Assembly: GCA_030432235.1 (NCBI GenBank) | Contig: JAUIHT010000010.1 | Coordinates: forward strand, 1 to 64,000 | Length of the DNA stretch: 64,000 nucleotides | Direction: 5' to 3' | Source: Verrucomicrobiia bacterium | GTDB lineage: Bacteria; Verrucomicrobiota; Verrucomicrobiia; Opitutales; Cerasicoccaceae | In this document: positions 1 to 64,000 of the stretch, one piece after another | How the letters are laid out: each line of letters starts with the position of its first letter | Position numbering within the stretch: the stretch's first letter is position 1 | The notes under the pieces: model-generated | What the model saw: only the letters and a program-made list of their open reading frames with translations | Databases searched by the model: none | What the model was told of the DNA's origin: nothing | Translations under genes and position numbers: made by a program

Positions 1-871
1 TACTCTCCGTTCTCTTGGCAATTATCAGAGTGTCCATCCACCGAGAACAGATAAAATCAAATGCTATGGCACTGCGATGGGGATAACCATAATGCCATCC
101 CTGGGGGAGCGCTTTCATGGTTGAAAGTTGAAACCGTTCAAAATTCATATAGCGCTCTCCATGGATCATTTTCGGAGGAAGACGGCTAATGGAGTTTCTT
201 TCTACTGCATCCAGATATGATTTCCAGACGGTTTCTGCATAGATTCTGTAGCCTTCATCTCCTGGATGTATATTATCATTGGGCAGATCCCAAAGGGTGT
301 CTGCGTGTGTTATACCAGCATTTATTTTTTGCCGCATCAGGGCAATTGTATCGGCCCAAGGCAGCCGATATGCTTCGCTAATAGCCTTATGATAGTCTTC
401 AAGTGGACGACTCGGTGGTTTATCCACGATGTCCGCTTTGGTTGCCATGTTAACCACGATCAGGGGGATACCCTTTTGGACTAATCTGCGAACAATTGAC
501 TCATATGCCAACAAACGATCATCCTTGGGTGCATTCCAAGCATCGTCGTTGACGGTGAAATCCATGAAGACCAAATCGGGCTTATACACTAGCACATCCC
601 GTTGGAGTCGGTAGGCTGCCAACTGTGAACCAGTACCCCCAATAGCCGCATCAATAAAGTTAAAATGAGCTTGAGGATAGTGCTTACTCAATGATTGGGA
701 GATAAGGGCTCTGTAGGATGTTTTTTGTGGATCAGTTGCTTGTGCTCCCCACGTCAGGCTGCCACCAAGAAAAGCGGCTGTCAAATGGGCGCCTTTTTGG
801 GCTCTTTGGTCGAAGCTGAGGAAGCTGCCAGAGCCTGTAATTATTGGGTTAGGATTTTCGCTGGCTTTCAT
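1..871 (-). CDS. SGNH/GDSL-type hydrolase, 3' end cut by window edge
   Basis: The frame is open from an ATG at 869-871 down to base 1 with no stop, about 290 residues, so the protein continues outside the window. The SGNH blocks are visible: GGSLTWG (block I, catalytic Ser), IGGTGSQL (block II, Gly), FTVNDD (block III, Asn) and DNIHPGDEGY (block V, Asp and His). Such enzymes are esterases, often acetylxylan or carbohydrate deacetylases, which fits the neighbouring glycosidases. No signal peptide follows this ATG. The frame stays open upstream to about 975 with a GTG near 955, so the start is uncertain. The substrate is inferred. Confidence 0.85.
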   Translation of the reverse strand, partial: MKASENPNPIITGSGSFLSFDQRAQKGAHLTAAFLGGSLTWGAQATDPQKTSYRALISQSLSKHYPQAHFNFIDAAIGGTGSQLAAYRLQRDVLVYKPDLVFMDFTVNDDAWNAPKDDRLLAYESIVRRLVQKGIPLIVVNMATKADIVDKPPSRPLEDYHKAISEAYRLPWADTIALMRQKINAGITHADTLWDLPNDNIHPGDEGYRIYAETVWKSYLDAVERNSISRLPPKMIHGERYMNFERFQLSTMKALPQGWHYGYPHRSAIAFDFICSRWMDTLIIAKRTES

Positions 872-1212
872 CCTATGTATCCTAGCTTCTAGGCGTATCG
901 TTCTTCTTTTTTCAGCGACAGCAAAGTGTGTGCTCGCGGACTTCGATTCTGTCACATTTTTTTTAATGGTATACTAGTTTCGTTTTCCTCGTTTTAATTC
1001 TAACTTATGCGCCTACAGTCTGTTTGCGGGAGTAGTTATTGAAATTATTATTTCTCGGGTCTGTGCTTAAGAGCTAAATTAAATATACATGCGTCTTACC
1101 GGAATGCGATTCCACGCGCTGCTCCTAATATAACATTGGAGAATCTAATGTAGATGTTTGCAGAGGGGATTAAAGTCAAATTACTCCGCTTTTCTCAAAT
1201 TTGTATATGAAG
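872..1212. other. AT-rich intergenic stretch
   Basis: No convincing gene, RNA or terminator is visible in these 341 bases. The part next to 871 is an in-frame open extension of the SGNH gene. A run of eight T at 957-964 lies in the likely promoter zone of that gene, but no clear -35/-10 pair could be assigned. Confidence 0.5.
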
Positions 1213-2691
1213 TCAGTCGCGCAATTCGATGGCTGAGAGATCCATGAGAAGGAGTGGCGAATTGCTTACTGGTAGTGGTTTGAAGAGACGCACGCCTTCG
1301 GCGTTTGGGTCTGGGTCCATCCAGGTCTCTGCGCAGGTGCGTTTGTCAAAATCCATCTTGACCGAATAGACATCCTGATTCGTCGGATCTATCATGACCG
1401 GGTTCTCTAGCTCCAGGTCACTGTCCATCCAATAGGTCATCTCCATTTGTTGCCAATCGGAATCTTCTTCTACGGAGCCTGGAAGCCACCAGGCATGGAC
1501 AGGCGTATTGCCGATGACTAAATTGGCGTGCCAGGTCATTGCTTTTGTTGCCCTGGGATCGTGCGTATCGCTCAGAATACTCATATGGCAGGAGGTACGC
1601 CCAGCGGCCACTTCTATGTTGTCCCCTAGGAGCGTGGCCAACGATTGAAGGGCATAGTATGCAGGCTTAGGTGAACCGTCCTCAAGGCGGACAAGTCCAT
1701 AATGATAAGTACGCTTGTCGGCGGCATAATGAGCAAAGTCAGCCATGTGGAAATAGCTGCTCATGGAACAGTCATGACTGAGTTCAAGCAGAGTCCGGCG
1801 CAAGAGCATTCGTGCTTGGATCGACTCGCTTAGCTTCATGGTAGAGAGCGCTCCTGCATTACCTTCATCTGGAACCTTTGACTGTACTCCGGCTTCGCCT
1901 TGCCAATACTCCAGCTTTGGATTGTATTTATTGATGATGTGTCGGAAGGCTTCAATCTCTTGAGTGCTATGTCGCTCGGGGATGGACTTATAGCCATGGT
2001 AGCTAACGATGTCAATTAACTCATGCATCCCTGCACGCATGCAGTCTTCGAGAAACTTGATACTCCAGGCAGTCATGCCCCAGGCAATCGCGCCCCCGAT
2101 GAGCTTTGCTCCAGGTTGAACCTTACGAAGCGGTTCAGCCGTAAGGCGTACAAGATCTACATAATCCGCAGCTTTAGGCCCTGGTTTCCAGAAGGAAACC
2201 AGATCCGGCTCATTCCAGACTTCATAATGATCTACGCGGTCCTTGAAATGTTCAACCAGCGCCTCGACGTAGCTCTGCCAGCCCTTGCGCTCCTCTTCTG
2301 ATCCAATGGGCGGAAACCCGACTCCGGTATCGGAGGACCCCACTGTATGGACTGGATTTCCGTAGCTGAAGCTCAGCCAGGGAGTTACACCTCGCTCGAT
2401 GATCTTATCTACGATCTTGTCCAGCCATTCAAAGTCATAGACACCCTTGACCTTTTCGCACTTGGCCCATCCGGTTTGTACTCGGGCCCACTTGATCCCC
2501 AAGTCTTCCAGAACCGGCCAGGCCTGCTCCTGATCCCACATGTCCCGGTCGAGTGTTTCGAAGCCTACACCGAGCCGCGAGGTTTGCATTTGCGAGCTTT
2601 TTCGGGTTTTTAATTTCCCAAGGTATTTCAGGTTTTCGTATTCGGAAAAAAGCGGGGTATTCTGATGGATGATTGTCTGTGTCATGGTCAT
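1213..2691 (-). CDS. Clan GH-A glycoside hydrolase (GH39-like)
   Basis: This is a TIM-barrel glycosidase of 492 residues. The acid/base motif VWNEPD has its Glu near residue 161, and a second catalytic Glu lies in WQGEAG near residue 266, the order expected of clan A and closest in feel to GH39 beta-xylosidases. There is no signal peptide, so it is probably cytoplasmic. An upstream in-frame ATG at 2742 would add 17 residues that overlap the end of the SDR gene in another frame, so the ATG at 2691 is preferred (2685 is also possible). It is the last gene of a minus-strand unit with the SDR and dehydratase genes. The exact family and substrate are uncertain. Confidence 0.75.
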   Translation of the reverse strand: MTMTQTIIHQNTPLFSEYENLKYLGKLKTRKSSQMQTSRLGVGFETLDRDMWDQEQAWPVLEDLGIKWARVQTGWAKCEKVKGVYDFEWLDKIVDKIIERGVTPWLSFSYGNPVHTVGSSDTGVGFPPIGSEEERKGWQSYVEALVEHFKDRVDHYEVWNEPDLVSFWKPGPKAADYVDLVRLTAEPLRKVQPGAKLIGGAIAWGMTAWSIKFLEDCMRAGMHELIDIVSYHGYKSIPERHSTQEIEAFRHIINKYNPKLEYWQGEAGVQSKVPDEGNAGALSTMKLSESIQARMLLRRTLLELSHDCSMSSYFHMADFAHYAADKRTYHYGLVRLEDGSPKPAYYALQSLATLLGDNIEVAAGRTSCHMSILSDTHDPRATKAMTWHANLVIGNTPVHAWWLPGSVEEDSDWQQMEMTYWMDSDLELENPVMIDPTNQDVYSVKMDFDKRTCAETWMDPDPNAEGVRLFKPLPVSNSPLLLMDLSAIELRD

Positions 2692-2707
2692 TCTGTTGGT
2701 TAAGGTA

Positions 2708-3499
2708 CTACATTGCGAAATCGCGTGGGGTCTGTTGGGCATTCAGTCCACCATCGATGACGAGCCGTGAGCCAATCATCGACGGTGCGGCATCCGAGGC
2801 TAAAAACCGGACCAGCCGGGCAATTTCCTCTTGTTGAGTAGGTTCGCCGCCGGGCAAATTATTACGCCTTTTGTCTTCAGTCTCAGTAGGGATGTCATTC
2901 CAGCGCGGCGTCCAGATATAGCCGGGGGCGATGGCATTGACTCGGATGCCCTGCTCGGCTAACTCAAGGGCCATGGAACGGGTCATGCCGTCCAAGGCAG
3001 CTTTACTGGTATTGTAAGCACTCCGACACCAAATACTACGCTCGCTTGCCAGTGAAGAAATATTGATAATTGCACCAGCGCCGCGCACTTTCATGACGGC
3101 TGCGGCCAGTTGAGAGCAACGAAAGACCCCGAAGACATTTACTTCCAAAACTTTTCTAAAAAATTCGGGACTTTGTTCAAGGAACGCTGAATTACCCATC
3201 CCCAGATGCGCTGCGTTATTGACCAGAATGTCCGGCATCATGCCTTGTCGGCCGAGATTATTAAACCCCGCGTCGATGGCATCCTGGCTGCTCAGATCGA
3301 AGGCGATAGAGTGTATTTCTTTTGAGCCTGTCGATTCCCTCATGGCCAGTGAAACCGCATCGGCCTCATTGGCATGGGGGCCATGCACAAGCACTCGCGC
3401 ACCGGAGAGGGCGAAGGCCTGCGCAATCGTATGGCCCAGATTTTGAGTGGAGCCGGTCACGAGTACCGTCTTCCCCTGGAAGTTGGTTTCTATGTCCAT
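2708..3499 (-). CDS. SDR-family NAD(P)-dependent oxidoreductase
   Basis: This is a classical short-chain dehydrogenase of 263 residues, a normal length. The cofactor motif TGSTQNLG is at residues 15-22, NNAA at 94-97, the catalytic Ser in ISSLAS near 148 and YNTSK (Tyr162, Lys166) follow, and the C-terminus has the usual IDGG segment. It lies 21 bases downstream of the enolase-superfamily dehydratase and just ahead of the clan-A glycosidase, so it probably oxidises or reduces a sugar or sugar acid released by that pathway. The substrate cannot be read from sequence. Confidence 0.9.
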   Translation of the reverse strand: MDIETNFQGKTVLVTGSTQNLGHTIAQAFALSGARVLVHGPHANEADAVSLAMRESTGSKEIHSIAFDLSSQDAIDAGFNNLGRQGMMPDILVNNAAHLGMGNSAFLEQSPEFFRKVLEVNVFGVFRCSQLAAAVMKVRGAGAIINISSLASERSIWCRSAYNTSKAALDGMTRSMALELAEQGIRVNAIAPGYIWTPRWNDIPTETEDKRRNNLPGGEPTQQEEIARLVRFLASDAAPSMIGSRLVIDGGLNAQQTPRDFAM

Positions 3500-3520
3500 C
3501 GGAGTAAATGCGCTAAGCTG

Positions 3521-4696
3521 CTATTGCTTGTTCTTGTTATAAGTCAGCTCGGCATCAGGGGGACGAATGTCGGTCAAGGTTCCGACATAGTGTCTCAGGT
3601 TATGCCGCTGGTAAGGGTACTTTTTCAGCACGTCTTCGTTGATTTCCACACCGAGCCCAGGTGTGTTGGGTATAGTTAATGCGCCATCCACGAACTGAGT
3701 GTCCTCGCGGCAAACTTCCTTGCGCCAGGGGACATCAGTAGCCATGGTTTCAAGGCGTGGGATGTTGTGGGTGAGAGCGGCAACATGCAGGGTCGCGGCA
3801 TTTGCCACCGGGCCGCAGGGATTGTGCGGGCAGCAAGCGATGTAGTGTGCCTCCGCCATGTCTGCGATTCGACGTAACTCCAAGATGCCACCGGCGTGAA
3901 TGATGTCGGCCTGTGCAAAGTCAGCCGCTTGCAGGTTGAAGAACGGAACAAAGTCCCAGCGGCTGTAGAGCCTTTCTCCGGCAGCAATAGGTACACTGGA
4001 GCGTCGCTTGACATCGGCCAGAGCCTCCAGGTTTCCAGGGGGTAGCGGCTCCTCAAACCAGGTCACGGGGTAGTTGGAAAGCATGTTTGAGATACGGACT
4101 GCTGTCGGTACGTTAAACCGTCCATGTCCTTCGATGAGTAACTCGGCATTGCCGTCAACGGCCTCAGCCACTGCGGCCAGGATCGCTTCGGCCTTTTTTA
4201 ATGCCGACGGCTCGAGGTCCAGGTAGGCTGAGCCGAAGGGGTCCCATTTGAGGCCCTTATAACCGGCTTCTACCGCAGCGCTGGCTTTCTCGGCAAATTG
4301 CTCTGGCTCGCGGGCTCCTGTAAACCAAGCGTTGGCATAACAGCGCACCTCATCGCGCACTTTGCCACCGAGCAGATCGCACACCGGAACTCCCAGGGCT
4401 TTGCCCTTGATATCCCAAAGGGCCATCTCGACACCTCCCAGCGCAGACATAAAGACCGGTCCGCCTCTGTAATAGACGTCTCGATTGACTTCGTCCCACA
4501 GGGCCTGGATATCATTGGCAGGGCGTCCGACAGCTAAATCGGCAATCTCTCGAACAGCCTCAGCGGTGGTTAACTCGCGGTGTTCCAGGGAGGCTTCTCC
4601 CCAACCGTAGATCCCGTCATCGGTTTCCACTTTCACAAAAATCCAGTTCGTCCGGAAGCAGTCTACTATATAAGGCGTAATTGAAGTAATTTTCAT
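3521..4696 (-). CDS. Enolase-superfamily sugar-acid dehydratase, galactonate dehydratase-like
   Basis: This 391-residue protein belongs to the mandelate racemase/muconate lactonizing enzyme group. The capping domain spans about residues 1-125 and contains GWGEAS. Putative metal ligands are Glu189 (IEGHGRF), Glu215 or 216 (WFEEPLPP) and Glu241 (AGERL). Candidate acid/base histidines are His191 and His291 (CPHNPCGPVA). The His pair and the PHNP motif match D-galactonate dehydratase-type members, though the first metal ligand is Glu instead of the usual Asp. It heads the minus-strand unit with the SDR and glycosidase genes and is divergent from an AraC regulator. The exact sugar acid (galactonate, xylonate or other) is unknown. 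Confidence 0.85.
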   Translation of the reverse strand: MKITSITPYIVDCFRTNWIFVKVETDDGIYGWGEASLEHRELTTAEAVREIADLAVGRPANDIQALWDEVNRDVYYRGGPVFMSALGGVEMALWDIKGKALGVPVCDLLGGKVRDEVRCYANAWFTGAREPEQFAEKASAAVEAGYKGLKWDPFGSAYLDLEPSALKKAEAILAAVAEAVDGNAELLIEGHGRFNVPTAVRISNMLSNYPVTWFEEPLPPGNLEALADVKRRSSVPIAAGERLYSRWDFVPFFNLQAADFAQADIIHAGGILELRRIADMAEAHYIACCPHNPCGPVANAATLHVAALTHNIPRLETMATDVPWRKEVCREDTQFVDGALTIPNTPGLGVEINEDVLKKYPYQRHNLRHYVGTLTDIRPPDAELTYNKNKQ

Positions 4697-4777
4697 AACG
4701 GTTTGAGAAGTATGCTCTCAAACCTTTTAATTGACACGCTTACTCGCTTTACAGACTTAATCAAAAAGTTAATAATT

Positions 4778-5644
4778 ATGTGCATGGATGCCAAAAAACT
4801 AGAAGCGGACTGGCAATCACTTCATGTCGTCTTGGACCGCTGTTATGAGGGTCCGCCTGCTGGTAAGTGTGGAACGTTCACAGGAACGGTATTGACCATC
4901 TGCCAGTTGCTCGAGGGGTGGGTCGTCATGGAAAAAGAGGGCGTTCGTCTTGAAAGTAGATGCGATAATAATGAGTGGATCGTTTGTATTCCAGGTGAGC
5001 GCTACCAGGAGTTCAGCGACGCTTCCCGGATTATTTCTGTGCATCTGGCCATCAGAAACCCGGGCAATGGTGCTGAGTGGCGTGGGATTCCCATTGTCAA
5101 ATTTACGCCTAGCGAAGCTTGCCGGAATGCACTCACGCGCCTGCGTGAATCACGAGCTTTTGAGCAGATTACACAAGAGCAATCCCTGAGTATATTTGGG
5201 GTGGTCATGACACTTGACCATGCTATCGAAATTCAAGAGAACCTCCTCGGCTTCTTTCGCCAGTTACTTTGCCAGCTACGTCAGCACGGAATGTGTTTCG
5301 AAGTTCCTTTCATCCATGAAGAACGGGTGCGGCGTAGCCATAAATATCTAGCTGGCCTTGATGTTCGTGAAAGTTTTTCACGAGAGCAGATTGCTTGTTC
5401 AGTAGGCCTTACACCCGGACAATTGGATAGGCTTTGGCGTAGCGAAATGGGGATTACGCCGCGACAATATTGGAATCGCAAACGGATTGCCTATGCCTGT
5501 GAACAACTAAGGCGCTATGAGCCATCGATTAAAAGTGTGGCATCCGATCTCGGCTTTCGTCACCTGTCCCAGTTCTCCAATTGGTTCTGTAAATACCAAG
5601 GAGAGTCACCCAGGACTTTCCGCAATCGCCCACAGTCCCCGTAA
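4778..5644 (+). CDS. AraC-family transcriptional regulator
   Basis: The C-terminal 100 residues carry the two helix-turn-helix units of AraC proteins. The first contains REQIACSVGLTPGQLDRLW and the second contains IKSVASDLGFRHLSQFSNWF, followed by the usual SPRTFRN tail. The N-terminal half is a sensor domain with no clear match. The frame opens at a TTG (4703), but this lies 7 bases from the divergent dehydratase start and leaves no room for a promoter. ATGs at 4712, 4778 and 4784 are possible, and 4778 is chosen. Divergence from the sugar-acid operon suggests it controls that operon in response to a sugar signal (inference). Confidence 0.85.
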   Translation: MCMDAKKLEADWQSLHVVLDRCYEGPPAGKCGTFTGTVLTICQLLEGWVVMEKEGVRLESRCDNNEWIVCIPGERYQEFSDASRIISVHLAIRNPGNGAEWRGIPIVKFTPSEACRNALTRLRESRAFEQITQEQSLSIFGVVMTLDHAIEIQENLLGFFRQLLCQLRQHGMCFEVPFIHEERVRRSHKYLAGLDVRESFSREQIACSVGLTPGQLDRLWRSEMGITPRQYWNRKRIAYACEQLRRYEPSIKSVASDLGFRHLSQFSNWFCKYQGESPRTFRNRPQSP

Positions 5645-5849
5645 TAAAATACATGCTGTTGCTGTTGTCTTAATAGTATCTGGCGCTGACGCTTACGTCT
5701 TTCCAATTGTTTAAAGTAATATTCTATTCGCTCATTTCTTAAAAAAATTGTCTATTTTGCGTTGGTTAAGTTCATTATATTCTATGTGTTCCGTCGGTAA
5801 AGTCTTTTGTTTTTGCGCCTTGCCATGCCTTATTGATACTGACTCGTTT

Positions 5850-6092
5850 AGTCAGGTTGGCCAAGACGTAGGACCTGTCTTCCAACGAGCCGAGAAAGGT
5901 GAAGACCAGCGATATGTAGCGCTTGGGGGTTCTATTACACAATCAAGCAAGGATTGAATTGATATCTGGCTTCAAGATCAGTTTCCTGAGAGTGATGACA
6001 TTACGGTTAACTCAGCCATGAGCTCCACGGACAGTAGGTTGGGTGTTTTTCGAGTCGAGTGGGAAGTCCTCGCGTATGTGTGCGCCCGGTGA
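5850..6092 (+). pseudogene. Truncated SGNH/GDSL hydrolase with in-frame stop
   Basis: One reading frame contains VALGGSITQ, the family's block I with its catalytic Ser. A TGA at 5955-5957 follows, and then in the same frame come WLQDQFPESDDITVNSA and STDSRLGVFRVEWEVL. These line up with the segment around block II of intact relatives, including the gene at 1-871 (IDAAIGGTGSQLAAYRLQRDVL). Homology ends near the next stop at 6090-6092, so blocks III and V are missing. This is a decayed fragment of an esterase gene. The open frame extends upstream to about 5748, but no recognisable family sequence lies there. Confidence 0.7.
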
Positions 6093-6147
6093 ATTTTTTA
6101 TGATAGATATTACTTGTTGCTCAATGGCTTCCGTGATTTCGACATCC

Positions 6148-6172
6148 GGTTCGACTCCCTCCGCCCGCACCA
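6148..6172 (+). other. 25-nt tRNA 3'-end-like sequence, possible attachment-site remnant
   Basis: The segment reads as the last bases of a bacterial tRNA: half of a T stem, the loop TTCGACT, then an acceptor strand CGCCCGC, discriminator A and CCA, resembling tRNA-Leu. Nothing 5' of it can pair (the matching T-stem half and acceptor strand are absent), so it is not a tRNA gene. Integrases commonly leave such copies at island ends. Its place right after a truncated gene fits a recombination junction. No partner copy was seen in the window. Confidence 0.45.
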
Positions 6173-6235
6173 AGCTATTATAGGGGCTACCTGACATTGG
6201 GAGCTTTTACCATTCTCCTGATTCAATAGAAAAAT

Positions 6236-6269
6236 ATGGAGTGGCACTCATTTATCAGCGCCACTCCAT
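6236..6269 (-). terminator. Rho-independent terminator of the GH8 gene
   Basis: A perfect 10-bp stem (6236-6245 with 6260-6269) has a 14-base loop. On the minus strand it is followed by ATTTTTCT, just past the stop of the GH8 gene at 6277. Confidence 0.8.
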
Positions 6270-6276
6270 AACATGA

Positions 6277-8544
6277 TTAGGGATGGCGTAGTCTGATATC
6301 GTCAAAGTACGCGGTGCCGCTTGTGCTGGCAGTAATCACCAATTCCACGCGAGCAATAGCGGCGTTGGTCGGTGATGTCACCAGCGCTTTCTTGTAGGTA
6401 TAGAAATCGTTGGGCCCAATTTCGCCGACCGGACTGGTGCCAAGAAGGCCCCACGAGCTGTTGTACCAACGAATGCGTATCTTGGCGGAAGCGCTGGCAT
6501 CCAGGCCAAGCGTGCGCAGGTAGCCGGTACACTCATATTCGGTGTTCGCACTGACCGCAACGCTCTGACCGATGGTGGACCAAGCGCCATTTCCGTTCAT
6601 GCGGGCACTGTAGTTGCCGGAATTCATGTTGTATGAGGCGATATAGGCGTTGGCGGGAAAGCTCCAGGCTGTGCCACCTTCTTCGAAGCCACCATCGTCA
6701 ATAAGAGACGGTTCGCGCTCCCAGAGATTGGGGAAATTACCTGTCATGGTTAGCATGCTGAGTAACTGCAGGCAGCGCGCAAAATACGCGTCATAGTCTG
6801 GTTGCTGATACTCCGTTACCAGGGCGGTGTAGATTTGATTGCGCCAGGAAGTAAAGTTGCTGGATACCATGGCTGCAACACCGACCGGGGCGGTCAAAGA
6901 GGTGACGTTATAATTCGTTAGTTTGGTGCCAGCGGGTATGGAGTAGGTGGTTATGTCGGTCGGGTCATTGCTGGTAATGTCCTCCAGGTATTCTGCGATG
7001 GCATAGGGACTGTCATAGGCCAGGGCATCGCTGGTCGTGCCATACCACAGGTAATCCGTGCCGATGCGCCATCCCACGCGACAGGCGTCATATTTGTGTT
7101 CGTAGGCGATTTTTCCGGTGGAGTAATTGGGATGTGACGTTGCGGGGCCGTAGTCGCGAGGATCGTGCCAGTCAGGCACCAGGCCACGCGCATCGTAGTC
7201 GTTGTTGTCGTAAAAGTATTCAATTTCCGTGTAGCAACTGGGTATGACGGTGCTGGTCCAATATGTGGACCCCGTGACACTGGCGAATACTCGATACCAG
7301 GCCGGTGCGTAGTAGGAAATGTTTTGCCAGTAATCCCCGGTGGCCTTTGAGCCAGACTGAAATAGGTTGTAGCTGTTGGCTTTGCAGACCTTATCCTCAA
7401 GCCGGTTAATGAGTATCCTGGCCTGGTCCAGATAGGGGATGCCATCATCCGAACCCCATTGGAGATGGGCGAAAACAAGAGCCAGGGCCACATCCTCGTC
7501 GGCGTCAGCGGCATCCGCTTTATCCGTGGTATAGGGGGCGGGGAGATTATCATATTCATCACGGGCATACTGCCAGTTCATCAGGCCGTTACTATTGAGC
7601 CGCCTCAGATAGTAGTTGTATAACCCATCGAAGAGCGGGCGGGTGTTGTTTTCCGCGTTGTCCATCAGCACGCAGAACAGCATGCCATAGCCGATACCTT
7701 CGGAGACCGTGTCGTCTCCCTGGTTGACACGGCTTACGCGCCATTCGCCGTCGTAGACGGTATCCGTTTGAGTAAAGTAGGTGTCCTGAAAATTCTCCCA
7801 GGTGTCCTGCACGTGTTTGTTTTGGGAGACCTGGTTGTAATTGCTTGGTTTGAATCCATAGGGATATTCGACAGCCTGGGGAAAAGGAAACGTAGGCAGG
7901 GTGCCGTTGGTTGGCGTTACGAATGAAACACTGTCCACCGCCAGAACCGAGGAGGTATTGGTCAGCTTTGCGGTGAACTTCAATACGATGTAGTTGTAGC
8001 CTGACTCGAAATCGACCGGCATGTAATAGCGGGTTCGTGTGAACTCCTGTCCTGCGAGGTAGGTATTGAGCATGCCCAGGAGGACGGCATTGCCATCCAC
8101 TGCATTGCCTCCCGTCGTGAAGCCGGAGCTGAAACTGTTCACGCCGTAGACTTCTACCACAAGTTCATTGGCTGAACCCGCGTCGTCGGAAAGGACACTG
8201 AAGATGAAACCGGCGCCTCCTGTTGTGCTTTGCCCGTCGTTGATGACCTGTAAAAGGGACTTTTTATTGGCAACCTGCGCGGTGATATTGGGGTCTCTTA
8301 CGGCTGCGTTACCGTCTTGTATCAGATAGCGGCTCCACGAGGTGTCACCGGGGGCATACCAGCCATTGCCCGCATGGCTGCTGTTAACGGTGTATGTATT
8401 ACTGATGGAGCTATCGAAGTTGGGATTGACTACGCTAGGAACAGCTTGGGCGATAGAGGTCAGGCTCAAAATGGCCAGCACTGGAACGAGCCAGGCACAT
8501 TGATTAAAGAGCGAGGGCAGGGAGGACGATGGGACTAATTTCAT
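6277..8544 (-). CDS. Secreted GH8 glycoside hydrolase with flanking carbohydrate-binding-like domains
   Basis: A signal peptide ends near residue 34 (AQA). Residues about 36-215 form a beta-sandwich-like module. The GH8 catalytic domain spans about 225-600, with SEGIGYGM at 281-288 (general acid Glu282) and DADEDVALAL at 347-356 (Asp base region), both signatures of the family. Residues about 625-755 resemble a CBM4/9-type module (DGGFEEGG through FDDIRL). GH8 members act on cellulose, xylan, chitosan or reducing-end xylo-oligosaccharides. With a GH10 in the same regulon, a xylanase or exo-oligoxylanase role is favoured (inference). It is a single-gene unit with a LacI-type operator in its promoter (8688-8716) and its own terminator. 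Confidence 0.88.
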   Translation of the reverse strand: MKLVPSSSLPSLFNQCAWLVPVLAILSLTSIAQAVPSVVNPNFDSSISNTYTVNSSHAGNGWYAPGDTSWSRYLIQDGNAAVRDPNITAQVANKKSLLQVINDGQSTTGGAGFIFSVLSDDAGSANELVVEVYGVNSFSSGFTTGGNAVDGNAVLLGMLNTYLAGQEFTRTRYYMPVDFESGYNYIVLKFTAKLTNTSSVLAVDSVSFVTPTNGTLPTFPFPQAVEYPYGFKPSNYNQVSQNKHVQDTWENFQDTYFTQTDTVYDGEWRVSRVNQGDDTVSEGIGYGMLFCVLMDNAENNTRPLFDGLYNYYLRRLNSNGLMNWQYARDEYDNLPAPYTTDKADAADADEDVALALVFAHLQWGSDDGIPYLDQARILINRLEDKVCKANSYNLFQSGSKATGDYWQNISYYAPAWYRVFASVTGSTYWTSTVIPSCYTEIEYFYDNNDYDARGLVPDWHDPRDYGPATSHPNYSTGKIAYEHKYDACRVGWRIGTDYLWYGTTSDALAYDSPYAIAEYLEDITSNDPTDITTYSIPAGTKLTNYNVTSLTAPVGVAAMVSSNFTSWRNQIYTALVTEYQQPDYDAYFARCLQLLSMLTMTGNFPNLWEREPSLIDDGGFEEGGTAWSFPANAYIASYNMNSGNYSARMNGNGAWSTIGQSVAVSANTEYECTGYLRTLGLDASASAKIRIRWYNSSWGLLGTSPVGEIGPNDFYTYKKALVTSPTNAAIARVELVITASTSGTAYFDDIRLRHP

Positions 8545-8687
8545 ATTAGGGGGTAGGGTTGGTTTTGAGACAATCTTGGGAAAACAGCTAAAACCACACG
8601 CAACGAGATGATGGTTAGTCCGGGTAACGGACAGTACCAGTTTGGCAGCGGAGCGTGGGGTATAGGCTGCGTAAGGGGGTTAGGAGA

Positions 8688-8716
8688 TAAATAATTGGAC
8701 AGTTCCAAAAAATCAA
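8688..8716 (-). promoter_or_regulatory. GH8 promoter with LacI-type operator in the spacer
   Basis: On the minus strand a -35 TTGATT (8711-8716) and a -10 TATTTA (8688-8693) are separated by 17 bases. The operator TTGGACAGTTCCAA (8695-8708, + strand) fills the spacer, so a bound repressor would block RNA polymerase. The 5' leader to the GH8 ATG is about 140 bases. Confidence 0.7.
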
Positions 8717-8750
8717 ACCGAATCGACTATTTTTATATAATTAGGGGGGA

Positions 8751-9824
8751 TTACTGACTCTGCCAGGCGTTGTACTGATGTTGCATCAGCTCATGATGAC
8801 GCGGGTGGCTGCCCTTGTATTGTTTGGGCGGTAATGTGATGACGCGGAAGTGCTCGAAGCCTACGGCGCGCAAATCTTCCTCGCCAAGCAGGCCCTTCCA
8901 CTGGCGTGGATCGTCGCTAGGCAAGTACTCACCGTAGAGAGTCACGCCTCCGGAGTAGTCGACCAGGACTGCCCCATAGACTTGCAGCGCTTTGGCGATG
9001 GCCTTTGCTGCAGGTGATAATGAAAACGAATCGAGATCCAGCCCGGGATCGAGCTGCAGCAGAGAGCCTTCCGGTACGCCTCCAGGCAACCAGCCATCCG
9101 TCCACATAGCCGGAAAAACAAACTCCTGCAGAGCGGGGCATTCACAGGCGAACGCCAGCTTGTGGGGGATCCATCCCGCTTCGATTTCCGCGTGTGTGAT
9201 GAGCCCGGCCAGGATGGGCACGCCGGAGGCGCGACAAGGACCGTAGAGATGCACGCTCTCGTCATTGTGCATTTCGGCAAAGTCGTTAGGGTCGAATACA
9301 CCATTGCCGTCGATGCGGTAGGCCACGGCGGAGTTCGTTGCCCAGTTTCCATCGTTGTCCACCTCGGCCTGCCACATGTCGTACGCGATGCCGGCATCAC
9401 GATCGATGACACAGAGATGGGCATCTCCCTGCCCATCCGTTTGCGCCTTGGGTGGTACCGGAATACCCGCGCTTACGGATGGGTGATGGCCGCGTGGATG
9501 GTCCGGGTGCAGGTAGGGGCGGCTGGCTTCGACAAATCCCTGTGCATGGTTGCAGCGTTCGATTTTTCTACGGACGATTTGCCTGAGGGTGTTGGCGTCT
9601 GCTTCGAAAACCGGAATGGTCCACTCGTGGAGATTAATGTGAAAGCCTTGGTTGCCAGACCACTCGGCTAGCAGTTTGACCAGGCGATCACTCTCGGTGT
9701 CGGCGGACGTATCGGCGGCAATCGGCTGGTTCCAGAAACTTTGCGGTGCAAAAGGTCGCTGAAGGGGCCGTTCCTCGATTTGGCTCTGTCCGAGCCCTTG
9801 CGGCATCTCTGTGTTTTGAATCAT
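8751..9824 (-). CDS. Uncharacterised 357-aa protein in glycan-degradation operon
   Basis: I do not recognise a characterised family. The sequence has no signal peptide or membrane segment. Distinct segments are PFAPQSFWNQPI near residue 25, VSAGIPVPPKAQ near 115, a DGQGDAHLCVIDRDAGIAYD stretch with DMWQAEVDNDGNW near 130-160, and a closing Gly/Tyr/Trp-rich region. A SFWN...IPVPP...WEFW-like layout occurs in uncharacterised actinobacterial proteins as far as I recall. It starts 8 bases after the GH5-like gene and is the last gene of the four-gene unit driven from 13938, so it likely serves the same sulfated-glycan pathway. Its His and Asp richness would allow an enzyme (glycosidase or lyase), but this is speculation. 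Confidence 0.75.
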   Translation of the reverse strand: MIQNTEMPQGLGQSQIEERPLQRPFAPQSFWNQPIAADTSADTESDRLVKLLAEWSGNQGFHINLHEWTIPVFEADANTLRQIVRRKIERCNHAQGFVEASRPYLHPDHPRGHHPSVSAGIPVPPKAQTDGQGDAHLCVIDRDAGIAYDMWQAEVDNDGNWATNSAVAYRIDGNGVFDPNDFAEMHNDESVHLYGPCRASGVPILAGLITHAEIEAGWIPHKLAFACECPALQEFVFPAMWTDGWLPGGVPEGSLLQLDPGLDLDSFSLSPAAKAIAKALQVYGAVLVDYSGGVTLYGEYLPSDDPRQWKGLLGEEDLRAVGFEHFRVITLPPKQYKGSHPRHHELMQHQYNAWQSQ

Positions 9825-9832
9825 GCTTGTTC

Positions 9833-10969
9833 TTAAATCGGTTCGATACGGGCGCTACGGATTTTCTGGGTCAGTCGCTGATGCCAGGCGACGTCACGCC
9901 ACATGCCATGGAACTGAGGTCCGCAAAAATTACTCGTGCAAATCATGGCCCAGCGACCTTGTTCGATGACGTATTCGACGGCGCGCTCGTTAAGTTCACG
10001 CACCCAGCCCCAGTCGAGCCCCGGCCAGTCCTTGTAATCGACGATAGACCAGCCTTCCGTGGTGCCGAGCAGGCGATGGGTGTCACGGCTCCACTGCGCG
10101 ACGGCGTCGAGCTTCGGCGTGAACTCGCTCCACCAGTACTCTGGATCGCTCCGATACAGGCCCTCGGCATGAGCGACGACATTCTTGTAACCGCTGTCGT
10201 CGAAGCGCTCGAAGTGGTAACCGACCCGTTCGTAAAAGTTCGTGTTTTGGCTCATCCAGCGGTGAACCTCGTAAAAGTCCAGAAAGGAGGCGTCCACGCC
10301 TTGGACATCCGTGGCGTCGAGAAAGGAGGTCAGTGAAAAAGTAAAGGGAATCTCCCCATAGCTGGCGCGCAAAAGGCGAATGCTCTCCTGCATCCAGGTG
10401 AGTGATTCTTCACTGCGCCAGTCTTCCTCGGGTGTACCTTTGGGAGTTGGAAAAAAGGGCGCCCAGACTGGCAGCGGCCACTCGTTGCAGAGATCCACAT
10501 AGCAAACGCTGTCGAGGAGGCCTGCCTCGCGTATGAGGCCAAGCGTCTTAGCCCAGATGTCTGCCAAGGCGGACGGACTGGCAATTTTCAGTCGCTGGCC
10601 GGTTTCGTCATTTTGAAACCAGGAAGAGAGGCCAACCTGGATTTTACGCTCACGGCACTTCTGCAGGAATTCCAGCAGGGCGGGCATGACACGTATCGTG
10701 ATGGGCGCGGGACTGCCCCAATCCTGTTGATCCCAAGGTGGCAGCACATTCCAGGCACGGTTCGCATCAGCAGCAACGAAGTGAGGGTAGCAGTCGATTC
10801 GAACGGCATTGTAGCCACGTTCGGCCAAGCCGTCGAGCGCCTCATCCCAGTCTTCATAGCCGGCGCCGGGCCAGCGCCTTTCCAGCCAGGAGAAATCCCA
10901 CATGGTAATGGCCAGAGGCTTGTGAAGGGATGCAAAAGCCCGGTTGTCTACTGGAGAAACGACACTCAT
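9833..10969 (-). CDS. GH5-like (clan A) cytoplasmic glycosidase
   Basis: This 378-residue protein is a cellulase-like TIM barrel. The likely acid/base Glu163 lies in VDLCNEWP and the likely nucleophile Glu305 in GTTEGW, with aromatic residues typical of sugar clefts (MWDFSW near 23). No signal peptide is present, so it should act on imported oligosaccharides. It lies between the sulfatase and the uncharacterised 357-aa gene in one transcription unit. The assignment to a numbered GH family is uncertain; it belongs to the loosely described cellulase-like group. Confidence 0.75.
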   Translation of the reverse strand: MSVVSPVDNRAFASLHKPLAITMWDFSWLERRWPGAGYEDWDEALDGLAERGYNAVRIDCYPHFVAADANRAWNVLPPWDQQDWGSPAPITIRVMPALLEFLQKCRERKIQVGLSSWFQNDETGQRLKIASPSALADIWAKTLGLIREAGLLDSVCYVDLCNEWPLPVWAPFFPTPKGTPEEDWRSEESLTWMQESIRLLRASYGEIPFTFSLTSFLDATDVQGVDASFLDFYEVHRWMSQNTNFYERVGYHFERFDDSGYKNVVAHAEGLYRSDPEYWWSEFTPKLDAVAQWSRDTHRLLGTTEGWSIVDYKDWPGLDWGWVRELNERAVEYVIEQGRWAMICTSNFCGPQFHGMWRDVAWHQRLTQKIRSARIEPI

Positions 10970-10992
10970 GGATACCTCTGAGATTAAGGACT

Positions 10993-12549
10993 CTACCAGC
11001 CTCCGCTATGAAAATACTCCAGGCCGTCGATGGCGGTTGCTGTGCGTTGGTTTGCCCGCTTACGGAATTCCTCGGAGAGCTGGAACGGATGCGGCTCCTC
11101 GGGGAAGGGTTGCCCGATACGCTTAAGGTGATTGCGCAGCAGGCTTTTCATTTCATCCAATACCTTCGCATAGCGGGGAAAGGAAGCGAGGTTGATTTGC
11201 TCCCATTCGTCGTGGTCGATGCGGTAGAGCTGATCCGGTTCCCAATAGTAGCGGTGATAGAACTCGGGCATCCACGGCGTCCATTGCTCTATCTGATTAA
11301 GGATGCGGCCTTCAGCGTCCGCTTTCATCGCTTCGATCTGATTTCTCTGATAACGAAATGCGATGTACTTGAATTCCTTGGTTTGGACGGAGCGTGCGAC
11401 GCCGACTTCATTGTACCAATAAGCGGGAGCTTGATAGGATTGTCCACATAGCGCGGCGGCATAGCTGCGTCCATCGAAGGCATTGCCGGGTTCGGTATTC
11501 AGATCCAGCAACTCAACGAGAGTTGGCAGGAAATCGATATTCTGAACGGTATGGGAGCAGACGCTTCCCGCAGGGATGTGCTCCGGCCAACGCACCAGAA
11601 AACCCGTGCGGGAGCCGCTGACATGGCAGGAGGACTTGCCGAAAACCGAATGGTCGCTCTGATAAACGATAAGGGTGTTATCGAGTTCGCCTTGGCGCTC
11701 GAGCTCGCGCCGCAAGATGCCCAGGCAGTCGTCCAGCCAGACGGTGCCGACGGCACGGTGGGTAGGCTCGATCCCGGCATTGTGGAGACGATCCAGAATC
11801 GATTGTCGAGAAGGGTGGCCCGTCTCAGGGACTTCATCCAACAATCCCCCCGGCGTAATACACGGGTCTTCTCTCACGATATTCTCACCGTGCTTGGGAC
11901 CGTGAATCACATTGGTCGCGACGGTCAGGAAAAATGGCTTATCCGTGTCGCGTTCGTCGCGCAGGAAACGCAACGCACCTTCTGTTTTCCACTCCAGATT
12001 ATGCGTGTCGAGGCGGACCCAGGGCTCCCAATCAATATTTCCCCAGGCAAGGCTTCCGGCGTAGTCCCAGCCATTGCGGTGAAGCTCGTCGATGGCTATT
12101 CGATAGTTGTCCTGGCGGATGCGATTGGCCTCAGCCTCGGGTGTGTCCGGCTCGATATGCCGCATGCCAAGCTCATCCGCGTGGCGGCCACAATGAAACT
12201 TGCCCACGTATCCGGTGGCGTAGCCGTTGCGACGAAAGAGGGTAGCCGCGCTTTCGTCTCCGGGACGAATCTCCGCATTGAAGCCGACCAAGGGGAATTC
12301 GTCATCGTCTTCAGGTTGCTCTGCCGCCGGGTTGCGACCACGACTGGGCAGGCGCCCGGTCAGGTAGGCATAGCGGCTGGGAGTACAGATAGGGGCGACC
12401 ACCTCATGCTTGGAAAACCGCATCCCTTCCCGTGCCAACCAATCGAAATTGGGCGTTGGATAGGGACCGCCGTAGGGGCCAAGGTACTCCGGGTCCGTGT
12501 CGTCGCTGATAAGCACCAGGACGTTCGGACGCTTGTTGCGGTCGGACAT
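10993..12549 (-). CDS. Type I (FGly) sulfatase
   Basis: This 518-residue arylsulfatase-type protein contains the formylglycine signature CTPSR at residues 55-59 (Cys55 is the residue oxidised to formylglycine) with LTGR after it. Asp16 and Asp17 in ISDDTD are the usual calcium ligands, and HGPKHGEN and YQSDHSVFG are later active-site segments. No signal peptide is visible, which points to desulfation inside the cell. It is the second gene of the operon controlled by the operator at 13914. The substrate is probably a sulfated sugar of the same polysaccharide; anaerobic or aerobic sulfatase maturation genes are not in the window. Confidence 0.9.
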   Translation of the reverse strand: MSDRNKRPNVLVLISDDTDPEYLGPYGGPYPTPNFDWLAREGMRFSKHEVVAPICTPSRYAYLTGRLPSRGRNPAAEQPEDDDEFPLVGFNAEIRPGDESAATLFRRNGYATGYVGKFHCGRHADELGMRHIEPDTPEAEANRIRQDNYRIAIDELHRNGWDYAGSLAWGNIDWEPWVRLDTHNLEWKTEGALRFLRDERDTDKPFFLTVATNVIHGPKHGENIVREDPCITPGGLLDEVPETGHPSRQSILDRLHNAGIEPTHRAVGTVWLDDCLGILRRELERQGELDNTLIVYQSDHSVFGKSSCHVSGSRTGFLVRWPEHIPAGSVCSHTVQNIDFLPTLVELLDLNTEPGNAFDGRSYAAALCGQSYQAPAYWYNEVGVARSVQTKEFKYIAFRYQRNQIEAMKADAEGRILNQIEQWTPWMPEFYHRYYWEPDQLYRIDHDEWEQINLASFPRYAKVLDEMKSLLRNHLKRIGQPFPEEPHPFQLSEEFRKRANQRTATAIDGLEYFHSGGW

Positions 12550-12575
12550 AGGTGAACCGCCTTCTGATTGAACCT

Positions 12576-13871
12576 TTAGGCGCGGCGCCGACGACGGTAA
12601 AGCGCCAGTGTGCCCACGAGTCCGGCAAGCGCCAGGGCAGTGGTTCGGGGTTCCGGTATGGCGGCCAGGTTGAAGTCAACGTTGGCACCATCGAAGGAAA
12701 AAGTACCGCTCCAGCCATCGTTTAGGAGAGTCCATCCGGCGACGCCGGGGTCGGAGTCCAAACCGGTGATGATGTTTTCATAGATGCCTGTGGTCGCGCC
12801 ATCGTCTAGAAAGAGGATGCCTTGATCCGCATCGAAAATGACTGAGCCCAAGCCTGCGAGAGCCAGCGTGTCACTGGTGCCGCTACCAAGAGCAAGGGAA
12901 ATGACTGAACCATCCGAGAAGGTGACGCCGCCGTCCGAAGTCAGGGTAACCACACCACCCGCAGTAGCCGTGCCGGACAAGGTTCCGTCTACCGTCAACG
13001 AGCCGGTACCCGTATTTAGGGAGTCATTGAAAACGATGGTCTTGCCGGAGTCGATATTGACGGAGAAATTACCGGAATGGGTGCCCCAGGTGGCTTCCGA
13101 AGAGCCGGTGCCGTTAAAGTTAAGGGTCGCAGTCAGCGTAGAACTGGGGTTGGAAAAATCCCCGCTGTTGTTCAAGCCGCCCCCCACGTTGATAACGGAG
13201 GTAAAACCCGTGTTGGTGGTGGTTCCAAATTGATAGGCGGCGCCGGACTGGACGGTGACGTTACCACCGATGTCGTGGGTGCCTGAGCTGGAAAAACCGG
13301 AGGCGCGGAGGTTGCCTTGGCTGACCATCAGGCCGCCCGTCAAGGTCAGTGAGGTGGCATCTGTTCCGGCAGCGGAAGAGTTATAATTAAGACTGCCGTA
13401 AGTGAGGTCGGAACGTATCGTCGTCAAACTGCCTCCGACGACAAACGTACTATTTGAGTCAATGGAGTTGAACTGCAAATTGCTGTAAAAGCTGCTGACT
13501 TCATAGGTGCCGCCGCTATCCATATTCAGGACAATGTTGTGGTTGCGACCGCTGGCGGTTATGGTGCCGCCGCTTTCCACGACGACTTGGGAGTTCGTGC
13601 CGGTCACCGCCCAGTTGCCCGTGAAGTTATTGAGATTTTGGCCGTCCTGGACGCGCAGGCGGATATTTTCCACGGTGGAGAAATTTCCAGGTGAGGCCCC
13701 GGTGCCATCTGTATTGACGCCCCAGTTACTCTGGACGTTGCCCGGCGTACCGACTTCCCAGTAGTAGCTGGTTTGCCCGGAGGCGGGTAGGGCCAGGGCG
13801 CTAAAAATCAGGGATACGGACAAGATTTGTCCACGAAAAGAAGCTAGAGTGAAGGGTAGTTTGTTTTTCAT
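12576..13871 (-). CDS. PEP-CTERM-anchored secreted beta-strand-repeat protein
   Basis: A signal peptide covers about residues 1-32 (ends SGQ). The middle is Gly/Ser/Thr/Asn-rich with short repeated beta-strand units of the kind seen in autotransporter-associated passenger regions. The C-terminus has the PEP-CTERM signal: IPEPRTT, a hydrophobic helix and YRRRRRA. Such proteins are processed by exosortase and end up on or outside the outer membrane. It is the first gene of the unit that also encodes the sulfatase, the GH5-like enzyme and the 357-aa protein. A polysaccharide-adhesion role is suggested by context only. Confidence 0.85.
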   Translation of the reverse strand: MKNKLPFTLASFRGQILSVSLIFSALALPASGQTSYYWEVGTPGNVQSNWGVNTDGTGASPGNFSTVENIRLRVQDGQNLNNFTGNWAVTGTNSQVVVESGGTITASGRNHNIVLNMDSGGTYEVSSFYSNLQFNSIDSNSTFVVGGSLTTIRSDLTYGSLNYNSSAAGTDATSLTLTGGLMVSQGNLRASGFSSSGTHDIGGNVTVQSGAAYQFGTTTNTGFTSVINVGGGLNNSGDFSNPSSTLTATLNFNGTGSSEATWGTHSGNFSVNIDSGKTIVFNDSLNTGTGSLTVDGTLSGTATAGGVVTLTSDGGVTFSDGSVISLALGSGTSDTLALAGLGSVIFDADQGILFLDDGATTGIYENIITGLDSDPGVAGWTLLNDGWSGTFSFDGANVDFNLAAIPEPRTTALALAGLVGTLALYRRRRRA

Positions 13872-13909
13872 TTAGAGAAGGTGAGGGGTGTTGGAGGATT
13901 GTTCAAGCC

Positions 13910-13938
13910 CATATTGGACAGTTCCAAAAGAAAATCAA
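13910..13938 (-). promoter_or_regulatory. Operon promoter with LacI-type operator in the spacer
   Basis: On the minus strand, -35 TTGATT (13933-13938) and -10 AATATG (13910-13915) are 17 bases apart. The operator TTGGACAGTTCCAA occupies 13914-13927, the same layout as at the GH8 promoter. It precedes the PEP-CTERM, sulfatase, GH5-like and 357-aa genes. Confidence 0.7.
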
Positions 13939-13959
13939 CCAATTTCTTGGGATTTCTAT

Positions 13960-15030
13960 TCAGAGGGGCGGGGAAAGCGTGACATCGCTGTCCATTTTCA
14001 GCGGGACGGCGATGGGGGAGAGGAACTTGGACGGCTTTTCTATTTTCTTAAGCAACATGTCGGCCGATCGCCTTCCCAGTTCCTCCAGATTGAGTTGGAT
14101 GGTGGAGATGGAGATGCCTGTGTTGTTGCGGTTGTAGCGTCCAAAAGTGACCAAAGACAGGTCTTCGGGGACGCGTAACCCACTGCTGAGCGCTGCGACG
14201 AGAATGGGTGCGGCGACCTCCATTTCATAACACAACAAAGCGGTGGGCCGGTTGCGCGCCTGGATGATTTTCCGTGCAATTTCCTGGCGATGGTCGACCC
14301 GAATCTCTGCAGGAGACTCCATTGGCGGGACGCGCACACGCTGCGGCTTCAGCCCGGCTTCCCGCATCGCCTTTTCATAGCCACCAAAGCGATCCGTTTC
14401 GCTGTAATGCTCGAAATGATGAAAATGCAGGTATCCAATGTGCTTGTGGCCTAGCGCGATAATTCTCTGCGTGGCATCGTATGCGGCATTAAAGTCGTCT
14501 GGGTGCACACAGTCGTGCTCCAGCTTGGAGTTCATCCAAACCGTGGGGATTTGATGCCTTTCAATCAGCTCCAGCATCTTTTTGGGCAGGAAGGTCGCGT
14601 AGTGGATGAGCAGACCGTCGCAGGACCATTCTTCGAGCACTTTGGGGACATAATTGGCGGAGGTCAGCCGACGGTTATCGAGCCAGGTAAGATTCAGGCG
14701 ATAACCTTTTTTTTCCAAGGCGTCCTCAGCGCCATAGACAAGTTCGGCGGGCAGAAAGTAGGGGCTGATTTTTCCCACGATCATGGCGATCGTATTAAAG
14801 CGTCCGGTGCGCATGGTGCGGGCAATCGAATTGACGCGGTAACCCATGTCAGCGCAGGCCTTGAGGATGCGCTCCCGTGTCGCGGGTGCCAATGGGCAGT
14901 TTTCCTCGGTCGTGCTGACAGCGAGGGCGACCGTGGATTTGGAAACATTCAATCGCTGGGCGATTTCGCGTATAGAGGGGCCGCCCGGTTTTCGCGTGCT
15001 CTTTGTTACTTTCGATTGACTGCTCTTCAT
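13960..15030 (-). CDS. LacI-family transcriptional regulator of the glycan locus
   Basis: The 356-residue protein starts with a short basic tail, then the LacI helix-turn-helix (residues about 18-65, SIREIAQRLNVSKSTVALAV) and hinge helix (NSIARTMRTGR). A periplasmic-binding-like sugar-sensing domain follows. It sits between the sulfatase operon and the GH2 gene and has a copy of the palindrome over its own promoter (15065-15078), so it is probably autoregulated. It is the obvious candidate to bind all six palindromes in 8.7-26 kb. The inducer is likely an oligosaccharide or monosaccharide from the target glycan (inference). Confidence 0.93.
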   Translation of the reverse strand: MKSSQSKVTKSTRKPGGPSIREIAQRLNVSKSTVALAVSTTEENCPLAPATRERILKACADMGYRVNSIARTMRTGRFNTIAMIVGKISPYFLPAELVYGAEDALEKKGYRLNLTWLDNRRLTSANYVPKVLEEWSCDGLLIHYATFLPKKMLELIERHQIPTVWMNSKLEHDCVHPDDFNAAYDATQRIIALGHKHIGYLHFHHFEHYSETDRFGGYEKAMREAGLKPQRVRVPPMESPAEIRVDHRQEIARKIIQARNRPTALLCYEMEVAAPILVAALSSGLRVPEDLSLVTFGRYNRNNTGISISTIQLNLEELGRRSADMLLKKIEKPSKFLSPIAVPLKMDSDVTLSPPL

Positions 15031-15064
15031 GCCGTATGCCCGCTACAAATCCAGTGCAGCAAGG

Positions 15065-15102
15065 TTGGACAGTTCTAACCCATGTTGGGATGGGGTTGTC
15101 AA
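15065..15102 (-). promoter_or_regulatory. Autoregulated lacI-type promoter and operator
   Basis: A consensus -35 TTGACA (minus strand, 15097-15102) is followed 17 bases later by GTTAGA (15074-15079) as -10. The operator, TTGGACAGTTCTAA at 15065-15078, overlaps the -10 and start region and has one mismatch to the other sites. The -35 abuts the TGA stop of the GH2 gene. Confidence 0.7.
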
Positions 15103-18100
15103 TCAGTAAGATAGCGTCCTGCTGCTCAAGGAAGCCGCTTCCAGCGTGCCGAGGTCATTAAGGCTGACCTCGATACCGCCATTTTGGTAATCCTCAAGGC
15201 GCCACTTCAGCCTGTCCAGGTGGGGTAATGGTTCACTATCGGACAGCGATTCTATCAGGTAGACCTCGAGGGTTCCCTTGCGCAGGAGAGCAAGCCCCAG
15301 GAAGCCTATGAAACGGGGGTGCCGACTTTGGTACTCCCAGGGAAAGAAAGGGCCGTTTACTTCGAAACAGTGGTTGACCTCAAGGCCCAGCCATCCGCCA
15401 TGCAGGTCAGCTGTGCTATCAAGCTTAAGCCAGGGGCCATGCATCCGGCCTTCGCAGAGGGTGGAGGTCTTGGTCGATCCAAATACGGAGCGGCCATCAA
15501 TAGCCAGATGATTGGCCGGTGTCGTTTCTTCGGTGAGGATCAAGCCCTCTCTGATTTCGCTCAGCAGGGCAGGGTCCTTGAGCGTGCCGCAGTTGTGGAA
15601 TACCTCGATACGGTCAAAGGCCGATGCCTTGGGGAAATCATTCGTTGGCAGATGCGCGCTAAGGTGCCGTATTCCGTTTAGCAGAATCCGGAGAGCCGCG
15701 GGGTCATGGTTCAGCCTATCTCCAAGAGACAGGGTTGAGAGCAGGGCGCGTTGAGTGCCGTTTTGGACTTCGGCCAACAGGGAGTACTCGCGACGGGACC
15801 CGGTCATCAACGAACGGAATCGCTGCGTGGCTTGTGGGCGTTGGCCCGCTTCGCGATTTTCGATGGTGCTATCCATGTCCATGCCGGCGCCGACCCCATG
15901 AACCTGCTTCATCAATGGACTCACTTCCATGCCAGGCTGGAGAAGCACCGTGTTGCAGACAGATTGTCCGGAGGCCATGGGTCGCCAGTAGGGATCGTTG
16001 ATGCCTTCCCGAAGACTGTGTTCGTCCGCTTCCCAGGTCCCCAGATTGGGTAAAAGTAACTCCGCGAGCTTTGTATCCCGGCCCGTGATGGGAGCGAACT
16101 TCCAGGAATAGGGCAGGGCTTCGTCAAAGCAGAGCGAACGCAAACCGAAGCTGGCACTGCCCGTATCGCTTATTTCCACGATGAAAACAGACACTTGAGC
16201 TTTGGCGGCACGGCTTTCCCATGCAGGCAGTTTTTTCAAACTTTCGGCATCGGTGAGCAACACCGAGCCGCTGGCGTTTTCCCATTCAAAATGGTCCGGC
16301 TGATGCGTGCGTACGGTAACCCCAGCTCCGCGCAAAGCTTCCACGTAAGGCTGTGTTTTACTGCTCGCGAGCAGATGCACCTGCATGAGCGGGGGCGCGC
16401 ACGAGGGGGCGTTGATACTGTAGAGCGTTTCCTCGGTAGCATCCAGGACCGAGCCACTATCGTCCACCCAGCGTAACCTGAGGGGGAGGGTGGCCACCTT
16501 TAGATGTTCGGCAGCGAGCTCTACGGTGACGCGGCCGGTGCTGGCGGGCGGTACGGTAAGAGGAGTCTCTGCCTGGATGCGGCCATCAGGATTCTCCAGC
16601 AAGATTCTACCTTGTGCGAGCGTATCGCTGTCATTGCGTGCGGCCAGTCGAAGGCTTGCGGGTTGGGAGCCATCGCAGATTAAATTTCGCCCAGGCTGAT
16701 CCAGGCAGACGCAATAGCGGCCCAACAAATGACGCCATTGCCTTGCCCGGCGTTTGTTGGCCTTGGGGGAGGTGGCGGATTGAGGACTGGGCGGGTGGAC
16801 ACGCAGGCCTTCACGGATCTCCAATTTGTGCTCTGGGTGGTAGTGGCACTCAAAGCCGCTCCAGTCCTGGATCCACTGGGCTGAAAAGTTGTAGGGGAGC
16901 ACTCCCGATGCTCCGGCCAGGCGCATTGGCTCGATGCGCTCCTTCCACAGCGACCATTGTTTTTCCAGATAGTCCTCATTGGAGAAATACTCCTCGCCAC
17001 TGGTCAGGCGTTGCTCGGCGCCGCGGCTGCCAATCCAGAATTCACCGAAGACGAGAGGCTTATCACGCAGCCAATGCTCCAGCAGAGGGCTGTAATTTTC
17101 TTCGTGATGTATATGGTAGATTTCCGCGTCATCCCCCAGGGCGCCGGCGCCACCATCGAAGGTTAAAGGGCGGCTGTCATCCCAGCGCCGAATACTGGCG
17201 GCCATGCCGGAAAACAGATGTGCTTTTTCCCGGTCGGGGGCGATGCGGACCATCTCGTTTTCCACGCCCCAGATGACCACGCTGGGATGATTCCAATCGC
17301 GGGTTATCCATGCCTCCGTTTCGCGTTCAAAAGCGGCCAAAAAGGTGGGCAAGCATGTCAGGTAACGGCCATAGCCGCGCGACCAGACCGAGGATTGGTT
17401 TTCCAGTAGTAACCCCACCTCGTCCGCGGCCTGGAAGATCGCCGGATGGCCAATGCTGCCGTGAATGCGCAGGCAATTGATATCCAGGTGCTGTTTGAGA
17501 AAACGGAAATAGCAACGGCAATGCTCCACCTCCCAGAACTGTGGCGTTTCCAGCGCGAAGGGATTGGCAAACTGCAATCCGCGGTTTTGCAACAGATCGC
17601 TTTCACCACGAAGAATGATCCGCTCACCGTTCAGATAAAAATCGCTGCCATGCACCGCGAACTGGCGGTAACCGAAGCGCTCTGTAAGTGCATCGGCGCA
17701 GTTGCCATTTTCCATCCGTGCTAATTCCAGGTTGTAAAGGATCGGAGAATCCGGAGTCCATCGTGCCAGCGGTTCGCCCGAAATGGAGGCCTCCAGAAAA
17801 CTCCCGCACTGTTTCAGGTCTTCGGCGTTGAGAATGCCGCTTGCAACCGGCGTGTCATCGGTCGCTGATCGCAGAGTCCAGGTCCAGTGTGCCTTACTGG
17901 CTGTCTCCATTTCGCTCAGCCACCACCGAAGTTGTACCACGCCTTCGAGCGGCTTTGGCGTGATCTTCATGCGCTTGATGAAACGAGTGGGGCGTAGCTC
18001 GATACGGCAGCTTTGCCAGATACCCACGCGATAGGGTGGGGTGTCCAGGCCGGTTTGCTTACGCCATTTTTCTAGTGGTGTTCCGTGCAGGGTGGCACTG

Positions 18101-18528
18101 CAGACAGAAACGGGCAGACGCAGTGCATCGTTATCGAAAGCAACCTGCTCGCCGAGAAGATCGATCCGGATATGGTTTTCGCCCTCGCGGGTGTGCTCGT
18201 CGATGCGTAGCTCGAACGGAGTGTAGCCACCTTGATGCTCGCCAACATAATTCCCGTTAACGGAGATTCGCACGGCACTCATGGCGGCATCCAGGCACAG
18301 CCAGATGCTGCCCTTATGGTGAGGAAGGCTACATGTGCGCTCCAAGCGCCAGGCGTTCATCCCCGGTGCGGCCTGTAGGAAGGGGACCTGGATGGCAGTT
18401 CGCACGTCGGTAGCCTCGGTCTGGCGAGCTAATTCATCAAAGTCTGATGCCAGTACCCCAGTGCCGAGCCATTCTCCGTCAAGGCAGATGGATTCTCGCT
18501 CGGGGCGAACCGTTGGGTGCTCTTTCAT
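15103..18528 (-). CDS. GH2-family glycoside hydrolase, large
   Basis: The 1141-residue protein has the GH2 order: a sugar-binding jelly roll (about 10-180), an immunoglobulin-like domain (about 185-290) and a TIM barrel (about 295-560). WGVENEM supplies the acid/base Glu425 and FGEFW the nucleophile Glu496. About 580 residues follow with further beta-sandwich-like sequence of unknown role. No signal peptide is seen, so it is probably cytoplasmic. GH2 includes beta-galactosidases, beta-mannosidases, beta-glucuronidases and arabinosidases; sequence alone does not decide. An operator about 100 bases upstream (18630) ties it to the LacI regulon. Confidence 0.85.
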   Translation of the reverse strand: MKEHPTVRPERESICLDGEWLGTGVLASDFDELARQTEATDVRTAIQVPFLQAAPGMNAWRLERTCSLPHHKGSIWLCLDAAMSAVRISVNGNYVGEHQGGYTPFELRIDEHTREGENHIRIDLLGEQVAFDNDALRLPVSVCSATLHGTPLEKWRKQTGLDTPPYRVGIWQSCRIELRPTRFIKRMKITPKPLEGVVQLRWWLSEMETASKAHWTWTLRSATDDTPVASGILNAEDLKQCGSFLEASISGEPLARWTPDSPILYNLELARMENGNCADALTERFGYRQFAVHGSDFYLNGERIILRGESDLLQNRGLQFANPFALETPQFWEVEHCRCYFRFLKQHLDINCLRIHGSIGHPAIFQAADEVGLLLENQSSVWSRGYGRYLTCLPTFLAAFERETEAWITRDWNHPSVVIWGVENEMVRIAPDREKAHLFSGMAASIRRWDDSRPLTFDGGAGALGDDAEIYHIHHEENYSPLLEHWLRDKPLVFGEFWIGSRGAEQRLTSGEEYFSNEDYLEKQWSLWKERIEPMRLAGASGVLPYNFSAQWIQDWSGFECHYHPEHKLEIREGLRVHPPSPQSATSPKANKRRARQWRHLLGRYCVCLDQPGRNLICDGSQPASLRLAARNDSDTLAQGRILLENPDGRIQAETPLTVPPASTGRVTVELAAEHLKVATLPLRLRWVDDSGSVLDATEETLYSINAPSCAPPLMQVHLLASSKTQPYVEALRGAGVTVRTHQPDHFEWENASGSVLLTDAESLKKLPAWESRAAKAQVSVFIVEISDTGSASFGLRSLCFDEALPYSWKFAPITGRDTKLAELLLPNLGTWEADEHSLREGINDPYWRPMASGQSVCNTVLLQPGMEVSPLMKQVHGVGAGMDMDSTIENREAGQRPQATQRFRSLMTGSRREYSLLAEVQNGTQRALLSTLSLGDRLNHDPAALRILLNGIRHLSAHLPTNDFPKASAFDRIEVFHNCGTLKDPALLSEIREGLILTEETTPANHLAIDGRSVFGSTKTSTLCEGRMHGPWLKLDSTADLHGGWLGLEVNHCFEVNGPFFPWEYQSRHPRFIGFLGLALLRKGTLEVYLIESLSDSEPLPHLDRLKWRLEDYQNGGIEVSLNDLGTLEAASLSSRTLSY

Positions 18529-18629
18529 GAATCAAGTGAATGTTGTCCCGCTCAATTTGCTATCTTTGCGGGCTCTTCGCTGATAACTGAATCCATTCGG
18601 CAGTGATGAAGAAAGGAAGTCAACATAAA

Positions 18630-18643
18630 TTGGACCTGTCCAA
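18630..18643. promoter_or_regulatory. LacI-type operator upstream of GH2 gene
   Basis: TTGGACCTGTCCAA is the most symmetric of the six copies. With its AATT flanks (18628-18645) it forms an 18-bp palindrome broken only at the two central bases. It lies in the 307-base divergent gap between the GH2 gene (minus) and the pseudopilin-like gene (plus). No -35/-10 pair for the GH2 gene could be fixed with confidence. Confidence 0.7.
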
Positions 18644-18761
18644 TTATTCGAGAATAAGGTGTTTGGCTGGTTACCTTGACCTTATTTTGCTGCTGAGTAG
18701 ATTACTGGCTAGTGCTTCATGCAGTTTGGCCGAAATATTGGGCGCAATTTCTATTTCACGC

Positions 18762-18804
18762 TTGAGTTTATGCAAATATCGCGCACATTATTGGACAGTT
18801 CCAA
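18762..18804 (+). promoter_or_regulatory. Promoter and LacI-type operator of the pseudopilin-like gene
   Basis: A weak -35 TTGAGT (18762-18767) and -10 CATTAT (18786-18791) are 18 bases apart. The operator TTGGACAGTTCCAA (18791-18804) immediately follows the -10 and would cover the transcription start. The ATG is 31 bases downstream at 18836. Confidence 0.6.
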
Positions 18805-18835
18805 TTTAAAGTGACATCTTTTTCCTGATACCCCA

Positions 18836-21800
18836 ATGACAGTCCGTCCCCAAAAGCCTCAGGGCTTTGCCCTTGTTGTGGCAGTTGTGCTGCTGGGCTT
18901 TGTCATGCTCATACTGGTTTCGCTATCCGCTTTAGTGCAGACGGAATTGCACTTGAGCAGTAGTCGGCTGAGCATGAGCGAAGCACGTAGCAATGCCTTG
19001 CTGGGGCTTGAAGTGGCTTTGGGGCGCTTGCAGGCCAGTTCGGGGCCTGACCAGCGGGCAACGGCTCGCGCGGACATCCTCGGTGATACTACTGAAGAAA
19101 ATAGATATTGGACAGGCGTTTGGAAGACAATCGACCCAGATAATCCACGTCAGGAGCTGGAAGCGGTTCGCTCCTGGAGCACACAGCCGGATGAGGTGGA
19201 GTGGCTGATTAGCTCGGAAAAAAGTCCGAATCCCAATGCGAGCCTGGCCGATTCAAATCCAAGCTCAGGTGTGGTTTCATTGGTAAATTATATCGATGCG
19301 GAAACCGATGAAGAGGCCGAAGTGCAGGCCGGCAAGATACCTTTGCCTCTAAACGGTTCCCAAGGCGGCAATTTTGCCTGGTGGGTTGGCGATGAGGGCA
19401 TCAAGGCGAAATTCAACACCGCGGGCGGCCAGAGCCCTGCCGCTGGCGCTGGGGAGGAGTGGCTTCAGGCTCAGTCCGCTTTGCTTAACCCTGAGCGCTT
19501 CGGCATGGCCGCCATGGATGGCTTGAGCGATCTATTTGATTATGCTTCGTTGAGCGCTGGTGAGCGGGCACAAGTATACAGCGATGAAGACATCGGCTTC
19601 CTGGCAGACGGGACTGTGACGAGCGAAAGTATCGATGCGTTTCGAAAGGAATCTTTTCACGATATTACGTTTTCATCCTTTGGCGTACTCTCCAACCAGC
19701 GTTTTGGAGGATTGAAAAAGGATCTTAGTCGGGGCCTTGATGACCAATTTCCTGAAACCCTGGCCGGGCGTCCGATGTGGTGGTTGCCGGAGCCGGGAAC
19801 GAGCCATGTCGTCAAAGGAGAATTATGGGATGTTGTCTACGATTACGCCAATTTATACCGAGACTATCCGGCCTGGCAGTTCTCCGGTAGTGTCAATGAC
19901 TCCGGCTACACATACAGTTACAATCCTCATGGTCGTAATGGCCCTCAAGGCTTGAGCGACCCACGAGATGCCTCCGCCTCGGTACCTATGCGTTTCTTTG
20001 GGCCGGAGTCATCGACCAGCCAGGGCTCCTTCAACCGGCAGGGAAAAAACATGGGAGCGAACTCTTACTATATCGCTCCTGTTATCAGCCAATATCAGGA
20101 GAACCATTGGGATGTGAGTGAATCTGGCACCAAGCAAGGGCGGCCAATCTGGAATGCACTCAACCCGGTAGTCCTGGCCTGCCTTTGGCGTGTTGGAATC
20201 GGGTCGGTAGATTTGACGACCTACAGTCAAAGCGAGGCGTTCACACGCGATGGTTACAGCCCGGATGGGACATTTGCCAATTTGCTCCAATATGACGAAG
20301 TGGCAGGCAAACCCAAGTACGACTTCAATGGCAGTAGCTATACGGGCCATCCGCTGGACTTACCCCGGGACTGGCAAGGGCGGCCCTCCACTGGTGAGCA
20401 TGCCGTACAGGGTACGCCCAAGGAATATTACCGCCTGCATTTCGTGCTTCAGCCCATTATTGTGTTGTGGAACCCGTATAACGTTCCGTTGAAAATCAAC
20501 GATCTCGAAATTACGCCGAAGTTCGAGCCTTGGGTCAGCATTGACTTTGACCCCAAGGACGGAACCGGCTCTGGAGTTAAGCCGGTAAAACTTCACAAAT
20601 ATATGTACACCGGGTCGACAAAGTTTCGTGTACTCGATGACTATCCGCACTCTGCGGTCGGAGCTTCCAATAACCCCTCCGAAGCCGATGATCGCTTTTT
20701 GCTCATTGATGACGCCCTCATGGCCGGAGGCCAGTACAAAGCAGGGATACAAATCAACAACGAGATATTGCAGCCGGGCGAGATACTTGTCTTTTCATCG
20801 GATAAGAACCGTAAGCTTGCAGTGACTACCGGCATCCCGGTCAAGGCGGCACGTGGAGAGGGGCCCAATACGGATGCTGTCGCATTACGGGAGTTTCCGA
20901 TTAAGCACGACTTTCCTCAAGGCACCCACATAAACTCCATTCAGCTCTTCTACGAACCGAGTAACGTTCCAAACAGAAACCAGGTGGATGGCCGACTCAA
21001 CACCATGAGTTTGAGTGTCCAGTACCAGAATCAGGACTTCAGTCCGGGGACGCAAACAGAAGGCTACTTATTTCAGTTCGACCAGTTTGGACCGGATGCT
21101 GTTGAAGGGGAGGATTGGCTAGAAAAGCATGAGTTTGAAGTCGATTTGAATATCGAGGATATACAAGTGCCATACACCAACTTAGCCCTCGATATGAACG
21201 ACTACTTCGACGTGCACTGGTTTGCAGTTATTGGAGCGCAGACCAAGCGCATCAATGAGAATCTACGCGGTGCGCCACTCTTCAGTCAGTTCAACGTAAC
21301 CCGTGTAGCTGACCGGCCCAATCCTTCCAACACAGAAATGAGCGGCCTGCTTTGGAAGGCAAAGTTCTACACCGACCCGGAGTTTCAGGATGCCATTGAG
21401 AGCGACGAGATTCCATTCTGGAATGGCGACGATCAGATTTGGAATGACGTCGACCATGTTGTGCTGAAGGAGCTGCCAAGACAGCCGCTGTCTTCCATCG
21501 GCCAGTTCATGCACGCAGGTTTGTCGGTTAACGATTGGGACCCGCTTTATGCGGTGGGTAGCTCCTATGCGCATCCTCTCATCGCACCGAATGGGTTGAT
21601 AAATAAATTTAATCAACAAGCCGGCACGAACGGCATTGGCACAACCGGTAATATCGCGGTTGACTTGGCGTACCTCTCCAACGAGCGCCTCTTCGATGAC
21701 TTTTTCTTTTCCACCGTGCCTCCCCAGAATACCGATCCGGGGGCACCGGGATACAGTAGCACCTACGAACCCGAAGAGGTGCCGCCTTTTGAGGCTTTTT

Positions 21801-22792
21801 CGACTGAGGATTTGGAGCTGAGCAAGCCTCTGCCAAACCCTCGCATGCGTTACCTTCTGCCGGAGGACGACACGGGGTATACGGTTTTGCTCGAAGATAT
21901 GCGTGACTATGATTCTGCCGCGTCGGTGCTGATGGTTGACGGGGCTTTCAATGTGAATTCAACCTCGGTGGAAGCCTGGGAGGCGGTATTGTCGAGCCTG
22001 CGTAATCAGATGATACCCTCTGCTTCCGGCGGACAAAACACGGCTGGTGGCAGCGCGGACAATCCGTTTCTACGTGTGAGTGCTCCTTTAGGTGGCAATG
22101 ATAACTCCACGGAGGATCTTTATACGGGTTTCGCTTCCCTCAGTGACGATGAGATTCGTGAGTTGGCGGAAGCCGTTGTTACTGAAGTGAAGACCCGCGG
22201 CCCCTTCCTCAGTATGGCGGATTTCGTTAACCGTCGTTTGGAGGACACTGAGTTAGGCTACAAAGGCGCTTTGCAGGCAGCTTTGGACAAGTCCGTCAAT
22301 GCCGACAGTGACCGGTTCGGAAGTCCGGTGACGTTGAGCAATAGTGGCGATGACAGCAATCTGTGGCTGAACGACAAGCAGGGCAATCGGTTGCTGCGCC
22401 CGGAGGTGTTGGTTTCTCGGCAAGGTGCGGGATTGCCGCAATGGATACTTCAGAATGATATTCTGCGCTCTTTTGCATCCATAATGCAGGCGCGCTCTGA
22501 TACTTTTATTATCCGCTCCTACGGCGATGTGACAGATATAACCGGTAAGCCGATCGCGCAGGCTTGGTGCGAGGCGGTGGTTCAGCGTATGCCTGATTAC
22601 GTGGATTCACTCGCCAATCCAGATCCGACGGTTCGCCCCTGGCTGTTGAGCGTCAATGGCAACGGCGAACGGCTCGACGAGATCGTACGCAACACCGGTT
22701 CCGGCTCCGGGGCATTGAGTGAAACTAACTTCGATTTTGGTCGTCGCTACCGCATCGTGTCCTTCCGCTGGTTGAATGAAGGGGAAATCTAG
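18836..22792 (+). CDS. Giant prepilin-like protein, Verru_Chthon cassette protein A / GspK-like
   Basis: The 1318-residue protein begins with a type IV prepilin leader: PQG at 8-10, a predicted cleavage before Phe11, then a hydrophobic helix (FALVVAVVLLGFVMLILVSL). Like the minor pseudopilin GspK it lacks the Glu at mature position 5. The long extracytoplasmic part ends with a GPFLSMADFVNRR segment recalling helix-hairpin-helix parts of GspK. Length and start match what I know of Verru_Chthon cassette protein A, but cassette proteins B, C and D are not adjacent. It is transcribed from an operator-bearing promoter, with the next gene 20 bases on. The function is unproven; it may tip or prime a pseudopilus. 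Confidence 0.75.
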   Translation: MTVRPQKPQGFALVVAVVLLGFVMLILVSLSALVQTELHLSSSRLSMSEARSNALLGLEVALGRLQASSGPDQRATARADILGDTTEENRYWTGVWKTIDPDNPRQELEAVRSWSTQPDEVEWLISSEKSPNPNASLADSNPSSGVVSLVNYIDAETDEEAEVQAGKIPLPLNGSQGGNFAWWVGDEGIKAKFNTAGGQSPAAGAGEEWLQAQSALLNPERFGMAAMDGLSDLFDYASLSAGERAQVYSDEDIGFLADGTVTSESIDAFRKESFHDITFSSFGVLSNQRFGGLKKDLSRGLDDQFPETLAGRPMWWLPEPGTSHVVKGELWDVVYDYANLYRDYPAWQFSGSVNDSGYTYSYNPHGRNGPQGLSDPRDASASVPMRFFGPESSTSQGSFNRQGKNMGANSYYIAPVISQYQENHWDVSESGTKQGRPIWNALNPVVLACLWRVGIGSVDLTTYSQSEAFTRDGYSPDGTFANLLQYDEVAGKPKYDFNGSSYTGHPLDLPRDWQGRPSTGEHAVQGTPKEYYRLHFVLQPIIVLWNPYNVPLKINDLEITPKFEPWVSIDFDPKDGTGSGVKPVKLHKYMYTGSTKFRVLDDYPHSAVGASNNPSEADDRFLLIDDALMAGGQYKAGIQINNEILQPGEILVFSSDKNRKLAVTTGIPVKAARGEGPNTDAVALREFPIKHDFPQGTHINSIQLFYEPSNVPNRNQVDGRLNTMSLSVQYQNQDFSPGTQTEGYLFQFDQFGPDAVEGEDWLEKHEFEVDLNIEDIQVPYTNLALDMNDYFDVHWFAVIGAQTKRINENLRGAPLFSQFNVTRVADRPNPSNTEMSGLLWKAKFYTDPEFQDAIESDEIPFWNGDDQIWNDVDHVVLKELPRQPLSSIGQFMHAGLSVNDWDPLYAVGSSYAHPLIAPNGLINKFNQQAGTNGIGTTGNIAVDLAYLSNERLFDDFFFSTVPPQNTDPGAPGYSSTYEPEEVPPFEAFSTEDLELSKPLPNPRMRYLLPEDDTGYTVLLEDMRDYDSAASVLMVDGAFNVNSTSVEAWEAVLSSLRNQMIPSASGGQNTAGGSADNPFLRVSAPLGGNDNSTEDLYTGFASLSDDEIRELAEAVVTEVKTRGPFLSMADFVNRRLEDTELGYKGALQAALDKSVNADSDRFGSPVTLSNSGDDSNLWLNDKQGNRLLRPEVLVSRQGAGLPQWILQNDILRSFASIMQARSDTFIIRSYGDVTDITGKPIAQAWCEAVVQRMPDYVDSLANPDPTVRPWLLSVNGNGERLDEIVRNTGSGSGALSETNFDFGRRYRIVSFRWLNEGEI

Positions 22793-22812
22793 CCTGTCTG
22801 AGTTTTGAAATT

Positions 22813-23511
22813 ATGGTGTATTTAAGCTCTCCCCAAAAGCTGATCGTCTTGGGCATCACCCTGTCAATGTGCCTGACATTAAATGCAGCGACGTCCTTTC
22901 GTGTGCTTTACTGGTCGGGTGACCTCAACGATGTTTTTTTTCAGGACTCTGGTGGGAAAATGCAGGAGCTCGATGCGGGAAAACGCAGTTTCTCCGATAC
23001 CTATATTTATCCAGGTGAGCCCCCGCTAAGATTTTACAGTAAGTCCGTTGCCCCTGAAACCGGAGAAGAGCTTTTCCTTCCGGTGGCAGAGTTAAACCCG
23101 ATCCCGAATTTTCAGACGATTGGTTTGCTCTTTTTTGATAAACCCGGTGGCGGATATCGGCTCTACTCGCTGGACATCGGTGCAGAGCAATTGCCTGGTG
23201 GCTCTTTTTGTTTTGTTAATATGACCCAACGAAAACTCGCCTTTCAGGTCGGGGAGACGACTTTCTATTTAAACCCTGGCCAGAACCATCATTTCGAAAC
23301 CAGCTCTGATGAAAGGCCGGAGGATGTAGATGAAGATGCCACCTCGGGCGGTAAAAGCATTATCGTACGCGCGGCGGAAGATCAGTCCGACGGTTGGAGC
23401 CCTGTGCTGAATGTCCGTTGGATGCTGAGTCGCACGGCACGCACTTTTGTTTTTGTCTACAACCGTGATGACGGTGAGATAGCCATGCGTCGATTCAGTG
23501 ACCGGCTCTGA
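22813..23511 (+). CDS. Uncharacterised exported protein paired with the pseudopilin-like gene
   Basis: This 232-residue protein has an N-terminal hydrophobic segment (LIVLGITLSMCLTL) ending in NAA, probably a signal peptide. The remainder is predicted beta-rich with no family I recognise (landmarks: RVLYWSGD near 32, GGGYRLYSLD near 115, PVLNVRWMLSRTARTFVFVY near the end). It lies 20 bases after the giant pseudopilin-like gene, probably in the same transcript, and converges on the GH10 gene with 4 bases between stops. I infer a partner of the pseudopilin-like protein. Confidence 0.75.
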   Translation: MVYLSSPQKLIVLGITLSMCLTLNAATSFRVLYWSGDLNDVFFQDSGGKMQELDAGKRSFSDTYIYPGEPPLRFYSKSVAPETGEELFLPVAELNPIPNFQTIGLLFFDKPGGGYRLYSLDIGAEQLPGGSFCFVNMTQRKLAFQVGETTFYLNPGQNHHFETSSDERPEDVDEDATSGGKSIIVRAAEDQSDGWSPVLNVRWMLSRTARTFVFVYNRDDGEIAMRRFSDRL

Positions 23512-23515
23512 GGCT

Positions 23516-25849
23516 CTATAAAGGTAGAATCTCGGTATTGTTCTCGCCGTCGTCGCTAAAGTCCGCCTCGAATTCAACCTGCTTGTTGGTGCCATCGACG
23601 GTAAACTCGTAGTCTCCGAAAAAACCGCGAAATTCTATTTCGCCCTCGGCATTGGTGGTGGTATCGACCTTGGTGGAAAAGGTTTCCTGGACGAGCTTGC
23701 GGAAGCTTTCCGCCAATGGCTTGGGAGACCAGTCCTTGCGGAACATGGCTGCATTGGGTTCCCACATGTAGCCTTCCCAGAAACCCCAGGTCTGCACCAG
23801 ATTCGTGGCCGGGTGGCTGAAGGCAATCGTTACAAAATCGCTCACGTAGTCGGCCTGGGCTTGCTCGTCCGGTATATTCACCGTCAGTTCCGTCAGTTGC
23901 ACCTTGAGGCCTTTTTGAGCAAAGGTGTCGATGATCTCATAGACGTGCGGGATGGGCGTGAGCGAACCCTGGAAGTGCGATTGCAGGCCCATTCCGTCGA
24001 TGGGCGTTCCCTCCTTTTGAAATTTATCAATCAGGTCCTCATAGTAGGCAACCTTCGGATTGCCGCTGCCCGGGCGTGTCATAATATCGAAGTCATTGAC
24101 GTATAGATCCGCATGTGGTGCTGCGTTGCGTGCGGCCTGCATCCAGGTACTCATGGCGTCGTCACCCAGGATTTGCATGAAGTCCTGATTGGTGTAGGGC
24201 TCGTTGATCACATCCCAGTCCTGAATGCGGCCGTCATACTTTGCCCCAACGTCCTGGATGCGCTCGAGAATAGCAGCCTGCAGGGCTTCAGGATCATCTT
24301 TCAAAGCGATAATATCAGGATTGTTATAGCGCCAGCCGGGCCAGACAAGCGTATGACCGCGAACGTGCCACTGGTTGCCTTCCATCCAGGACAGACCGTC
24401 TTCGATCTTGGTATCAATGTCGGGTATGTTGGCTTGCTTCCATTTCATCGCGTTCTCCAGCGAACCGGCATTAAACATTTCGGCGGCGACTTCGCCGTAC
24501 TTGGGCTCATAGCGCCAGGTGCCGGGTAGCAGTACGGGGGTGCCCAGGGTGGAGCCGAAACCGTAAGCATGGCGGATGAGTTTACCGCGAACCTTAACGC
24601 CACTGAGGGGGCGGCCTTGTGCGTCGGTCAGCTTGAGGACAAAGTCACCTTTGCGGTGCTTTTCGATGCGTTCTGCGGCCTCCTTCCGCCAAGGGGCTTC
24701 CGGAGCTGAGCCCAGGTAGTCCATGAAAGAAGCAGGGAGCGAATCAGGGGTGACTGCCTGACCGGAGTTTATCAGCGCCACGCCGCCGATATCGATAGAC
24801 TGTGGTCCGTAGCCTCCGCGAAAGAGAAGCTGTGCTCCCCCGGCGGCTACGGCAAAATCGGCTTTGAAGGGGATCACATAATGATGCCACTCCGTGTCGT
24901 CCGCACTCACACCCCAACTGATAAGCTTTTCGTACTTACCACCTATTTTTTCGATTGAGAACTGTGTGGTTCCGTAGCCGGTCTGCACGTTGGGCTTTGC
25001 CACGCGGTAGGAAAAGACAGCCAGCAGCGTATCACCCGCTTCGACGGACTGAACCAGCGGTTGCTTGATTTGAAAGGAATAGAATTTGGGTGAGTCCTTT
25101 TCCGTCGTCATACAGACGGCTTCGTTGAAGGCCTGACCCTCTACCGGAATCATTTCCATTTTCCCGTATTCAGCGCCTTGCACTTTAAAGCCTTTCAGTC
25201 CCTCGATAATGGAGTGATAAGGGCCGGCTGGCAGGCTGCCATTGTCCGGGAGCGGATAGCTTTTCAGGTTGATAACCGGCAGGTCCTCATCCACCCAGGA
25301 AAGTTCTGTAAAGGCCTCTGGAACATCGTCGAGGCTATCGCGATCGGGAAAACTCACCTGGACATCGGTAATCTCTATAGTGCCCGTCCCAAAGCCCAGG
25401 CTAATGACTACCTGGCCGTCACCGGAATCGAGGATTTCATTGATGGTTCCTCTGACGGTCACCTTGCTCCACTCGGACGGGATATCTTCGCGCTTGTAAA
25501 TGAGCGGGGAGAAGGGCGGGCGGGCCAGTTGCAGCGCTAGGGCGACGCGGACATTGTCCGGGCTACGCATCATGGCTGTGATCTCAATCTTTTCCGCGGG
25601 ATAGATCTTCTGTGGTATCTTCTGCCTAAGTTGAACGAACCAGGGCTTTTCCGGTGCTTCCTTGATCTTTACCTGTAGGGCAGTTTGGGCGGGCCCGTTG
25701 TCCAACGTGACCGTGCTGACCTCGGTGCCGTCCATACGGCTTGACCATCCGTTGAGGCCATCGGCGAAGTCGGCATTTTGGAGTGTTACGGTGGCTGCAT
25801 TCGCAGCCATGGATGCGGTCAAAAGAAAAAGGGCAATGAAACGATTCAT
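23516..25849 (-). CDS. Secreted GH10 endo-xylanase with two N-terminal CBM-like domains
   Basis: A signal peptide ends near residue 19 (ANA). Residues about 20-170 and 190-365 are beta-sandwich modules resembling CBM4/9 (the first starts with NADFADGLNGW). The GH10 barrel covers about 385-740: GHTLVWP near 498, WDVINEPYTN with acid/base Glu550, and QLTEL with nucleophile Glu654. The last 40 residues look like a short C-terminal beta extension. GH10 enzymes cleave beta-1,4-xylan, which makes xylan or a xylan-like glycan the best guess for the locus. An operator lies 127 bases upstream (25976). Confidence 0.93.
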   Translation of the reverse strand: MNRFIALFLLTASMAANAATVTLQNADFADGLNGWSSRMDGTEVSTVTLDNGPAQTALQVKIKEAPEKPWFVQLRQKIPQKIYPAEKIEITAMMRSPDNVRVALALQLARPPFSPLIYKREDIPSEWSKVTVRGTINEILDSGDGQVVISLGFGTGTIEITDVQVSFPDRDSLDDVPEAFTELSWVDEDLPVINLKSYPLPDNGSLPAGPYHSIIEGLKGFKVQGAEYGKMEMIPVEGQAFNEAVCMTTEKDSPKFYSFQIKQPLVQSVEAGDTLLAVFSYRVAKPNVQTGYGTTQFSIEKIGGKYEKLISWGVSADDTEWHHYVIPFKADFAVAAGGAQLLFRGGYGPQSIDIGGVALINSGQAVTPDSLPASFMDYLGSAPEAPWRKEAAERIEKHRKGDFVLKLTDAQGRPLSGVKVRGKLIRHAYGFGSTLGTPVLLPGTWRYEPKYGEVAAEMFNAGSLENAMKWKQANIPDIDTKIEDGLSWMEGNQWHVRGHTLVWPGWRYNNPDIIALKDDPEALQAAILERIQDVGAKYDGRIQDWDVINEPYTNQDFMQILGDDAMSTWMQAARNAAPHADLYVNDFDIMTRPGSGNPKVAYYEDLIDKFQKEGTPIDGMGLQSHFQGSLTPIPHVYEIIDTFAQKGLKVQLTELTVNIPDEQAQADYVSDFVTIAFSHPATNLVQTWGFWEGYMWEPNAAMFRKDWSPKPLAESFRKLVQETFSTKVDTTTNAEGEIEFRGFFGDYEFTVDGTNKQVEFEADFSDDGENNTEILPL

Positions 25850-25975
25850 AAACAGGGGGGATTTTCGTTTACAGGCACTTCCGGCGGAAGCGCAAGATTG
25901 ACTCGTATAATAGGACCGAATGAGGACCTTGTTTTATAGAGGAATGGGCATCGGGAAAGATTCTGTCAACGAAAT

Positions 25976-25989
25976 TTGGACAGTTCCAA
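25976..25989. promoter_or_regulatory. LacI-type operator upstream of GH10 gene
   Basis: TTGGACAGTTCCAA is identical to the copies at 8695, 13914 and 18791. On the minus strand a TTGACA lies six bases further toward the GH10 gene (25964-25969), a possible -35, but no well-spaced -10 was found. The site is between the porin terminator and the GH10 start, so it serves GH10. Confidence 0.65.
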
Positions 25990-26023
25990 AAATTGGGCTT
26001 TGGGGGTTCATATACAAAGTAAA

Positions 26024-26053
26024 AGCCCCCTCGCAATCTGGTGCGAGGGGGCT
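26024..26053 (-). terminator. Terminator of the porin gene
   Basis: A perfect 12-bp GC-rich stem (26024-26035 with 26042-26053) has a 6-base loop. On the minus strand it is followed by a T-rich tract, 33 bases past the porin stop. Confidence 0.85.
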
Positions 26054-26085
26054 CCATTGTGGCAGGGACTGTATGGTGAGAGAGT

Positions 26086-27645
26086 TTACAAAAGGGGTAG
26101 GGTATAGTTGACGATGAAGCGGTAGTCGTTGGTCGCATCAGCAGACGCCCCTGGGCTGTTATAAGTGCTAATCCACGAGCCACGGATATCAAAAGTCAGC
26201 CCCTCGGCGAAGGGCGGCTGGTACTTGAGGATAAGGTCGAACTCGTTTTGGTCCGCGCCCGCGCCTTTACCTGAATCACGGCGCTCCTGGATGACGTAGC
26301 TGGTGGCAAATTCCAGTCCGTTCAGCTCGCTGGTGAGCGCGCCAAAGTCGTAAGAGGCAAAGAGACCGTACATGGACGAGTCGGCGTTGTTGTAGTCCAG
26401 TACGGTGGATTTGGTGAAGCCGGGATAGCGCCCCCAGGGAGACTGCATTCCGAAATTGGTTATGCCCACCAGAAAGCGCGCCCCGCCGACGCCATCAAAG
26501 ACGTGGTTGAAGCGAAAGCTGGCGCTCAGGCCGCCGTAACTGACGCCTGCCAGCGCCCCGGCCATTTGGGAGGACCAGGTGCCCACAAGTTCATCGCCCA
26601 CGCTGCGTTGATCAGCGAATTGGAAGGCCAGCTTGGCAACCAGATCGCCGTCGCGGTTGAGGGGCTTTTCAAAATCGGTTTCGGCGTAGAAGGTGTTGAA
26701 CATATCGACGCCGTAGTATTCCCACAGGTCGATGCCCCAGTATTCATGCGGGGTCAGTTGCAGGCCGCCGAAGGCTACCCCACGATTCGCGGAGGTGGTG
26801 TTCTTGGTGGCCACAGACGACATGGGGACGAAGGTGGTGCTGCCCCGATCCAGCTCCTCGGTCACATAGCCGGTCAGGAAGCTAACCGGATTATCGGAGT
26901 TAAACTTCAGGTCGATGCCGCCTTTTTCGTCGGACTGGATGGTCTTGGTGCCAAAGATGTAGGCTTCGAAAAGCTGTGGCAGCATGCGGTCGAAGTGCTG
27001 GTTGATAAAAGGCGTATCGAGCGCTTGCCTGTAGACTTTGACGCGGTAAATGTCGTAGCGGAATTGCGCGTAGGCCTGGCCCAGCACATTCTGGCTGTGC
27101 TGACTGCCGCTGCCGGGTTCGGTTTTCAGCAGGCGGGTGCCTTCCTGGCCGTAGGGTTTGTAGAGTCCACTGGAGGTGTAGTAGCCGACACCGACGTTGA
27201 AGAAGTCCTTAAACCAGCCGCTCTTGTACACGATACTGCCGCCTAGTGCCCAGGCGGACTGCAGTTGGGTGGGCCCGATTTCCGTCCGGTAGAAGGCGGA
27301 GCGAAAGTTGACTACCAGACTGGTGTCCCGAAAGAAGGGGTCCAGTTGGCTGAGCTGGTTATCGACCTCGGGAAAGTTTCGGGTCAGAATGGTATCCTGA
27401 GCTGGGACGGTGTAGCCGCCGGTAAAGTGTTTCTGCGTCGCAGCCGGCTCTGAGGCCAGTCGCATGTCTGAAATGGGGTAGGGGGCTACCTGCCAGTAAA
27501 TCGGCTCCAGCTTCTCACTCGATACATCCGGCCGTATTTCCGTCATACGCTTGCTCTTGGCCGAATCGCTTTCCTCGCCACGCGTGGCAGGCCCGCTGAA
27601 CATTGCGACAAGTCCGATGCTGAGTAGCGTGTGGCGAAGTTTCAT
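26086..27645 (-). CDS. OprD-like outer-membrane porin
   Basis: The 519-residue protein has a signal peptide ending near ATRG (about residue 22). It then has the alternating aromatic/polar strands of a beta-barrel, including repeated YxxSSG, YGxDMFN and WGRYPGF-type loops, and ends with the hydrophobic C-terminal strand NYTLPLL. The layout resembles OprD-family channels, which pass small solutes such as sugars and amino acids. It lies directly upstream of the GH10 gene on the same strand but has its own terminator, and no LacI-type operator was seen in front of it. A role in oligosaccharide uptake is inferred from position. Confidence 0.7.
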   Translation of the reverse strand: MKLRHTLLSIGLVAMFSGPATRGEESDSAKSKRMTEIRPDVSSEKLEPIYWQVAPYPISDMRLASEPAATQKHFTGGYTVPAQDTILTRNFPEVDNQLSQLDPFFRDTSLVVNFRSAFYRTEIGPTQLQSAWALGGSIVYKSGWFKDFFNVGVGYYTSSGLYKPYGQEGTRLLKTEPGSGSQHSQNVLGQAYAQFRYDIYRVKVYRQALDTPFINQHFDRMLPQLFEAYIFGTKTIQSDEKGGIDLKFNSDNPVSFLTGYVTEELDRGSTTFVPMSSVATKNTTSANRGVAFGGLQLTPHEYWGIDLWEYYGVDMFNTFYAETDFEKPLNRDGDLVAKLAFQFADQRSVGDELVGTWSSQMAGALAGVSYGGLSASFRFNHVFDGVGGARFLVGITNFGMQSPWGRYPGFTKSTVLDYNNADSSMYGLFASYDFGALTSELNGLEFATSYVIQERRDSGKGAGADQNEFDLILKYQPPFAEGLTFDIRGSWISTYNSPGASADATNDYRFIVNYTLPLL

Positions 27646-27844
27646 GACGCAGTTCTTCTAATGGAAACTGACTCTTCTCCCGGGGCCAGGGGGTGGTCAA
27701 TCTTGTAAGATGCTTGCAAAGAAAAACTTGCGTTACAATTGTCAGGGGAATGTTACGGGGTACTTCCTGAGGTTACATTAGCAAAGTGTGAACTTGCGAC
27801 TTGTCGAACCGTGCAGGTGTCCTATGTTGATGGGTTTTTGTAGA

Positions 27845-29656
27845 ATGAAACTCCCACCCACAGCGCCTTTTTCCGACCAGCAACGCAGCGCCATTTCGGC
27901 GGCACTCGGCAGCCTAAGTTCCGAGCAAAGCCAGTGGTTGAGCGGCTTTTTAGCCGGTGCGCAAATTGCCGGTGGTGCCGCCCCCGCAACCGCCGCTCCG
28001 GCCACCAACGGGCAATCGCCGCTGACCATCCTTTTCGGGACGGAGTCCGGCAACGCCGAGTCTTTGGCGCGCGAAGCCCAGAAGCAGGCATCCGGAAAGG
28101 GCTATCAGGTCACCCTCAAGGACATGGGGGACATCAAAGCCGATGCTCTCGGACAGCTGCAGAATCTCCTCGTCATCGTCAGTACCTGGGGCGAGGGCGA
28201 CCCGCCGGACCGCGCCGTGACTTTCTACGAGGAGTTGATGGGGGACAGCGCGCCGAAGCTTACCGGCCTGCGTTTCTCCGTGCTTTCTCTGGGCGACAGC
28301 TCCTACGAACACTTTTGCAAGATTGGCAAGGATGTCGACACACGCCTCGAAACGCTCGGGGCCAAGCGCTTTCACCCGCGAGTGGACTGCGATGTGGACT
28401 TCGACGAGCCTTACAAGAAGTGGATCGACGGCGCGCTGACGGACCTCTCCAGTGTGGTCGCCCCGGTGGCTGTCGAGGCCGTCTCTTCGGCAGATGCCTC
28501 GTCCGACGCGTCCGCTGCCGCGCCTGCTATTGAGTACGGAAAAAAGAATCCGTTCCCGTCCACGCTGAAGGAGCGCATCCTGCTCAACGGCCGAGGTTCC
28601 ATCAAGGAAACCATTCATCTGGAGTTGTCGCTGGAAGGCTCTGGAATGACGTACGAGGCCGGCGACGCCCTCGCGGTTATCCCGACCAACTGCCCCGAGG
28701 TGGTGGACGAGCTCATCGCTGCGGGCGGATTCGATTCGCAGGATGCCGTGCCGATGCCCGATGGCGAGGAAGGCCCGCTCAAGGAAGTCCTTTTCCAGTA
28801 CTACGACATCACCACGCTGACCAAGCCGGTGCTGAAGAAGTACGCGGCCCTGGCCAAATCCGCCGAGCTCGATGCACTTTTGACGGATGAGGCCAAGGAC
28901 CAGTTGAAGGAATACCTGTGGGGACGCGATCAGGCCGACATGCTTCGGGACTTCCCGGTCAAGGGGCTCCCGGCCAAGGACTTTGTCAGTGTGCTGCGAA
29001 AGATGCCGCCGCGCCTGTACTCCATCGCTTCCAGTCTCAAGGCTCACCCTGACGAGGTGCACCTGACTATTGCGGCGGTGCGTTACGAGGCCAACGGCCG
29101 CAAGCACAAGGGCGTTTGCTCCACCTTTACCGCTGATCGCGTGGCGGTCGGGGAAACCATGCCGGTCTACACCCACACCAACAAGAATTTCAAACTGCCC
29201 ACTGCCGGCGAGACACCCGTCATTATGATCGGGCCCGGCACCGGTATCGCGCCCTTCCGCGCCTTCGTTGAGGAGCGCAAGGCCCTCGGCGCCACGGGCC
29301 GCAATTGGCTTTTCTTCGGCGACCAGCGTTTCACCTACGATTTCCTGTACCAGACCGAGTGGCAGGACTATCTCAGCGATGGCATCCTGACCCGCCTCGA
29401 CACGGCGTTCTCCCGTGACCAGAAGCACAAGGTTTACGTGCAGCACCGCATCATCGAGCGTGGCAAGGAACTCTACGCCTGGCTGGAGGAAGGTGCGCAC
29501 TTCTACGTCTGCGGTGATGCCTCACGCATGGCCCACGACGTCAACGAGGCTCTCATCAGCGTCATTGAAAAGCACGGCGCAAAGTCCCGCGAGGATGCTG
29601 AAGCCTACGTCAAGGAGCTCTCCAAGTCCAAGCGCTACCAGCGCGACGTGTACTGA
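27845..29656 (+). CDS. cysJ: Sulfite reductase [NADPH] flavoprotein alpha-component-like diflavin reductase
   Basis: With the ATG at 27845 the protein is 603 residues, close to CysJ length. The frame opens earlier with a GTG at 27788, adding 19 unlikely residues. Domains in order are a flavodoxin FMN domain (TILFGTESGNAE near 61-72), a linker rich in Ala, an FAD-binding domain (RLYSIASS) and an NADPH domain (MIGPGTGIAPFRAF), ending in the typical RYQRDVY. It would pass electrons from NADPH to sulfite reductase hemoprotein CysI, but no cysI is in the window, so the partner is elsewhere or different. Confidence 0.88.
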   Translation: MKLPPTAPFSDQQRSAISAALGSLSSEQSQWLSGFLAGAQIAGGAAPATAAPATNGQSPLTILFGTESGNAESLAREAQKQASGKGYQVTLKDMGDIKADALGQLQNLLVIVSTWGEGDPPDRAVTFYEELMGDSAPKLTGLRFSVLSLGDSSYEHFCKIGKDVDTRLETLGAKRFHPRVDCDVDFDEPYKKWIDGALTDLSSVVAPVAVEAVSSADASSDASAAAPAIEYGKKNPFPSTLKERILLNGRGSIKETIHLELSLEGSGMTYEAGDALAVIPTNCPEVVDELIAAGGFDSQDAVPMPDGEEGPLKEVLFQYYDITTLTKPVLKKYAALAKSAELDALLTDEAKDQLKEYLWGRDQADMLRDFPVKGLPAKDFVSVLRKMPPRLYSIASSLKAHPDEVHLTIAAVRYEANGRKHKGVCSTFTADRVAVGETMPVYTHTNKNFKLPTAGETPVIMIGPGTGIAPFRAFVEERKALGATGRNWLFFGDQRFTYDFLYQTEWQDYLSDGILTRLDTAFSRDQKHKVYVQHRIIERGKELYAWLEEGAHFYVCGDASRMAHDVNEALISVIEKHGAKSREDAEAYVKELSKSKRYQRDVY

Positions 29657-29684
29657 GATTATTTAGTCTCCTGCTCCAAGTGCC

Positions 29685-29954
29685 TCAACGCTCAATCGAT
29701 ACAATTGCGTATGCGCCAGCACAAATGGCGGCGATTGAAAATAGCATGAGCACTACTCTTGCTCCAAATGGTCCTGTCGCTTTGTTGATGACGCCTAGAA
29801 TGATACCCAATAGCGTTGCATCTGGAACAGACCACTTTTTCCATTCTTCATTCTCAAAGAAGGCTTTCTTTTGAATGGAAAAATAGAGGATGATAAGCCC
29901 TGGAAGAATTAGGAATAGAGTAAAGAATAAGGAAATTATTCTAACATCGTTCAT
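29685..29954 (-). CDS. Small membrane protein of unknown function
   Basis: This 89-residue protein has two or three hydrophobic helices: residues about 7-26 (ISLFFTLFLILPGLIILYFS), a middle GIILGVI stretch, and 66-84 (VVLMLFSIAAICAGAYAI). Polar charged residues lie between (KKAFFENEEWKKW). I recognise no family. The DNA is visibly AT-richer than the CysJ and monooxygenase genes on either side, which suggests a later arrival. It ends 14 bases before the monooxygenase gene region and is on the same strand as that gene. Confidence 0.6.
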   Translation of the reverse strand: MNDVRIISLFFTLFLILPGLIILYFSIQKKAFFENEEWKKWSVPDATLLGIILGVINKATGPFGARVVLMLFSIAAICAGAYAIVSIER

Positions 29955-29968
29955 TGAGTCTCCCTAAT

Positions 29969-31597
29969 TCATTTGATGCCTATCTTGTCGAAGTAGGCTT
30001 TGACTTGGCCGGGTTCGGGCTGGTGGGCGATGTAGGCGATGTAGCCGTCGGGTCGGATGAGGCAGGCGGTGGCCGCCTCGGCATGGTAGGCCTCGTGCGC
30101 GGCATTGGCGCTATCGACGAGTACGTCGCCGTCCCAATCCAGTGTGCCGGTGGAGGAACCACTGTTCACGATCAGGTGTGTCTCGACTAAACCCGGCCAG
30201 GCGTCCGCGGTTTCCTTCGCGATGGCGGCCAGATTTGGCATCTCCTGTTCGCCCTCACCATTGAGCAGCAGCAAATGGAAGCGCGCGGGGCGCAGCTTTT
30301 CGGTAAGGCGTACGGACTCTTCGGACTCCTTGACGGTTAACACGGCGTCGTGGAAGAAATCGCCGGGCTTGATGTCGGCGTGCGCGAATTTCTTGTGAAA
30401 CCAGCCTTCCTTCTCGCCCTGGGCCAACGGGCCCTCGCGGTAGTTGATCTGCGATTGGGACATCGTATCGCGCCCTTTGTTCTGGACGACGGGGAGCGAT
30501 AGCATGAAAGACATGGCGTGGTTGCGCATGCTCTGCAGCAGCGGATTTTTGAGCATGAGCAGTTCCGTGGCGCCTCCGGTTTTGGACAGGACTTCCTCCG
30601 CGATGGGGTGGCGCTCCAGATGATAGCTGTCGAGGAAGGTGTCGTCCTTGACGTGCCCCTGCACTGCCAATGCGAGCTTCCAGGCGAGGTTGTGCGTGTC
30701 CTGCAGGCCGGTGTTCATGCCCTGGCCACCTGCCGGGCTGTGGACATGGGCGGCGTCCCCGCCGAAGAAACAACGCCCTACGCGGTACTGCTTTACCTGA
30801 CGTTCCTGGATGCGGAAGTAAGCCAGGTCGCGCATATCGCTGAAGGTGATCGGCATCTGGGTGCGTTCGTCGATCATCTCCTGGAACTCCTCCAGGGTCG
30901 GGTTCTCGCCCTTGCGCTCGGGGACATAGCCGACGATGCGGAATCGGCGATTGCCAAACGGGAAAAAGACACACGGGCCGCTTTCATGGAGAAAGGCGGA
31001 GACCTTCTCATCGGATACGGAGCCGTCCACCGTGACGTCGCCCACGATCCAATCCGCGGGGATGGCTTTGCCGTCGAACGGCATTCCCAGTAATTCCCGC
31101 GTGGTGCTGCTGATGCCGTCGCTGGCGATCAGGTACTGGCAGGCGACGGTGCTTTCGCCGGTGGCTGTCTTGAGCTGCGCGGTAACCCCGGCGTCGTCCT
31201 GAGAGAGGCCGACAAGCTCGGTGGCCATCTCAATGCTTCCGCCAAGTGACGCGTAGTGTGCGCGAAGTATTTTCTCTGTCTGGTCCTGGGGCAGGATGAG
31301 CAGGAAATTAAAGCGGCTGCGGATTTCGCTCAGGTCCATGCCGCCGAGCTCCTTGCCGTTGGCAAGGACGATAAGCGAAGCGCACTGGTTACCCTGCTCC
31401 ATGAATTGCTCGGCCAGGCCGAGTTCGTCGAAGATGTCCATGGAGCGACACCAGACGCCGGCGGCTTTGCTCTTGGTATTGGGCTCGGCTCGGCGGTCGA
31501 TGATGCGGTGCTCGATGCCGCATCGTTGCAATTGGCAGGCGGCCATCAGGCCTACAGGCCCGGCCCCGACGATCAGGATATCGGTTTTCTCATTCAT
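29969..31597 (-). CDS. FAD-dependent aromatic-type monooxygenase
   Basis: The 542-residue protein is a class A flavoprotein hydroxylase. It has the Rossmann GAGPVGLMAA at residues 11-20 with a following acidic Asp (IIDRR), the middle DG motif (IASDGISS) and the GD motif (GDAAHVHSPAGGQGMN) that binds the FAD ribityl chain. The C-terminus is the thioredoxin-like extension common in phenol hydroxylase and PHBH-type enzymes. It probably hydroxylates an aromatic compound or polyketide using NAD(P)H and oxygen. No aromatic ring-cleavage genes are close, so the substrate is unknown. It is followed by the small membrane protein on the same strand. Confidence 0.88.
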   Translation of the reverse strand: MNEKTDILIVGAGPVGLMAACQLQRCGIEHRIIDRRAEPNTKSKAAGVWCRSMDIFDELGLAEQFMEQGNQCASLIVLANGKELGGMDLSEIRSRFNFLLILPQDQTEKILRAHYASLGGSIEMATELVGLSQDDAGVTAQLKTATGESTVACQYLIASDGISSTTRELLGMPFDGKAIPADWIVGDVTVDGSVSDEKVSAFLHESGPCVFFPFGNRRFRIVGYVPERKGENPTLEEFQEMIDERTQMPITFSDMRDLAYFRIQERQVKQYRVGRCFFGGDAAHVHSPAGGQGMNTGLQDTHNLAWKLALAVQGHVKDDTFLDSYHLERHPIAEEVLSKTGGATELLMLKNPLLQSMRNHAMSFMLSLPVVQNKGRDTMSQSQINYREGPLAQGEKEGWFHKKFAHADIKPGDFFHDAVLTVKESEESVRLTEKLRPARFHLLLLNGEGEQEMPNLAAIAKETADAWPGLVETHLIVNSGSSTGTLDWDGDVLVDSANAAHEAYHAEAATACLIRPDGYIAYIAHQPEPGQVKAYFDKIGIK

Positions 31598-31645
31598 GCT
31601 GACTGGATGGTTGAGGTAGAGGTGGCGGCAGCTAGGGTCTGAAAA

Positions 31646-32335
31646 TCAATCCCGACGGGGCAGGCGTCGGATATCCGGCTTGGAAAAAGCGATCGTGCCG
31701 GGCTCCAGATAGCCTCCGAAGGCGAGGGTGGGGCCGACGGCCGCGCGCTTATCCAGAATCGTGCCGGGTTGGAGCACGGCGTTGCAGCCCGCCTCGGCGC
31801 CGTCACCGAGGATGGCTCCTAGCTTGCGCAGCTCGGTGTCGATGAGGCCGTCCGGGGTGATGACGCTGACGGGCTTTTGGTCGAGCCGGAGGTTGGCGCA
31901 GATGACACCGGCGCCGAGGTGCGCGCCGTTACCCAGGATGGAATCCCCGACGTAATTGTAATGGGGCGTCTGCACGTTATCCATGAGCAGGCAGTTCTTA
32001 TATTCGCAGGCGTTGCCAACCACACAGCCTTTGCCGATGATCACATTGCCGCGGATGAAGGCGCCGGGGCGTATTTCGGTTTCCGGCCCGATGTAGCAGG
32101 GGCCTTCAATGAAACAGGTCGGCGGCAGCTTGACTGTCGGGTGGAGGTAAACGTCGCCTCGAATGTGAACCCCGTGCCCGTGCTCCGGGCGATCCTTTTC
32201 GGCCTGGCTGAAATCATGCGCGGCGAGCGCCTCCTTGATCTTCGGAAGCCAGGCCCATGGCGAATGGGTTGCCAGAAAGTAGTCCGAAAAGGCGCTGAGG
32301 GATTCGGGCAGTTCGAAGAGATCGCTGGCAATCAT
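31646..32335 (-). CDS. Left-handed beta-helix (GlmU-like) acyl/nucleotidyl transferase
   Basis: The 229-residue protein carries hexapeptide repeats from about residue 50 on (VHIRGDVYLHPT, CYIGPETEIRPGAFIRGNVIIGKGCVVG, and so on). These form the left-handed helix of bacterial transferases, with a segment NYVGDSILGNGAHLGAG that recalls the acetyltransferase half of GlmU. The N-terminal 45 residues are helical and no nucleotidyltransferase domain is present. It likely N- or O-acetylates a nucleotide sugar or sugar phosphate. Its place next to rnpB and the monooxygenase gives no pathway. Confidence 0.8.
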   Translation of the reverse strand: MIASDLFELPESLSAFSDYFLATHSPWAWLPKIKEALAAHDFSQAEKDRPEHGHGVHIRGDVYLHPTVKLPPTCFIEGPCYIGPETEIRPGAFIRGNVIIGKGCVVGNACEYKNCLLMDNVQTPHYNYVGDSILGNGAHLGAGVICANLRLDQKPVSVITPDGLIDTELRKLGAILGDGAEAGCNAVLQPGTILDKRAAVGPTLAFGGYLEPGTIAFSKPDIRRLPRRD

Positions 32336-32434
32336 GGTTGAAGCATGAAACTCAAGCTACTTTGGAGCAAATGTATTTAACTACAGGTTGGCAGGATTTT
32401 TACGGAAGTTCTCCTACGGTTAGCTCCTTACATT

Positions 32435-32475
32435 AATCTGGAAAAATCTGTGTTTATCTGTGTAATCTGTGGTTA
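32435..32475. repeat. Short-period dispersed repeat (ATCTGTG family), single arm
   Basis: Near-repeats of ATCTGTG recur about every 10-13 bases (AATCTGGAAAAATCTGTGTT then ATCTGTGTAATCTGTGG). The same family occurs as inverted arms at 42962-43043, and related variants at 53705 and 58235. Confidence 0.6.
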
Positions 32476-32501
32476 ATATTGATTTTCGTTCTTTTCAGTT
32501 T

Positions 32502-32885
32502 CCAGGGGTGCCGCTCTCGCTGCGTGTCTTTCGGGGTGCGTAGAGGAAAGTCCGGACATCGCAGGGCAGGATTCCCCGTGAAAGCGGGGGCACGGCTGGC
32601 GCGAGCCACCGTGACGGATAGTGCCACAGAAAATATACCACCTCGGGCTCGTCCCGGGGTAAGGGTGAAAAGGTGGGGTAAGAGCCCACCGCGTCTTTGG
32701 TAACAACGACGGCAGGGTAAACCCAATCCGGTGCAAGACAATGTAGGGGACCGGGCGGCCCGCCCATTCGGTCCCGGGTAAGTCGCATCCCGCCTTGGCG
32801 GGAGCAGGTTCTTCGGAGCCGCGCAGATAAATGAGGGTGCTCTGAGCCTTGGCTCAGGGAACAGAATCCGGCTTACGGCCCCTGG
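32502..32885 (+). ncRNA. rnpB: RNase P RNA (class A)
   Basis: This RNA is the catalytic part of ribonuclease P, which trims the 5' ends of tRNA precursors. P1 is seen as CCAGGGG (32502-32508) pairing with CCCCTGG (32879-32885). The universally conserved core is present: GAGGAAAGTCCGGACAT near 32544 (helix P4 side), an ACAGAAAATATACC segment, GGTAAACCC near 32715, and ACAGAATCCGGCTTAC near 32860 (the other side of P4). The length of about 384 nt is normal for a bacterial class A molecule. A T-run at about 32896-32900 follows. No protein-coding gene should be called across this interval. Confidence 0.97.
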
Positions 32886-32900
32886 GAACTGATTCTTTTT

Positions 32901-33070
32901 ATGAGGGTGTTTTCGGGAATGCTCCCGTCGCATCCTTGGAGATCTTTGGCTGAAACCCCGTTTCCTCGCCTCGACGTATCTCTGATACGCCTCGGCTCGC
33001 AAGCCGTGATTTCATCTCAAAGCTTTCCAGCGACTGCTCGGTGCGCATTCACCGAAAAACACCCTCTTAT
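32901..33070. repeat. 170-bp imperfect palindromic element
   Basis: Terminal inverted repeats match (ATGAGGGTGTTTTCGG at 32901 against CCGAAAAACACCCTCTTAT ending at 33070). The inner halves also pair loosely, ending in a central hairpin around 32970-33000 (CGACGTATC/GATACGCCTCGG). It begins right after rnpB and holds no plausible ORF. This is the shape of a REP/MITE-type non-autonomous element. Confidence 0.65.
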
Positions 33071-33105
33071 ATGTCGTTTAGAATGGGGCAGCGAGCAGCG
33101 CGAGC

Positions 33106-33162
33106 GATGGGGCGAAGCCCCATCACGATGCGTAGCATCGAGGATGCAAGGCTATGCCTTGC
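33106..33162. repeat. Three tandem short perfect hairpins
   Basis: Hairpins with perfect stems and 3-base loops follow each other: 33106-33124 (8-bp stem), 33126-33140 (6-bp stem) and 33146-33162 (7-bp stem). The third overlaps the stop of the sulfatase gene. They may slow or stop transcription from the minus strand, although no strong T-run follows. Confidence 0.6.
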
Positions 33163-34618
33163 TTAGGCCGATGCGGGCGAAGACTTCGGCGGGGGCGTCG
33201 CATTCACGCATGAGCTCGGTCATGCGTTGGCGGAGGCGGTTTTCCGTTTCCGGGTCCTCGAGCGGAGATTGCTGAGCCGGGTCAACCTGAACATCGAACA
33301 GGTAACCTTGCAGGCCGTGTTCGTTTTCCTGTGACACACCCGCTTTGCCCAGGCGAAGGGGTTGACGCTCCTTGGTGAAGGAAAACGGTTCGACCAACTT
33401 CGCGCCGTCACCTTCCGATTTGAAACCGCGCATGGCAGTGGGCATGAGGGTGTAGTTGTAGATGTCACCCTCGGGCTCCAGGCTACTGAAATAGACGTAG
33501 CGGCCGTCGGTGATGTTAACCCGTACGCCGTGGTAGCCGAAGATGCCGGCGTCGCGCACTGGAGAATCGTCGGCAATGACGCCTGCGAGGTCCTTGCCGG
33601 TCATATCCGCAGTGGGCTCCATGCCGAAGTAACCGAGCAGCGTGGGGCCGAGGTCAATGGACGGCTGCACGAGCGAGCTGCGGCGTTGCCCTGCGCAATC
33701 AGGCTGACGCGGGTCCCAGACGAAGAACGGCGTGTGGGCGACCTCCTCCCAGAGGAGAGGCCAGTTTTTGGCCCACTTGCCGTGTTCACCGAGCAGAAAG
33801 CCGTGGTCGGTCCAAACGATCAGCAAGGTATCTTTCCACATGTCGTGGGCGTCCATGGTGTCGAGCACCTTGCCGAGGCTGTCGTCGCACTTGCTGACCA
33901 GGGCGGCGTAGTTGTTTGTGGCCACCTGCACTTGGTCGGGCGTTTCCTTGACGTCGTCGTAGGCTGGCCAGTCGAAGAGTGCGCCGTCGATGTCGGGCGA
34001 GGGATACATCTGCTGCCAGCGCGGGTCGGTGGTGAAGGGCTCGTGGGGATCGAAGCACTCGATTTGGACGAACCAGTTGTCCTCGGCGTGGTTGCGCTCG
34101 ATGAACTCCAGGCCGTCGCGGAAGGTCTGTGACTGCGGGTAATCCGCGTCAGTTTTGAATTTGGAGCGGTTGGCCCAGTCTGAGTTACGGCCCTTGCCGT
34201 TGATGTTTTTGGGGATGTCCGGCTCGCCGACCATGCCGACCCACGGGTCGCCCTCCTGACCGCGGGCGAAATCCCAGGAGCTGTAGCGGTTGTGATAGGT
34301 GCAACCGCCGTCCTCAAAGTAGTGGTAGTGGTCGGTGCACATATGGGTGTAGACGCCGTTGTTTTTCAGCATCTCCGGCACGGAATCGTCGAAGGGTTCG
34401 ACCGGCCCCCAGTTGCAGTGCAGGAAATTCGGGCGGCCCGTATGGAAGTCTCGCCGTGCCGGCATGCAGGGCATCGAGCACACGTAGCTGGTGTCGAAAG
34501 TGGCGGTCTTTTCGGCCAGGCGCTTGAAATTGGGGGCCTGGATCCAGGCATCCGCGTTATAGGGAGGGAGCATATGTCGATTCAGCGAATCGAACATGAC
34601 CATAATACAGCGTTTCAC
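33152..34618 (-). CDS. Type I (FGly) sulfatase
   Basis: This 488-residue sulfatase has CMPARRDFHTGR at residues 51-62. Cys51 would become formylglycine; the second motif residue is Met, a less usual choice, while Pro and Arg are kept. Asp10 (MFDSLN) and WTDHGFLLGEHGKW near 270-285 supply metal and sulfate ligands. No signal peptide is seen. It is not near the LacI-regulated locus and stands alone after rnpB. The substrate (sulfated polysaccharide, choline sulfate or other) is unknown. Confidence 0.9.
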   Translation of the reverse strand: MKRCIMVMFDSLNRHMLPPYNADAWIQAPNFKRLAEKTATFDTSYVCSMPCMPARRDFHTGRPNFLHCNWGPVEPFDDSVPEMLKNNGVYTHMCTDHYHYFEDGGCTYHNRYSSWDFARGQEGDPWVGMVGEPDIPKNINGKGRNSDWANRSKFKTDADYPQSQTFRDGLEFIERNHAEDNWFVQIECFDPHEPFTTDPRWQQMYPSPDIDGALFDWPAYDDVKETPDQVQVATNNYAALVSKCDDSLGKVLDTMDAHDMWKDTLLIVWTDHGFLLGEHGKWAKNWPLLWEEVAHTPFFVWDPRQPDCAGQRRSSLVQPSIDLGPTLLGYFGMEPTADMTGKDLAGVIADDSPVRDAGIFGYHGVRVNITDGRYVYFSSLEPEGDIYNYTLMPTAMRGFKSEGDGAKLVEPFSFTKERQPLRLGKAGVSQENEHGLQGYLFDVQVDPAQQSPLEDPETENRLRQRMTELMRECDAPAEVFARIGLSKA

Positions 34619-34851
34619 GATTTCTTCCGGGGTTTGTAAGGTTTAACGTTATCCAAAGTGCTCCTGTGAAAGACGCGGATCAAGTCAAAGATCCCGCTGT
34701 TTGCAGTTACTTTGTTATGCGATAGTCGTGAAAAGACCGCTTTATCGCTATTAGCTTCTCAATGGAAACCCATGGTGGCCTATCGTTTCCGGGTCGACTC
34801 GAAGAAAAATATTAAAAAATCTAAGAAAGCGTCCGCTGGCGCGTTTACCTC

Positions 34852-35412
34852 ATGCAAGACCACGAACAGTCACGTTCAGCCGAACCACGCATGAGCCATG
34901 AAAACGACGACTCCCCAACCGGGGGCGGACCACTGCTGCGGCAGGCCGCCGAGCAACACGCACCCGCTCTCCATCGATACGCCCTCTCACTCACACGCAG
35001 GGAAGACCTCGCCCGCGACGCCGTCCAGGAAACCTGGCTGCGCCTTGCCAAAACCGACCCGGAGAAAGTCGCCGACCATTTGGCCCCGTGGCTGTTTCGA
35101 GTTTGCCGCACCCGCGCCCTCGATCTTTTGCGGAAGGAGGCGCGCATGAAACCAGCCGACGATGCCCTGATCGCGGCCGCGCCGGATGTCTCCCCCGGGC
35201 CCGCTGTCCGCGCGGAGGTCTCCGATGCCGCCGCCCGCGCTTTGAAGTTGGTGGGGTCCCTCCCGGAAAACCAACGCGAGGTGGTCCGCCTGAAATTCCA
35301 GGGCGGCCTCAGCTACAAGGAAATCGCCGACGTGACCGCCCTGAGCGTGAGCAACGTCGGCTTCCTTCTTCACACTGCCCTGAAAAGCCTGCGCGCCCAA
35401 CTGGCCGAATAG
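34852..35412 (+). CDS. ECF-type RNA polymerase sigma factor
   Basis: The 186-residue protein has region 2 ([25 protein letters not shown], about 40-65) and region 4 ([40 protein letters not shown], about 140-175), joined by a short linker as in ECF sigma factors. The ATG at 34852 is used; the ATG at 34891 is also possible. The next gene, 28 bases on, starts with an anti-sigma-like segment, so the two are probably a sigma/anti-sigma pair. The signal and target promoters are unknown. Confidence 0.92.
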
Positions 35413-35440
35413 CCGGAAACACCCAAAGGAAACACATCCC

Positions 35441-38434
35441 ATGAACTCTTTTAAAAACATCACTCCTGACGACCCGCGTCTGACCGCCTACGCGCTCGGT
35501 GAACTGACCGACGAAGCGGAAAAGAAAGCCGTCGAGCAGGCCATCGCAAACGACCCGCAGCTTGCCGCTACCGTGGATGACATCCGTGCCACCGCCGAGC
35601 TTCTGGGCAACGCTTTTTCCGAGGATACCCACCTCGGGGAGCCTCCCGCCATCGAAACGCCGGAAGCGGACGTGCCTGAGCACTATTCGTCGCGCAAGGT
35701 CGTCCGCTTCCCGGCCTGGCTGGGCCTGGCCGCCGCTGCGGCAGTGGCAGCCACCGTCGGCGTGGTGACCGTCATGCAGGAAGAGCCGCGCGTGCGTGAG
35801 GTCGGCCAGTTGGCTCCGCGTGAGGTAGATACCGTCACGCTGGCGGAAGCAGAAGGCCTGGCTCAAACCCAATACCTGGAGCCATCCCAGGCCTTCGACT
35901 ATGTGCCCCCCGAGCTGGAGAATCCACCTCGGGATCGAGTTGATGCTGAAAGTCCGCTTGCCGGAAACGGCTTTCAAATGAAGTCCCCTTCGTTAGTGGA
36001 GGAGCGCTCGCTGTTGGAAATCGAAACCGCGCCCGAGCAGAAGTCAGTCTTTGTCGACGGTGTGGCGGACCTTGGAGTCGACGCGGATTCGTTTGCCGTC
36101 GACGAGGCCGTGCCTGCGCCCCGGCCCAAGGTGCAGCGTGCGCCCAGTCCCATCGTCATCGCCGAGGCCCAGCCGGTGTCCACCGAATCGGTACTGGTAA
36201 CGAAGCCCGCCACAGACGGCTTGTCGGTCTCCGGTAACGTCGGCTACGAGTCGCAGCACGTCTTTCGCGGCAAGCAGTTGTCCGGCCCGATGGTACAGGC
36301 TGGGGCCGGGGTGTCTGTTCGTCCCGGCGCGGCGGAGACCGACGACACCGTGGAGGCTACCTTCAATTCCAACTACGCCCAACCGGCAAGTGGTGACCAC
36401 TATGCCATGTCCGATATATCCGTCGGCAAGAACCTGGGCGATACGGGTAAAAAGGACGCCAGGGATTACTACTATGATGTCAACATGGCACCAGCAGTCC
36501 GTGAACCCGAGCTGCCCGAAGGAGGTGAAATCGCAGCCGTTACCACCGCTCCGGCACCTGCAACCGTGCCAAACGTCAGCACCCGAATGCAAAGTGAGGA
36601 AGCGAAGCTAGAGCAGCCGAACTTAAGCAAATCCGCCACGAGCTTTTTCGGGATAAAAAGTAACGAGGAAGCACCGGCGGAAGAAAAGCCTGATAGCGCC
36701 AGTGCGATGACGCCCGAGAACCAGAAGAAGATACTGGTTGAGGTGAAAGACTTCTGGGCTCGGTCAGCCTTTGGAGCTAGAGGAGAGCTTGTTCCAGCGG
36801 CTAGGGGCTGGCAGCGTCCGGACGATCCTTCGCTGCCACCAGATCATCCGTATTATCGCCAGCAGCGGGAGCGCTCCAATACCGAGGGCTACTTACCGGT
36901 GACGGACAATGCCTTCGAGTCACCGCTGGTCGAGCCGTTGAGCACCTTCAGCATCGACGTGGACACGGCCAGCTACGCCAACGTGCGCCGCTTTATCGAC
37001 CAGGGACAACTGCCTCCGCCGGACGCCGTCCGCATCGAGGAGCTGATTAACTACTTCCCTTACGACTACAAGGCCCCCGGCCCCGAGGCGGAGCATCCGC
37101 TGGCGTGTTATGTCGACGCCGCTCCCGCGCCCTGGGCCCCCGAGCACCGGCTCGTCCGCGTGGGCATGAAGGCCCAGGAAATCGCCTGGGAGGAGCGCCC
37201 GTCGTCGAATCTTGTATTCCTCATCGACGTTTCCGGCTCGATGAACCGCCCCAACAAGCTGCCGCTGGTCAAGGACGCGCTGGCCAAGCTCATCCGCCGC
37301 CTGGACGGGCGCGATCGCGTGGCCATCGTGGTCTACGCCGGCGCCAGCGGGCTGGTCCTGCCCAGTACCACCGCCAACAACAGCGAGACTATCCAGTTCG
37401 CCCTGGATAACCTTAAGGCCGGCGGCTCGACCAACGGCGGTCAGGGGCTGCTCCTGGCTTACAAGGTGGCCAAGGACAACCTCCTCAAGGACGGCAACAA
37501 CCGCGTCATCCTCTGCACCGACGGCGATTTCAACGTCGGGACTACCGACAAGGGGCAGATCGCCACGCTGGCCGAGGTCCGCGCCAAGGAGGGCATTTAC
37601 CTGACTGTGCTCGGCTTCGGCATGGGTAACCTCAAGGACGACATGCTCGAAACCCTCTCCAATCGCGGCAACGGCAATTACGGCTACATCGACTCCGAGC
37701 GCGAGGCCCGCAAGGTCTTCGTGGAGCAGGCCGCCGGCACGCTCCTGACCGTGGCCAAGGACGTCAAAATCCAGGTCGAGTTCAATCCCGCCGTCGTTCA
37801 GGCTTACCGTCTCATCGGCTACGAGAACCGCAAGCTCGCCGCCCGCGACTTCAACGATGACACCAAGGACGCCGGCGAGGTCGGTGCGGGGCACTCCGTG
37901 ACTGCCTTGTACGAAATCGTGCCGGTGGGCGTGGAAGTGCCTGCTGCCAGTCCCGAATCGGTGGCGGGCATTGACCCGCTGAAGTATCAGGGGGAGTCAA
38001 AAGTCGAAAGCCGAAAGTCGAAAGTGACTACTGGTGGGAGGAAAATGGACAAGGATGAGGCCTCCGAAGAACTTTCGTCTTTAGACTTTAGTCTTTTGCC
38101 TAATGAAATGCTCACGGTGAAAATACGCTACAAGCTGCCTGACAGCAACACCTCGACCAAGCTGGAGTTCCCCCTGGGGGCAGAGAAGGCTTTCGGCGGC
38201 TCCTTTGACACTGCTCCGGTGGACTTCCGCTTCGCCGCAGCCGTGGCGGAGTTCGGCATGGTTCTGCGCGGCTCGCCTTACAAGGGCACGTCCACGCTGA
38301 CCGCCGCCCGGAATATCGCCGAGGGCTCCCTGGGCAGCGACCCCGGCGGTCATCGTGGCGACTTCGTGGATCTGGTGGAAAAGGCCATCCGGGTGAAAGG
38401 CGAGGAGACTCCCCAAGTGCCCGGGGAAGACTAA
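35441..38434 (+). CDS. Anti-sigma-like membrane protein fused to a VWA domain
   Basis: The 997-residue protein starts with a short helical segment ([20 protein letters not shown]) typical of the cytoplasmic end of anti-sigma factors, then one membrane helix (about 85-110, [19 protein letters not shown]). A long Pro/Ala-rich linker leads to a von Willebrand type A domain (about 585-770) with a MIDAS motif DVSGSMN near 595, and then a conserved C-terminal extension of the kind found in YfbK-type VWA proteins. AAAGGAAA about 13 bases before the ATG is a usable ribosome site. It follows the ECF gene. Residues about 853-886 are encoded by an inserted palindromic repeat (37997-38097). Confidence 0.88.
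37997..38097. repeat. In-frame palindromic AAAGTCG-type repeat inside the VWA gene
   Basis: The left arm (37997-38027) repeats AAAGTCG/AAAGCCG about every 8 bases. The right arm (38070-38097) is its inverted form with AAAGACT/AAAGTCT units, and about 42 bases lie between. The reading frame stays open through it, adding a Lys/Ser/Glu-rich stretch between the VWA domain and the C-terminal domain. Confidence 0.7.
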
Positions 38435-38468
38435 ATCGGGATACGACCGAAGATATACGATTTGATAC

Positions 38469-38498
38469 AGCCCACCTGAAGGTGGGCTTATCTTTTTA
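38469..38498 (+). terminator. Terminator of the ECF/VWA unit
   Basis: An 8-bp stem AGCCCACC/GGTGGGCT (38469-38476 with 38481-38488) has a TGAA loop and is followed by TATCTTTTT. It lies 35 bases past the VWA stop. Confidence 0.85.
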
Positions 38499-38602
38499 CG
38501 AAATAATGCGAAATCCGGCAGAGTTTTGGCTAATGAGGGTATAAAGGTTAGGTTTTCTCTTTAAGAATTTATCATTTTACTTTTAGATTGGCGGTTTTTC
38601 CG

Positions 38603-39760
38603 ATGCATATTCTGGTCGCTTTCGATAAATTTAAGGACTCCATGACGGCGATGGAGGCTTGTTTGACCGCGCAGGAAGCCATTTTGCGGGCACGGCCGAC
38701 CTGGACCGTCACTTCCGCCCCCCTGACCGACGGTGGCGAGGGCTTTTGTGAGATTTTGACCAAGGCGGTTTACGGCAAAATTGAGCGCGTACCTGTACTG
38801 GGACCGCTCCTGGAGCCACAGACGGCGAAAATTGGCTTCGTGGACATCGGTAACATCCCCGAAGCGGTCCGCAAGCTGATCAAATTGCCGGGTTGGGGGC
38901 AGGTCGCCGTCATCGAGATGGCCGAGGCCAGCGGGCTCATGTCCGTGCCACTGGAAAAGCGCCACCCGTCCAACACCAGCAGCTACGGCACCGGGCAGCT
39001 CATCGCCCACGCGGCTGATTCCGGGGCCGCCGCCATCATCCTTGGGGTGGGTGGCAGCGCCACGGTTGACCTCGGCCTCGGCGCTCTGGAGGCCATCGGG
39101 CTGGAGCTGGTCGACGAGGACGGCACGGTCATGCGGCACGTTACGCCGAAATCCTGGCCGCGCGTCATGCGGCTGCGTGGCGAAGCCTGGCCGCACATTC
39201 CGCCCATTTACATTGCCTGTGACGTGCGTAACCCTCTGCTCGGCCCCAACGGCGCGGTACGCGTCTACGGTGGGCAAAAGGGACTCAAGCCCGACGAAAT
39301 GCCGGACTTCGAGCGTTCCTTCGGGGGGCTGGCCAAGAAGCTTTGCGATCACACCGGCAGCGAGCGCACGCTGATGGCAGAGCCTGGCACCGGCGCGGCC
39401 GGTGGCATCGGGTTCGGCCTCTGTGCGAGCTGTGACGCCAAAATGGTGCCGGGCTTCGACCTGGTGGCGGCCTGGCTCGACATAAAGGGCAAAATCGCGA
39501 ACGCCGACTATGTCATTTCCGGTGAAGGCCGCTTCGATATGAGCTCTCTGCAGGGCAAGGGCCCCGGGAGCGTCCTGCGCGAGGCCGAGCGCCAGCACAA
39601 GCCCGCCCGTATCATGGCCGGCATTGTGGAAAAAGGCCTCGATTTGCCGGAAAAAGTGCATGCCGACAGCATCGCACCCACTGGTTACACCAAGGAGCGC
39701 TCCATGGCCGAAGGCCGAAAGCTCCTGGCCAAGAAAATCATGGAAGTATTTTCCAAGTAG
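38603..39760 (+). CDS. glxK: Glycerate 2-kinase
   Basis: This 385-residue protein is of the GarK/GlxK type. It starts MHILVAFDKFKDSM, has LTDGGEGF near residue 42 and GVGGSATVDLGLGALEAIG in the middle, and shows the Gly-rich segment TGAAGGIGFGL of this family. The enzyme phosphorylates D-glycerate to 2-phosphoglycerate. An upstream TTG at 38588 would add five residues; the ATG at 38603 fits the family start. It stands alone after a terminator. Naming the exact paralogue is uncertain. Confidence 0.88.
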   Translation: MHILVAFDKFKDSMTAMEACLTAQEAILRARPTWTVTSAPLTDGGEGFCEILTKAVYGKIERVPVLGPLLEPQTAKIGFVDIGNIPEAVRKLIKLPGWGQVAVIEMAEASGLMSVPLEKRHPSNTSSYGTGQLIAHAADSGAAAIILGVGGSATVDLGLGALEAIGLELVDEDGTVMRHVTPKSWPRVMRLRGEAWPHIPPIYIACDVRNPLLGPNGAVRVYGGQKGLKPDEMPDFERSFGGLAKKLCDHTGSERTLMAEPGTGAAGGIGFGLCASCDAKMVPGFDLVAAWLDIKGKIANADYVISGEGRFDMSSLQGKGPGSVLREAERQHKPARIMAGIVEKGLDLPEKVHADSIAPTGYTKERSMAEGRKLLAKKIMEVFSK

Positions 39761-39885
39761 GCTTGTCCTTCTGGGGAAAACACAATGCAGAGCATCGAGG
39801 ATTCTCGATAGTTCGCCTCAAAGGGATAGCGAATGCAATGAGCGCAGGGGACTTGTCCCTTCAATGTCCTGTGCGGTCACGTACG

Positions 39886-40524
39886 TTATACTCCGAAGCG
39901 GCGTTTGATTTCGGCCCAGATAAGCTCGCTGATGACGTCGGGCTCCTGTGCGCCGTCGACGACGAAAAAGCGCTCGGGCAGACTGCGGGCCAAGAGCAGG
40001 TAGCCCTCGCGGACGCGTTCGTAGAAGTCGATGCTTTCCTGCTCCATACGGTCGGCATCGCCGCCGTTGCTGCGCTGACGGGCGCGGGTCAGGCCGATGT
40101 TTGCGGGGACATCAATGATGACAGTAAGGTCCGGTACCCGGTTGCCCACAGCAAAGTGGTTGATCATCTGCACGGGGTCCGCGGAAATCTGCCGGGCCAC
40201 CCCCTGGTAGACCGTGGTCGAGTCCAGGTAGCGGTCGCAGAGGACGATTTTGCCCTCGCTGATGGCCGGGTCGATCAACTCGCGCACGAGCTGGGCGCGG
40301 CTGGCGGCGAAAAGCAGCAGCTCAGTCTCCGGGCACATGGCGGTGGCATCCTCGTCGAACTTGAGCAGGTGCCTGATTTTCTCACCAATGGGCGTACCGC
40401 CGGGCTCGCGGGTAAGCAGGCATTTCCTTCCTGTGGCGCTCAGGCGGTCTTCGAGGAGGGCAATTTGAGTCGTCTTGCCGCTGCCTTCGGAACCTTCGAA
40501 TGAGATGAGGAATCCGCCCTTCAT
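39886..40524 (-). CDS. tmk: Thymidylate kinase
   Basis: This 212-residue dTMP kinase converts dTMP to dTDP for DNA synthesis. The start MKGGFLISFEGSEGSGKTT contains the P-loop (about 11-19). TREPGGTPIGEKIR supplies the Arg-Glu-Pro motif near 37-50, and CDRYLDSTTVYQG is the DRY/TxxYQ substrate motif. The frame is open 74 codons upstream, but that part overlaps the PfkB gene and does not resemble the family, so the ATG at 40524 is used. It lies 8 bases after the PfkB kinase gene and is probably cotranscribed. Confidence 0.95.
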   Translation of the reverse strand: MKGGFLISFEGSEGSGKTTQIALLEDRLSATGRKCLLTREPGGTPIGEKIRHLLKFDEDATAMCPETELLLFAASRAQLVRELIDPAISEGKIVLCDRYLDSTTVYQGVARQISADPVQMINHFAVGNRVPDLTVIIDVPANIGLTRARQRSNGGDADRMEQESIDFYERVREGYLLLARSLPERFFVVDGAQEPDVISELIWAEIKRRFGV

Positions 40525-40532
40525 CGCTAAAT

Positions 40533-41651
40533 CTACTGGCTGGACCAGCCCTGCATGAACTGGGAGATATCGCTCAGGCTCGGGCTCTTGGCGGTGCGGA
40601 CGTAGCAGCCGGAGGTGCAGACCGCGACGGTCAGGCAGGCCTCGGGGCTGAGCCCGAGGAGCTGGCCGGTGGAGAAGCCGGCGTTGAAGTGGTCGCCCGC
40701 ACCCGTGGTGATCTTCGGGTGCTCGCAGAAGGGTCCCTCGACCCACCAGGCACCGTCACGCGTGGCGCAGGCAGCGGAGTGGGTGGGGTGGACGACGACG
40801 CAGGAGATGTCGAGCTCTTCGCGGATGGTGCGCGCGGTCTTCTTGAGTAATTCCGGGTCGGTGTCGGTCTTCTTGTGACCGAGGACTTTCAGGATTTGCT
40901 GTGATTCGCTGAAATTGAGCCCCAGGGTGACGCTGCCGTGGCTCTGGTAGCGCTTGATGATTTGCAGCACGGCGGCGATGTCGCTTTCGGCGCGCTTGGC
41001 CGGGTCGGCTAGGTCGAAGAAGAATTGGCGCTGGTCGCGCGGCCCGAGGTTGGGGAATACCTTTTCGAGCAAATCGATAAAGAGACTGCTCATGTTGGGC
41101 AGCATGGTCCAGTTGACCATGGAGATGAGGTCGGAGCGGGAAAGCAGGTCGAAGAGAGCGCCTTCGCCCATGGCTTCGATCAGAGCGGGGTAGGTGACTT
41201 CGTCGAGAGCCTGCATGTCCCCGAACATGATTTTGCCGTCACGGAACTCCGCTGCGGTGGTGATGCCGGGGTTGGTCACGGAAACCGCTTCCGTCTTGTG
41301 CGCGAACTCCTCGAAGACCGGATGGATGGCCGGCTTGCCCAGTGCGCCGAGATAGCGTACCTTGGCCCCGGTGCCGAGCAGGGCGTTTGCCATGATGGGC
41401 CCGTTGCCGCCGAGCTTTTCCAGCTTCTGGTACATCTCGATGTTGGCGCTCTTGCCAGCGGCGGCCGAGATGCGGCTGCCGAACTCCGCGATGGTAGTGA
41501 TGGCGGTGAAATCGTCGCCCTTACCATGGCGCACATCCACCGGGTGGACGATTTTGTCGACGAAACCGTCGAAGCCCACCAGGGCGAGTTTGGAGTTGAT
41601 TTCGGGTGCCTTGCGGCTGAGTTCGTTGAGAGTTTGTTCGCGATATTCCAT
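40533..41651 (-). CDS. PfkB-family carbohydrate kinase
   Basis: The 372-residue protein has the PfkB/ribokinase pattern: an N-terminal LVGFDGFVDK segment, GGNGPIMANALLGTGAKVRYLGALG near 78-102, and the C-terminal catalytic motif TTGAGDHFNAGF with the GAGD Asp near 317. It is longer than a typical ribokinase (about 300) because of an N-terminal extension. It would phosphorylate a sugar or nucleoside; the substrate is not readable. It is the upstream gene of the tmk pair on the minus strand. Confidence 0.88.
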   Translation of the reverse strand: MEYREQTLNELSRKAPEINSKLALVGFDGFVDKIVHPVDVRHGKGDDFTAITTIAEFGSRISAAAGKSANIEMYQKLEKLGGNGPIMANALLGTGAKVRYLGALGKPAIHPVFEEFAHKTEAVSVTNPGITTAAEFRDGKIMFGDMQALDEVTYPALIEAMGEGALFDLLSRSDLISMVNWTMLPNMSSLFIDLLEKVFPNLGPRDQRQFFFDLADPAKRAESDIAAVLQIIKRYQSHGSVTLGLNFSESQQILKVLGHKKTDTDPELLKKTARTIREELDISCVVVHPTHSAACATRDGAWWVEGPFCEHPKITTGAGDHFNAGFSTGQLLGLSPEACLTVAVCTSGCYVRTAKSPSLSDISQFMQGWSSQ

Positions 41652-41697
41652 GGTAGAAAACAGCTCATGGTGGGTATCCCGCCGTGAAAGGCAAGAC

Positions 41698-41767
41698 AGC
41701 TTAAAGCCAAAAGCGAAAAGCTAAAATGGAATGAAAATGAGCATCCGGAGAGCTTTTAGCTTCTTTC
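41698..41767. repeat. AAAAGC-type palindromic repeat
   Basis: The left arm (41698-41727) repeats AAAGCCAAAAGCGAAAAGCTAAAA and is mirrored by AGCTTTTAGCTTCTTT (41751-41766). It resembles the element inside the VWA gene (37997-38097). A single arm of the same kind is at 43902-43923. Confidence 0.55.
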
Positions 41768-41812
41768 CCATTGCCAGGAACGCCCGGGCTCGCTTGCGTG
41801 TCAGACATCACG

Positions 41813-42538
41813 ATGAACAGCTTTTTGCCCGCAGTATTCCTGGCACAGACGGAGAACCCGAACGTATTCACCTATTTCGCCGATTCCAACTTGGCGGGGA
41901 AATTCATCGTCGCGGCGCTGGTGATTTTCAGCCTGCTGGCCTGGACGGTCATGATTGGCAAGTACCTCGACTTGTCCCGCCTGCGTAATCTGAACCTGAC
42001 TTTTGAGCGCCGCCTGTCCGACGCCCGTCGCGTGCTCAACCTGAATCTCGGGCAACAGGCCAAGGGCCTCGGCCCCTACGCTATCCTGACAGATGCCGCG
42101 CTGCAGGGTGCGCGTCGTATCGGCGGGGAGGACACCTCCGAGCGTGCCGTGGCCCTGCGCATGGGCCATGTGGAAAACGCCCTGCAACGCTCCGTCGCTC
42201 AGCAGACCATCAAGTACGAGTCCAAGATGGTCGTGCTCGGCTCCATCGTGACCGGCGCGCCCTTCCTCGGGCTGCTCGGTACGGTCTGGGGTGTGATGGA
42301 CGCCTTCGGGTCCATGGCTCTGCAGAGCTCCGCCACGCTGCAAAACCTCGCCCCGGGCGTCTCCGGCGCATTGCTGACCACCGTTGCGGGCCTGCTCGTG
42401 GCCATCCCGTCGGTCTTCGGCTACAACTTTCTGCTCACCCAGACCAAGCTCCTCGTCACCGAGCTGGAAAACTTCGCCAGCTCCCTGGCTGACCGCATCG
42501 AGTTGGAAATGGAAACCGAAGCTGTCGAAACTGAGTAA
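41813..42538 (+). CDS. ExbB/TolQ-type proton channel subunit
   Basis: This 241-residue protein has three hydrophobic segments: residues about 27-45 (FIVAALVIFSLLAWTVMIG), then GSIVTGAPFLGLLGTVWGVMDAFG and a third containing GALLTTVAGLLVAIPSVFGYNFLL. These are the pattern of the MotA/TolQ/ExbB family. It would form, with the ExbD-like protein, the proton-driven motor that energises TonB or Tol. The frame opens at a TTG (41771), but the ATG at 41813 gives a normal N-terminus. The ExbD-like gene begins 3 bases after its stop. Confidence 0.93.
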   Translation: MNSFLPAVFLAQTENPNVFTYFADSNLAGKFIVAALVIFSLLAWTVMIGKYLDLSRLRNLNLTFERRLSDARRVLNLNLGQQAKGLGPYAILTDAALQGARRIGGEDTSERAVALRMGHVENALQRSVAQQTIKYESKMVVLGSIVTGAPFLGLLGTVWGVMDAFGSMALQSSATLQNLAPGVSGALLTTVAGLLVAIPSVFGYNFLLTQTKLLVTELENFASSLADRIELEMETEAVETE

Positions 42539-42541
42539 GCT

Positions 42542-42955
42542 ATGGCACGCACATTCAAACGCAAGCAGAGTATGGCGGCGATCTCCGAGATCAACGTCAC
42601 GCCCTTGATCGACCTCGCGTTTGCGCTGCTCATCATTTTCATGATCACCACGCCGCTGCTGGAGCAGTCCATCCCGTTGGATCTGCCCCTGGAGACGCAG
42701 AAACCGCAGAGCACCCGCGATGACGAGTTCCAGACCATTTCCGTGGAGCGCGACGGTAAGGTCTACTGGGGCAAGGAAACCGTGACGCTGGCCCGGCTCG
42801 ACGAGTTGCTCGCCTCAGCGGCGGCCCGGTCCGCGCCGCCCGTTATCAGCATCCGGGCGGATAAGTCGTTGCCTTACCAGAAGGTCATCGAGGTCATCGA
42901 CCTGGTTAAAGCCAACAAACTCACCCGCATCAGCCTCGACACCCAGGTTCGGTAG
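42542..42955 (+). CDS. ExbD/TolR-type biopolymer transport protein
   Basis: The 137-residue protein has a short cytoplasmic tail, one membrane helix (INVTPLIDLAFALLIIFMITTPLL, about 17-40) with the conserved Asp in LIDLAF, and a periplasmic domain with SIRADKSLPYQKVIEVIDL. The length and layout match ExbD/TolR. It follows the ExbB-like gene after 3 bases. A TonB-like gene follows after a repeat-bearing gap (42962-43043). Confidence 0.93.
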   Translation: MARTFKRKQSMAAISEINVTPLIDLAFALLIIFMITTPLLEQSIPLDLPLETQKPQSTRDDEFQTISVERDGKVYWGKETVTLARLDELLASAAARSAPPVISIRADKSLPYQKVIEVIDLVKANKLTRISLDTQVR

Positions 42956-42961
42956 TTTTTT

Positions 42962-43043
42962 TATCCGCAGATGACGCAGATTTTCGCAGAAACCGTGATA
43001 TATTTTCTAAGAATCCGCTCACATCCGCGTTAATCTGTGGCTG
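42962..43043. repeat. Inverted short-period repeat (CGCAGAT family)
   Basis: Left arm 42963-42992 has CCGCAGATGACGCAGATTTT units and right arm 43012-43042 has the inverted form (CATCCGCGTTAATCTGTGG). It fills the gap between the exbD-like and tonB-like genes and could form a hairpin in the transcript. Confidence 0.65.
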
Positions 43044-43051
43044 GGTAAAAA

Positions 43052-43855
43052 ATGGATAGCACACGCAAAGGCATGGTTTTCTCCACGGTGGTCCACGTGG
43101 CGTTTTTCGGCGTGCTGCTGCTCATCATTCTTTTGGAAAACCTGCGCAGCGAGCCCGAGCCGATCATCCTGACCCTGGAATCGCCTCCCAGTCCTGACCT
43201 CGTCGAGCGGGTCAACGAGCAGCCTGCCCAAAACCTCCCGGATATCGCGCCGCCGCCCATGGATGAGGTCAAGCAGCCTGATTTTGCGGAGATTCCTGAT
43301 CCGCAACCCACGCCTCCGCCTCCAGCACCGACCCCACCGCCTCCGGCGCCCACACCTCCTAAGCCAAAGGTCGAAAAGAAGCCCGAGCCCCAGCCGGAGC
43401 CCGTGAAGCCCATGAGCATCGATAAATTCAGGGAGCAGTTCAAAATCCCTGAGCAGAAGACTGTGACGCGGAAGTCGACGAGTACGCCCAGGCCTGCGCC
43501 TCAGATCGACATCGACGATTCTCTGCAGAAATTGCTCGATTCATTGCCGCAAACCGCACCGAGCAGTCAGGCCGAAAAGGACGCCCTGCGCGCCTACATC
43601 CAGCGCCTGCACCGGCAGATAGAGTTTGCCTGGCGCAAGCCCGAACTGGCCACCCATGGCGATGAGTGGGTCAAAATCATCGTTACGGTGCTTCCCAACG
43701 GCAAAATTAAGGGTTTTCGCGTCGACAGCAAAAGTTGCAGCGCGGAGTTTCTCCGCTCGGTTGACGCGGCCATCGCCAATACCCAATCCATCGGCCCGAC
43801 CCCCAATGGCCAGACGTTGCCGGTCTCCTTTACCATGCGCCTGCGGGAAGAGTAG
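43052..43855 (+). CDS. TonB/TolA-like energy transducer
   Basis: The 267-residue protein has a single N-terminal membrane helix (about 9-28, VFSTVVHVAFFGVLLLIILL) and a long Pro/Glu/Lys-rich periplasm-spanning segment (about 50-130, PPPPAPTPPPPAPTPPKPK). The C-terminal domain (about 175-267, with WRKPELATHG and IIVTVLPNGKIKGFRV) is like TonB or TolA. It would use energy from the ExbB/ExbD pair upstream to open outer-membrane receptors or support envelope integrity. No TonB-dependent receptor is in the window. Confidence 0.85.
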   Translation: MDSTRKGMVFSTVVHVAFFGVLLLIILLENLRSEPEPIILTLESPPSPDLVERVNEQPAQNLPDIAPPPMDEVKQPDFAEIPDPQPTPPPPAPTPPPPAPTPPKPKVEKKPEPQPEPVKPMSIDKFREQFKIPEQKTVTRKSTSTPRPAPQIDIDDSLQKLLDSLPQTAPSSQAEKDALRAYIQRLHRQIEFAWRKPELATHGDEWVKIIVTVLPNGKIKGFRVDSKSCSAEFLRSVDAAIANTQSIGPTPNGQTLPVSFTMRLREE

Positions 43856-43971
43856 GGCCCTTTGGCCGGGGTTGCCTCGCCGCGCTGAGGTGATATACAT
43901 TAGGAAAGCAAAAAGCTGAAAGCGTTTGCATTTCCGCGATTCGGCAGGCACCTTGCTGTGCATTGTAAAAA

Positions 43972-44241
43972 ATGGAAAACAGACTCAATAAGCACACCGC
44001 CCAGCCGCCAACCAAGAAGACCGCTGGCATTGTCGGTCTTGGCCTGGATAATGAGGACGGCCACAAGCGCCTGACCCGGGGCGAAAAGTTCGTCATTGCC
44101 GGAGGCTCGGAGGAGACCCACGACCGTATGACCGAGACCGTGGTCAAAACCTTTGAGGACCTCAAGCGCAAGGGCCGCGAGCTGGAAGAAGCCGCCCCGA
44201 AAGAGGTGGCCGAGCTTTTGGCCAAAAATACGCCACGTTGA
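43972..44241 (+). CDS. Small conserved soluble protein of unknown function
   Basis: This 89-residue charged protein has no signal peptide or membrane helix. The first half contains GIVGLGLDNEDGHKRLTRGEKFVIAGG, and the second is predicted helical (TVVKTFEDLKRKGRELEEA). I recognise no family. It lies in the row of genes after tonB, all on the plus strand with small gaps, ahead of the Ala/Pro-rich membrane protein and trxA. Confidence 0.65.
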   Translation: MENRLNKHTAQPPTKKTAGIVGLGLDNEDGHKRLTRGEKFVIAGGSEETHDRMTETVVKTFEDLKRKGRELEEAAPKEVAELLAKNTPR

Positions 44242-44300
44242 TTTGGCGGCGCGGCTTGACATTTGCCCTCCGGGGTACCACAAAACCTAACGAATATCTC

Positions 44301-44798
44301 ATGAGTACACCAGAAGACACCCCTTCCCCCGAAAAGAAGCCGGAGGCCGCACCCGCGCCCGCCCCGGCGGAAAAGCCCGCACCCGCTGCGGAAAAAACGC
44401 AGGCTGCTCCAGCGGGGGACAAGCCCGCCGTGGCGAAGCCCAAGTTTAAGGTTACCCGTTCACCTTTCGCGCCCAAGATTGAGGGTGGCGTCCCCGGCGC
44501 CGCGTCGAAGCCCGGTCCTGTGACCCTGCCCAAGGATGGTGGCGCTCCCAAGCCCACGGCTCCCCGTGCGCCCGCGCCCAATCCCGTCGCCAAGGCTGTC
44601 AGCACTGCTGCGGCCCCCGCGCCGAAGCCCGCCGCCGGCTCGCCCAAGCCCATGGCGCCCGTTTCCGCCCGCAAGGCCGCCGAAATGGCCGAAGAGGAGG
44701 ACGCCAAGTTCAGTCCGGCCCTCATGGCTGTAGACGCTATTGCCGCCATCGTGGCCATCGCTTTCGGCGTGCTGATTGTAATGGGAATGAAAGGTTAG
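44301..44798 (+). CDS. Ala/Pro-rich membrane-anchored protein of unknown function
   Basis: With the ATG at 44301 the protein is 165 residues: a long low-complexity Pro/Ala/Lys region (about 1-135) and one C-terminal membrane helix (AVDAIAAIVAIAFGVLIVMG). The open frame begins at a TTG at 44238, overlapping the previous gene by 4 bases, but the ATG start MSTPEDTP is more likely. The layout suggests a C-tail-anchored linker protein. The function is unknown; it is followed by trxA after 43 bases. Confidence 0.65.
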   Translation: MSTPEDTPSPEKKPEAAPAPAPAEKPAPAAEKTQAAPAGDKPAVAKPKFKVTRSPFAPKIEGGVPGAASKPGPVTLPKDGGAPKPTAPRAPAPNPVAKAVSTAAAPAPKPAAGSPKPMAPVSARKAAEMAEEEDAKFSPALMAVDAIAAIVAIAFGVLIVMGMKG

Positions 44799-44841
44799 GC
44801 TCCCTTTTACGACTTAACAGCCATCCAATCGTTTAAAAATC

Positions 44842-45171
44842 ATGGCATCAGAAAAAATCCAAAACCTGAACACTGACACCTTCGAGTCCGTTATCGCGGA
44901 TTCCTCCAAGCCGGTCCTGGTCGACTTCTGGGCGCCCTGGTGCGGCCCCTGTAAGGCCATCGCACCCATCCTCGATGAGCTGGCTGAGGAACTCGGTGAA
45001 AAAGTCGACATCTGCAAGGTCGACGTGGACAACAACGCCGAGATCGCGGGCAAGTTCAATATCCGCGCCATCCCGACCCTGCTCATCTTCAAGGGCGGTG
45101 AAGTCGTCGACCAAGTCGTCGGCATGACCAGCAAGGCCGACCTGCAGAGCAAGCTCGAAGCCGTCGCCTAG
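44842..45171 (+). CDS. trxA: Thioredoxin
   Basis: The 109-residue protein is a standard thioredoxin: VLVDFWAPWCGPCK at about 27-40 with the CGPC active site, then the cis-Pro loop IRAIPTLLIFKGG. It reduces disulfides of cytoplasmic proteins, using NADPH via thioredoxin reductase. A strong terminator follows at 45200. Confidence 0.97.
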   Translation: MASEKIQNLNTDTFESVIADSSKPVLVDFWAPWCGPCKAIAPILDELAEELGEKVDICKVDVDNNAEIAGKFNIRAIPTLLIFKGGEVVDQVVGMTSKADLQSKLEAVA

Positions 45172-45199
45172 GTAGCGTTCGCAATTCCTTTTAGCGAAG

Positions 45200-45226
45200 A
45201 GCCGCCCATATCGGGCGGCTTTTTTG
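45200..45226 (+). terminator. Terminator of trxA
   Basis: The stem AGCCGCCC/GGGCGGCT (45200-45207 with 45213-45220) with a 5-base loop is followed by six T. It separates trxA from the convergent deacetylase gene. Confidence 0.9.
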
Positions 45227-45227
45227 A

Positions 45228-46001
45228 TTACTGCGCGTCCGGATTACCCATCCGTTTTAGGTAAGAAGCAACTTCGACCAGAGGCGCGGTCCAGATGCTC
45301 TCGGATTCACGTTTCAGAAAATGAGTAAGCTGGTTGTGCTCGTCAGGATCAATAAACAGCCGATGGGTACTGGCGCCGACACCATGGAACATAAACACCA
45401 CCCAGCCGCCATGCTCCATTGCCTCCATGATGGTTGCGCGTAGTTGTTCGAATGATTTTGCGTCTCCACTGAAATGTCCCAATGCCCCGTAGTTAAGATT
45501 GTCCGGCAGGATAGCACGGTCGTTATTCGGGCCTCGTCCTGCGACGAATAGTTTTCTGATCAGCGTTGAGAGCTCCTCTTGTGCGGGCGGTCGTCCGAGG
45601 ACCGTATTGCAGCAGGTGTTGCCGAAGCTGCGCTCCGTGCGATCATCGATCAAGCGCAGCAGGCAGTTGGCCACTCGCATCTCATCGAGCCAGCGCTCAG
45701 GTGTGTAGTCGCGGAGATCGTAGCATTCTGCCAACCAGCTATAGTTCTCCTCAGGCTCACGTCGACAGGGGTGGAAGAGAGAGTGGTTGCCCAGCTCGTG
45801 GCCCATCTGTGCCACTTGTTTCCACGGTTCGATGTGCTCGGTGAAACGCTCCTTTGCCACCACATAAAAAGTCGCCGCCAGCCCCTGCTCACTAAGCATG
45901 GGGGCTACCGTTTGGAAATGTACGGGCAGGGCGTCGTCGTAGGTGAGGGAAACCGCACAGCGTTGGCCGTCAGGCCAGACGAACTTTTCCTGGGCACCCA
46001 T
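45228..46001 (-). CDS. NodB-type polysaccharide deacetylase
   Basis: This 257-residue protein has the NodB metal and catalytic segments: TYDDA (Asp-Asp, about residues 20-24), GNHSLFHP (His pair, about 71-78) and MFHGVG toward the C-terminus. There is no signal peptide. Family members remove N- or O-acetyl groups from chitin, xylan, peptidoglycan or sugar precursors. Its start lies 12 bases upstream of the argG stop on the opposite side; argG is upstream on the same strand, so cotranscription with argG is possible. Confidence 0.88.
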   Translation of the reverse strand: MGAQEKFVWPDGQRCAVSLTYDDALPVHFQTVAPMLSEQGLAATFYVVAKERFTEHIEPWKQVAQMGHELGNHSLFHPCRREPEENYSWLAECYDLRDYTPERWLDEMRVANCLLRLIDDRTERSFGNTCCNTVLGRPPAQEELSTLIRKLFVAGRGPNNDRAILPDNLNYGALGHFSGDAKSFEQLRATIMEAMEHGGWVVFMFHGVGASTHRLFIDPDEHNQLTHFLKRESESIWTAPLVEVASYLKRMGNPDAQ

Positions 46002-46013
46002 TCGATCTGCCGA

Positions 46014-47267
<1,254 letters not shown>

Positions 47268-47657
47268 AAAAAGCGTGTATTAAGGGTAGGGCGCAGACTC
47301 CAGTCAAGCCGACACCAGCGGACCACCAGCTAAAGCCGATCGAAAAAAAGCCGCAGCCCTAGGCCACCGCTTTCGGCGGCGGGGAAAGATACTCTCGAGC
47401 ATGCTCCCGCACCGGGGCGTGTTTTTTCATACCCGACAAGGTACGCGGCTCCGCCGCTATGACCGTCGAGCGCCCGCGAAACCAAGCTGAGCCCGTCGAA
47501 GGTTGGCGCTTTAGACGCACGCACCACTGGGGCGACACTGAACCCGCTCTAAAAATGAAGCAACCGGATAAATGTTACGATTGAGTGAATATAGGTGGAA
47601 TGATTGACAATCTAGTCATTTGTTCCAGCATTCTAGGTTAATTCAATTTTTCATACT
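47268..47657. other. Intergenic region with dispersed repeats upstream of PEP-CTERM gene
   Basis: No gene is supported here. It contains a 28-base repeat (47284-47311) with a copy at the far end of the PEP-CTERM gene, and a segment at 47482-47502 (CCAAGCTGAGCCCGTCGAAG) of the widespread CTTCGAC-GGGCTCAG type. The final 100 bases before 47658 are AT-rich and probably hold the promoter. Confidence 0.5.
47284..47311. repeat. Direct repeat copy 1
   Basis: GGGTAGGGCGCAGACTCC and following bases match the copy at 48242-48270 with one indel and a few substitutions. The pair brackets the PEP-CTERM gene, about 960 bases apart. Confidence 0.6.
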
Positions 47658-48275
47658 ATGAATACAAAAAAGCTTTTCATCGGTATCTGCATGGCAGCCC
47701 TCATCAGTCTGCCAGCCCGTGCCGCTATCGATATTACGGTATCTGGCGGAAAGTCGTCTACGCCTCTGGAAATTTCAATTACAAGTGGCGATACCTTTAC
47801 GGCGATTGATTCTTTAAGCGCCGGCGCCAATTTATTTTTAAAGTTCATCGCTATCTGGGATAACACTGTTGCTGAAATGGTTGTTGATGGTCCTTCGAAT
47901 ACTATCCAACTCAATAACTCAACTGGAATGACCGCCACGGGTAGTGCAAACGTGTCAGGCTTCACATTTGTGGATCTAGTCGTGGGTTTTACTGGCATAG
48001 AAGGTTTTAACACTTCGGACCCGATTGTTCTGACAACCGGAAGCCGAGTCACGGATCCATTAAACCTTGATTATGATACTCTCGGTCCAGTTTCAGGCAA
48101 TGTAGTCGTCACCGACGCTAGCGGTAATGTAGTATCAGACACCTTGACGTACAATGCTACCATCGTCCCTGAGCCCTCGACCTACGCCGCGCTTGGCGGC
48201 CTACTAGCGCTCGGCCTCGCCGCCGCTTGGCGCCGTCCAGGGGGTAGGAGTGCAGACTCCGGTCAAGTCGTCTGA
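47658..48275 (+). CDS. PEP-CTERM exosortase-sorted protein
   Basis: The 205-residue protein has a signal peptide (about 1-22, ending ARA), a beta-rich Ser/Thr/Val middle, and a C-terminal VPEPSTYAALGGLLALGLAAAWRR signal. The normal family ending is the Arg cluster; here 12 further residues (PGGRSADSGQVV) follow, and they are encoded by the repeat copy at 48242-48270, so the stop was apparently displaced by the repeat. Function beyond export and surface sorting is unknown. Confidence 0.8.
   Translation: MNTKKLFIGICMAALISLPARAAIDITVSGGKSSTPLEISITSGDTFTAIDSLSAGANLFLKFIAIWDNTVAEMVVDGPSNTIQLNNSTGMTATGSANVSGFTFVDLVVGFTGIEGFNTSDPIVLTTGSRVTDPLNLDYDTLGPVSGNVVVTDASGNVVSDTLTYNATIVPEPSTYAALGGLLALGLAAAWRRPGGRSADSGQVV
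48242..48270. repeat. Direct repeat copy 2, inside the PEP-CTERM coding end
   Basis: GGGTAGGAGTGCAGACTCC and following bases match copy 1 at 47284. It supplies the last codons of the PEP-CTERM gene. Confidence 0.6.
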
Positions 48276-48291
48276 TAAGTTTTTCCCGAAA

Positions 48292-48321
48292 CCCCGTGTC
48301 CCAGTCTCACGGGGCTTTTTT
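48292..48321 (+). terminator. Terminator of PEP-CTERM gene
   Basis: CCCCGTG/CACGGGG (48292-48298 with 48308-48314) with a 9-base loop is followed by CTTTTTT. It may also weakly end the convergent argF transcript. Confidence 0.8.
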
Positions 48322-48338
48322 CTATCTGGCTAGCTACA

Positions 48339-49274
48339 CTAGCTGACCAACTCTGCCAGGATGGCCTTCTGGACGTGGAGGCGGTTTTCGGCCTGGTCGA
48401 AGATAATGGAAGCTTTGCTGTCCAGTACCTCTTGCGAGACTTCTTCGCCTGCGTGGGCGGGGAGGCAGTGCATGAAGAGAGCGCCGGGCTTGGCCGCCGT
48501 CATGATCTCAGTGGTGACCTGATAGGGCTTCATCTGCTGGAGGCGCGCTTCGGCCTCGGCTTCGTCGCCCATGCTGACCCACACGTCGGTGTAAACCACG
48601 TCGGCATCCGCCACGGCTTCCAGCGGATCGGTGTGGAAGGTGAACTTTTCTTCCAGACCCTCGAAGGAAAGCTGCTCACGGATTTCCCCGCCGGGAGCGA
48701 ATTCCTCGGGCCCGGCCAGGGCGATGCCCATGCCCAGATGGGCTCCACCGAGAATCCAGGAGTTGGCCATGTTGCAGGCGCTATCGCCGAGGAAGGCCAG
48801 CTTCTTGCCCTTCAGGCAGGCGGTCAGATCTTTGGCGTCCGGGTCGAGTTTTTCCGCGATCGAAAACATATCGGTGTAAATCTGGCACGGGTGCAGGAAG
48901 TCCGACAGTGCATTGACCACCGGCACGGAGCCTTCCTCGGCGAAGTCCTCGAGGAGCTGGTGATCGTAGCAGCGGATGATGAGCCCGTGCAGGTAGCGCG
49001 ACATGACCTTGGCAGTGTCTGCGGTGGACTCGCCCCGGCTGATCTGGGTGTTGCTAGCGCTGAGGATAAGCGGGTGCGCGCCGAGCTCGTGCAGGCCGAC
49101 TTCGAAGGAGATGCGCGTACGCGTGCTGTTCTTGTAAAAGAGCATGCCCCAGGACTGCCCCACGAGTGTCTTGGGGGTCTGGGTGCGCGCCTGCTTCATC
49201 TCGCGTGCGTTGGCGAAAATTTTCGCCACTTCGGCGGGCGTGAAATCGGTTTCCTTGAGGAAGTGCTTTGGCAT
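48339..49274 (-). CDS. argF: Ornithine carbamoyltransferase
   Basis: The 311-residue enzyme makes citrulline from ornithine and carbamoyl phosphate. The start MPKHFLKETD fits the family; the open frame upstream to 49388 overlaps argD and looks spurious. NSTRTR near residues 53-58 binds carbamoyl phosphate, and HPCQ near 129 and the HCLPAH segment near 270 are the conserved ornithine-site motifs. It starts 10 bases after the argD stop as the last gene of the cluster. Confidence 0.96.
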   Translation of the reverse strand: MPKHFLKETDFTPAEVAKIFANAREMKQARTQTPKTLVGQSWGMLFYKNSTRTRISFEVGLHELGAHPLILSASNTQISRGESTADTAKVMSRYLHGLIIRCYDHQLLEDFAEEGSVPVVNALSDFLHPCQIYTDMFSIAEKLDPDAKDLTACLKGKKLAFLGDSACNMANSWILGGAHLGMGIALAGPEEFAPGGEIREQLSFEGLEEKFTFHTDPLEAVADADVVYTDVWVSMGDEAEAEARLQQMKPYQVTTEIMTAAKPGALFMHCLPAHAGEEVSQEVLDSKASIIFDQAENRLHVQKAILAELVS

Positions 49275-49284
49275 TATTCGGTAA

Positions 49285-50481
49285 CTAAGGGGTGTAAACG
49301 TTGAGGACTTCCTCGAGCAAATCGGTAGCGCGTTCGAGGTCTTCGGCGGTGGCGATGAGCGGCGGCAGCAGCCGGATGGTTTGCGCACCGGCGGCCACGG
49401 TCAGCAGACCAGCTTCCCGCAATGCGGTGACTACCGGCGCGTGCGGCACCTTCATCTGGATGCCCACCATATAACCCGCGCCGCGAACTGTCTCGACGAG
49501 CTCGGGCCAGGCTTCGGGCAGTTTCTTTAGGCGAGCATGCCAGTCGGGTGCATTGTTCTGCACGCGTTCCAGCAGGCCGTCGGCCTCGATAACGTCCAGC
49601 ACGGCCAGGGCGGCGGCGCAGGCGAGGGGATTGCCACCGAAAGTGGTGCCGTGCGAACCCGGCGTGAAGAGGCCCGTGTACTTATCGGAAATCCAGAGAG
49701 CGCCGATGGGAAAGCCCCCGCCCAGTCCCTTGGCCATGCCGATGGCGTCTGGCTTCACGCCGGCCTGCTCAAAGGCAAAGAAGGTGCCGCTCCGGCCCAC
49801 GCCGCACTGCACCTCGTCCAGCATGAGGAGGATATTGTGCTGATCACACAACTTGCGCAGGCCTTGCAGGAAGGCTTTTTCCGCCGGGAAAATACCGCCT
49901 TCGCCCTGGATGGTTTCGATGAAAATGGCCGCGGTCTGGTCGTCGATCAGCTTTTCAAAAGACGAAAGATTATTCAGCTCGCCAAATTTAAAACCGTCCA
50001 GCAGCGGAGCGAAGCCCTTTTGGACCTTGGCCTGCGGCGTGGCACTGAGCCCGCCAAAGGTCCGCCCATGGAAGGCGTTTTCGGCGCATATGACTTTGTA
50101 ACGCAGACCTTCTTTTCCCGACAAAGCCTGTCCATGCAGCCGCGCCAGCTTGAGCAGGGCCTCGTTGGCCTCCGTGCCGCTGTTGCAGAAGAAGGCCCGG
50201 CCCGTTCCGGCCCGTTCGACCAGCTTTTGGGCCAGTAGGCCCTGGGTTTCGTTGGCGAAGAGGTTGCTGCAATGCGCGAGCTTGCCGGCCTGCTCGCTGA
50301 CGGCCGCCACCCACTTGGGGTGGCTATGCCCGAGCGCGGTCACGGCGATGCCACTGCCGAAGTCCAGGTAGCGGCGGCCTTCGTCATCCCACACGTAAAG
50401 GCCCTCGCCGCGCACCAGCGTGGCGGGAGCGGCGCCATAGTTGCCCAGGACGTAGGAGGCGTAGAGCTCGCTCGGTTTCAT
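49285..50481 (-). CDS. argD: Acetylornithine aminotransferase
   Basis: This 398-residue class III PLP aminotransferase converts N-acetylglutamate semialdehyde to N-acetylornithine. It contains GIAVTALGHSHP near the start, NSGTEANEALLKLAR near 102, LDEVQCGVGRSG near 220, the PLP Lys region AIGMAKGLGGGFPIGA near 248, and HGTTFGGNPLACAA. The length is normal. It begins 12 bases after argB. Confidence 0.95.
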   Translation of the reverse strand: MKPSELYASYVLGNYGAAPATLVRGEGLYVWDDEGRRYLDFGSGIAVTALGHSHPKWVAAVSEQAGKLAHCSNLFANETQGLLAQKLVERAGTGRAFFCNSGTEANEALLKLARLHGQALSGKEGLRYKVICAENAFHGRTFGGLSATPQAKVQKGFAPLLDGFKFGELNNLSSFEKLIDDQTAAIFIETIQGEGGIFPAEKAFLQGLRKLCDQHNILLMLDEVQCGVGRSGTFFAFEQAGVKPDAIGMAKGLGGGFPIGALWISDKYTGLFTPGSHGTTFGGNPLACAAALAVLDVIEADGLLERVQNNAPDWHARLKKLPEAWPELVETVRGAGYMVGIQMKVPHAPVVTALREAGLLTVAAGAQTIRLLPPLIATAEDLERATDLLEEVLNVYTP

Positions 50482-50493
50482 GATGTTGTTGGA

Positions 50494-51387
50494 TTAGGAA
50501 TTGACGATTTCGGTGCCGATACCCTTGTCGGTGAACATTTCCAGCAGGATGCTGTGGGGCTGGCTGCCGTCGACGAAGTGGACGCGATGCACGCCGTTGC
50601 TGAGCGCTTCGACGGCACTGTCGACCTTTGGCAGCATGCCCGAGCCGATGATGCCGCTGGCTTTCAGGTCGTCGACTTCGTTGATGTGCAAGGTGGAGAT
50701 GAGCGTGGACGGATCCTTCGGGTCCTTCATCAGGCCGGGCACGTCGCACAGGTAGACCAGCCGCCGTGCCCGCAGGGCGGAGGCCACCGCGGCAGCGGCG
50801 ACGTCGGCGTTGGTATTGTACGGGTGTCCCTCATCGTCCACCGCGATGGGCGAAACGATGGGTGTGTAGCCGTCGGTCAGGGCCTTCTTGATCAGCTTGG
50901 CTTTGACGAAACGGATGTTCCCGACGTAGCCGAGGTCGATCGGATTGCCATCAGCATCCTTGCTCTGCATTTGGTCGCAAAGGAAAACGGTGTTGCCGTG
51001 CAGGCCGCGTGGGCGTCCACCTTTGGCCTGGATAAGCTCGCAGATGTCGAGGTTGACCTGTCCGTTGAGCGTCTTTTCGACGATCCGCACGGTGCCCTCG
51101 TCCGTGACCCGCAGGCCGTTGCGCCAGACGGGTTCGAGCCCGGCTTCGGCCATGGCCCGGCTGATGGCCTTGCCACCGCCATGCACCACCACGACGTTGA
51201 TACCGACCGAGGCGAGGAAGACGATGTCGGTGGCCACGCGGATGCGTACCTCCGGATCGGCGTCGTCCATGAAGCTGCCGCCGTATTTGATGACGAAGGT
51301 CGAACCCCGGAAACGCTGGATGTAGGGCAGCGCCTCGAGGAGCACCTTGGCTTTGGCGATGACGTCAATGTGGTCGGTGTCGCTCAT
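50494..51387 (-). CDS. argB: Acetylglutamate kinase
   Basis: The 297-residue kinase phosphorylates N-acetylglutamate. [10 protein letters not shown] near residue 31 holds the Lys and Gly loop, [12 protein letters not shown] near 63 is the substrate loop, and DVPGLMKDP near 203 is conserved. It has the N-terminal helix extension seen in arginine-inhibited forms. It starts 5 bases after argJ. Confidence 0.96.
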
Positions 51388-51392
51388 GGTCG

Positions 51393-52652
51393 TTATTCGG
51401 ATTTGTTAAAGTCGACGTAGCCCTCGGACAAGTCGGTGGCGAACAGCGTGGCCGCGCCTTTGCCGAGGTGGAGGTTCAGGTGGATGGTGAATTCTTTTTG
51501 TATAACGACGGCCTTCCAGTCGGAAACTTTGTCGTGCAAAGCCTCGCCTTTCCGCAGCACGGGGACGGCCTGCGTGCCGTCGAGTTTCTCCGGGTGGCCG
51601 GCGAAGTAGGAGAGGTCGAGCTTCTCCTCGACCAGCCCGATGCGTGCGTAGCCGGCGGCGTCGAGGAGCCGTCCCCAGTTGGGGTCGCTGCCGTACCAGG
51701 AGGTTTTGACCAGGAGGGAATTGCCCATGGACCGTGCGACCTTGAGCGCGGCGTCGTTGTCAGGCGCGCCTTCCACCACGAGCTGGATGAGCTTGGTGAT
51801 GCGCTCGCCGTCTCCGGCGATTTTCAGTGCCAGTACCCGGCAGACCGCCTGCAGTGCCTTCTCAAAGAGCGCCTTGCATTCGGGAGATTCATCGAGGTCA
51901 CAGTCGCTTTGGCCGTTGGCCAGGACGAGTACGGTGTCGTTGGTGCTCATGTCTCCGTCGACGGTAATGGCGTTGAAGGTGGGGGCGTTGGCCCGCCGCA
52001 GGGAGGTCTGTAAATTGAGCGCGGAAATCTTCGCGTCGGTAGCGATGAAGGCGAGCATGGTGGCCATGTTGGGCTCGATCATGCCCGCGCCTTTGGCCAT
52101 GCCGGCGATGGTGACTGTCTTGCCGCAGGCTTCGAATGTCGCTGTGACAGTCTTGGGCCGCGTGTCGGAAGTGAGGATGGCCCAGGCGGCATCCTGGCTT
52201 TGCGCCGCAGAGTTTCCGAGGGCTTTGCCGGCCTCCGCAATGGCGGGCAGGAGCTTATCCATGGGCAGAGCCCGGCCAATCCGTCCGGTGGAGCAAACGA
52301 AGAAGCTGCCCTCGGGTGCGCCGCAGGCTTTTTCCGCAGCGGCGGCCATGGCTTGCGTATCAACCATGCCTTGCTTTCCGGTGCAGGCGTTGGCATTGCC
52401 ACTATTGGCCACGAACCCGTGGAAGGGGCCGCCTTTCGCCAGCACCTTTTGGTCAAAGACCACCGGTGCTGCTTTGACGTCATTGGTGGTGAACATGCCC
52501 GCCGCCGTACAGCAGGACTCGGAGTAGACCAGTACGGTATCCCGCCGGTCGTCGCCTTTGCCCCGTACATCGGCGGAGACGCCTGCGCAGGTGAAGCCTG
52601 GTACGTCGCTGAGACCTGGGCTATCGAGAGTGATGGAGATGGCGTTTTCCAT
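51393..52652 (-). CDS. argJ: Bifunctional ornithine acetyltransferase / N-acetylglutamate synthase
   Basis: The 419-residue ArgJ transfers the acetyl group from N-acetylornithine to glutamate. The self-cleavage site is in [15 protein letters not shown] (the Thr becomes the nucleophile of the beta chain). [21 protein letters not shown]-type sequence follows (here [16 protein letters not shown]). The N-terminal [10 protein letters not shown] segment is usual. The full-length form may also start the pathway with acetyl-CoA, consistent with no argA nearby. Confidence 0.96.
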
Positions 52653-52657
52653 GGTCG

Positions 52658-53704
52658 CTAAAGTAAGCCGGCAGTCTCGGGGAGGCCGAGCCAGAGGTTC
52701 ATGATTTGGACGGCCTGGCCGCTGGCGCCCTTGAGCAGGTTGTCCTCAGCCGAGGTGATGACGAAGTTGCCCGTCCGTATGTCGTAGACCGCCGACATGT
52801 CGATCCGGTTGGTGCCGGTGACGTGTGCGGTGTCGGGCGTCTTACCGCTTTTTAGGATGCCGACGAACGGCTTGTTGCCGAGCGCTTCCTGCCAGCACTG
52901 GTAAAGCGTCTCAATCGTCGCGCCTTCGGCAGCCGGGGCGACGATAGTGCTGGCAATGCCCCGCCGCATGGGCGCGAGGTGCGGGTTGAAATTAATCACG
53001 ACGGTGTCGCCTTGGGCGGTGGAAAGCTGTTCTTCGATTTCGGAGAGGTGCCGGTGCTTGGGAAGCCCGTAGGCCTTGGCGGACTCGGCCCGCTCGGCAA
53101 AGAGGTAAGCTTCGTCTACCTTCTTGCCCGCACCGCTGACGCCGCTGAGGGCATTAGCTACGATGCCCTTACCGGTAAGGATGCCGGCCTTGAGCAGAGG
53201 TGCCAGCGGCGTGATGATGCTGGTCGGGTAGCAGCCGGGTGAGGCGATGAGCGGTGCGCTCTGCCAGCCGTCAGGCGTGATCTCCGGAATGACGTAAGCG
53301 GCCTTTTCCAACAGGTCTGTATTCGGGTGCGCCTTGCCGTAGTACTCCTCGTAAAGCTTGGCCGAGCCCAGCCGGAAGTCCGCGCTCAGGTCGATGACCT
53401 TTTTGCCACCGGCCACGAGGGCCTCGGCGTACTCGGCGGCCACGCCATGAGGCAGAGCGAGGAAAACGATGTCCAGCGAGTCGTCCGCGGCCAGTGCGGC
53501 GGGATCGGACGCAGTGAATTTCAACTCCGGCGAAACCAGGCCCCGGAACTTCGGCATGTGTTCGACCACGGGCGTTCCGGCGAGGCTGCGCGAGGTGACC
53601 GCGGCAAGCTGTACCAGCGGGTGTCCCGCCAGCAGGCGCACGAGTTCTTCCCCGGAATAACCGGAGGCTCCAACGATGGCTGCTTGTGGTTTCATGGAAT
53701 TCAT
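52658..53704 (-). CDS. argC: N-acetyl-gamma-glutamyl-phosphate reductase
   Basis: The 348-residue enzyme reduces acetylglutamyl phosphate with NADPH. AAIVGASGYSGEELVRLL near residues 8-25 is the nucleotide loop and ASPGCYPTS near 155 has the catalytic Cys. HLAPMRRGI near 240 carries a catalytic His. The ATG at 53704 is used, but that at 53695 (MKPQA) is as likely. It heads the argC-J-B-D-F unit. A palindromic repeat lies directly upstream. Confidence 0.96.
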   Translation of the reverse strand: MNSMKPQAAIVGASGYSGEELVRLLAGHPLVQLAAVTSRSLAGTPVVEHMPKFRGLVSPELKFTASDPAALAADDSLDIVFLALPHGVAAEYAEALVAGGKKVIDLSADFRLGSAKLYEEYYGKAHPNTDLLEKAAYVIPEITPDGWQSAPLIASPGCYPTSIITPLAPLLKAGILTGKGIVANALSGVSGAGKKVDEAYLFAERAESAKAYGLPKHRHLSEIEEQLSTAQGDTVVINFNPHLAPMRRGIASTIVAPAAEGATIETLYQCWQEALGNKPFVGILKSGKTPDTAHVTGTNRIDMSAVYDIRTGNFVITSAEDNLLKGASGQAVQIMNLWLGLPETAGLL

Positions 53705-53801
53705 GTCACGAAGTTCACGAAGAAGGCACGAAGCTCACGAAGGGTTGCAGCGTAAGTTTACTTTGTGTACTTCGTGTCTTCTTTGTGCGCTTTGTGGCGA
53801 A
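53705..53801. repeat. Inverted CACGAAG-type repeat upstream of argC
   Basis: The left arm (53705-53743) has four CACGAAG units. The right arm (53761-53799) is inverted (CTTTGTG/CTTCGTG units). The arms could fold into an imperfect stem of about 38 bp. The same style recurs at 58235-58291. Confidence 0.7.
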
Positions 53802-53833
53802 ATTGGTTAGCGTTACAAGTTTGTGTCGGGAAA

Positions 53834-53872
53834 CAAAAAGCCCCTCGGGTTGAGTACAACCGCGGAGGGGCC
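53834..53872 (-). terminator. Terminator of rplM-rpsI
   Basis: A GC-rich hairpin between 53840 and 53871 (GCCCCTC at one side, GAGGGGC at the other, with an inner GGTTG/CAACC stem) is followed on the minus strand by CTTTTTG. It lies 28 bases past the rpsI stop. Confidence 0.85.
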
Positions 53873-53898
53873 AAAAGGTGTGGTACCTCGATGGTTGT

Positions 53899-54294
53899 TT
53901 AGCGCTTGGAGAACTGGAATCGCTTGCGAGCACCGGGCTGGCCGGACTTCTTGCGTTCCTTCATGCGCGGGTCGCGGGTCAGCAGGCCGGCCTTCTTGAG
54001 GGCCGGGCGCAGCTCGGGGTCGTGCTTCTGGAGAGCACGGGCAAGACCGTGGGAGATCGCGCCGGCCTGGCCGACGGGACCGCCGCCCTGCACGAGCACG
54101 ACGACATCGAACTGACCTTCCTTCTCGGCAACAACCAAGGGAAGACCGGCCTTCTTGGCCAGAAGCTCGGTGTAGCAATACTCTTCGAGGTCGCGGCCGT
54201 TCACGGTGAACTTGCCGCTGCCGGGGGTCAGGCGGACACGCGCGCTGGCAACCTTGCGGCGCCCGACGGCGGTGATGGTGTTGGAATCGCTCAT
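53899..54294 (-). CDS. rpsI: 30S ribosomal protein S9
   Basis: The 131-residue protein has the S9 features: [19 protein letters not shown] near 9-27, [21 protein letters not shown] near 68-88, and the terminal [24 protein letters not shown] whose basic end reaches the P-site tRNA. It follows rplM by 12 bases, the standard bacterial order. Confidence 0.97.
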
Positions 54295-54306
54295 GTTAAG
54301 ATAAAT

Positions 54307-54732
54307 TTAGGCTTCGAGGGTGACGGGTTGCTGCGCTTCGTGCGGATGCTCGGAACCGGCGTAGATTTTGAGCTTCTTCATCATGGCGCGGCCCAGCTTG
54401 TTGCGGGGCATCATGCCCTTGACGGCGTGCTCGATGATGAACTCCGGCTTCTTCTCGCGCATGGCGGCGACGCTGGTGTAGCGCTCGTTGCCCATCCAGC
54501 CGGTGTAGAACATGTACTGCTTGTCGGTTTCCTTTTTGCCGGTCAGCTTGACCTGGTCGGCGTTGATGACCACCACGAAGTCTCCCGCGTCGATATGGGG
54601 CGTGTAGATCGGCTTGTGTCGGCCCCGCAGGATGTTGGCGATCTTGACGGAGAGGCGGCCCAGAGTCTGGCCCGCGGCGTCGACCACGTACCACTGCTTG
54701 GGGGCATCCGGTTTTGCTAAAGTTGTCTTCAT
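54307..54732 (-). CDS. rplM: 50S ribosomal protein L13
   Basis: The 141-residue protein has the L13 pattern: [42 protein letters not shown], and [20 protein letters not shown]. The ATG at 54732 (MKTTLAKP) is chosen; the open frame upstream to 54774 adds 14 residues that do not resemble the family. It is first in the rplM-rpsI unit. Confidence 0.97.
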
Positions 54733-54810
54733 TGGCATCTGTGAAAAGGCGTGAAAACAACGATCAGGCAGCATCTTGTCAAACGGAATTTTATAAAACT
54801 ATGTGAAAAT

Positions 54811-54839
54811 TTCAGCAGCCCCAAATAGCGTGATATACT
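54811..54839 (+). promoter_or_regulatory. Likely promoter of the small membrane protein gene
   Basis: A -10 TATACT (54834-54839) with a 17-base spacer from a weak -35 TTCAGC (54811-54816) lies about 60 bases upstream of the ATG at 54902. Confidence 0.4.
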
Positions 54840-54901
54840 AATTACAAGCACCGGTACCGCTGCACGCAGACTGACGAAACTTCAAACAGAGAGACAAGTC
54901 C

Positions 54902-55171
54902 ATGATTAACGCGCTTATTCTGGCGGTACTCGTTGCGGTGAATCTGCAATGCAAAAGCCCATGGGTGGCCAGCGGCATTTACACAACACTGGCATTTATC
55001 CTCAGCCTTGTCTTCGGGGTCCCCATCCTGACTGTTATCCTGACCGCCTTTATCAATTTGGGGCTCACTTACCTGTATTTCTGGCTCTTGAAGAAGTTCG
55101 AGGGCAGCAGCTACTGGTGGCTGATCATGATAGTCGGCATCCTTCTGTTCCTGGGAATCAGCTTCAGCTAG
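54902..55171 (+). CDS. Small membrane protein of unknown function
   Basis: The 89-residue protein is largely hydrophobic with about three helices: 2-15, 23-55 (FILSLVFGVPILTVILTAFINLGLTYLYFW) and 69-87 (YWWLIMIVGILLFLGIS), separated by short charged loops (LKKFEGSS). No family is recognised. It stands between rplM and a TonB-like gene that follows 57 bases later. Codon use and a plausible promoter support it as real. Confidence 0.65.
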   Translation: MINALILAVLVAVNLQCKSPWVASGIYTTLAFILSLVFGVPILTVILTAFINLGLTYLYFWLLKKFEGSSYWWLIMIVGILLFLGISFS

Positions 55172-55227
55172 GCGGCTAAAGCGGTGGCTTGCCTGCGGGC
55201 TTTGCGCTGTCGTAGGCTGCAAAGATC

Positions 55228-55896
55228 GTGTCTGCGTTTACCAAAAAGCCCGTAGCCGGGCCCTCGCCGTTGCTGCTGACGGTGGGGGCGCTGCTGGCGG
55301 TTCTGCTGGTGTTCCTGCTGCTGCCACTGGCGAGTAGGGTGACTGAGCAGGAAAAGCCGGACACCACCGTGCGCGATGTGGACCTGATTGCACTGCCTAA
55401 GCCGCCCGAGGAGGAAGAAACTGTCGCCGAGGAAGCGGTTGCGGAGACCGAGTCCGCGCTGAGCCCGGAGCTGTCCGCCGAGACTGAGGCCGTCGAGTTG
55501 TCGCCTCTGGCGGTGGAGGGCAGCGGGCCGCCCATGCCGATGGCCAACACCGGTGACCTGGCCATGCCGGAGTTCCCGCTGGCCAACGCGCCGTCCGCCA
55601 TGCCGGAGGTGTTTGCCCTGAACGAGGTCGATGTACGCCCGGTGCCGCTGGTGCAGAAACCGCCGGTGTACCCGTGGGAGTTGCGTCGCAGTCGCGTCGA
55701 GGGCGAGGCCGTGATGCGCTTTATTGTCGATGCCGAGGGCCGGGTGGGGGACATCGAGGTCGAGTCCGCCACGCACGAGAGTTTTGGCCAGGCCAGTATC
55801 GAGGCCATCCGCCAATGGCGCTACAAACCCGCGCAAAAGGACGGAAAGCCTGTGGCCTGCACGGTGCGCACGCCTATGCCGTTTAAGCTGCGATAG
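55228..55896 (+). CDS. TonB-family energy transducer
   Basis: This 222-residue protein starts at a GTG (55228) with one membrane helix (about 15-35, LLLTVGALLAVLLVFLLLPL). It then has an acidic Glu/Ala-rich spacer (PEEEETVAEEAVAETE) and a C-terminal TonB domain: PPVYPWELRRSRVEGEAVMRFIVDAEGRVGDIEVESATH, ending QWRYKPAQKDGKPVACTVRTPMPFKLR. It resembles the short TonB proteins that serve particular outer-membrane receptors. No exbBD pair is adjacent; the one at 41.8 kb may serve it. Confidence 0.88.
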   Translation: MSAFTKKPVAGPSPLLLTVGALLAVLLVFLLLPLASRVTEQEKPDTTVRDVDLIALPKPPEEEETVAEEAVAETESALSPELSAETEAVELSPLAVEGSGPPMPMANTGDLAMPEFPLANAPSAMPEVFALNEVDVRPVPLVQKPPVYPWELRRSRVEGEAVMRFIVDAEGRVGDIEVESATHESFGQASIEAIRQWRYKPAQKDGKPVACTVRTPMPFKLR

Positions 55897-55951
55897 GGCC
55901 TCGTCCGGAATCGGGATTTGACGTCGGGGGCGTCCCGGAAAAGATGGGTGT

Positions 55952-56704
55952 ATGCAGCACTTTCGTTGCGCGGCTTGTCAGCGGGATTGGGAGTTCGAGG
56001 ACTCGACGGTCAAGGTTATGGGAGCGGCTCTGATGTGCCCGGCTTGCAACGGCATGCTCGCACCGGCGGCTCCGCTGGAACACGAAGCGGGCTCGGGCCG
56101 GGCGGAAGTGGACGCCTTCGTTGACCGCTTTCTGGGCGCACCTTCGATGGATAACGGTTTGGCAGCGGCGGCGCGCTTCGGCCTGTGGTGCTTCATCGTC
56201 TACTACAGCCTCCAGTTCTACACCCTGAATATCCGCGAGCTGGGCGAGGACTGGAGCTTGCTCCACGGTGTGAACCTGATTTTCCACGAGGCCGGTCACT
56301 GGATTTTTGGTGTCTTTGGCAACCACCTGCTGATGTCTCTGGGCGGAACGCTGGGGCAGCTTCTCATGCCCGCCATTCTCGGGCTGGCTTTCTTCTTTAA
56401 AAACAAGGACTGCTATGCCGCCGGTCTGGGCCTGTGGTGGGTCGGCCAAAACCTGGTCGACTGCGCCCCGTACATCAACGACGCCCGCGCCCTGCAATTG
56501 ATGCTCCTCGGCGGCGGCACCGGCAAGGAAGTCGAGGGTCACGACTGGGAGTTCATCCTCGGGCAGCTCGGCCTCCTCAACCAGGACATCTATATCGCCC
56601 GCGATGTCCTCCTGGCCGGTCGCATCGTCATGGCCGCCGGCCTGCTCTGGATGCTTATCGTCGTGCTGAGGCAGGTGCCCAGATGTTTGGAGAAGGGGAG
56701 ATGA
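55952..56704 (+). CDS. Zinc-ribbon membrane protein with HEAGH motif (peptidase-like)
   Basis: The first 40 residues are a zinc ribbon (CAAC at 6-9, CPAC at 29-32). After a linker come hydrophobic helices. NLIFHEAGHWIFGVFGNH near residue 110 holds an HExxH zinc site, as in M50-type membrane proteases. Other helices include GGTLGQLLMPAILGLAFFF and the C-terminal VMAAGLLWMLIVVL. A membrane-embedded peptidase role is plausible, but the usual second M50 motif was not identified, so this is not secure. Confidence 0.7.
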   Translation: MQHFRCAACQRDWEFEDSTVKVMGAALMCPACNGMLAPAAPLEHEAGSGRAEVDAFVDRFLGAPSMDNGLAAAARFGLWCFIVYYSLQFYTLNIRELGEDWSLLHGVNLIFHEAGHWIFGVFGNHLLMSLGGTLGQLLMPAILGLAFFFKNKDCYAAGLGLWWVGQNLVDCAPYINDARALQLMLLGGGTGKEVEGHDWEFILGQLGLLNQDIYIARDVLLAGRIVMAAGLLWMLIVVLRQVPRCLEKGR

Positions 56705-56725
56705 TATATGGTATGCTAGTTTCGA

Positions 56726-57475
56726 CTACGTCTTCTTTTTTGCTACGTTTTTAGCTATCTCGAAACACCAGTGTTTTAAAAATGGCAAATCAACAACTTC
56801 CGCCTTAACAATTAGCCATGAGCCATCCTTTTTGATATTCACGGTTTTGAAAATATCGTCCAAAGCAGCCGATCCAACATGGAATGTGAAAATAAGACCC
56901 GAAATTAAACACCTATATACTCTATTTCCCTTGGTCCTAACGTAATCGGGTGGAAGAGTCCAATCTCCTTGATGGTGTCCTTCAAAAAAAGGAACGGTTA
57001 GATTGATTGGGTATTCTTCTTCACTGACATCCTCGTCATTAAATAATAGTTTTCTTATTCTCTCAGTGTGTAGTGGTCCAAGGTCAACTTCCTTAAAGAG
57101 TGACTGCTTTGATGCACTCATTCTCCAAATAATTGATAGTAAAGCCTTTTTTGTTAGATTGTAGTCTAGGTTGCTTACTCGCGTAGTTCTCTGTGTGTCC
57201 TCGAAATTGAGTTTTATTCCTCCATATAAAGCTCTGGCTAGATAATCTTCATAACGTTGTATGACACTATTGTCACAGTTTTCGCAGAGAAGATGTTCCG
57301 TATGCTCGTTTGTGGATTTCCTCTCTGGGTTTTCAGGTTTGTTTGATAGGATAACGTAATGTGGTGACGATTTTTTGAGAGGCTTCCAGTTGAATTTTGG
57401 AATGATGTGGGAGCGAACAAGTCTTTTCTCTTCTAGGCAAAGAGGGCATCGGCCAAGAACATTCTTCTTTGCCAT
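56726..57475 (-). CDS. HNH-like zinc-finger protein, AT-rich gene
   Basis: The 249-residue protein begins with CPLCLEEKRLVRSHIIPKF (about 10-28) and later LCENCD near 63-68. This Cys-pair plus SHIIP layout is that of HNH-type nuclease domains, with the His in SHIIP. The remainder, with a FEGHHQGDW segment, is not recognised. Its base composition is clearly AT-richer than both neighbours, which suggests horizontal transfer. Catalytic activity is unproven; it may be part of a defence or mobile function. Confidence 0.75.
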   Translation of the reverse strand: MAKKNVLGRCPLCLEEKRLVRSHIIPKFNWKPLKKSSPHYVILSNKPENPERKSTNEHTEHLLCENCDNSVIQRYEDYLARALYGGIKLNFEDTQRTTRVSNLDYNLTKKALLSIIWRMSASKQSLFKEVDLGPLHTERIRKLLFNDEDVSEEEYPINLTVPFFEGHHQGDWTLPPDYVRTKGNRVYRCLISGLIFTFHVGSAALDDIFKTVNIKKDGSWLIVKAEVVDLPFLKHWCFEIAKNVAKKKT

Positions 57476-57487
57476 TAGTAAATAGCC

Positions 57488-58192
57488 TCACTCCCAGTAG
57501 ACCATGCGGCCGCAGTTGTTGCAGTGGGCGGGCTCTTTCTGGTGGCGGACGATGGTCTCGACCTCGCCGCTGACCTTCAGGTGGCAGCCGGAGCACATAT
57601 TGACGTCCATGGGGACGACGAGGGGGAAGCGCACGCCACGCTCACGGATCTGTTTGTAGTGACTGAGGAAGGGCTCTATGGCGGTGGCTTCGGCCTTGGA
57701 GGTGTCCTCCTGCGCTTCCGTCAGCTCGGACTTTAAATTGCCTTCGCGCTCCTTAATGGCTGCGACTTCGCGCTCGTGGAGTTGGATGGTCTTCTCGTGC
57801 GCGGCGGACTCAGCGGCGGCTTTTTCCTTGGCCTCGTCGATCTCGAGCATGAGGGCGATTTCCTGCTCCTCGAGCTCCCCGGCGGCCTTCTCCACGGTTT
57901 CGATTTCGTGGGTGATGGCCTGATATTCGTCGTTCTTTTTGACCGAAAGCTGCTGGTTCTTGTATTTGCGGGCTTTCTCCTCGAGGTCCTTGATTTCGAC
58001 GTCGAGCGCTGCGCGGCGAACCTCCATCTCCTTTAGGCGCTGGGCGATGGCGGCGAGGGCCTCCTTCTCGCTCGCGATTTTCTCCTCGGCCAGTTTGAGC
58101 TCCAAAGGCAGCCGTGCCAGCGTTTGCTCGAGGCCGATGCGGCGGCCGTCGCGTTCCTGCAGGATAAGAAGTCTTTCAATCGCGGGAGTCAC
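57488..58192 (-). CDS. Coiled-coil protein with C-terminal zinc ribbon
   Basis: This protein of about 234 residues has an extended antiparallel coiled coil (residues about 5-180, very rich in Glu, Lys and Ala) followed by a zinc ribbon (CSGCHLKVS and CNNCGRMVYW). This is the pattern of the C4-type zinc-ribbon family once listed as DUF164, whose exact role is unclear. The frame continues upstream to a TTG at 58243 inside the palindromic repeat. The GTG at 58192 (VTPAIERLLILQERD) gives the family-like start and is used here. Confidence 0.85.
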   Translation of the reverse strand: MTPAIERLLILQERDGRRIGLEQTLARLPLELKLAEEKIASEKEALAAIAQRLKEMEVRRAALDVEIKDLEEKARKYKNQQLSVKKNDEYQAITHEIETVEKAAGELEEQEIALMLEIDEAKEKAAAESAAHEKTIQLHEREVAAIKEREGNLKSELTEAQEDTSKAEATAIEPFLSHYKQIRERGVRFPLVVPMDVNMCSGCHLKVSGEVETIVRHQKEPAHCNNCGRMVYWE

Positions 58193-58234
58193 GCCACCAC
58201 TCTGGCAAGCGCATCCTCCGCGTCCATCTTTAAT

Positions 58235-58291
58235 TAGCCACAAAAAGGCACAAGATTCACAAAAAAGAGCTTCTGTGTCTTATTGTGGCTA
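58235..58291. repeat. Inverted GCCACAA-type repeat
   Basis: TAGCCACAAAAAGGCACAAG (from 58235) is mirrored by CTTCTGTGTCTTATTGTGG ending at 58291. The right end supplies the TAG stop of the M16 peptidase gene on the minus strand. Confidence 0.65.
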
Positions 58292-61102
58292 CTTTTCTTT
58301 GCCGGTCGGGGCGATGAGTATCTCGAGGCCGGAGTCTTCGCCGCCGAGGAACTTTTTGGCGGAGGCGTTGAGGTCCTCGAGGGAAATCTGTGGATAGGCA
58401 TCGGGCAGGCTGCGGGCGAAGTCCAGCCACTCCGGGCGGATGGAGGAGCCGACCAGCACGCGTCCGAGCCAGTAGCTGTTGTCGCGCCGCATGACAGGAA
58501 TCTGGCTGACGATGGGCTTGAGGGCTCGGTCGCGTTCGTCCTCGGTGATGTTGCCCTGGCCGAGATCACGACCGAGGCCGGCGATAATGTCGCCCACCTG
58601 CTGCGTTTTTTCGGGGGCGCAGAAGTTAATCGCGACTAGAAGGCCGTAGCCGTCGTAGGTTTCGCTTGAGTTGTTGTAGGCGTAAGGGCTGTAACCTTCG
58701 CCGAGCTTTTCGCGGACCTCCAGGCGCAGGCGGTCGCGGAAGACGGCGCCGAGGACGTTAAGCGTGCGGGTGCGGGTGATGTCCCAAAAGTCGTCCGTAG
58801 GCCAGTAGACGGCGGCGATAGCGCGAGGGATTTCGCTTTCGAAGGTCAGCTCCATGTCGCCGATGGTCTTGGGGAACTTCACGGAGGCACGGGCGTCGGT
58901 GAAAGCCTGCGGGGTTTCGGCGCGGACGGAAAGAGCGCCGAAGGTCTGCGCGACGGCGTCCCGGGCGGTTTCGTAGGAGATGTCGCCGATGATGGAAATC
59001 TCGAGGTAGGCACTCTCAAGCGGTTTGGCCAGCCACGCCTTGGATTCGGCCTGGGTGCGGCTCATGAGGATATCGTAGGGTGGGTAGCCGAAACGGTAAC
59101 TGCCGCCGGCGAGCATTCGTGTGGCGGTCAAGCGGAGCAAACCCTCGGCGGTATGAGCGATCTTGATGTAGAGTTGATCTAGCTCTTGTTTGGCCAGGCG
59201 GGCGGCCTCGGGTCGGTAGCCGGGCGCGGTCAGGTAGGCGGCCAGGATTTGCAGTTGCAGCAGGGCGTCGTCGGCGTTGGTGCTGCCGGAGAGTTCAAAG
59301 GCGCTTTCGTCGACGGAGAAGTCGAGGCCGACGGTCTTGCCGGCGAGGATGCGTTGCAGCTCGTCGTAGCTGTGCTGTTCCAGTCCGCCGCGGATGAAGG
59401 TGGCCTCGGAGAACAGGCTGATGCCCTGCAAGGCCTCGGGCTCATACAGCATGCCGCCGCCAAAGCGCACGGTGACGAGTACTTGGCCCGCCTCGTAGTC
59501 AGTTTGCTTGAAGTTGAAACGCACCTGATTGGCGAAGGTGGCCTGGTGGATGCCGAGGTCTTCGTGGAAGGTTTCCGCGATGATTTCGCCGGGCGCGCCG
59601 AAGGCGGTGTAGGCGAAGTCGGGCGTCTCCAGCTCCTCGGGCGGTGTGACCTCGGTTTTGGCGCTTTCGGCGAAGGCGGCGGCGAGTTGGGCGTCGCCGT
59701 CTTCCAGCACGAGGTTGCCGCTAACAAAAAGAAAGCGGTTGGGCGCGCCCCAGATTTCACGGAAGGCGGCTAGGGCGCTCTCCGGAGTGGCGGCGGCGAG
59801 GGCTTCTTCGGCGATTTCCAAATCGGTTTGGGGCGAGGTAAACACCATGTCCTCACTGATGCTTCCTGCAATGCCGCCGGAGAGCGAGCGGGACTGCCGC
59901 GTAGGCGCTTCGCGCACGGCCTGTTGGTAGCCCTGCAGCATGTTGGCGCGGGCTTCGTCGACCTCCGCCTGGGTGAAGCCAAACTGCAGCGCCTGGCGAA
60001 GCTGTTGCTCGGCCAGAGCGAGGGCGGGCTGCCACTTGTCGGGCTCGCAGGTGACCTCCACCTCGGCGGCTTCGATGAATTCCATGAAGTCGAACCAACT
60101 CGCCGAGCCCTCGGAGATGGGCGAGCCTTCCTCCTTGGCCAGGATGTCGAGGCGGCGCGAGACGATGCGATTGGCCAGGGAGATGGTCAGGTGCTTCTGG
60201 CGTACGGCGCGGCTGTCGTCCTCGCCGGAGTCCGGCTGCTGGCTCATGATGGAAATCGTGGTGGCGGGCAGCTCCGGCTCGCTGTGCAGCTTGGTGGCGA
60301 GGGTGGGCGAGGTCAGTTTGCCGAGGTCGGGATCGAGGCGGGGATTTTCGTTTTTCGGAACGCTGTCGAAGTACTCCTTGATGAGCGTTATGGCTTCCTC
60401 CGGTTGGATGTCACCGACGACGACCACGGCGAGGCGGTCGGCTGTGTACCAGCCCTCATAAAATTCCACGAAGCGCTCCCGTGGGGCCTTTTCGATGACC
60501 TCATCTTCGCCGATGGGCAGGCGCTTGGAGATTTTCGACTCGGGCAGGGCGAAGTCGAACCAGGCCTCGGTGGTGCGATACTGCGCCGAATCCCGTGCGC
60601 GCTTTTCCGACAGGATGACGCCGCGCTCGTCGTCGACTTCCTCCTCTAGCAGGAGGAGCCCGGCGGCATAGTCGCGCAGGACTTGCAGGCCCTCGCGCAG
60701 CATGGGCTCGTCGTTGCCGGGCAGCTCGAGCTTGTAGACGGTCTCATCGAAACTGGTGTGCGCGTTGGTGTCCGCCCCGAAGCTCATGCCGATGCGTTGC
60801 AGGTACTCGATGAGCTCCCCGGGCGGAAAGTGTTCGCTGCCGTTGAAGGCCATGTGCTCCAGAAAGTGTGCCAGGCCGGCCTGCTCGTCGGTCTCCATGA
60901 GTGAGCCGGCCTCGACCAGCAGGCGCATGCTGACGCGTTCGGGTGGCTCGGCATTGGGCATGACGGCGTAGCGGACGCCGTTGTCGAGCGTGCCCCAGAC
61001 GATGGTTTCCTCCGGCGCCAGGTCGCTTTTATCCTGCGGGAAAACCGCGAAGAGCGAAAAGGGGATCAGAAAGAGAATAAAGAAGAGGCGGGTTTGAAAC
61101 AT
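58289..61102 (-). CDS. M16-family zinc metallopeptidase (pitrilysin-like)
   Basis: The 937-residue protein has a signal peptide (about 1-18, FILFLIPFSLFA). The inverted zinc motif HFLEHMAFNG near residues 83-92 (His, Glu, His) has the downstream Glu in TSFDETVYKLELP. Two pairs of M16 domains make up the rest. It resembles bacterial processing or insulinase-type peptidases that work outside the inner membrane. Its stop lies in the palindromic repeat at 58235-58291, so the normal C-terminus could have been altered. The substrate is unknown. Confidence 0.9.
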   Translation of the reverse strand: MFQTRLFFILFLIPFSLFAVFPQDKSDLAPEETIVWGTLDNGVRYAVMPNAEPPERVSMRLLVEAGSLMETDEQAGLAHFLEHMAFNGSEHFPPGELIEYLQRIGMSFGADTNAHTSFDETVYKLELPGNDEPMLREGLQVLRDYAAGLLLLEEEVDDERGVILSEKRARDSAQYRTTEAWFDFALPESKISKRLPIGEDEVIEKAPRERFVEFYEGWYTADRLAVVVVGDIQPEEAITLIKEYFDSVPKNENPRLDPDLGKLTSPTLATKLHSEPELPATTISIMSQQPDSGEDDSRAVRQKHLTISLANRIVSRRLDILAKEEGSPISEGSASWFDFMEFIEAAEVEVTCEPDKWQPALALAEQQLRQALQFGFTQAEVDEARANMLQGYQQAVREAPTRQSRSLSGGIAGSISEDMVFTSPQTDLEIAEEALAAATPESALAAFREIWGAPNRFLFVSGNLVLEDGDAQLAAAFAESAKTEVTPPEELETPDFAYTAFGAPGEIIAETFHEDLGIHQATFANQVRFNFKQTDYEAGQVLVTVRFGGGMLYEPEALQGISLFSEATFIRGGLEQHSYDELQRILAGKTVGLDFSVDESAFELSGSTNADDALLQLQILAAYLTAPGYRPEAARLAKQELDQLYIKIAHTAEGLLRLTATRMLAGGSYRFGYPPYDILMSRTQAESKAWLAKPLESAYLEISIIGDISYETARDAVAQTFGALSVRAETPQAFTDARASVKFPKTIGDMELTFESEIPRAIAAVYWPTDDFWDITRTRTLNVLGAVFRDRLRLEVREKLGEGYSPYAYNNSSETYDGYGLLVAINFCAPEKTQQVGDIIAGLGRDLGQGNITEDERDRALKPIVSQIPVMRRDNSYWLGRVLVGSSIRPEWLDFARSLPDAYPQISLEDLNASAKKFLGGEDSGLEILIAPTGKEK

Positions 61103-61192
61103 GATGGCAGGTAAGGGACTTTATAGGATTTGGGCGATGGGAAAATTTTCAGTTCCTTTGAGCCGTATTGTTGGTATTGGTTGCTGTCATCT

Positions 61193-62512
61193 ATGATGCT
61201 TTTCTACCGGCTGTTGTTCCTTCCGGCGTTGCTTTTTATGCTGCCCTACTACGGCTGGCGTATGATTCGGCGCGGGGGGTACCGGCACGACTTCCACCAT
61301 CGCTTTGGCCTTATCGATCGTCCCCCGCCCAAGCGGCCAGGGGTTACCCGCATCTGGATTCAGGCGGTCAGCGTGGGAGAAATCAAGGCCATCGGCCCGC
61401 TGCTGAATCATCTGGACGGGCAAAAGGATGCCGAGGTTGTGCTGACCACCACGACCAGCACCGGATATAAGATAGCGCGCGAAACCTACGGCCGGCTGGT
61501 GCTCAAGACCGGTATTTTTCCGGTGGATTTTTTCCCGTTCAGCCGCAGTGCCTGGCGGCGCATCGACCCGGATTTGGCCATCCTGATGGAGGGCGAACTC
61601 TGGCCGGAGCACCTGACGCAGGCAAACAAGCGCGGCGTGCCCGTGGTTTTGATCAATGCGCGGCTGTCAGACCGATCCTTCCGGCGCTACGGGAAGTTTC
61701 CACGGACCGCCCGGCGTCTGCTCGGGCAACTGAGCGCCGTTTATGCTTCCTCGGAAATGGACGCCGGGCGCTTCTGTCAACTGGGGGTCGACCGGGAAAC
61801 CACCATCGTGACCGGCAATCTGAAGTTCGATGTGAAAATCGATCCCATCCTCACCGAGCGCGAGCGGGAGGTCTTCCGGCAGGACATCGGACTGGAAAGC
61901 GGCATGAAGGAAACGCGTTCTCCGGCGCGCCCGCCACTCATCCTGCTGGGGTCCTCGACCTGGCCGGGCGAAGAGGCCATGCTCATTGAGGTGCTGGAGG
62001 AGGCGCTGCAACGCGGGGTCAACCTGCGCCTGCTCCTCGTACCGCGTCATGCCGAGCGCCGCGGGGAAATCGCCGCGCTCCTGCAGAAGCAAAGCCGCCA
62101 TTGGCACCTGCGCAGCCACGGCACGCGCCCCCCGCAGCCGGTCCGCATCTACGTCGGGGATACCACCGGGGAGCTTGCGTTGCTCAGCCAGTTGGCGGAT
62201 GTCGCCTTTATCGGTAAGAGCCTGCCGCCCCACGTAGGCGGTCAAACCCCCATCGAGGCCGGGGCGCTCGGGCTGCCGATTGTCTACGGGCCGAACATGA
62301 GCAACTTTCGCCAGGTCTGCCAATCCCTGGAGCATGCCGGGGCCGCGCAGCGAGCCGTTGACGCCGCCGACACCAAGTCACGCCTGCTCGGCCTCCTGAC
62401 CGATGCCCATCAACGCAAGCAAATGACGGAGGCCGCCAAGCAGTGGCACCAGGACAACCAGGGCGCGACTGACCGTACACTGGAACGACTCGAACGCTAT
62501 TTTAAACTATGA
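61193..62512 (+). CDS. waaA: 3-deoxy-D-manno-octulosonic acid (Kdo) transferase
   Basis: With the ATG at 61193 the protein is 439 residues, a normal length for WaaA. It attaches Kdo to lipid A at the inner membrane. It has an N-terminal membrane anchor (MMLFYRLLFLPALLFMLPYY), then IWIQAVSVGEIKA, LTTTTSTGYKIARE and MEGELWPEHL, and in the second half GSSTWPGEEAM and FIGKSLPPHVGGQTPIEAGALG. The frame opens at a TTG (61130), but the ATG at 61193 (or 61196) fits better. It overlaps the next gene by 4 bases. It implies a lipopolysaccharide-type outer membrane. Confidence 0.94.
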   Translation: MMLFYRLLFLPALLFMLPYYGWRMIRRGGYRHDFHHRFGLIDRPPPKRPGVTRIWIQAVSVGEIKAIGPLLNHLDGQKDAEVVLTTTTSTGYKIARETYGRLVLKTGIFPVDFFPFSRSAWRRIDPDLAILMEGELWPEHLTQANKRGVPVVLINARLSDRSFRRYGKFPRTARRLLGQLSAVYASSEMDAGRFCQLGVDRETTIVTGNLKFDVKIDPILTEREREVFRQDIGLESGMKETRSPARPPLILLGSSTWPGEEAMLIEVLEEALQRGVNLRLLLVPRHAERRGEIAALLQKQSRHWHLRSHGTRPPQPVRIYVGDTTGELALLSQLADVAFIGKSLPPHVGGQTPIEAGALGLPIVYGPNMSNFRQVCQSLEHAGAAQRAVDAADTKSRLLGLLTDAHQRKQMTEAAKQWHQDNQGATDRTLERLERYFKL

Positions 62513-63093
62513 ACACGCCAGGATACGACCTCGACGAACTACGGCGCATCGTGCGACCGGGGGACATCGTTTTTATTCGCATTGCGAACTTCCTCTACCG
62601 TCGTGTGGCTGAGGGCACCAAGAGCTGGACTTCCCATGTGGGTATGATCCACAGCGAAAAGGATGGTGACTGGCAGGTGGCCGAAAGCGCCGTGCCGCTT
62701 TCCAAGCACTGTTCGCTGGAGAAGTTCCTCAAGCGTACCGACGCGGGCCAGTTTTCCATCAAGCGCCTGCGGGATTTGAGCGACGATGAGGTCGCTGCCC
62801 TGCGTCGGGAGGCGGATAGGCGCATGGGCCTGTGGTACCACCTTGGTTTCGATTACGATTCGCCCCGTCAGTATTGTTCGAAATTCGTCTACCAGTGCTA
62901 CCACGACGCCCTCGGGGTGGAGGTCGGACGCATCGAAACGCTCAAAAATTTACTGGAAGCTAATCCAACGTACCCGCGCACCTTCTGGCGGCTTTGGTAT
63001 TTCTTGCGCATTCCCTGGCAGCGGCGGGTGGTTACCCCGGCCAGCCAGTATGAAGACCCGAAACTGTCCACCGTGGCGGAATATTTGCGCTGA
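62509..63093 (+). CDS. YiiX/YebB-like permuted NlpC/P60 cysteine hydrolase
   Basis: The 194-residue protein begins with RPGDIVFIRIANFLYR, has the His segment TSHVGMIHSEKDGDW near 42-55, and the Cys segment PRQYCSKFVYQCYHD near 120-134. In this order (His before Cys) the papain-like fold is circularly permuted, as in YiiX-type enzymes. No signal peptide is seen. The start overlaps the waaA stop by 4 bases (ATGA), a sign of translational coupling. It may cleave amide or thioester bonds in lipids or cell-wall pieces; the substrate is unproven. Confidence 0.85.
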   Translation: MNTPGYDLDELRRIVRPGDIVFIRIANFLYRRVAEGTKSWTSHVGMIHSEKDGDWQVAESAVPLSKHCSLEKFLKRTDAGQFSIKRLRDLSDDEVAALRREADRRMGLWYHLGFDYDSPRQYCSKFVYQCYHDALGVEVGRIETLKNLLEANPTYPRTFWRLWYFLRIPWQRRVVTPASQYEDPKLSTVAEYLR

Positions 63094-63175
63094 CAGTGCC
63101 ACTGGCGTTTTAAACAGACGTGTTCTTCGGGCTAACGTTTGACATGTCCGGATCGGGCCCAATGGTTCGGGGGCT

Positions 63176-63898
63176 ATGGTTCAGAAACAGAGAGTTACCA
63201 ACACTCCCAAGAAAATGGCTCTGGGAGGCTTGGGTGCCGTTCTTGGAGCTGCCTCGGCCCACGGGATTATCTATGTCGGCACGGATACGCTGTCCGTCTC
63301 CGTTCCCTCCAACGCCGGCAACGCATCGGACGGCTGGGACGTCGATTCGGCCAGCACGACGGCCAGCTTGAACCGGGCATTTGAGAGCAATTTCACCACG
63401 GACTATTCCTTTGTGCAATTCAGCGCGGATGCGAAGATCAACATCGCTGGGTCGCTCAGTTTCGCCAAAGACGGCGGCAAGTTGAAGCTGTTCAACAGCG
63501 GCGATAATATTTCCTCCGGCGCCGGGTTGGTTTTCGGGACGGACTTTTATGCACATCGGGTGGCTGCCTTTACAGCTACTGCAGGACAGGGTGGGGCAGC
63601 TGCTTCCGAGGCGGCTTCAAATGCGCTGTTTGACTTCATCGGGAACGCATCCGGCAGCGGCATTCTGGGCTTCCGCTACAATGACGGCTCACAGGACAAC
63701 TACGGCTGGGCCAATGTGACCTGGGATATCTTTTCCATTTCCATCAATGTTCCGTACTGGTCGGACACCGGCAGTATCGAGGCCGGACAGGTGCCTGAGC
63801 CCGCTCAAGTCGCCGTCGGTCTTGGCGCACTGGCTCTCGGTGCCGCCGGATTGCGCCGCTGGCGTAACGGCAAAAGTAAAGCGGGTACGGCCAGCTAG
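63176..63898 (+). CDS. PEP-CTERM exosortase-sorted protein
   Basis: This 240-residue protein has a short N-terminal hydrophobic segment (ALGGLGAVLGAASAHGI, about 15-31) serving as signal, a Ser/Asn/Gly-rich beta domain, and a C-terminal QVPEPAQVAVGLGALALGAAGLRRWRN signal of the PEP-CTERM type. It is separated from the hydrolase gene by 82 bases. Function beyond surface sorting is unknown. It is the third such protein in this window. Confidence 0.85.
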   Translation: MVQKQRVTNTPKKMALGGLGAVLGAASAHGIIYVGTDTLSVSVPSNAGNASDGWDVDSASTTASLNRAFESNFTTDYSFVQFSADAKINIAGSLSFAKDGGKLKLFNSGDNISSGAGLVFGTDFYAHRVAAFTATAGQGGAAASEAASNALFDFIGNASGSGILGFRYNDGSQDNYGWANVTWDIFSISINVPYWSDTGSIEAGQVPEPAQVAVGLGALALGAAGLRRWRNGKSKAGTAS

Positions 63899-63938
63899 TC
63901 GTTGACAGTCGCCGGGCGGGGGGCTGTGCTCGGCGCCT

Positions 63939-64000
63939 ATGTCAGAAATCTCCCGACCTGAAGGGCGCGCGCTGGACGCGTTGAGGCCCGTGACTTTTCA
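63939..64000 (+). CDS. rph: RNase PH, 5' end only (cut by window edge)
   Basis: The ATG at 63939 opens a frame reading MSEISRPEGRALDALRPVTF before the window ends. The RPxGRxxDxLRPV start is the hallmark of RNase PH, a phosphorolytic 3'-exonuclease that trims tRNA precursors. Only 20 codons are visible. Confidence 0.8.
   Translation, partial: MSEISRPEGRALDALRPVTF

Follow-up and report, generated by a model that had tools for sequence, protein, structure and literature searches.

A 14-bp palindrome as candidate operator of a local LacI-family regulator precedes each transcription unit of a xylan-type degradation locus in a Verrucomicrobiia bacterium

Local sugar regulons of the LacI family, as compiled in the RegPrecise collection (Ravcheev et al. 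2014, PMC4052901), combine a regulator with a helix-turn-helix (HTH) and a periplasmic-binding-protein-like domain, autoregulation, even palindromic operators and targets for polysaccharide breakdown that adjoin the regulator gene. Even palindromes of this family carry a central CG in 1173 of 1251 cases, a central pair other than CG was recorded for 49 of 1303 regulators, and the distance from site to start is usually 30-140 bp (PMC4052901). With regard to Verrucomicrobiota, the accessible part of a report on Verruconatronum alginivorum (PMC13274419) describes an alginate-induced pseudopilin that is over-expressed alongside polysaccharide-degrading enzymes and has 67 paralogs in the genome; within that part, no operator or regulator is proposed for these pseudopilins. 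The literature searched yielded no verrucomicrobial regulon of the RegPrecise kind. For the present group of Verrucomicrobiota, it describes no precise, conserved operator with its regulator at a polysaccharide locus, such as the candidate sites reported here provide. The locus shares the listed features of the RegPrecise regulons, with autoregulation predicted, but differs in its operator centre, which is CAGT rather than CG, and in its predicted targets, among them a giant pseudopilin and a PEP-CTERM protein. Like the V. alginivorum system, it ties a verrucomicrobial pseudopilin with many paralogs to polysaccharide enzymes; by contrast, the pseudopilins in the accessible part of that report are pulG-like and of type II secretion, while the protein found here is of another kind and has a dedicated companion. 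Control of this kind is known; the linking of these genes by it is new.

The window, i.e., the whole stretch of DNA analysed, comprises positions 1-64,000 of contig JAUIHT010000010.1 (assembly GCA_030432235.1; genome of 5.72 Mb, labelled G000). All six sites listed by an earlier, sequence-only reading were confirmed: TTGGACNNKTCCAA is present in five exact copies and one copy with a single change, all between 8695 and 25989 (Table 1). The sites before GH8, the PEP-CTERM/sulfatase operon, the pseudopilin gene and GH10 all read TTGGACAGTTCCAA, that before GH2 reads TTGGACCTGTCCAA, and that before lacI reads TTGGACAGTTCTAA, with one mismatch to the pattern of that reading. The core is an even inverted repeat, the 14-bp palindrome TTGGA-N4-TCCAA; ten neighbouring genes form six transcription units with one site each, adjoining genes have none, and the distances from site to start codon, 31-150 bp from GH8 to GH10, agree with the published norm of 30-140 bp (PMC4052901).

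Table 1. Positions in the window of the ten genes, the six candidate operators and the presumed lacI -35 element
Feature	Positions	Strand	Remarks
GH8 glycoside hydrolase, 755 aa	6277..8544	-	PF01270, E 2.5e-34
Operator before GH8	8695..8708	-	gene sense TTGGAACTGTCCAA; 150 bp before start codon
Family-less protein, 357 aa, last gene of PEP-CTERM operon	8751..9824	-	9-bp gap to neighbour
Cellulase-like sugar-binding protein, 378 aa	9833..10969	-	PF12876, E 3.1e-148
Sulfatase, 518 aa	10993..12549	-	PF00884, E 1.6e-30
PEP-CTERM surface/exported protein, 431 aa, first of four-gene operon	12576..13871	-	weak PF07589 match
Operator before PEP-CTERM/sulfatase operon	13914..13927	-	42 bp before start codon
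LacI-family regulator, 356 aa, presumed binder of the six sites	13960..15030	-	PF13377, PF00356
Operator before lacI	15065..15078	-	gene sense TTAGAACTGTCCAA, one change; 34 bp before start codon, over presumed -10
Presumed -35 of lacI, TTGACA	15097..15102	-	18 bp upstream of operator
GH2 glycoside hydrolase, 1141 aa	15103..18528	-	PF02836/PF02837
Operator before GH2	18630..18643	-	gene sense TTGGACAGGTCCAA; 101 bp before start codon
Operator before giant pseudopilin gene	18791..18804	+	31 bp before start codon
Giant pseudopilin-like protein, 1318 aa	18836..22792	+	pilin-type N-terminal helix
Companion of pseudopilin, 232 aa	22813..23511	+	orthologs 50% and 39%
GH10 xylanase-type hydrolase, 777 aa	23516..25849	-	PF00331, E 1.1e-45
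Operator before GH10	25976..25989	-	126 bp before start codon

Whole-genome scans, which used pattern searches rather than a weight matrix, placed exact matches to the 14-mer only at the five positions in the xylan locus, and the scatter over the genome that would speak against a regulon was not seen; one-mismatch matches elsewhere in the genome were scattered and had different central bases. The window as a whole holds 20 matches with at most two mismatches, as compared to 9.1 expected (sd 3.2; none of 100 shuffles reached 20). The earlier statement that no site lies elsewhere in the window held for exact sites, including upstream of the enolase-type (MR_MLE) operon, the AraC gene and the OprD porin gene; the only one-mismatch match beyond the locus is at 56950 (TTGGACTCTTCCAC, minus strand). 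A blind search for intergenic palindromes present in at least three copies also recovered the 14-mer, with six copies in the locus; none of 20 other LacI/pseudopilin regions in this genome had as many, and the locus gave no second repeated intergenic palindrome.

Related loci are present in two further genera of the same order, one in the same family (genome G007) and one in another family (G030). G007 has six sites, before GH10, AXE1, the pseudopilin gene, lacI, the PEP-CTERM gene and GH8-sulfatase, and G030 has five sites over two loci, before the pseudopilin gene, GH2-lacI, sulfatase-AXE1, GH10 and PEP-CTERM-GH8; gene order is rearranged among the three genera, yet the 14-mer precedes orthologous genes. 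The operators before the PEP-CTERM, pseudopilin (30 bp from the start in G007) and GH10 genes are kept in both genomes, the last with TTGACW 6-7 bp downstream, while GH2 of G030 has a weaker copy upstream. Together, the 17 sites of the three genomes give one consensus in which 9 of 14 positions are invariant and the flanks differ; the central CAGT, which is asymmetric, hardly varies, and none of the 17 sites has a central CG. Identities of the orthologs in G007 and G030 are 57% and 50% for the PEP-CTERM protein and 61% in both for GH10; the giant pseudopilin orthologs share 63% and 54%, and GH2 of G030 shares 43%. Among 373 genomes of the order, a LacI ortholog (E < 1e-100) was found in three, and more than one exact 14-mer occurred in these three alone (4, 4 and 3 copies); because the LacI ortholog always accompanies the complete cassette, this distribution alone does not separate regulator from cassette.

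The LacI protein, with orthologs of 72% and 54% identity in the two other genera, is the sole regulator common to all three loci. Its N-terminal HTH matches PF00356 over residues 19-67 at 26.0 bits, just below the cut-off of 27, full-length matches to the NCBIfam PurR, RbsR, CytR and CcpA models start at residue 19 and fall below the equivalog cut-offs, and the C-terminal periplasmic-binding-protein-like effector domain is recognized by PF13377 (88.3 bits) and PF00532 (72.1 bits). The recognition helix, SKSTVALAV, has Leu at a position where LacI-family helices usually have Arg or His. PurR and CcpA (PDB 1vpw and 1zvv) are the closest LacI-family proteins of solved structure, with similarity over the full length including the DNA-binding domain (E of about 1e-24), but operator and recognition helix differ from theirs. 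The 14-mer was found neither near paralogous LacI proteins (31-37% identity, other recognition helices) nor within 1.5 kb of LacI relatives outside the order (31-38% identity), and a related-locus search in named genomes returned just two LacI relatives, both of them distant (27-29% identity). The AraC regulator (4703-5644) was considered as binder and rejected; it has no site upstream and no ortholog in the sister loci.

Exclusivity, conservation in two further genera and the distribution over 373 genomes are three independent lines that strongly support the proposed local LacI regulon, which would comprise GH8, the PEP-CTERM/sulfatase operon, lacI, GH2, the pseudopilin gene and GH10. The six sites are thus very probably operators of the LacI protein, which would repress until an inducer binds. 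We infer that LacI is the binding protein, that the sign of control is repression rather than activation, and what the inducer is likely to be. When inducer is absent, a LacI dimer would occupy each TTGGACAGTTCCAA-type site and hold down six promoters, i.e., those of GH8, the four-gene PEP-CTERM/sulfatase operon, lacI, GH2, the pseudopilin-companion pair and GH10. LacI would leave the DNA once its periplasmic-binding-protein-like domain binds a product of polysaccharide degradation. This product would most likely be a xylo-oligosaccharide because of the GH10 and GH8 content and because the sister loci have an acetyl-xylan-esterase gene behind the same operator.

The sequence-only reading had located at least three sites between -35 and -10 or at the transcription start. 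This goes too far and was not confirmed for most sites; a strict sigma-70 scan found no promoter overlapping any of the six, and weaker hexamers found by eye were not counted, except for the lacI -35 conserved in two genera. At lacI, CTTACTGATTGACA-N18-TTAGAACTGTCCAA is identical in this genome and G007 while the spacer differs, and this candidate promoter alone has comparative support; since CTTACTGA before TTGACA represents the last GH2 codons in this genome, part of the -35 conservation may be inherited coding sequence. An operator over the presumed -10 behind a conserved TTGACA is the arrangement expected for auto-repression. An unlikely alternative is that LacI binds but mainly activates, or represses its own gene while activating those of the enzymes, from sites that closely precede -35 elements. 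The conserved TTGACW just downstream of the GH10 operator is a counter-point to repression in that it would also suit an activator: TTGAC starts 0-7 bp after the operator at GH10 in three genomes and at GH2 in two, and lies within 15 bp downstream in 5 of 17 sites, a post-hoc count over orthologous sites that are not independent. However, no convincing -10 follows TTGACW at 16-18 bp, the footprint of a LacI-type dimer exceeds the 14-bp core and could extend over such a -35, and the lacI site as well as, by their distance of 30-42 bp from the start codon, the pseudopilin, PEP-CTERM and AXE1 sites lie in or after the likely promoter, where a repressor would be expected.

The non-CG centre, atypical for the LacI family, and the 63 PF13377 proteins encoded in the genome would fit a regulator encoded elsewhere that binds the 14-mer, with the local LacI protein having a different operator. 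We consider this improbable, as such a regulator would have had to evolve together with the cassette in precisely these 3 of the 373 genomes, lacI in each of the three either has a site of its own or belongs to an operon that has one, and the locus yielded no other repeated intergenic palindrome to the blind search. The near identity of the copies, four of which are the same in every base, could also reflect a dispersed repeat or mobile-element remnant rather than operators, but identity ends at the 14-mer with unrelated flanks, each copy precedes a gene start, and genera with otherwise diverged upstream regions share the word; its conservation in G007 and G030 makes such an origin very unlikely.

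The label of a complete degradation locus goes too far because the GH39, SDR, MR_MLE and AraC genes and OprD next door have no operator upstream; no transporter or sugar-catabolism gene bears a site, and Pfam identified no transporter or catabolic enzyme among the ten genes. Within the PEP-CTERM operon, the sulfatase has a CTPSR formylglycine-type motif and the 357-aa protein has no Pfam or NCBIfam match. Shared control in three genera would tie this protein, the PEP-CTERM protein, the giant pseudopilin and its companion to xylan-type breakdown.

The giant pseudopilin resembles Verru_Chthon cassette protein A (Verru_Chthon_A, TIGR02600) in its length of about 1300 aa, a pilin-like N-terminal helix and weak similarity in the first 60 residues (E 0.021, and 4e-4 for an ortholog), but this match is N-terminal only (residues 10-68 in the pseudopilin, 12.7 bits), the scores of 12.7-18.3 bits are far below the curated cut-off of 332.3, and the 232-aa partner here has no family; modelling of the companion from three sequences gave an all-beta structure of poor quality (pLDDT 58). 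Unexpectedly, this genome has 35 paralogous modules of this type, the present pair included, and in most of them a companion homolog immediately follows the pseudopilin gene. Some contig sizes being estimates, 19 of the 35 pseudopilin genes lie within 10 kb of LacI genes (11.4 expected, p 0.0002) and 9 within 5 kb (6.5 expected, p 0.16); in genome G001, 6 of 27 lie within 5 kb (1.8 expected, p 0.006). As this proximity is above chance but moderate and uneven by distance, we only tentatively suggest a general scheme, which may well not apply, in which many verrucomicrobial glycan loci would have their own pseudopilin and translationally coupled companion, often with a PEP-CTERM-type protein and a LacI protein with a locus-specific operator, and the pseudopilin pair would be a substrate-specific surface or secretion part. 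If so, the pair would be comparable in role to SusC/SusD of Bacteroidota, and, should the 35 modules follow the same logic, neighbouring operators could point to the substrates of a large family that has no known function. Two further pseudopilin-module loci in this genome have their own multi-copy candidate operators; for the second locus, G000:C37:33283-41289 with its LacI protein, the sequence is TTCKNACTGTAGAA.

The six TTGGA-N4-TCCAA palindromes were proposed in a sequence-only reading to form a LacI-type regulon, and this reading is supported by comparative evidence, namely conservation in two related genomes and the distribution of regulator and operator over 373 genomes of the order; the locus very probably represents a local LacI-type regulon, a known type, that is well supported comparatively. 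All six proposed sites are present, one of them with a single change. A whole-genome search found no further exact match in the rest of the 5.72-Mb genome, and one-mismatch matches elsewhere are scattered and do not have the centre shared by the sites of the locus. In a blind search for palindromes in at least three intergenic copies, the locus returned the operator motif with all six copies and no other motif; six copies of a palindrome were reached in none of 20 other regions of this genome with LacI or pseudopilin genes. At the operator centre stands CAGT, which is asymmetric and hardly varies between sites. As 1173 of the 1251 even palindromes in a survey of 1303 LacI-family regulators have a central CG (49 have another pair and 29 are degenerate; PMC4052901), a CAGT-centred operator is a minority type in this family, though not unheard of.

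Operator sites and other features of the locus, with related features elsewhere (unprefixed coordinates refer to the window; G000, its genome; L056 and L059, DNA of G030, a genome of another family of the order)
Feature	Position	Sequence	Site to start codon (bp)
GH8 unit, site	8695	TTGGACNNKTCCAA	150
Four-gene operon (PEP-CTERM protein, sulfatase, cellulase-like protein, 357-aa protein; intergenic gaps 9-27 bp), site	13914	TTGGACNNKTCCAA	42
lacI unit, site	15065	TTGGACAGTTCTAA	34
GH2 unit, site	18630	TTGGACNNKTCCAA	101
Pseudopilin and 232-aa companion unit, site	18791	TTGGACNNKTCCAA	31
GH10 unit, site	25976	TTGGACNNKTCCAA	126
Shared 36-nt stretch (inverted)	18612-18647, 18787-18822		
Hairpin terminator	26022-26055		
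Tandem repeats, ~159 and ~101 bp	L056:151-1263, L059:16711-17121		
Second locus	G000:C37:33283-41289 (L105:3284, 4817, 9238, 11277)	TTCKNACTGTAGAA	
Third locus	around G000:C37:1619218-1625455 (L100:7220, 7263, 8428, 13442)	TGCAYAAAAKTGCA	

The description of the locus as "complete" has to be toned down: while each of its six transcription units is preceded by one site, sites are absent from the flanking genes, which are GH39, SDR, MR_MLE, and AraC to one side and OprD to the other. Between OprD and the GH10 site lies a strong hairpin terminator. Upstream of both GH2 and the pseudopilin gene there is a shared, inverted 36-nt stretch (81% similar) that extends past the operator, suggestive of the duplication of a single control region.

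Close LacI orthologs occur in two of the other genomes searched, G007 (another genus of the same family; 72% identity) and G030 (54%), with the next-best relatives within the order at 31-33%. All three genomes have orthologous copies of GH10, GH8, PEP-CTERM protein, LacI, pseudopilin, and companion (39-73% identity), and two of them share GH2; gene order varies, and the operator remains with its genes. In G007, five exact or near-exact sites and the lacI variant TTAGAACTGTCCAA precede GH10, acetyl xylan esterase (AXE1), pseudopilin, lacI, PEP-CTERM, and GH8-sulfatase; in G030, two sites lie between pseudopilin and a GH2-lacI operon and one before sulfatase-AXE1, and a separate contig carries two more, the first between GH10 and a sulfatase, the second ahead of PEP-CTERM-GH8. 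The 17 sites yield the consensus TTGGACAGTTCCAA; 9 of its 14 positions do not vary, the flanks are weakly A/T-rich, and the operator is the main or sole conserved block in pairwise and three-way upstream alignments. Intergenic tandem repeats lie beside the G030 sister loci.

Across the order, a LacI ortholog at E < 1e-100 was found in 3 of 373 genomes, and the same three hold 4, 4, and 3 copies of the exact 14-mer, which occurs once each in seven other genomes and twice in none; the chance of picking the same three is ~1e-7 (1 in 8.6 million triples). LacI relatives at 31-37% identity differ in their recognition helices (e.g., SVSTVSHVL vs SKSTVALAV), and the operator motif was not found within 1.5 kb of them.

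LacI, the sole regulator common to the three loci, is very probably the protein that binds the sites; in two genomes lacI is preceded by a site of its own, and in the third it lies behind a site in the operon with GH2. G000 and G007 have the block CTTACTGATTGACA-N18-TTAGAACTGTCCAA at lacI unchanged except for its spacer, which has diverged; a G-to-A change, seen at lacI only, brings the operator closer to a -10. An operator covering the -10, together with this more -10-like variant, would fit auto-repression. A repressor position is also seen at pseudopilin, PEP-CTERM, and AXE1, where 30-42 bp lie between the end of the site and the start codon; at GH10 activation is possible, because a conserved TTGACW follows the operator. 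A strict promoter scan supported no promoter on any of the sites, and the earlier statement that at least three sit in the -35/-10 spacer or over the start site is therefore unproven. The GH10, GH8, and AXE1 content points to a xylan fragment as the putative inducer; given the sulfatases, the substrate may be a sulfated or mixed polysaccharide.

A more novel lead than the single regulon is a possible wider pseudopilin scheme. The 1318-aa pseudopilin (with its companion at 18836-23511), which matches Verru_Chthon_A weakly and at the N-terminus only, belongs to a family of 35 members in G000 (~1050-1380 aa), most with a companion homologue (220-310 aa) directly downstream, the two genes often sharing 4 bp; 27 and 23 pseudopilin copies were counted in two related genomes. 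In a different verrucomicrobium from this group, a pseudopilin is reported to be induced by alginate (PMC13274419), in line with such proteins taking part in polysaccharide use. Two further G000 loci each encode LacI, pseudopilin, companion, and a PEP-CTERM-like protein. The second has four copies of its palindrome within 8 kb and none elsewhere in the genome, with the same centre, ACTG, as the window motif; the third has a TTGCAYAAAAKTGCAA-type motif, with the repeated TGCAYAAAAKTGCA preceding lacI, a 159-aa gene, and a PEP-CTERM-like gene, and a few similar sites elsewhere on its contig. Both patterns were derived from their own loci, such that counts inside hold by construction and absence elsewhere does not. 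Another contig, C11 (398 kb), is rich in LacI-type genes, with ~17 of the genome's 63 PF13377 proteins.
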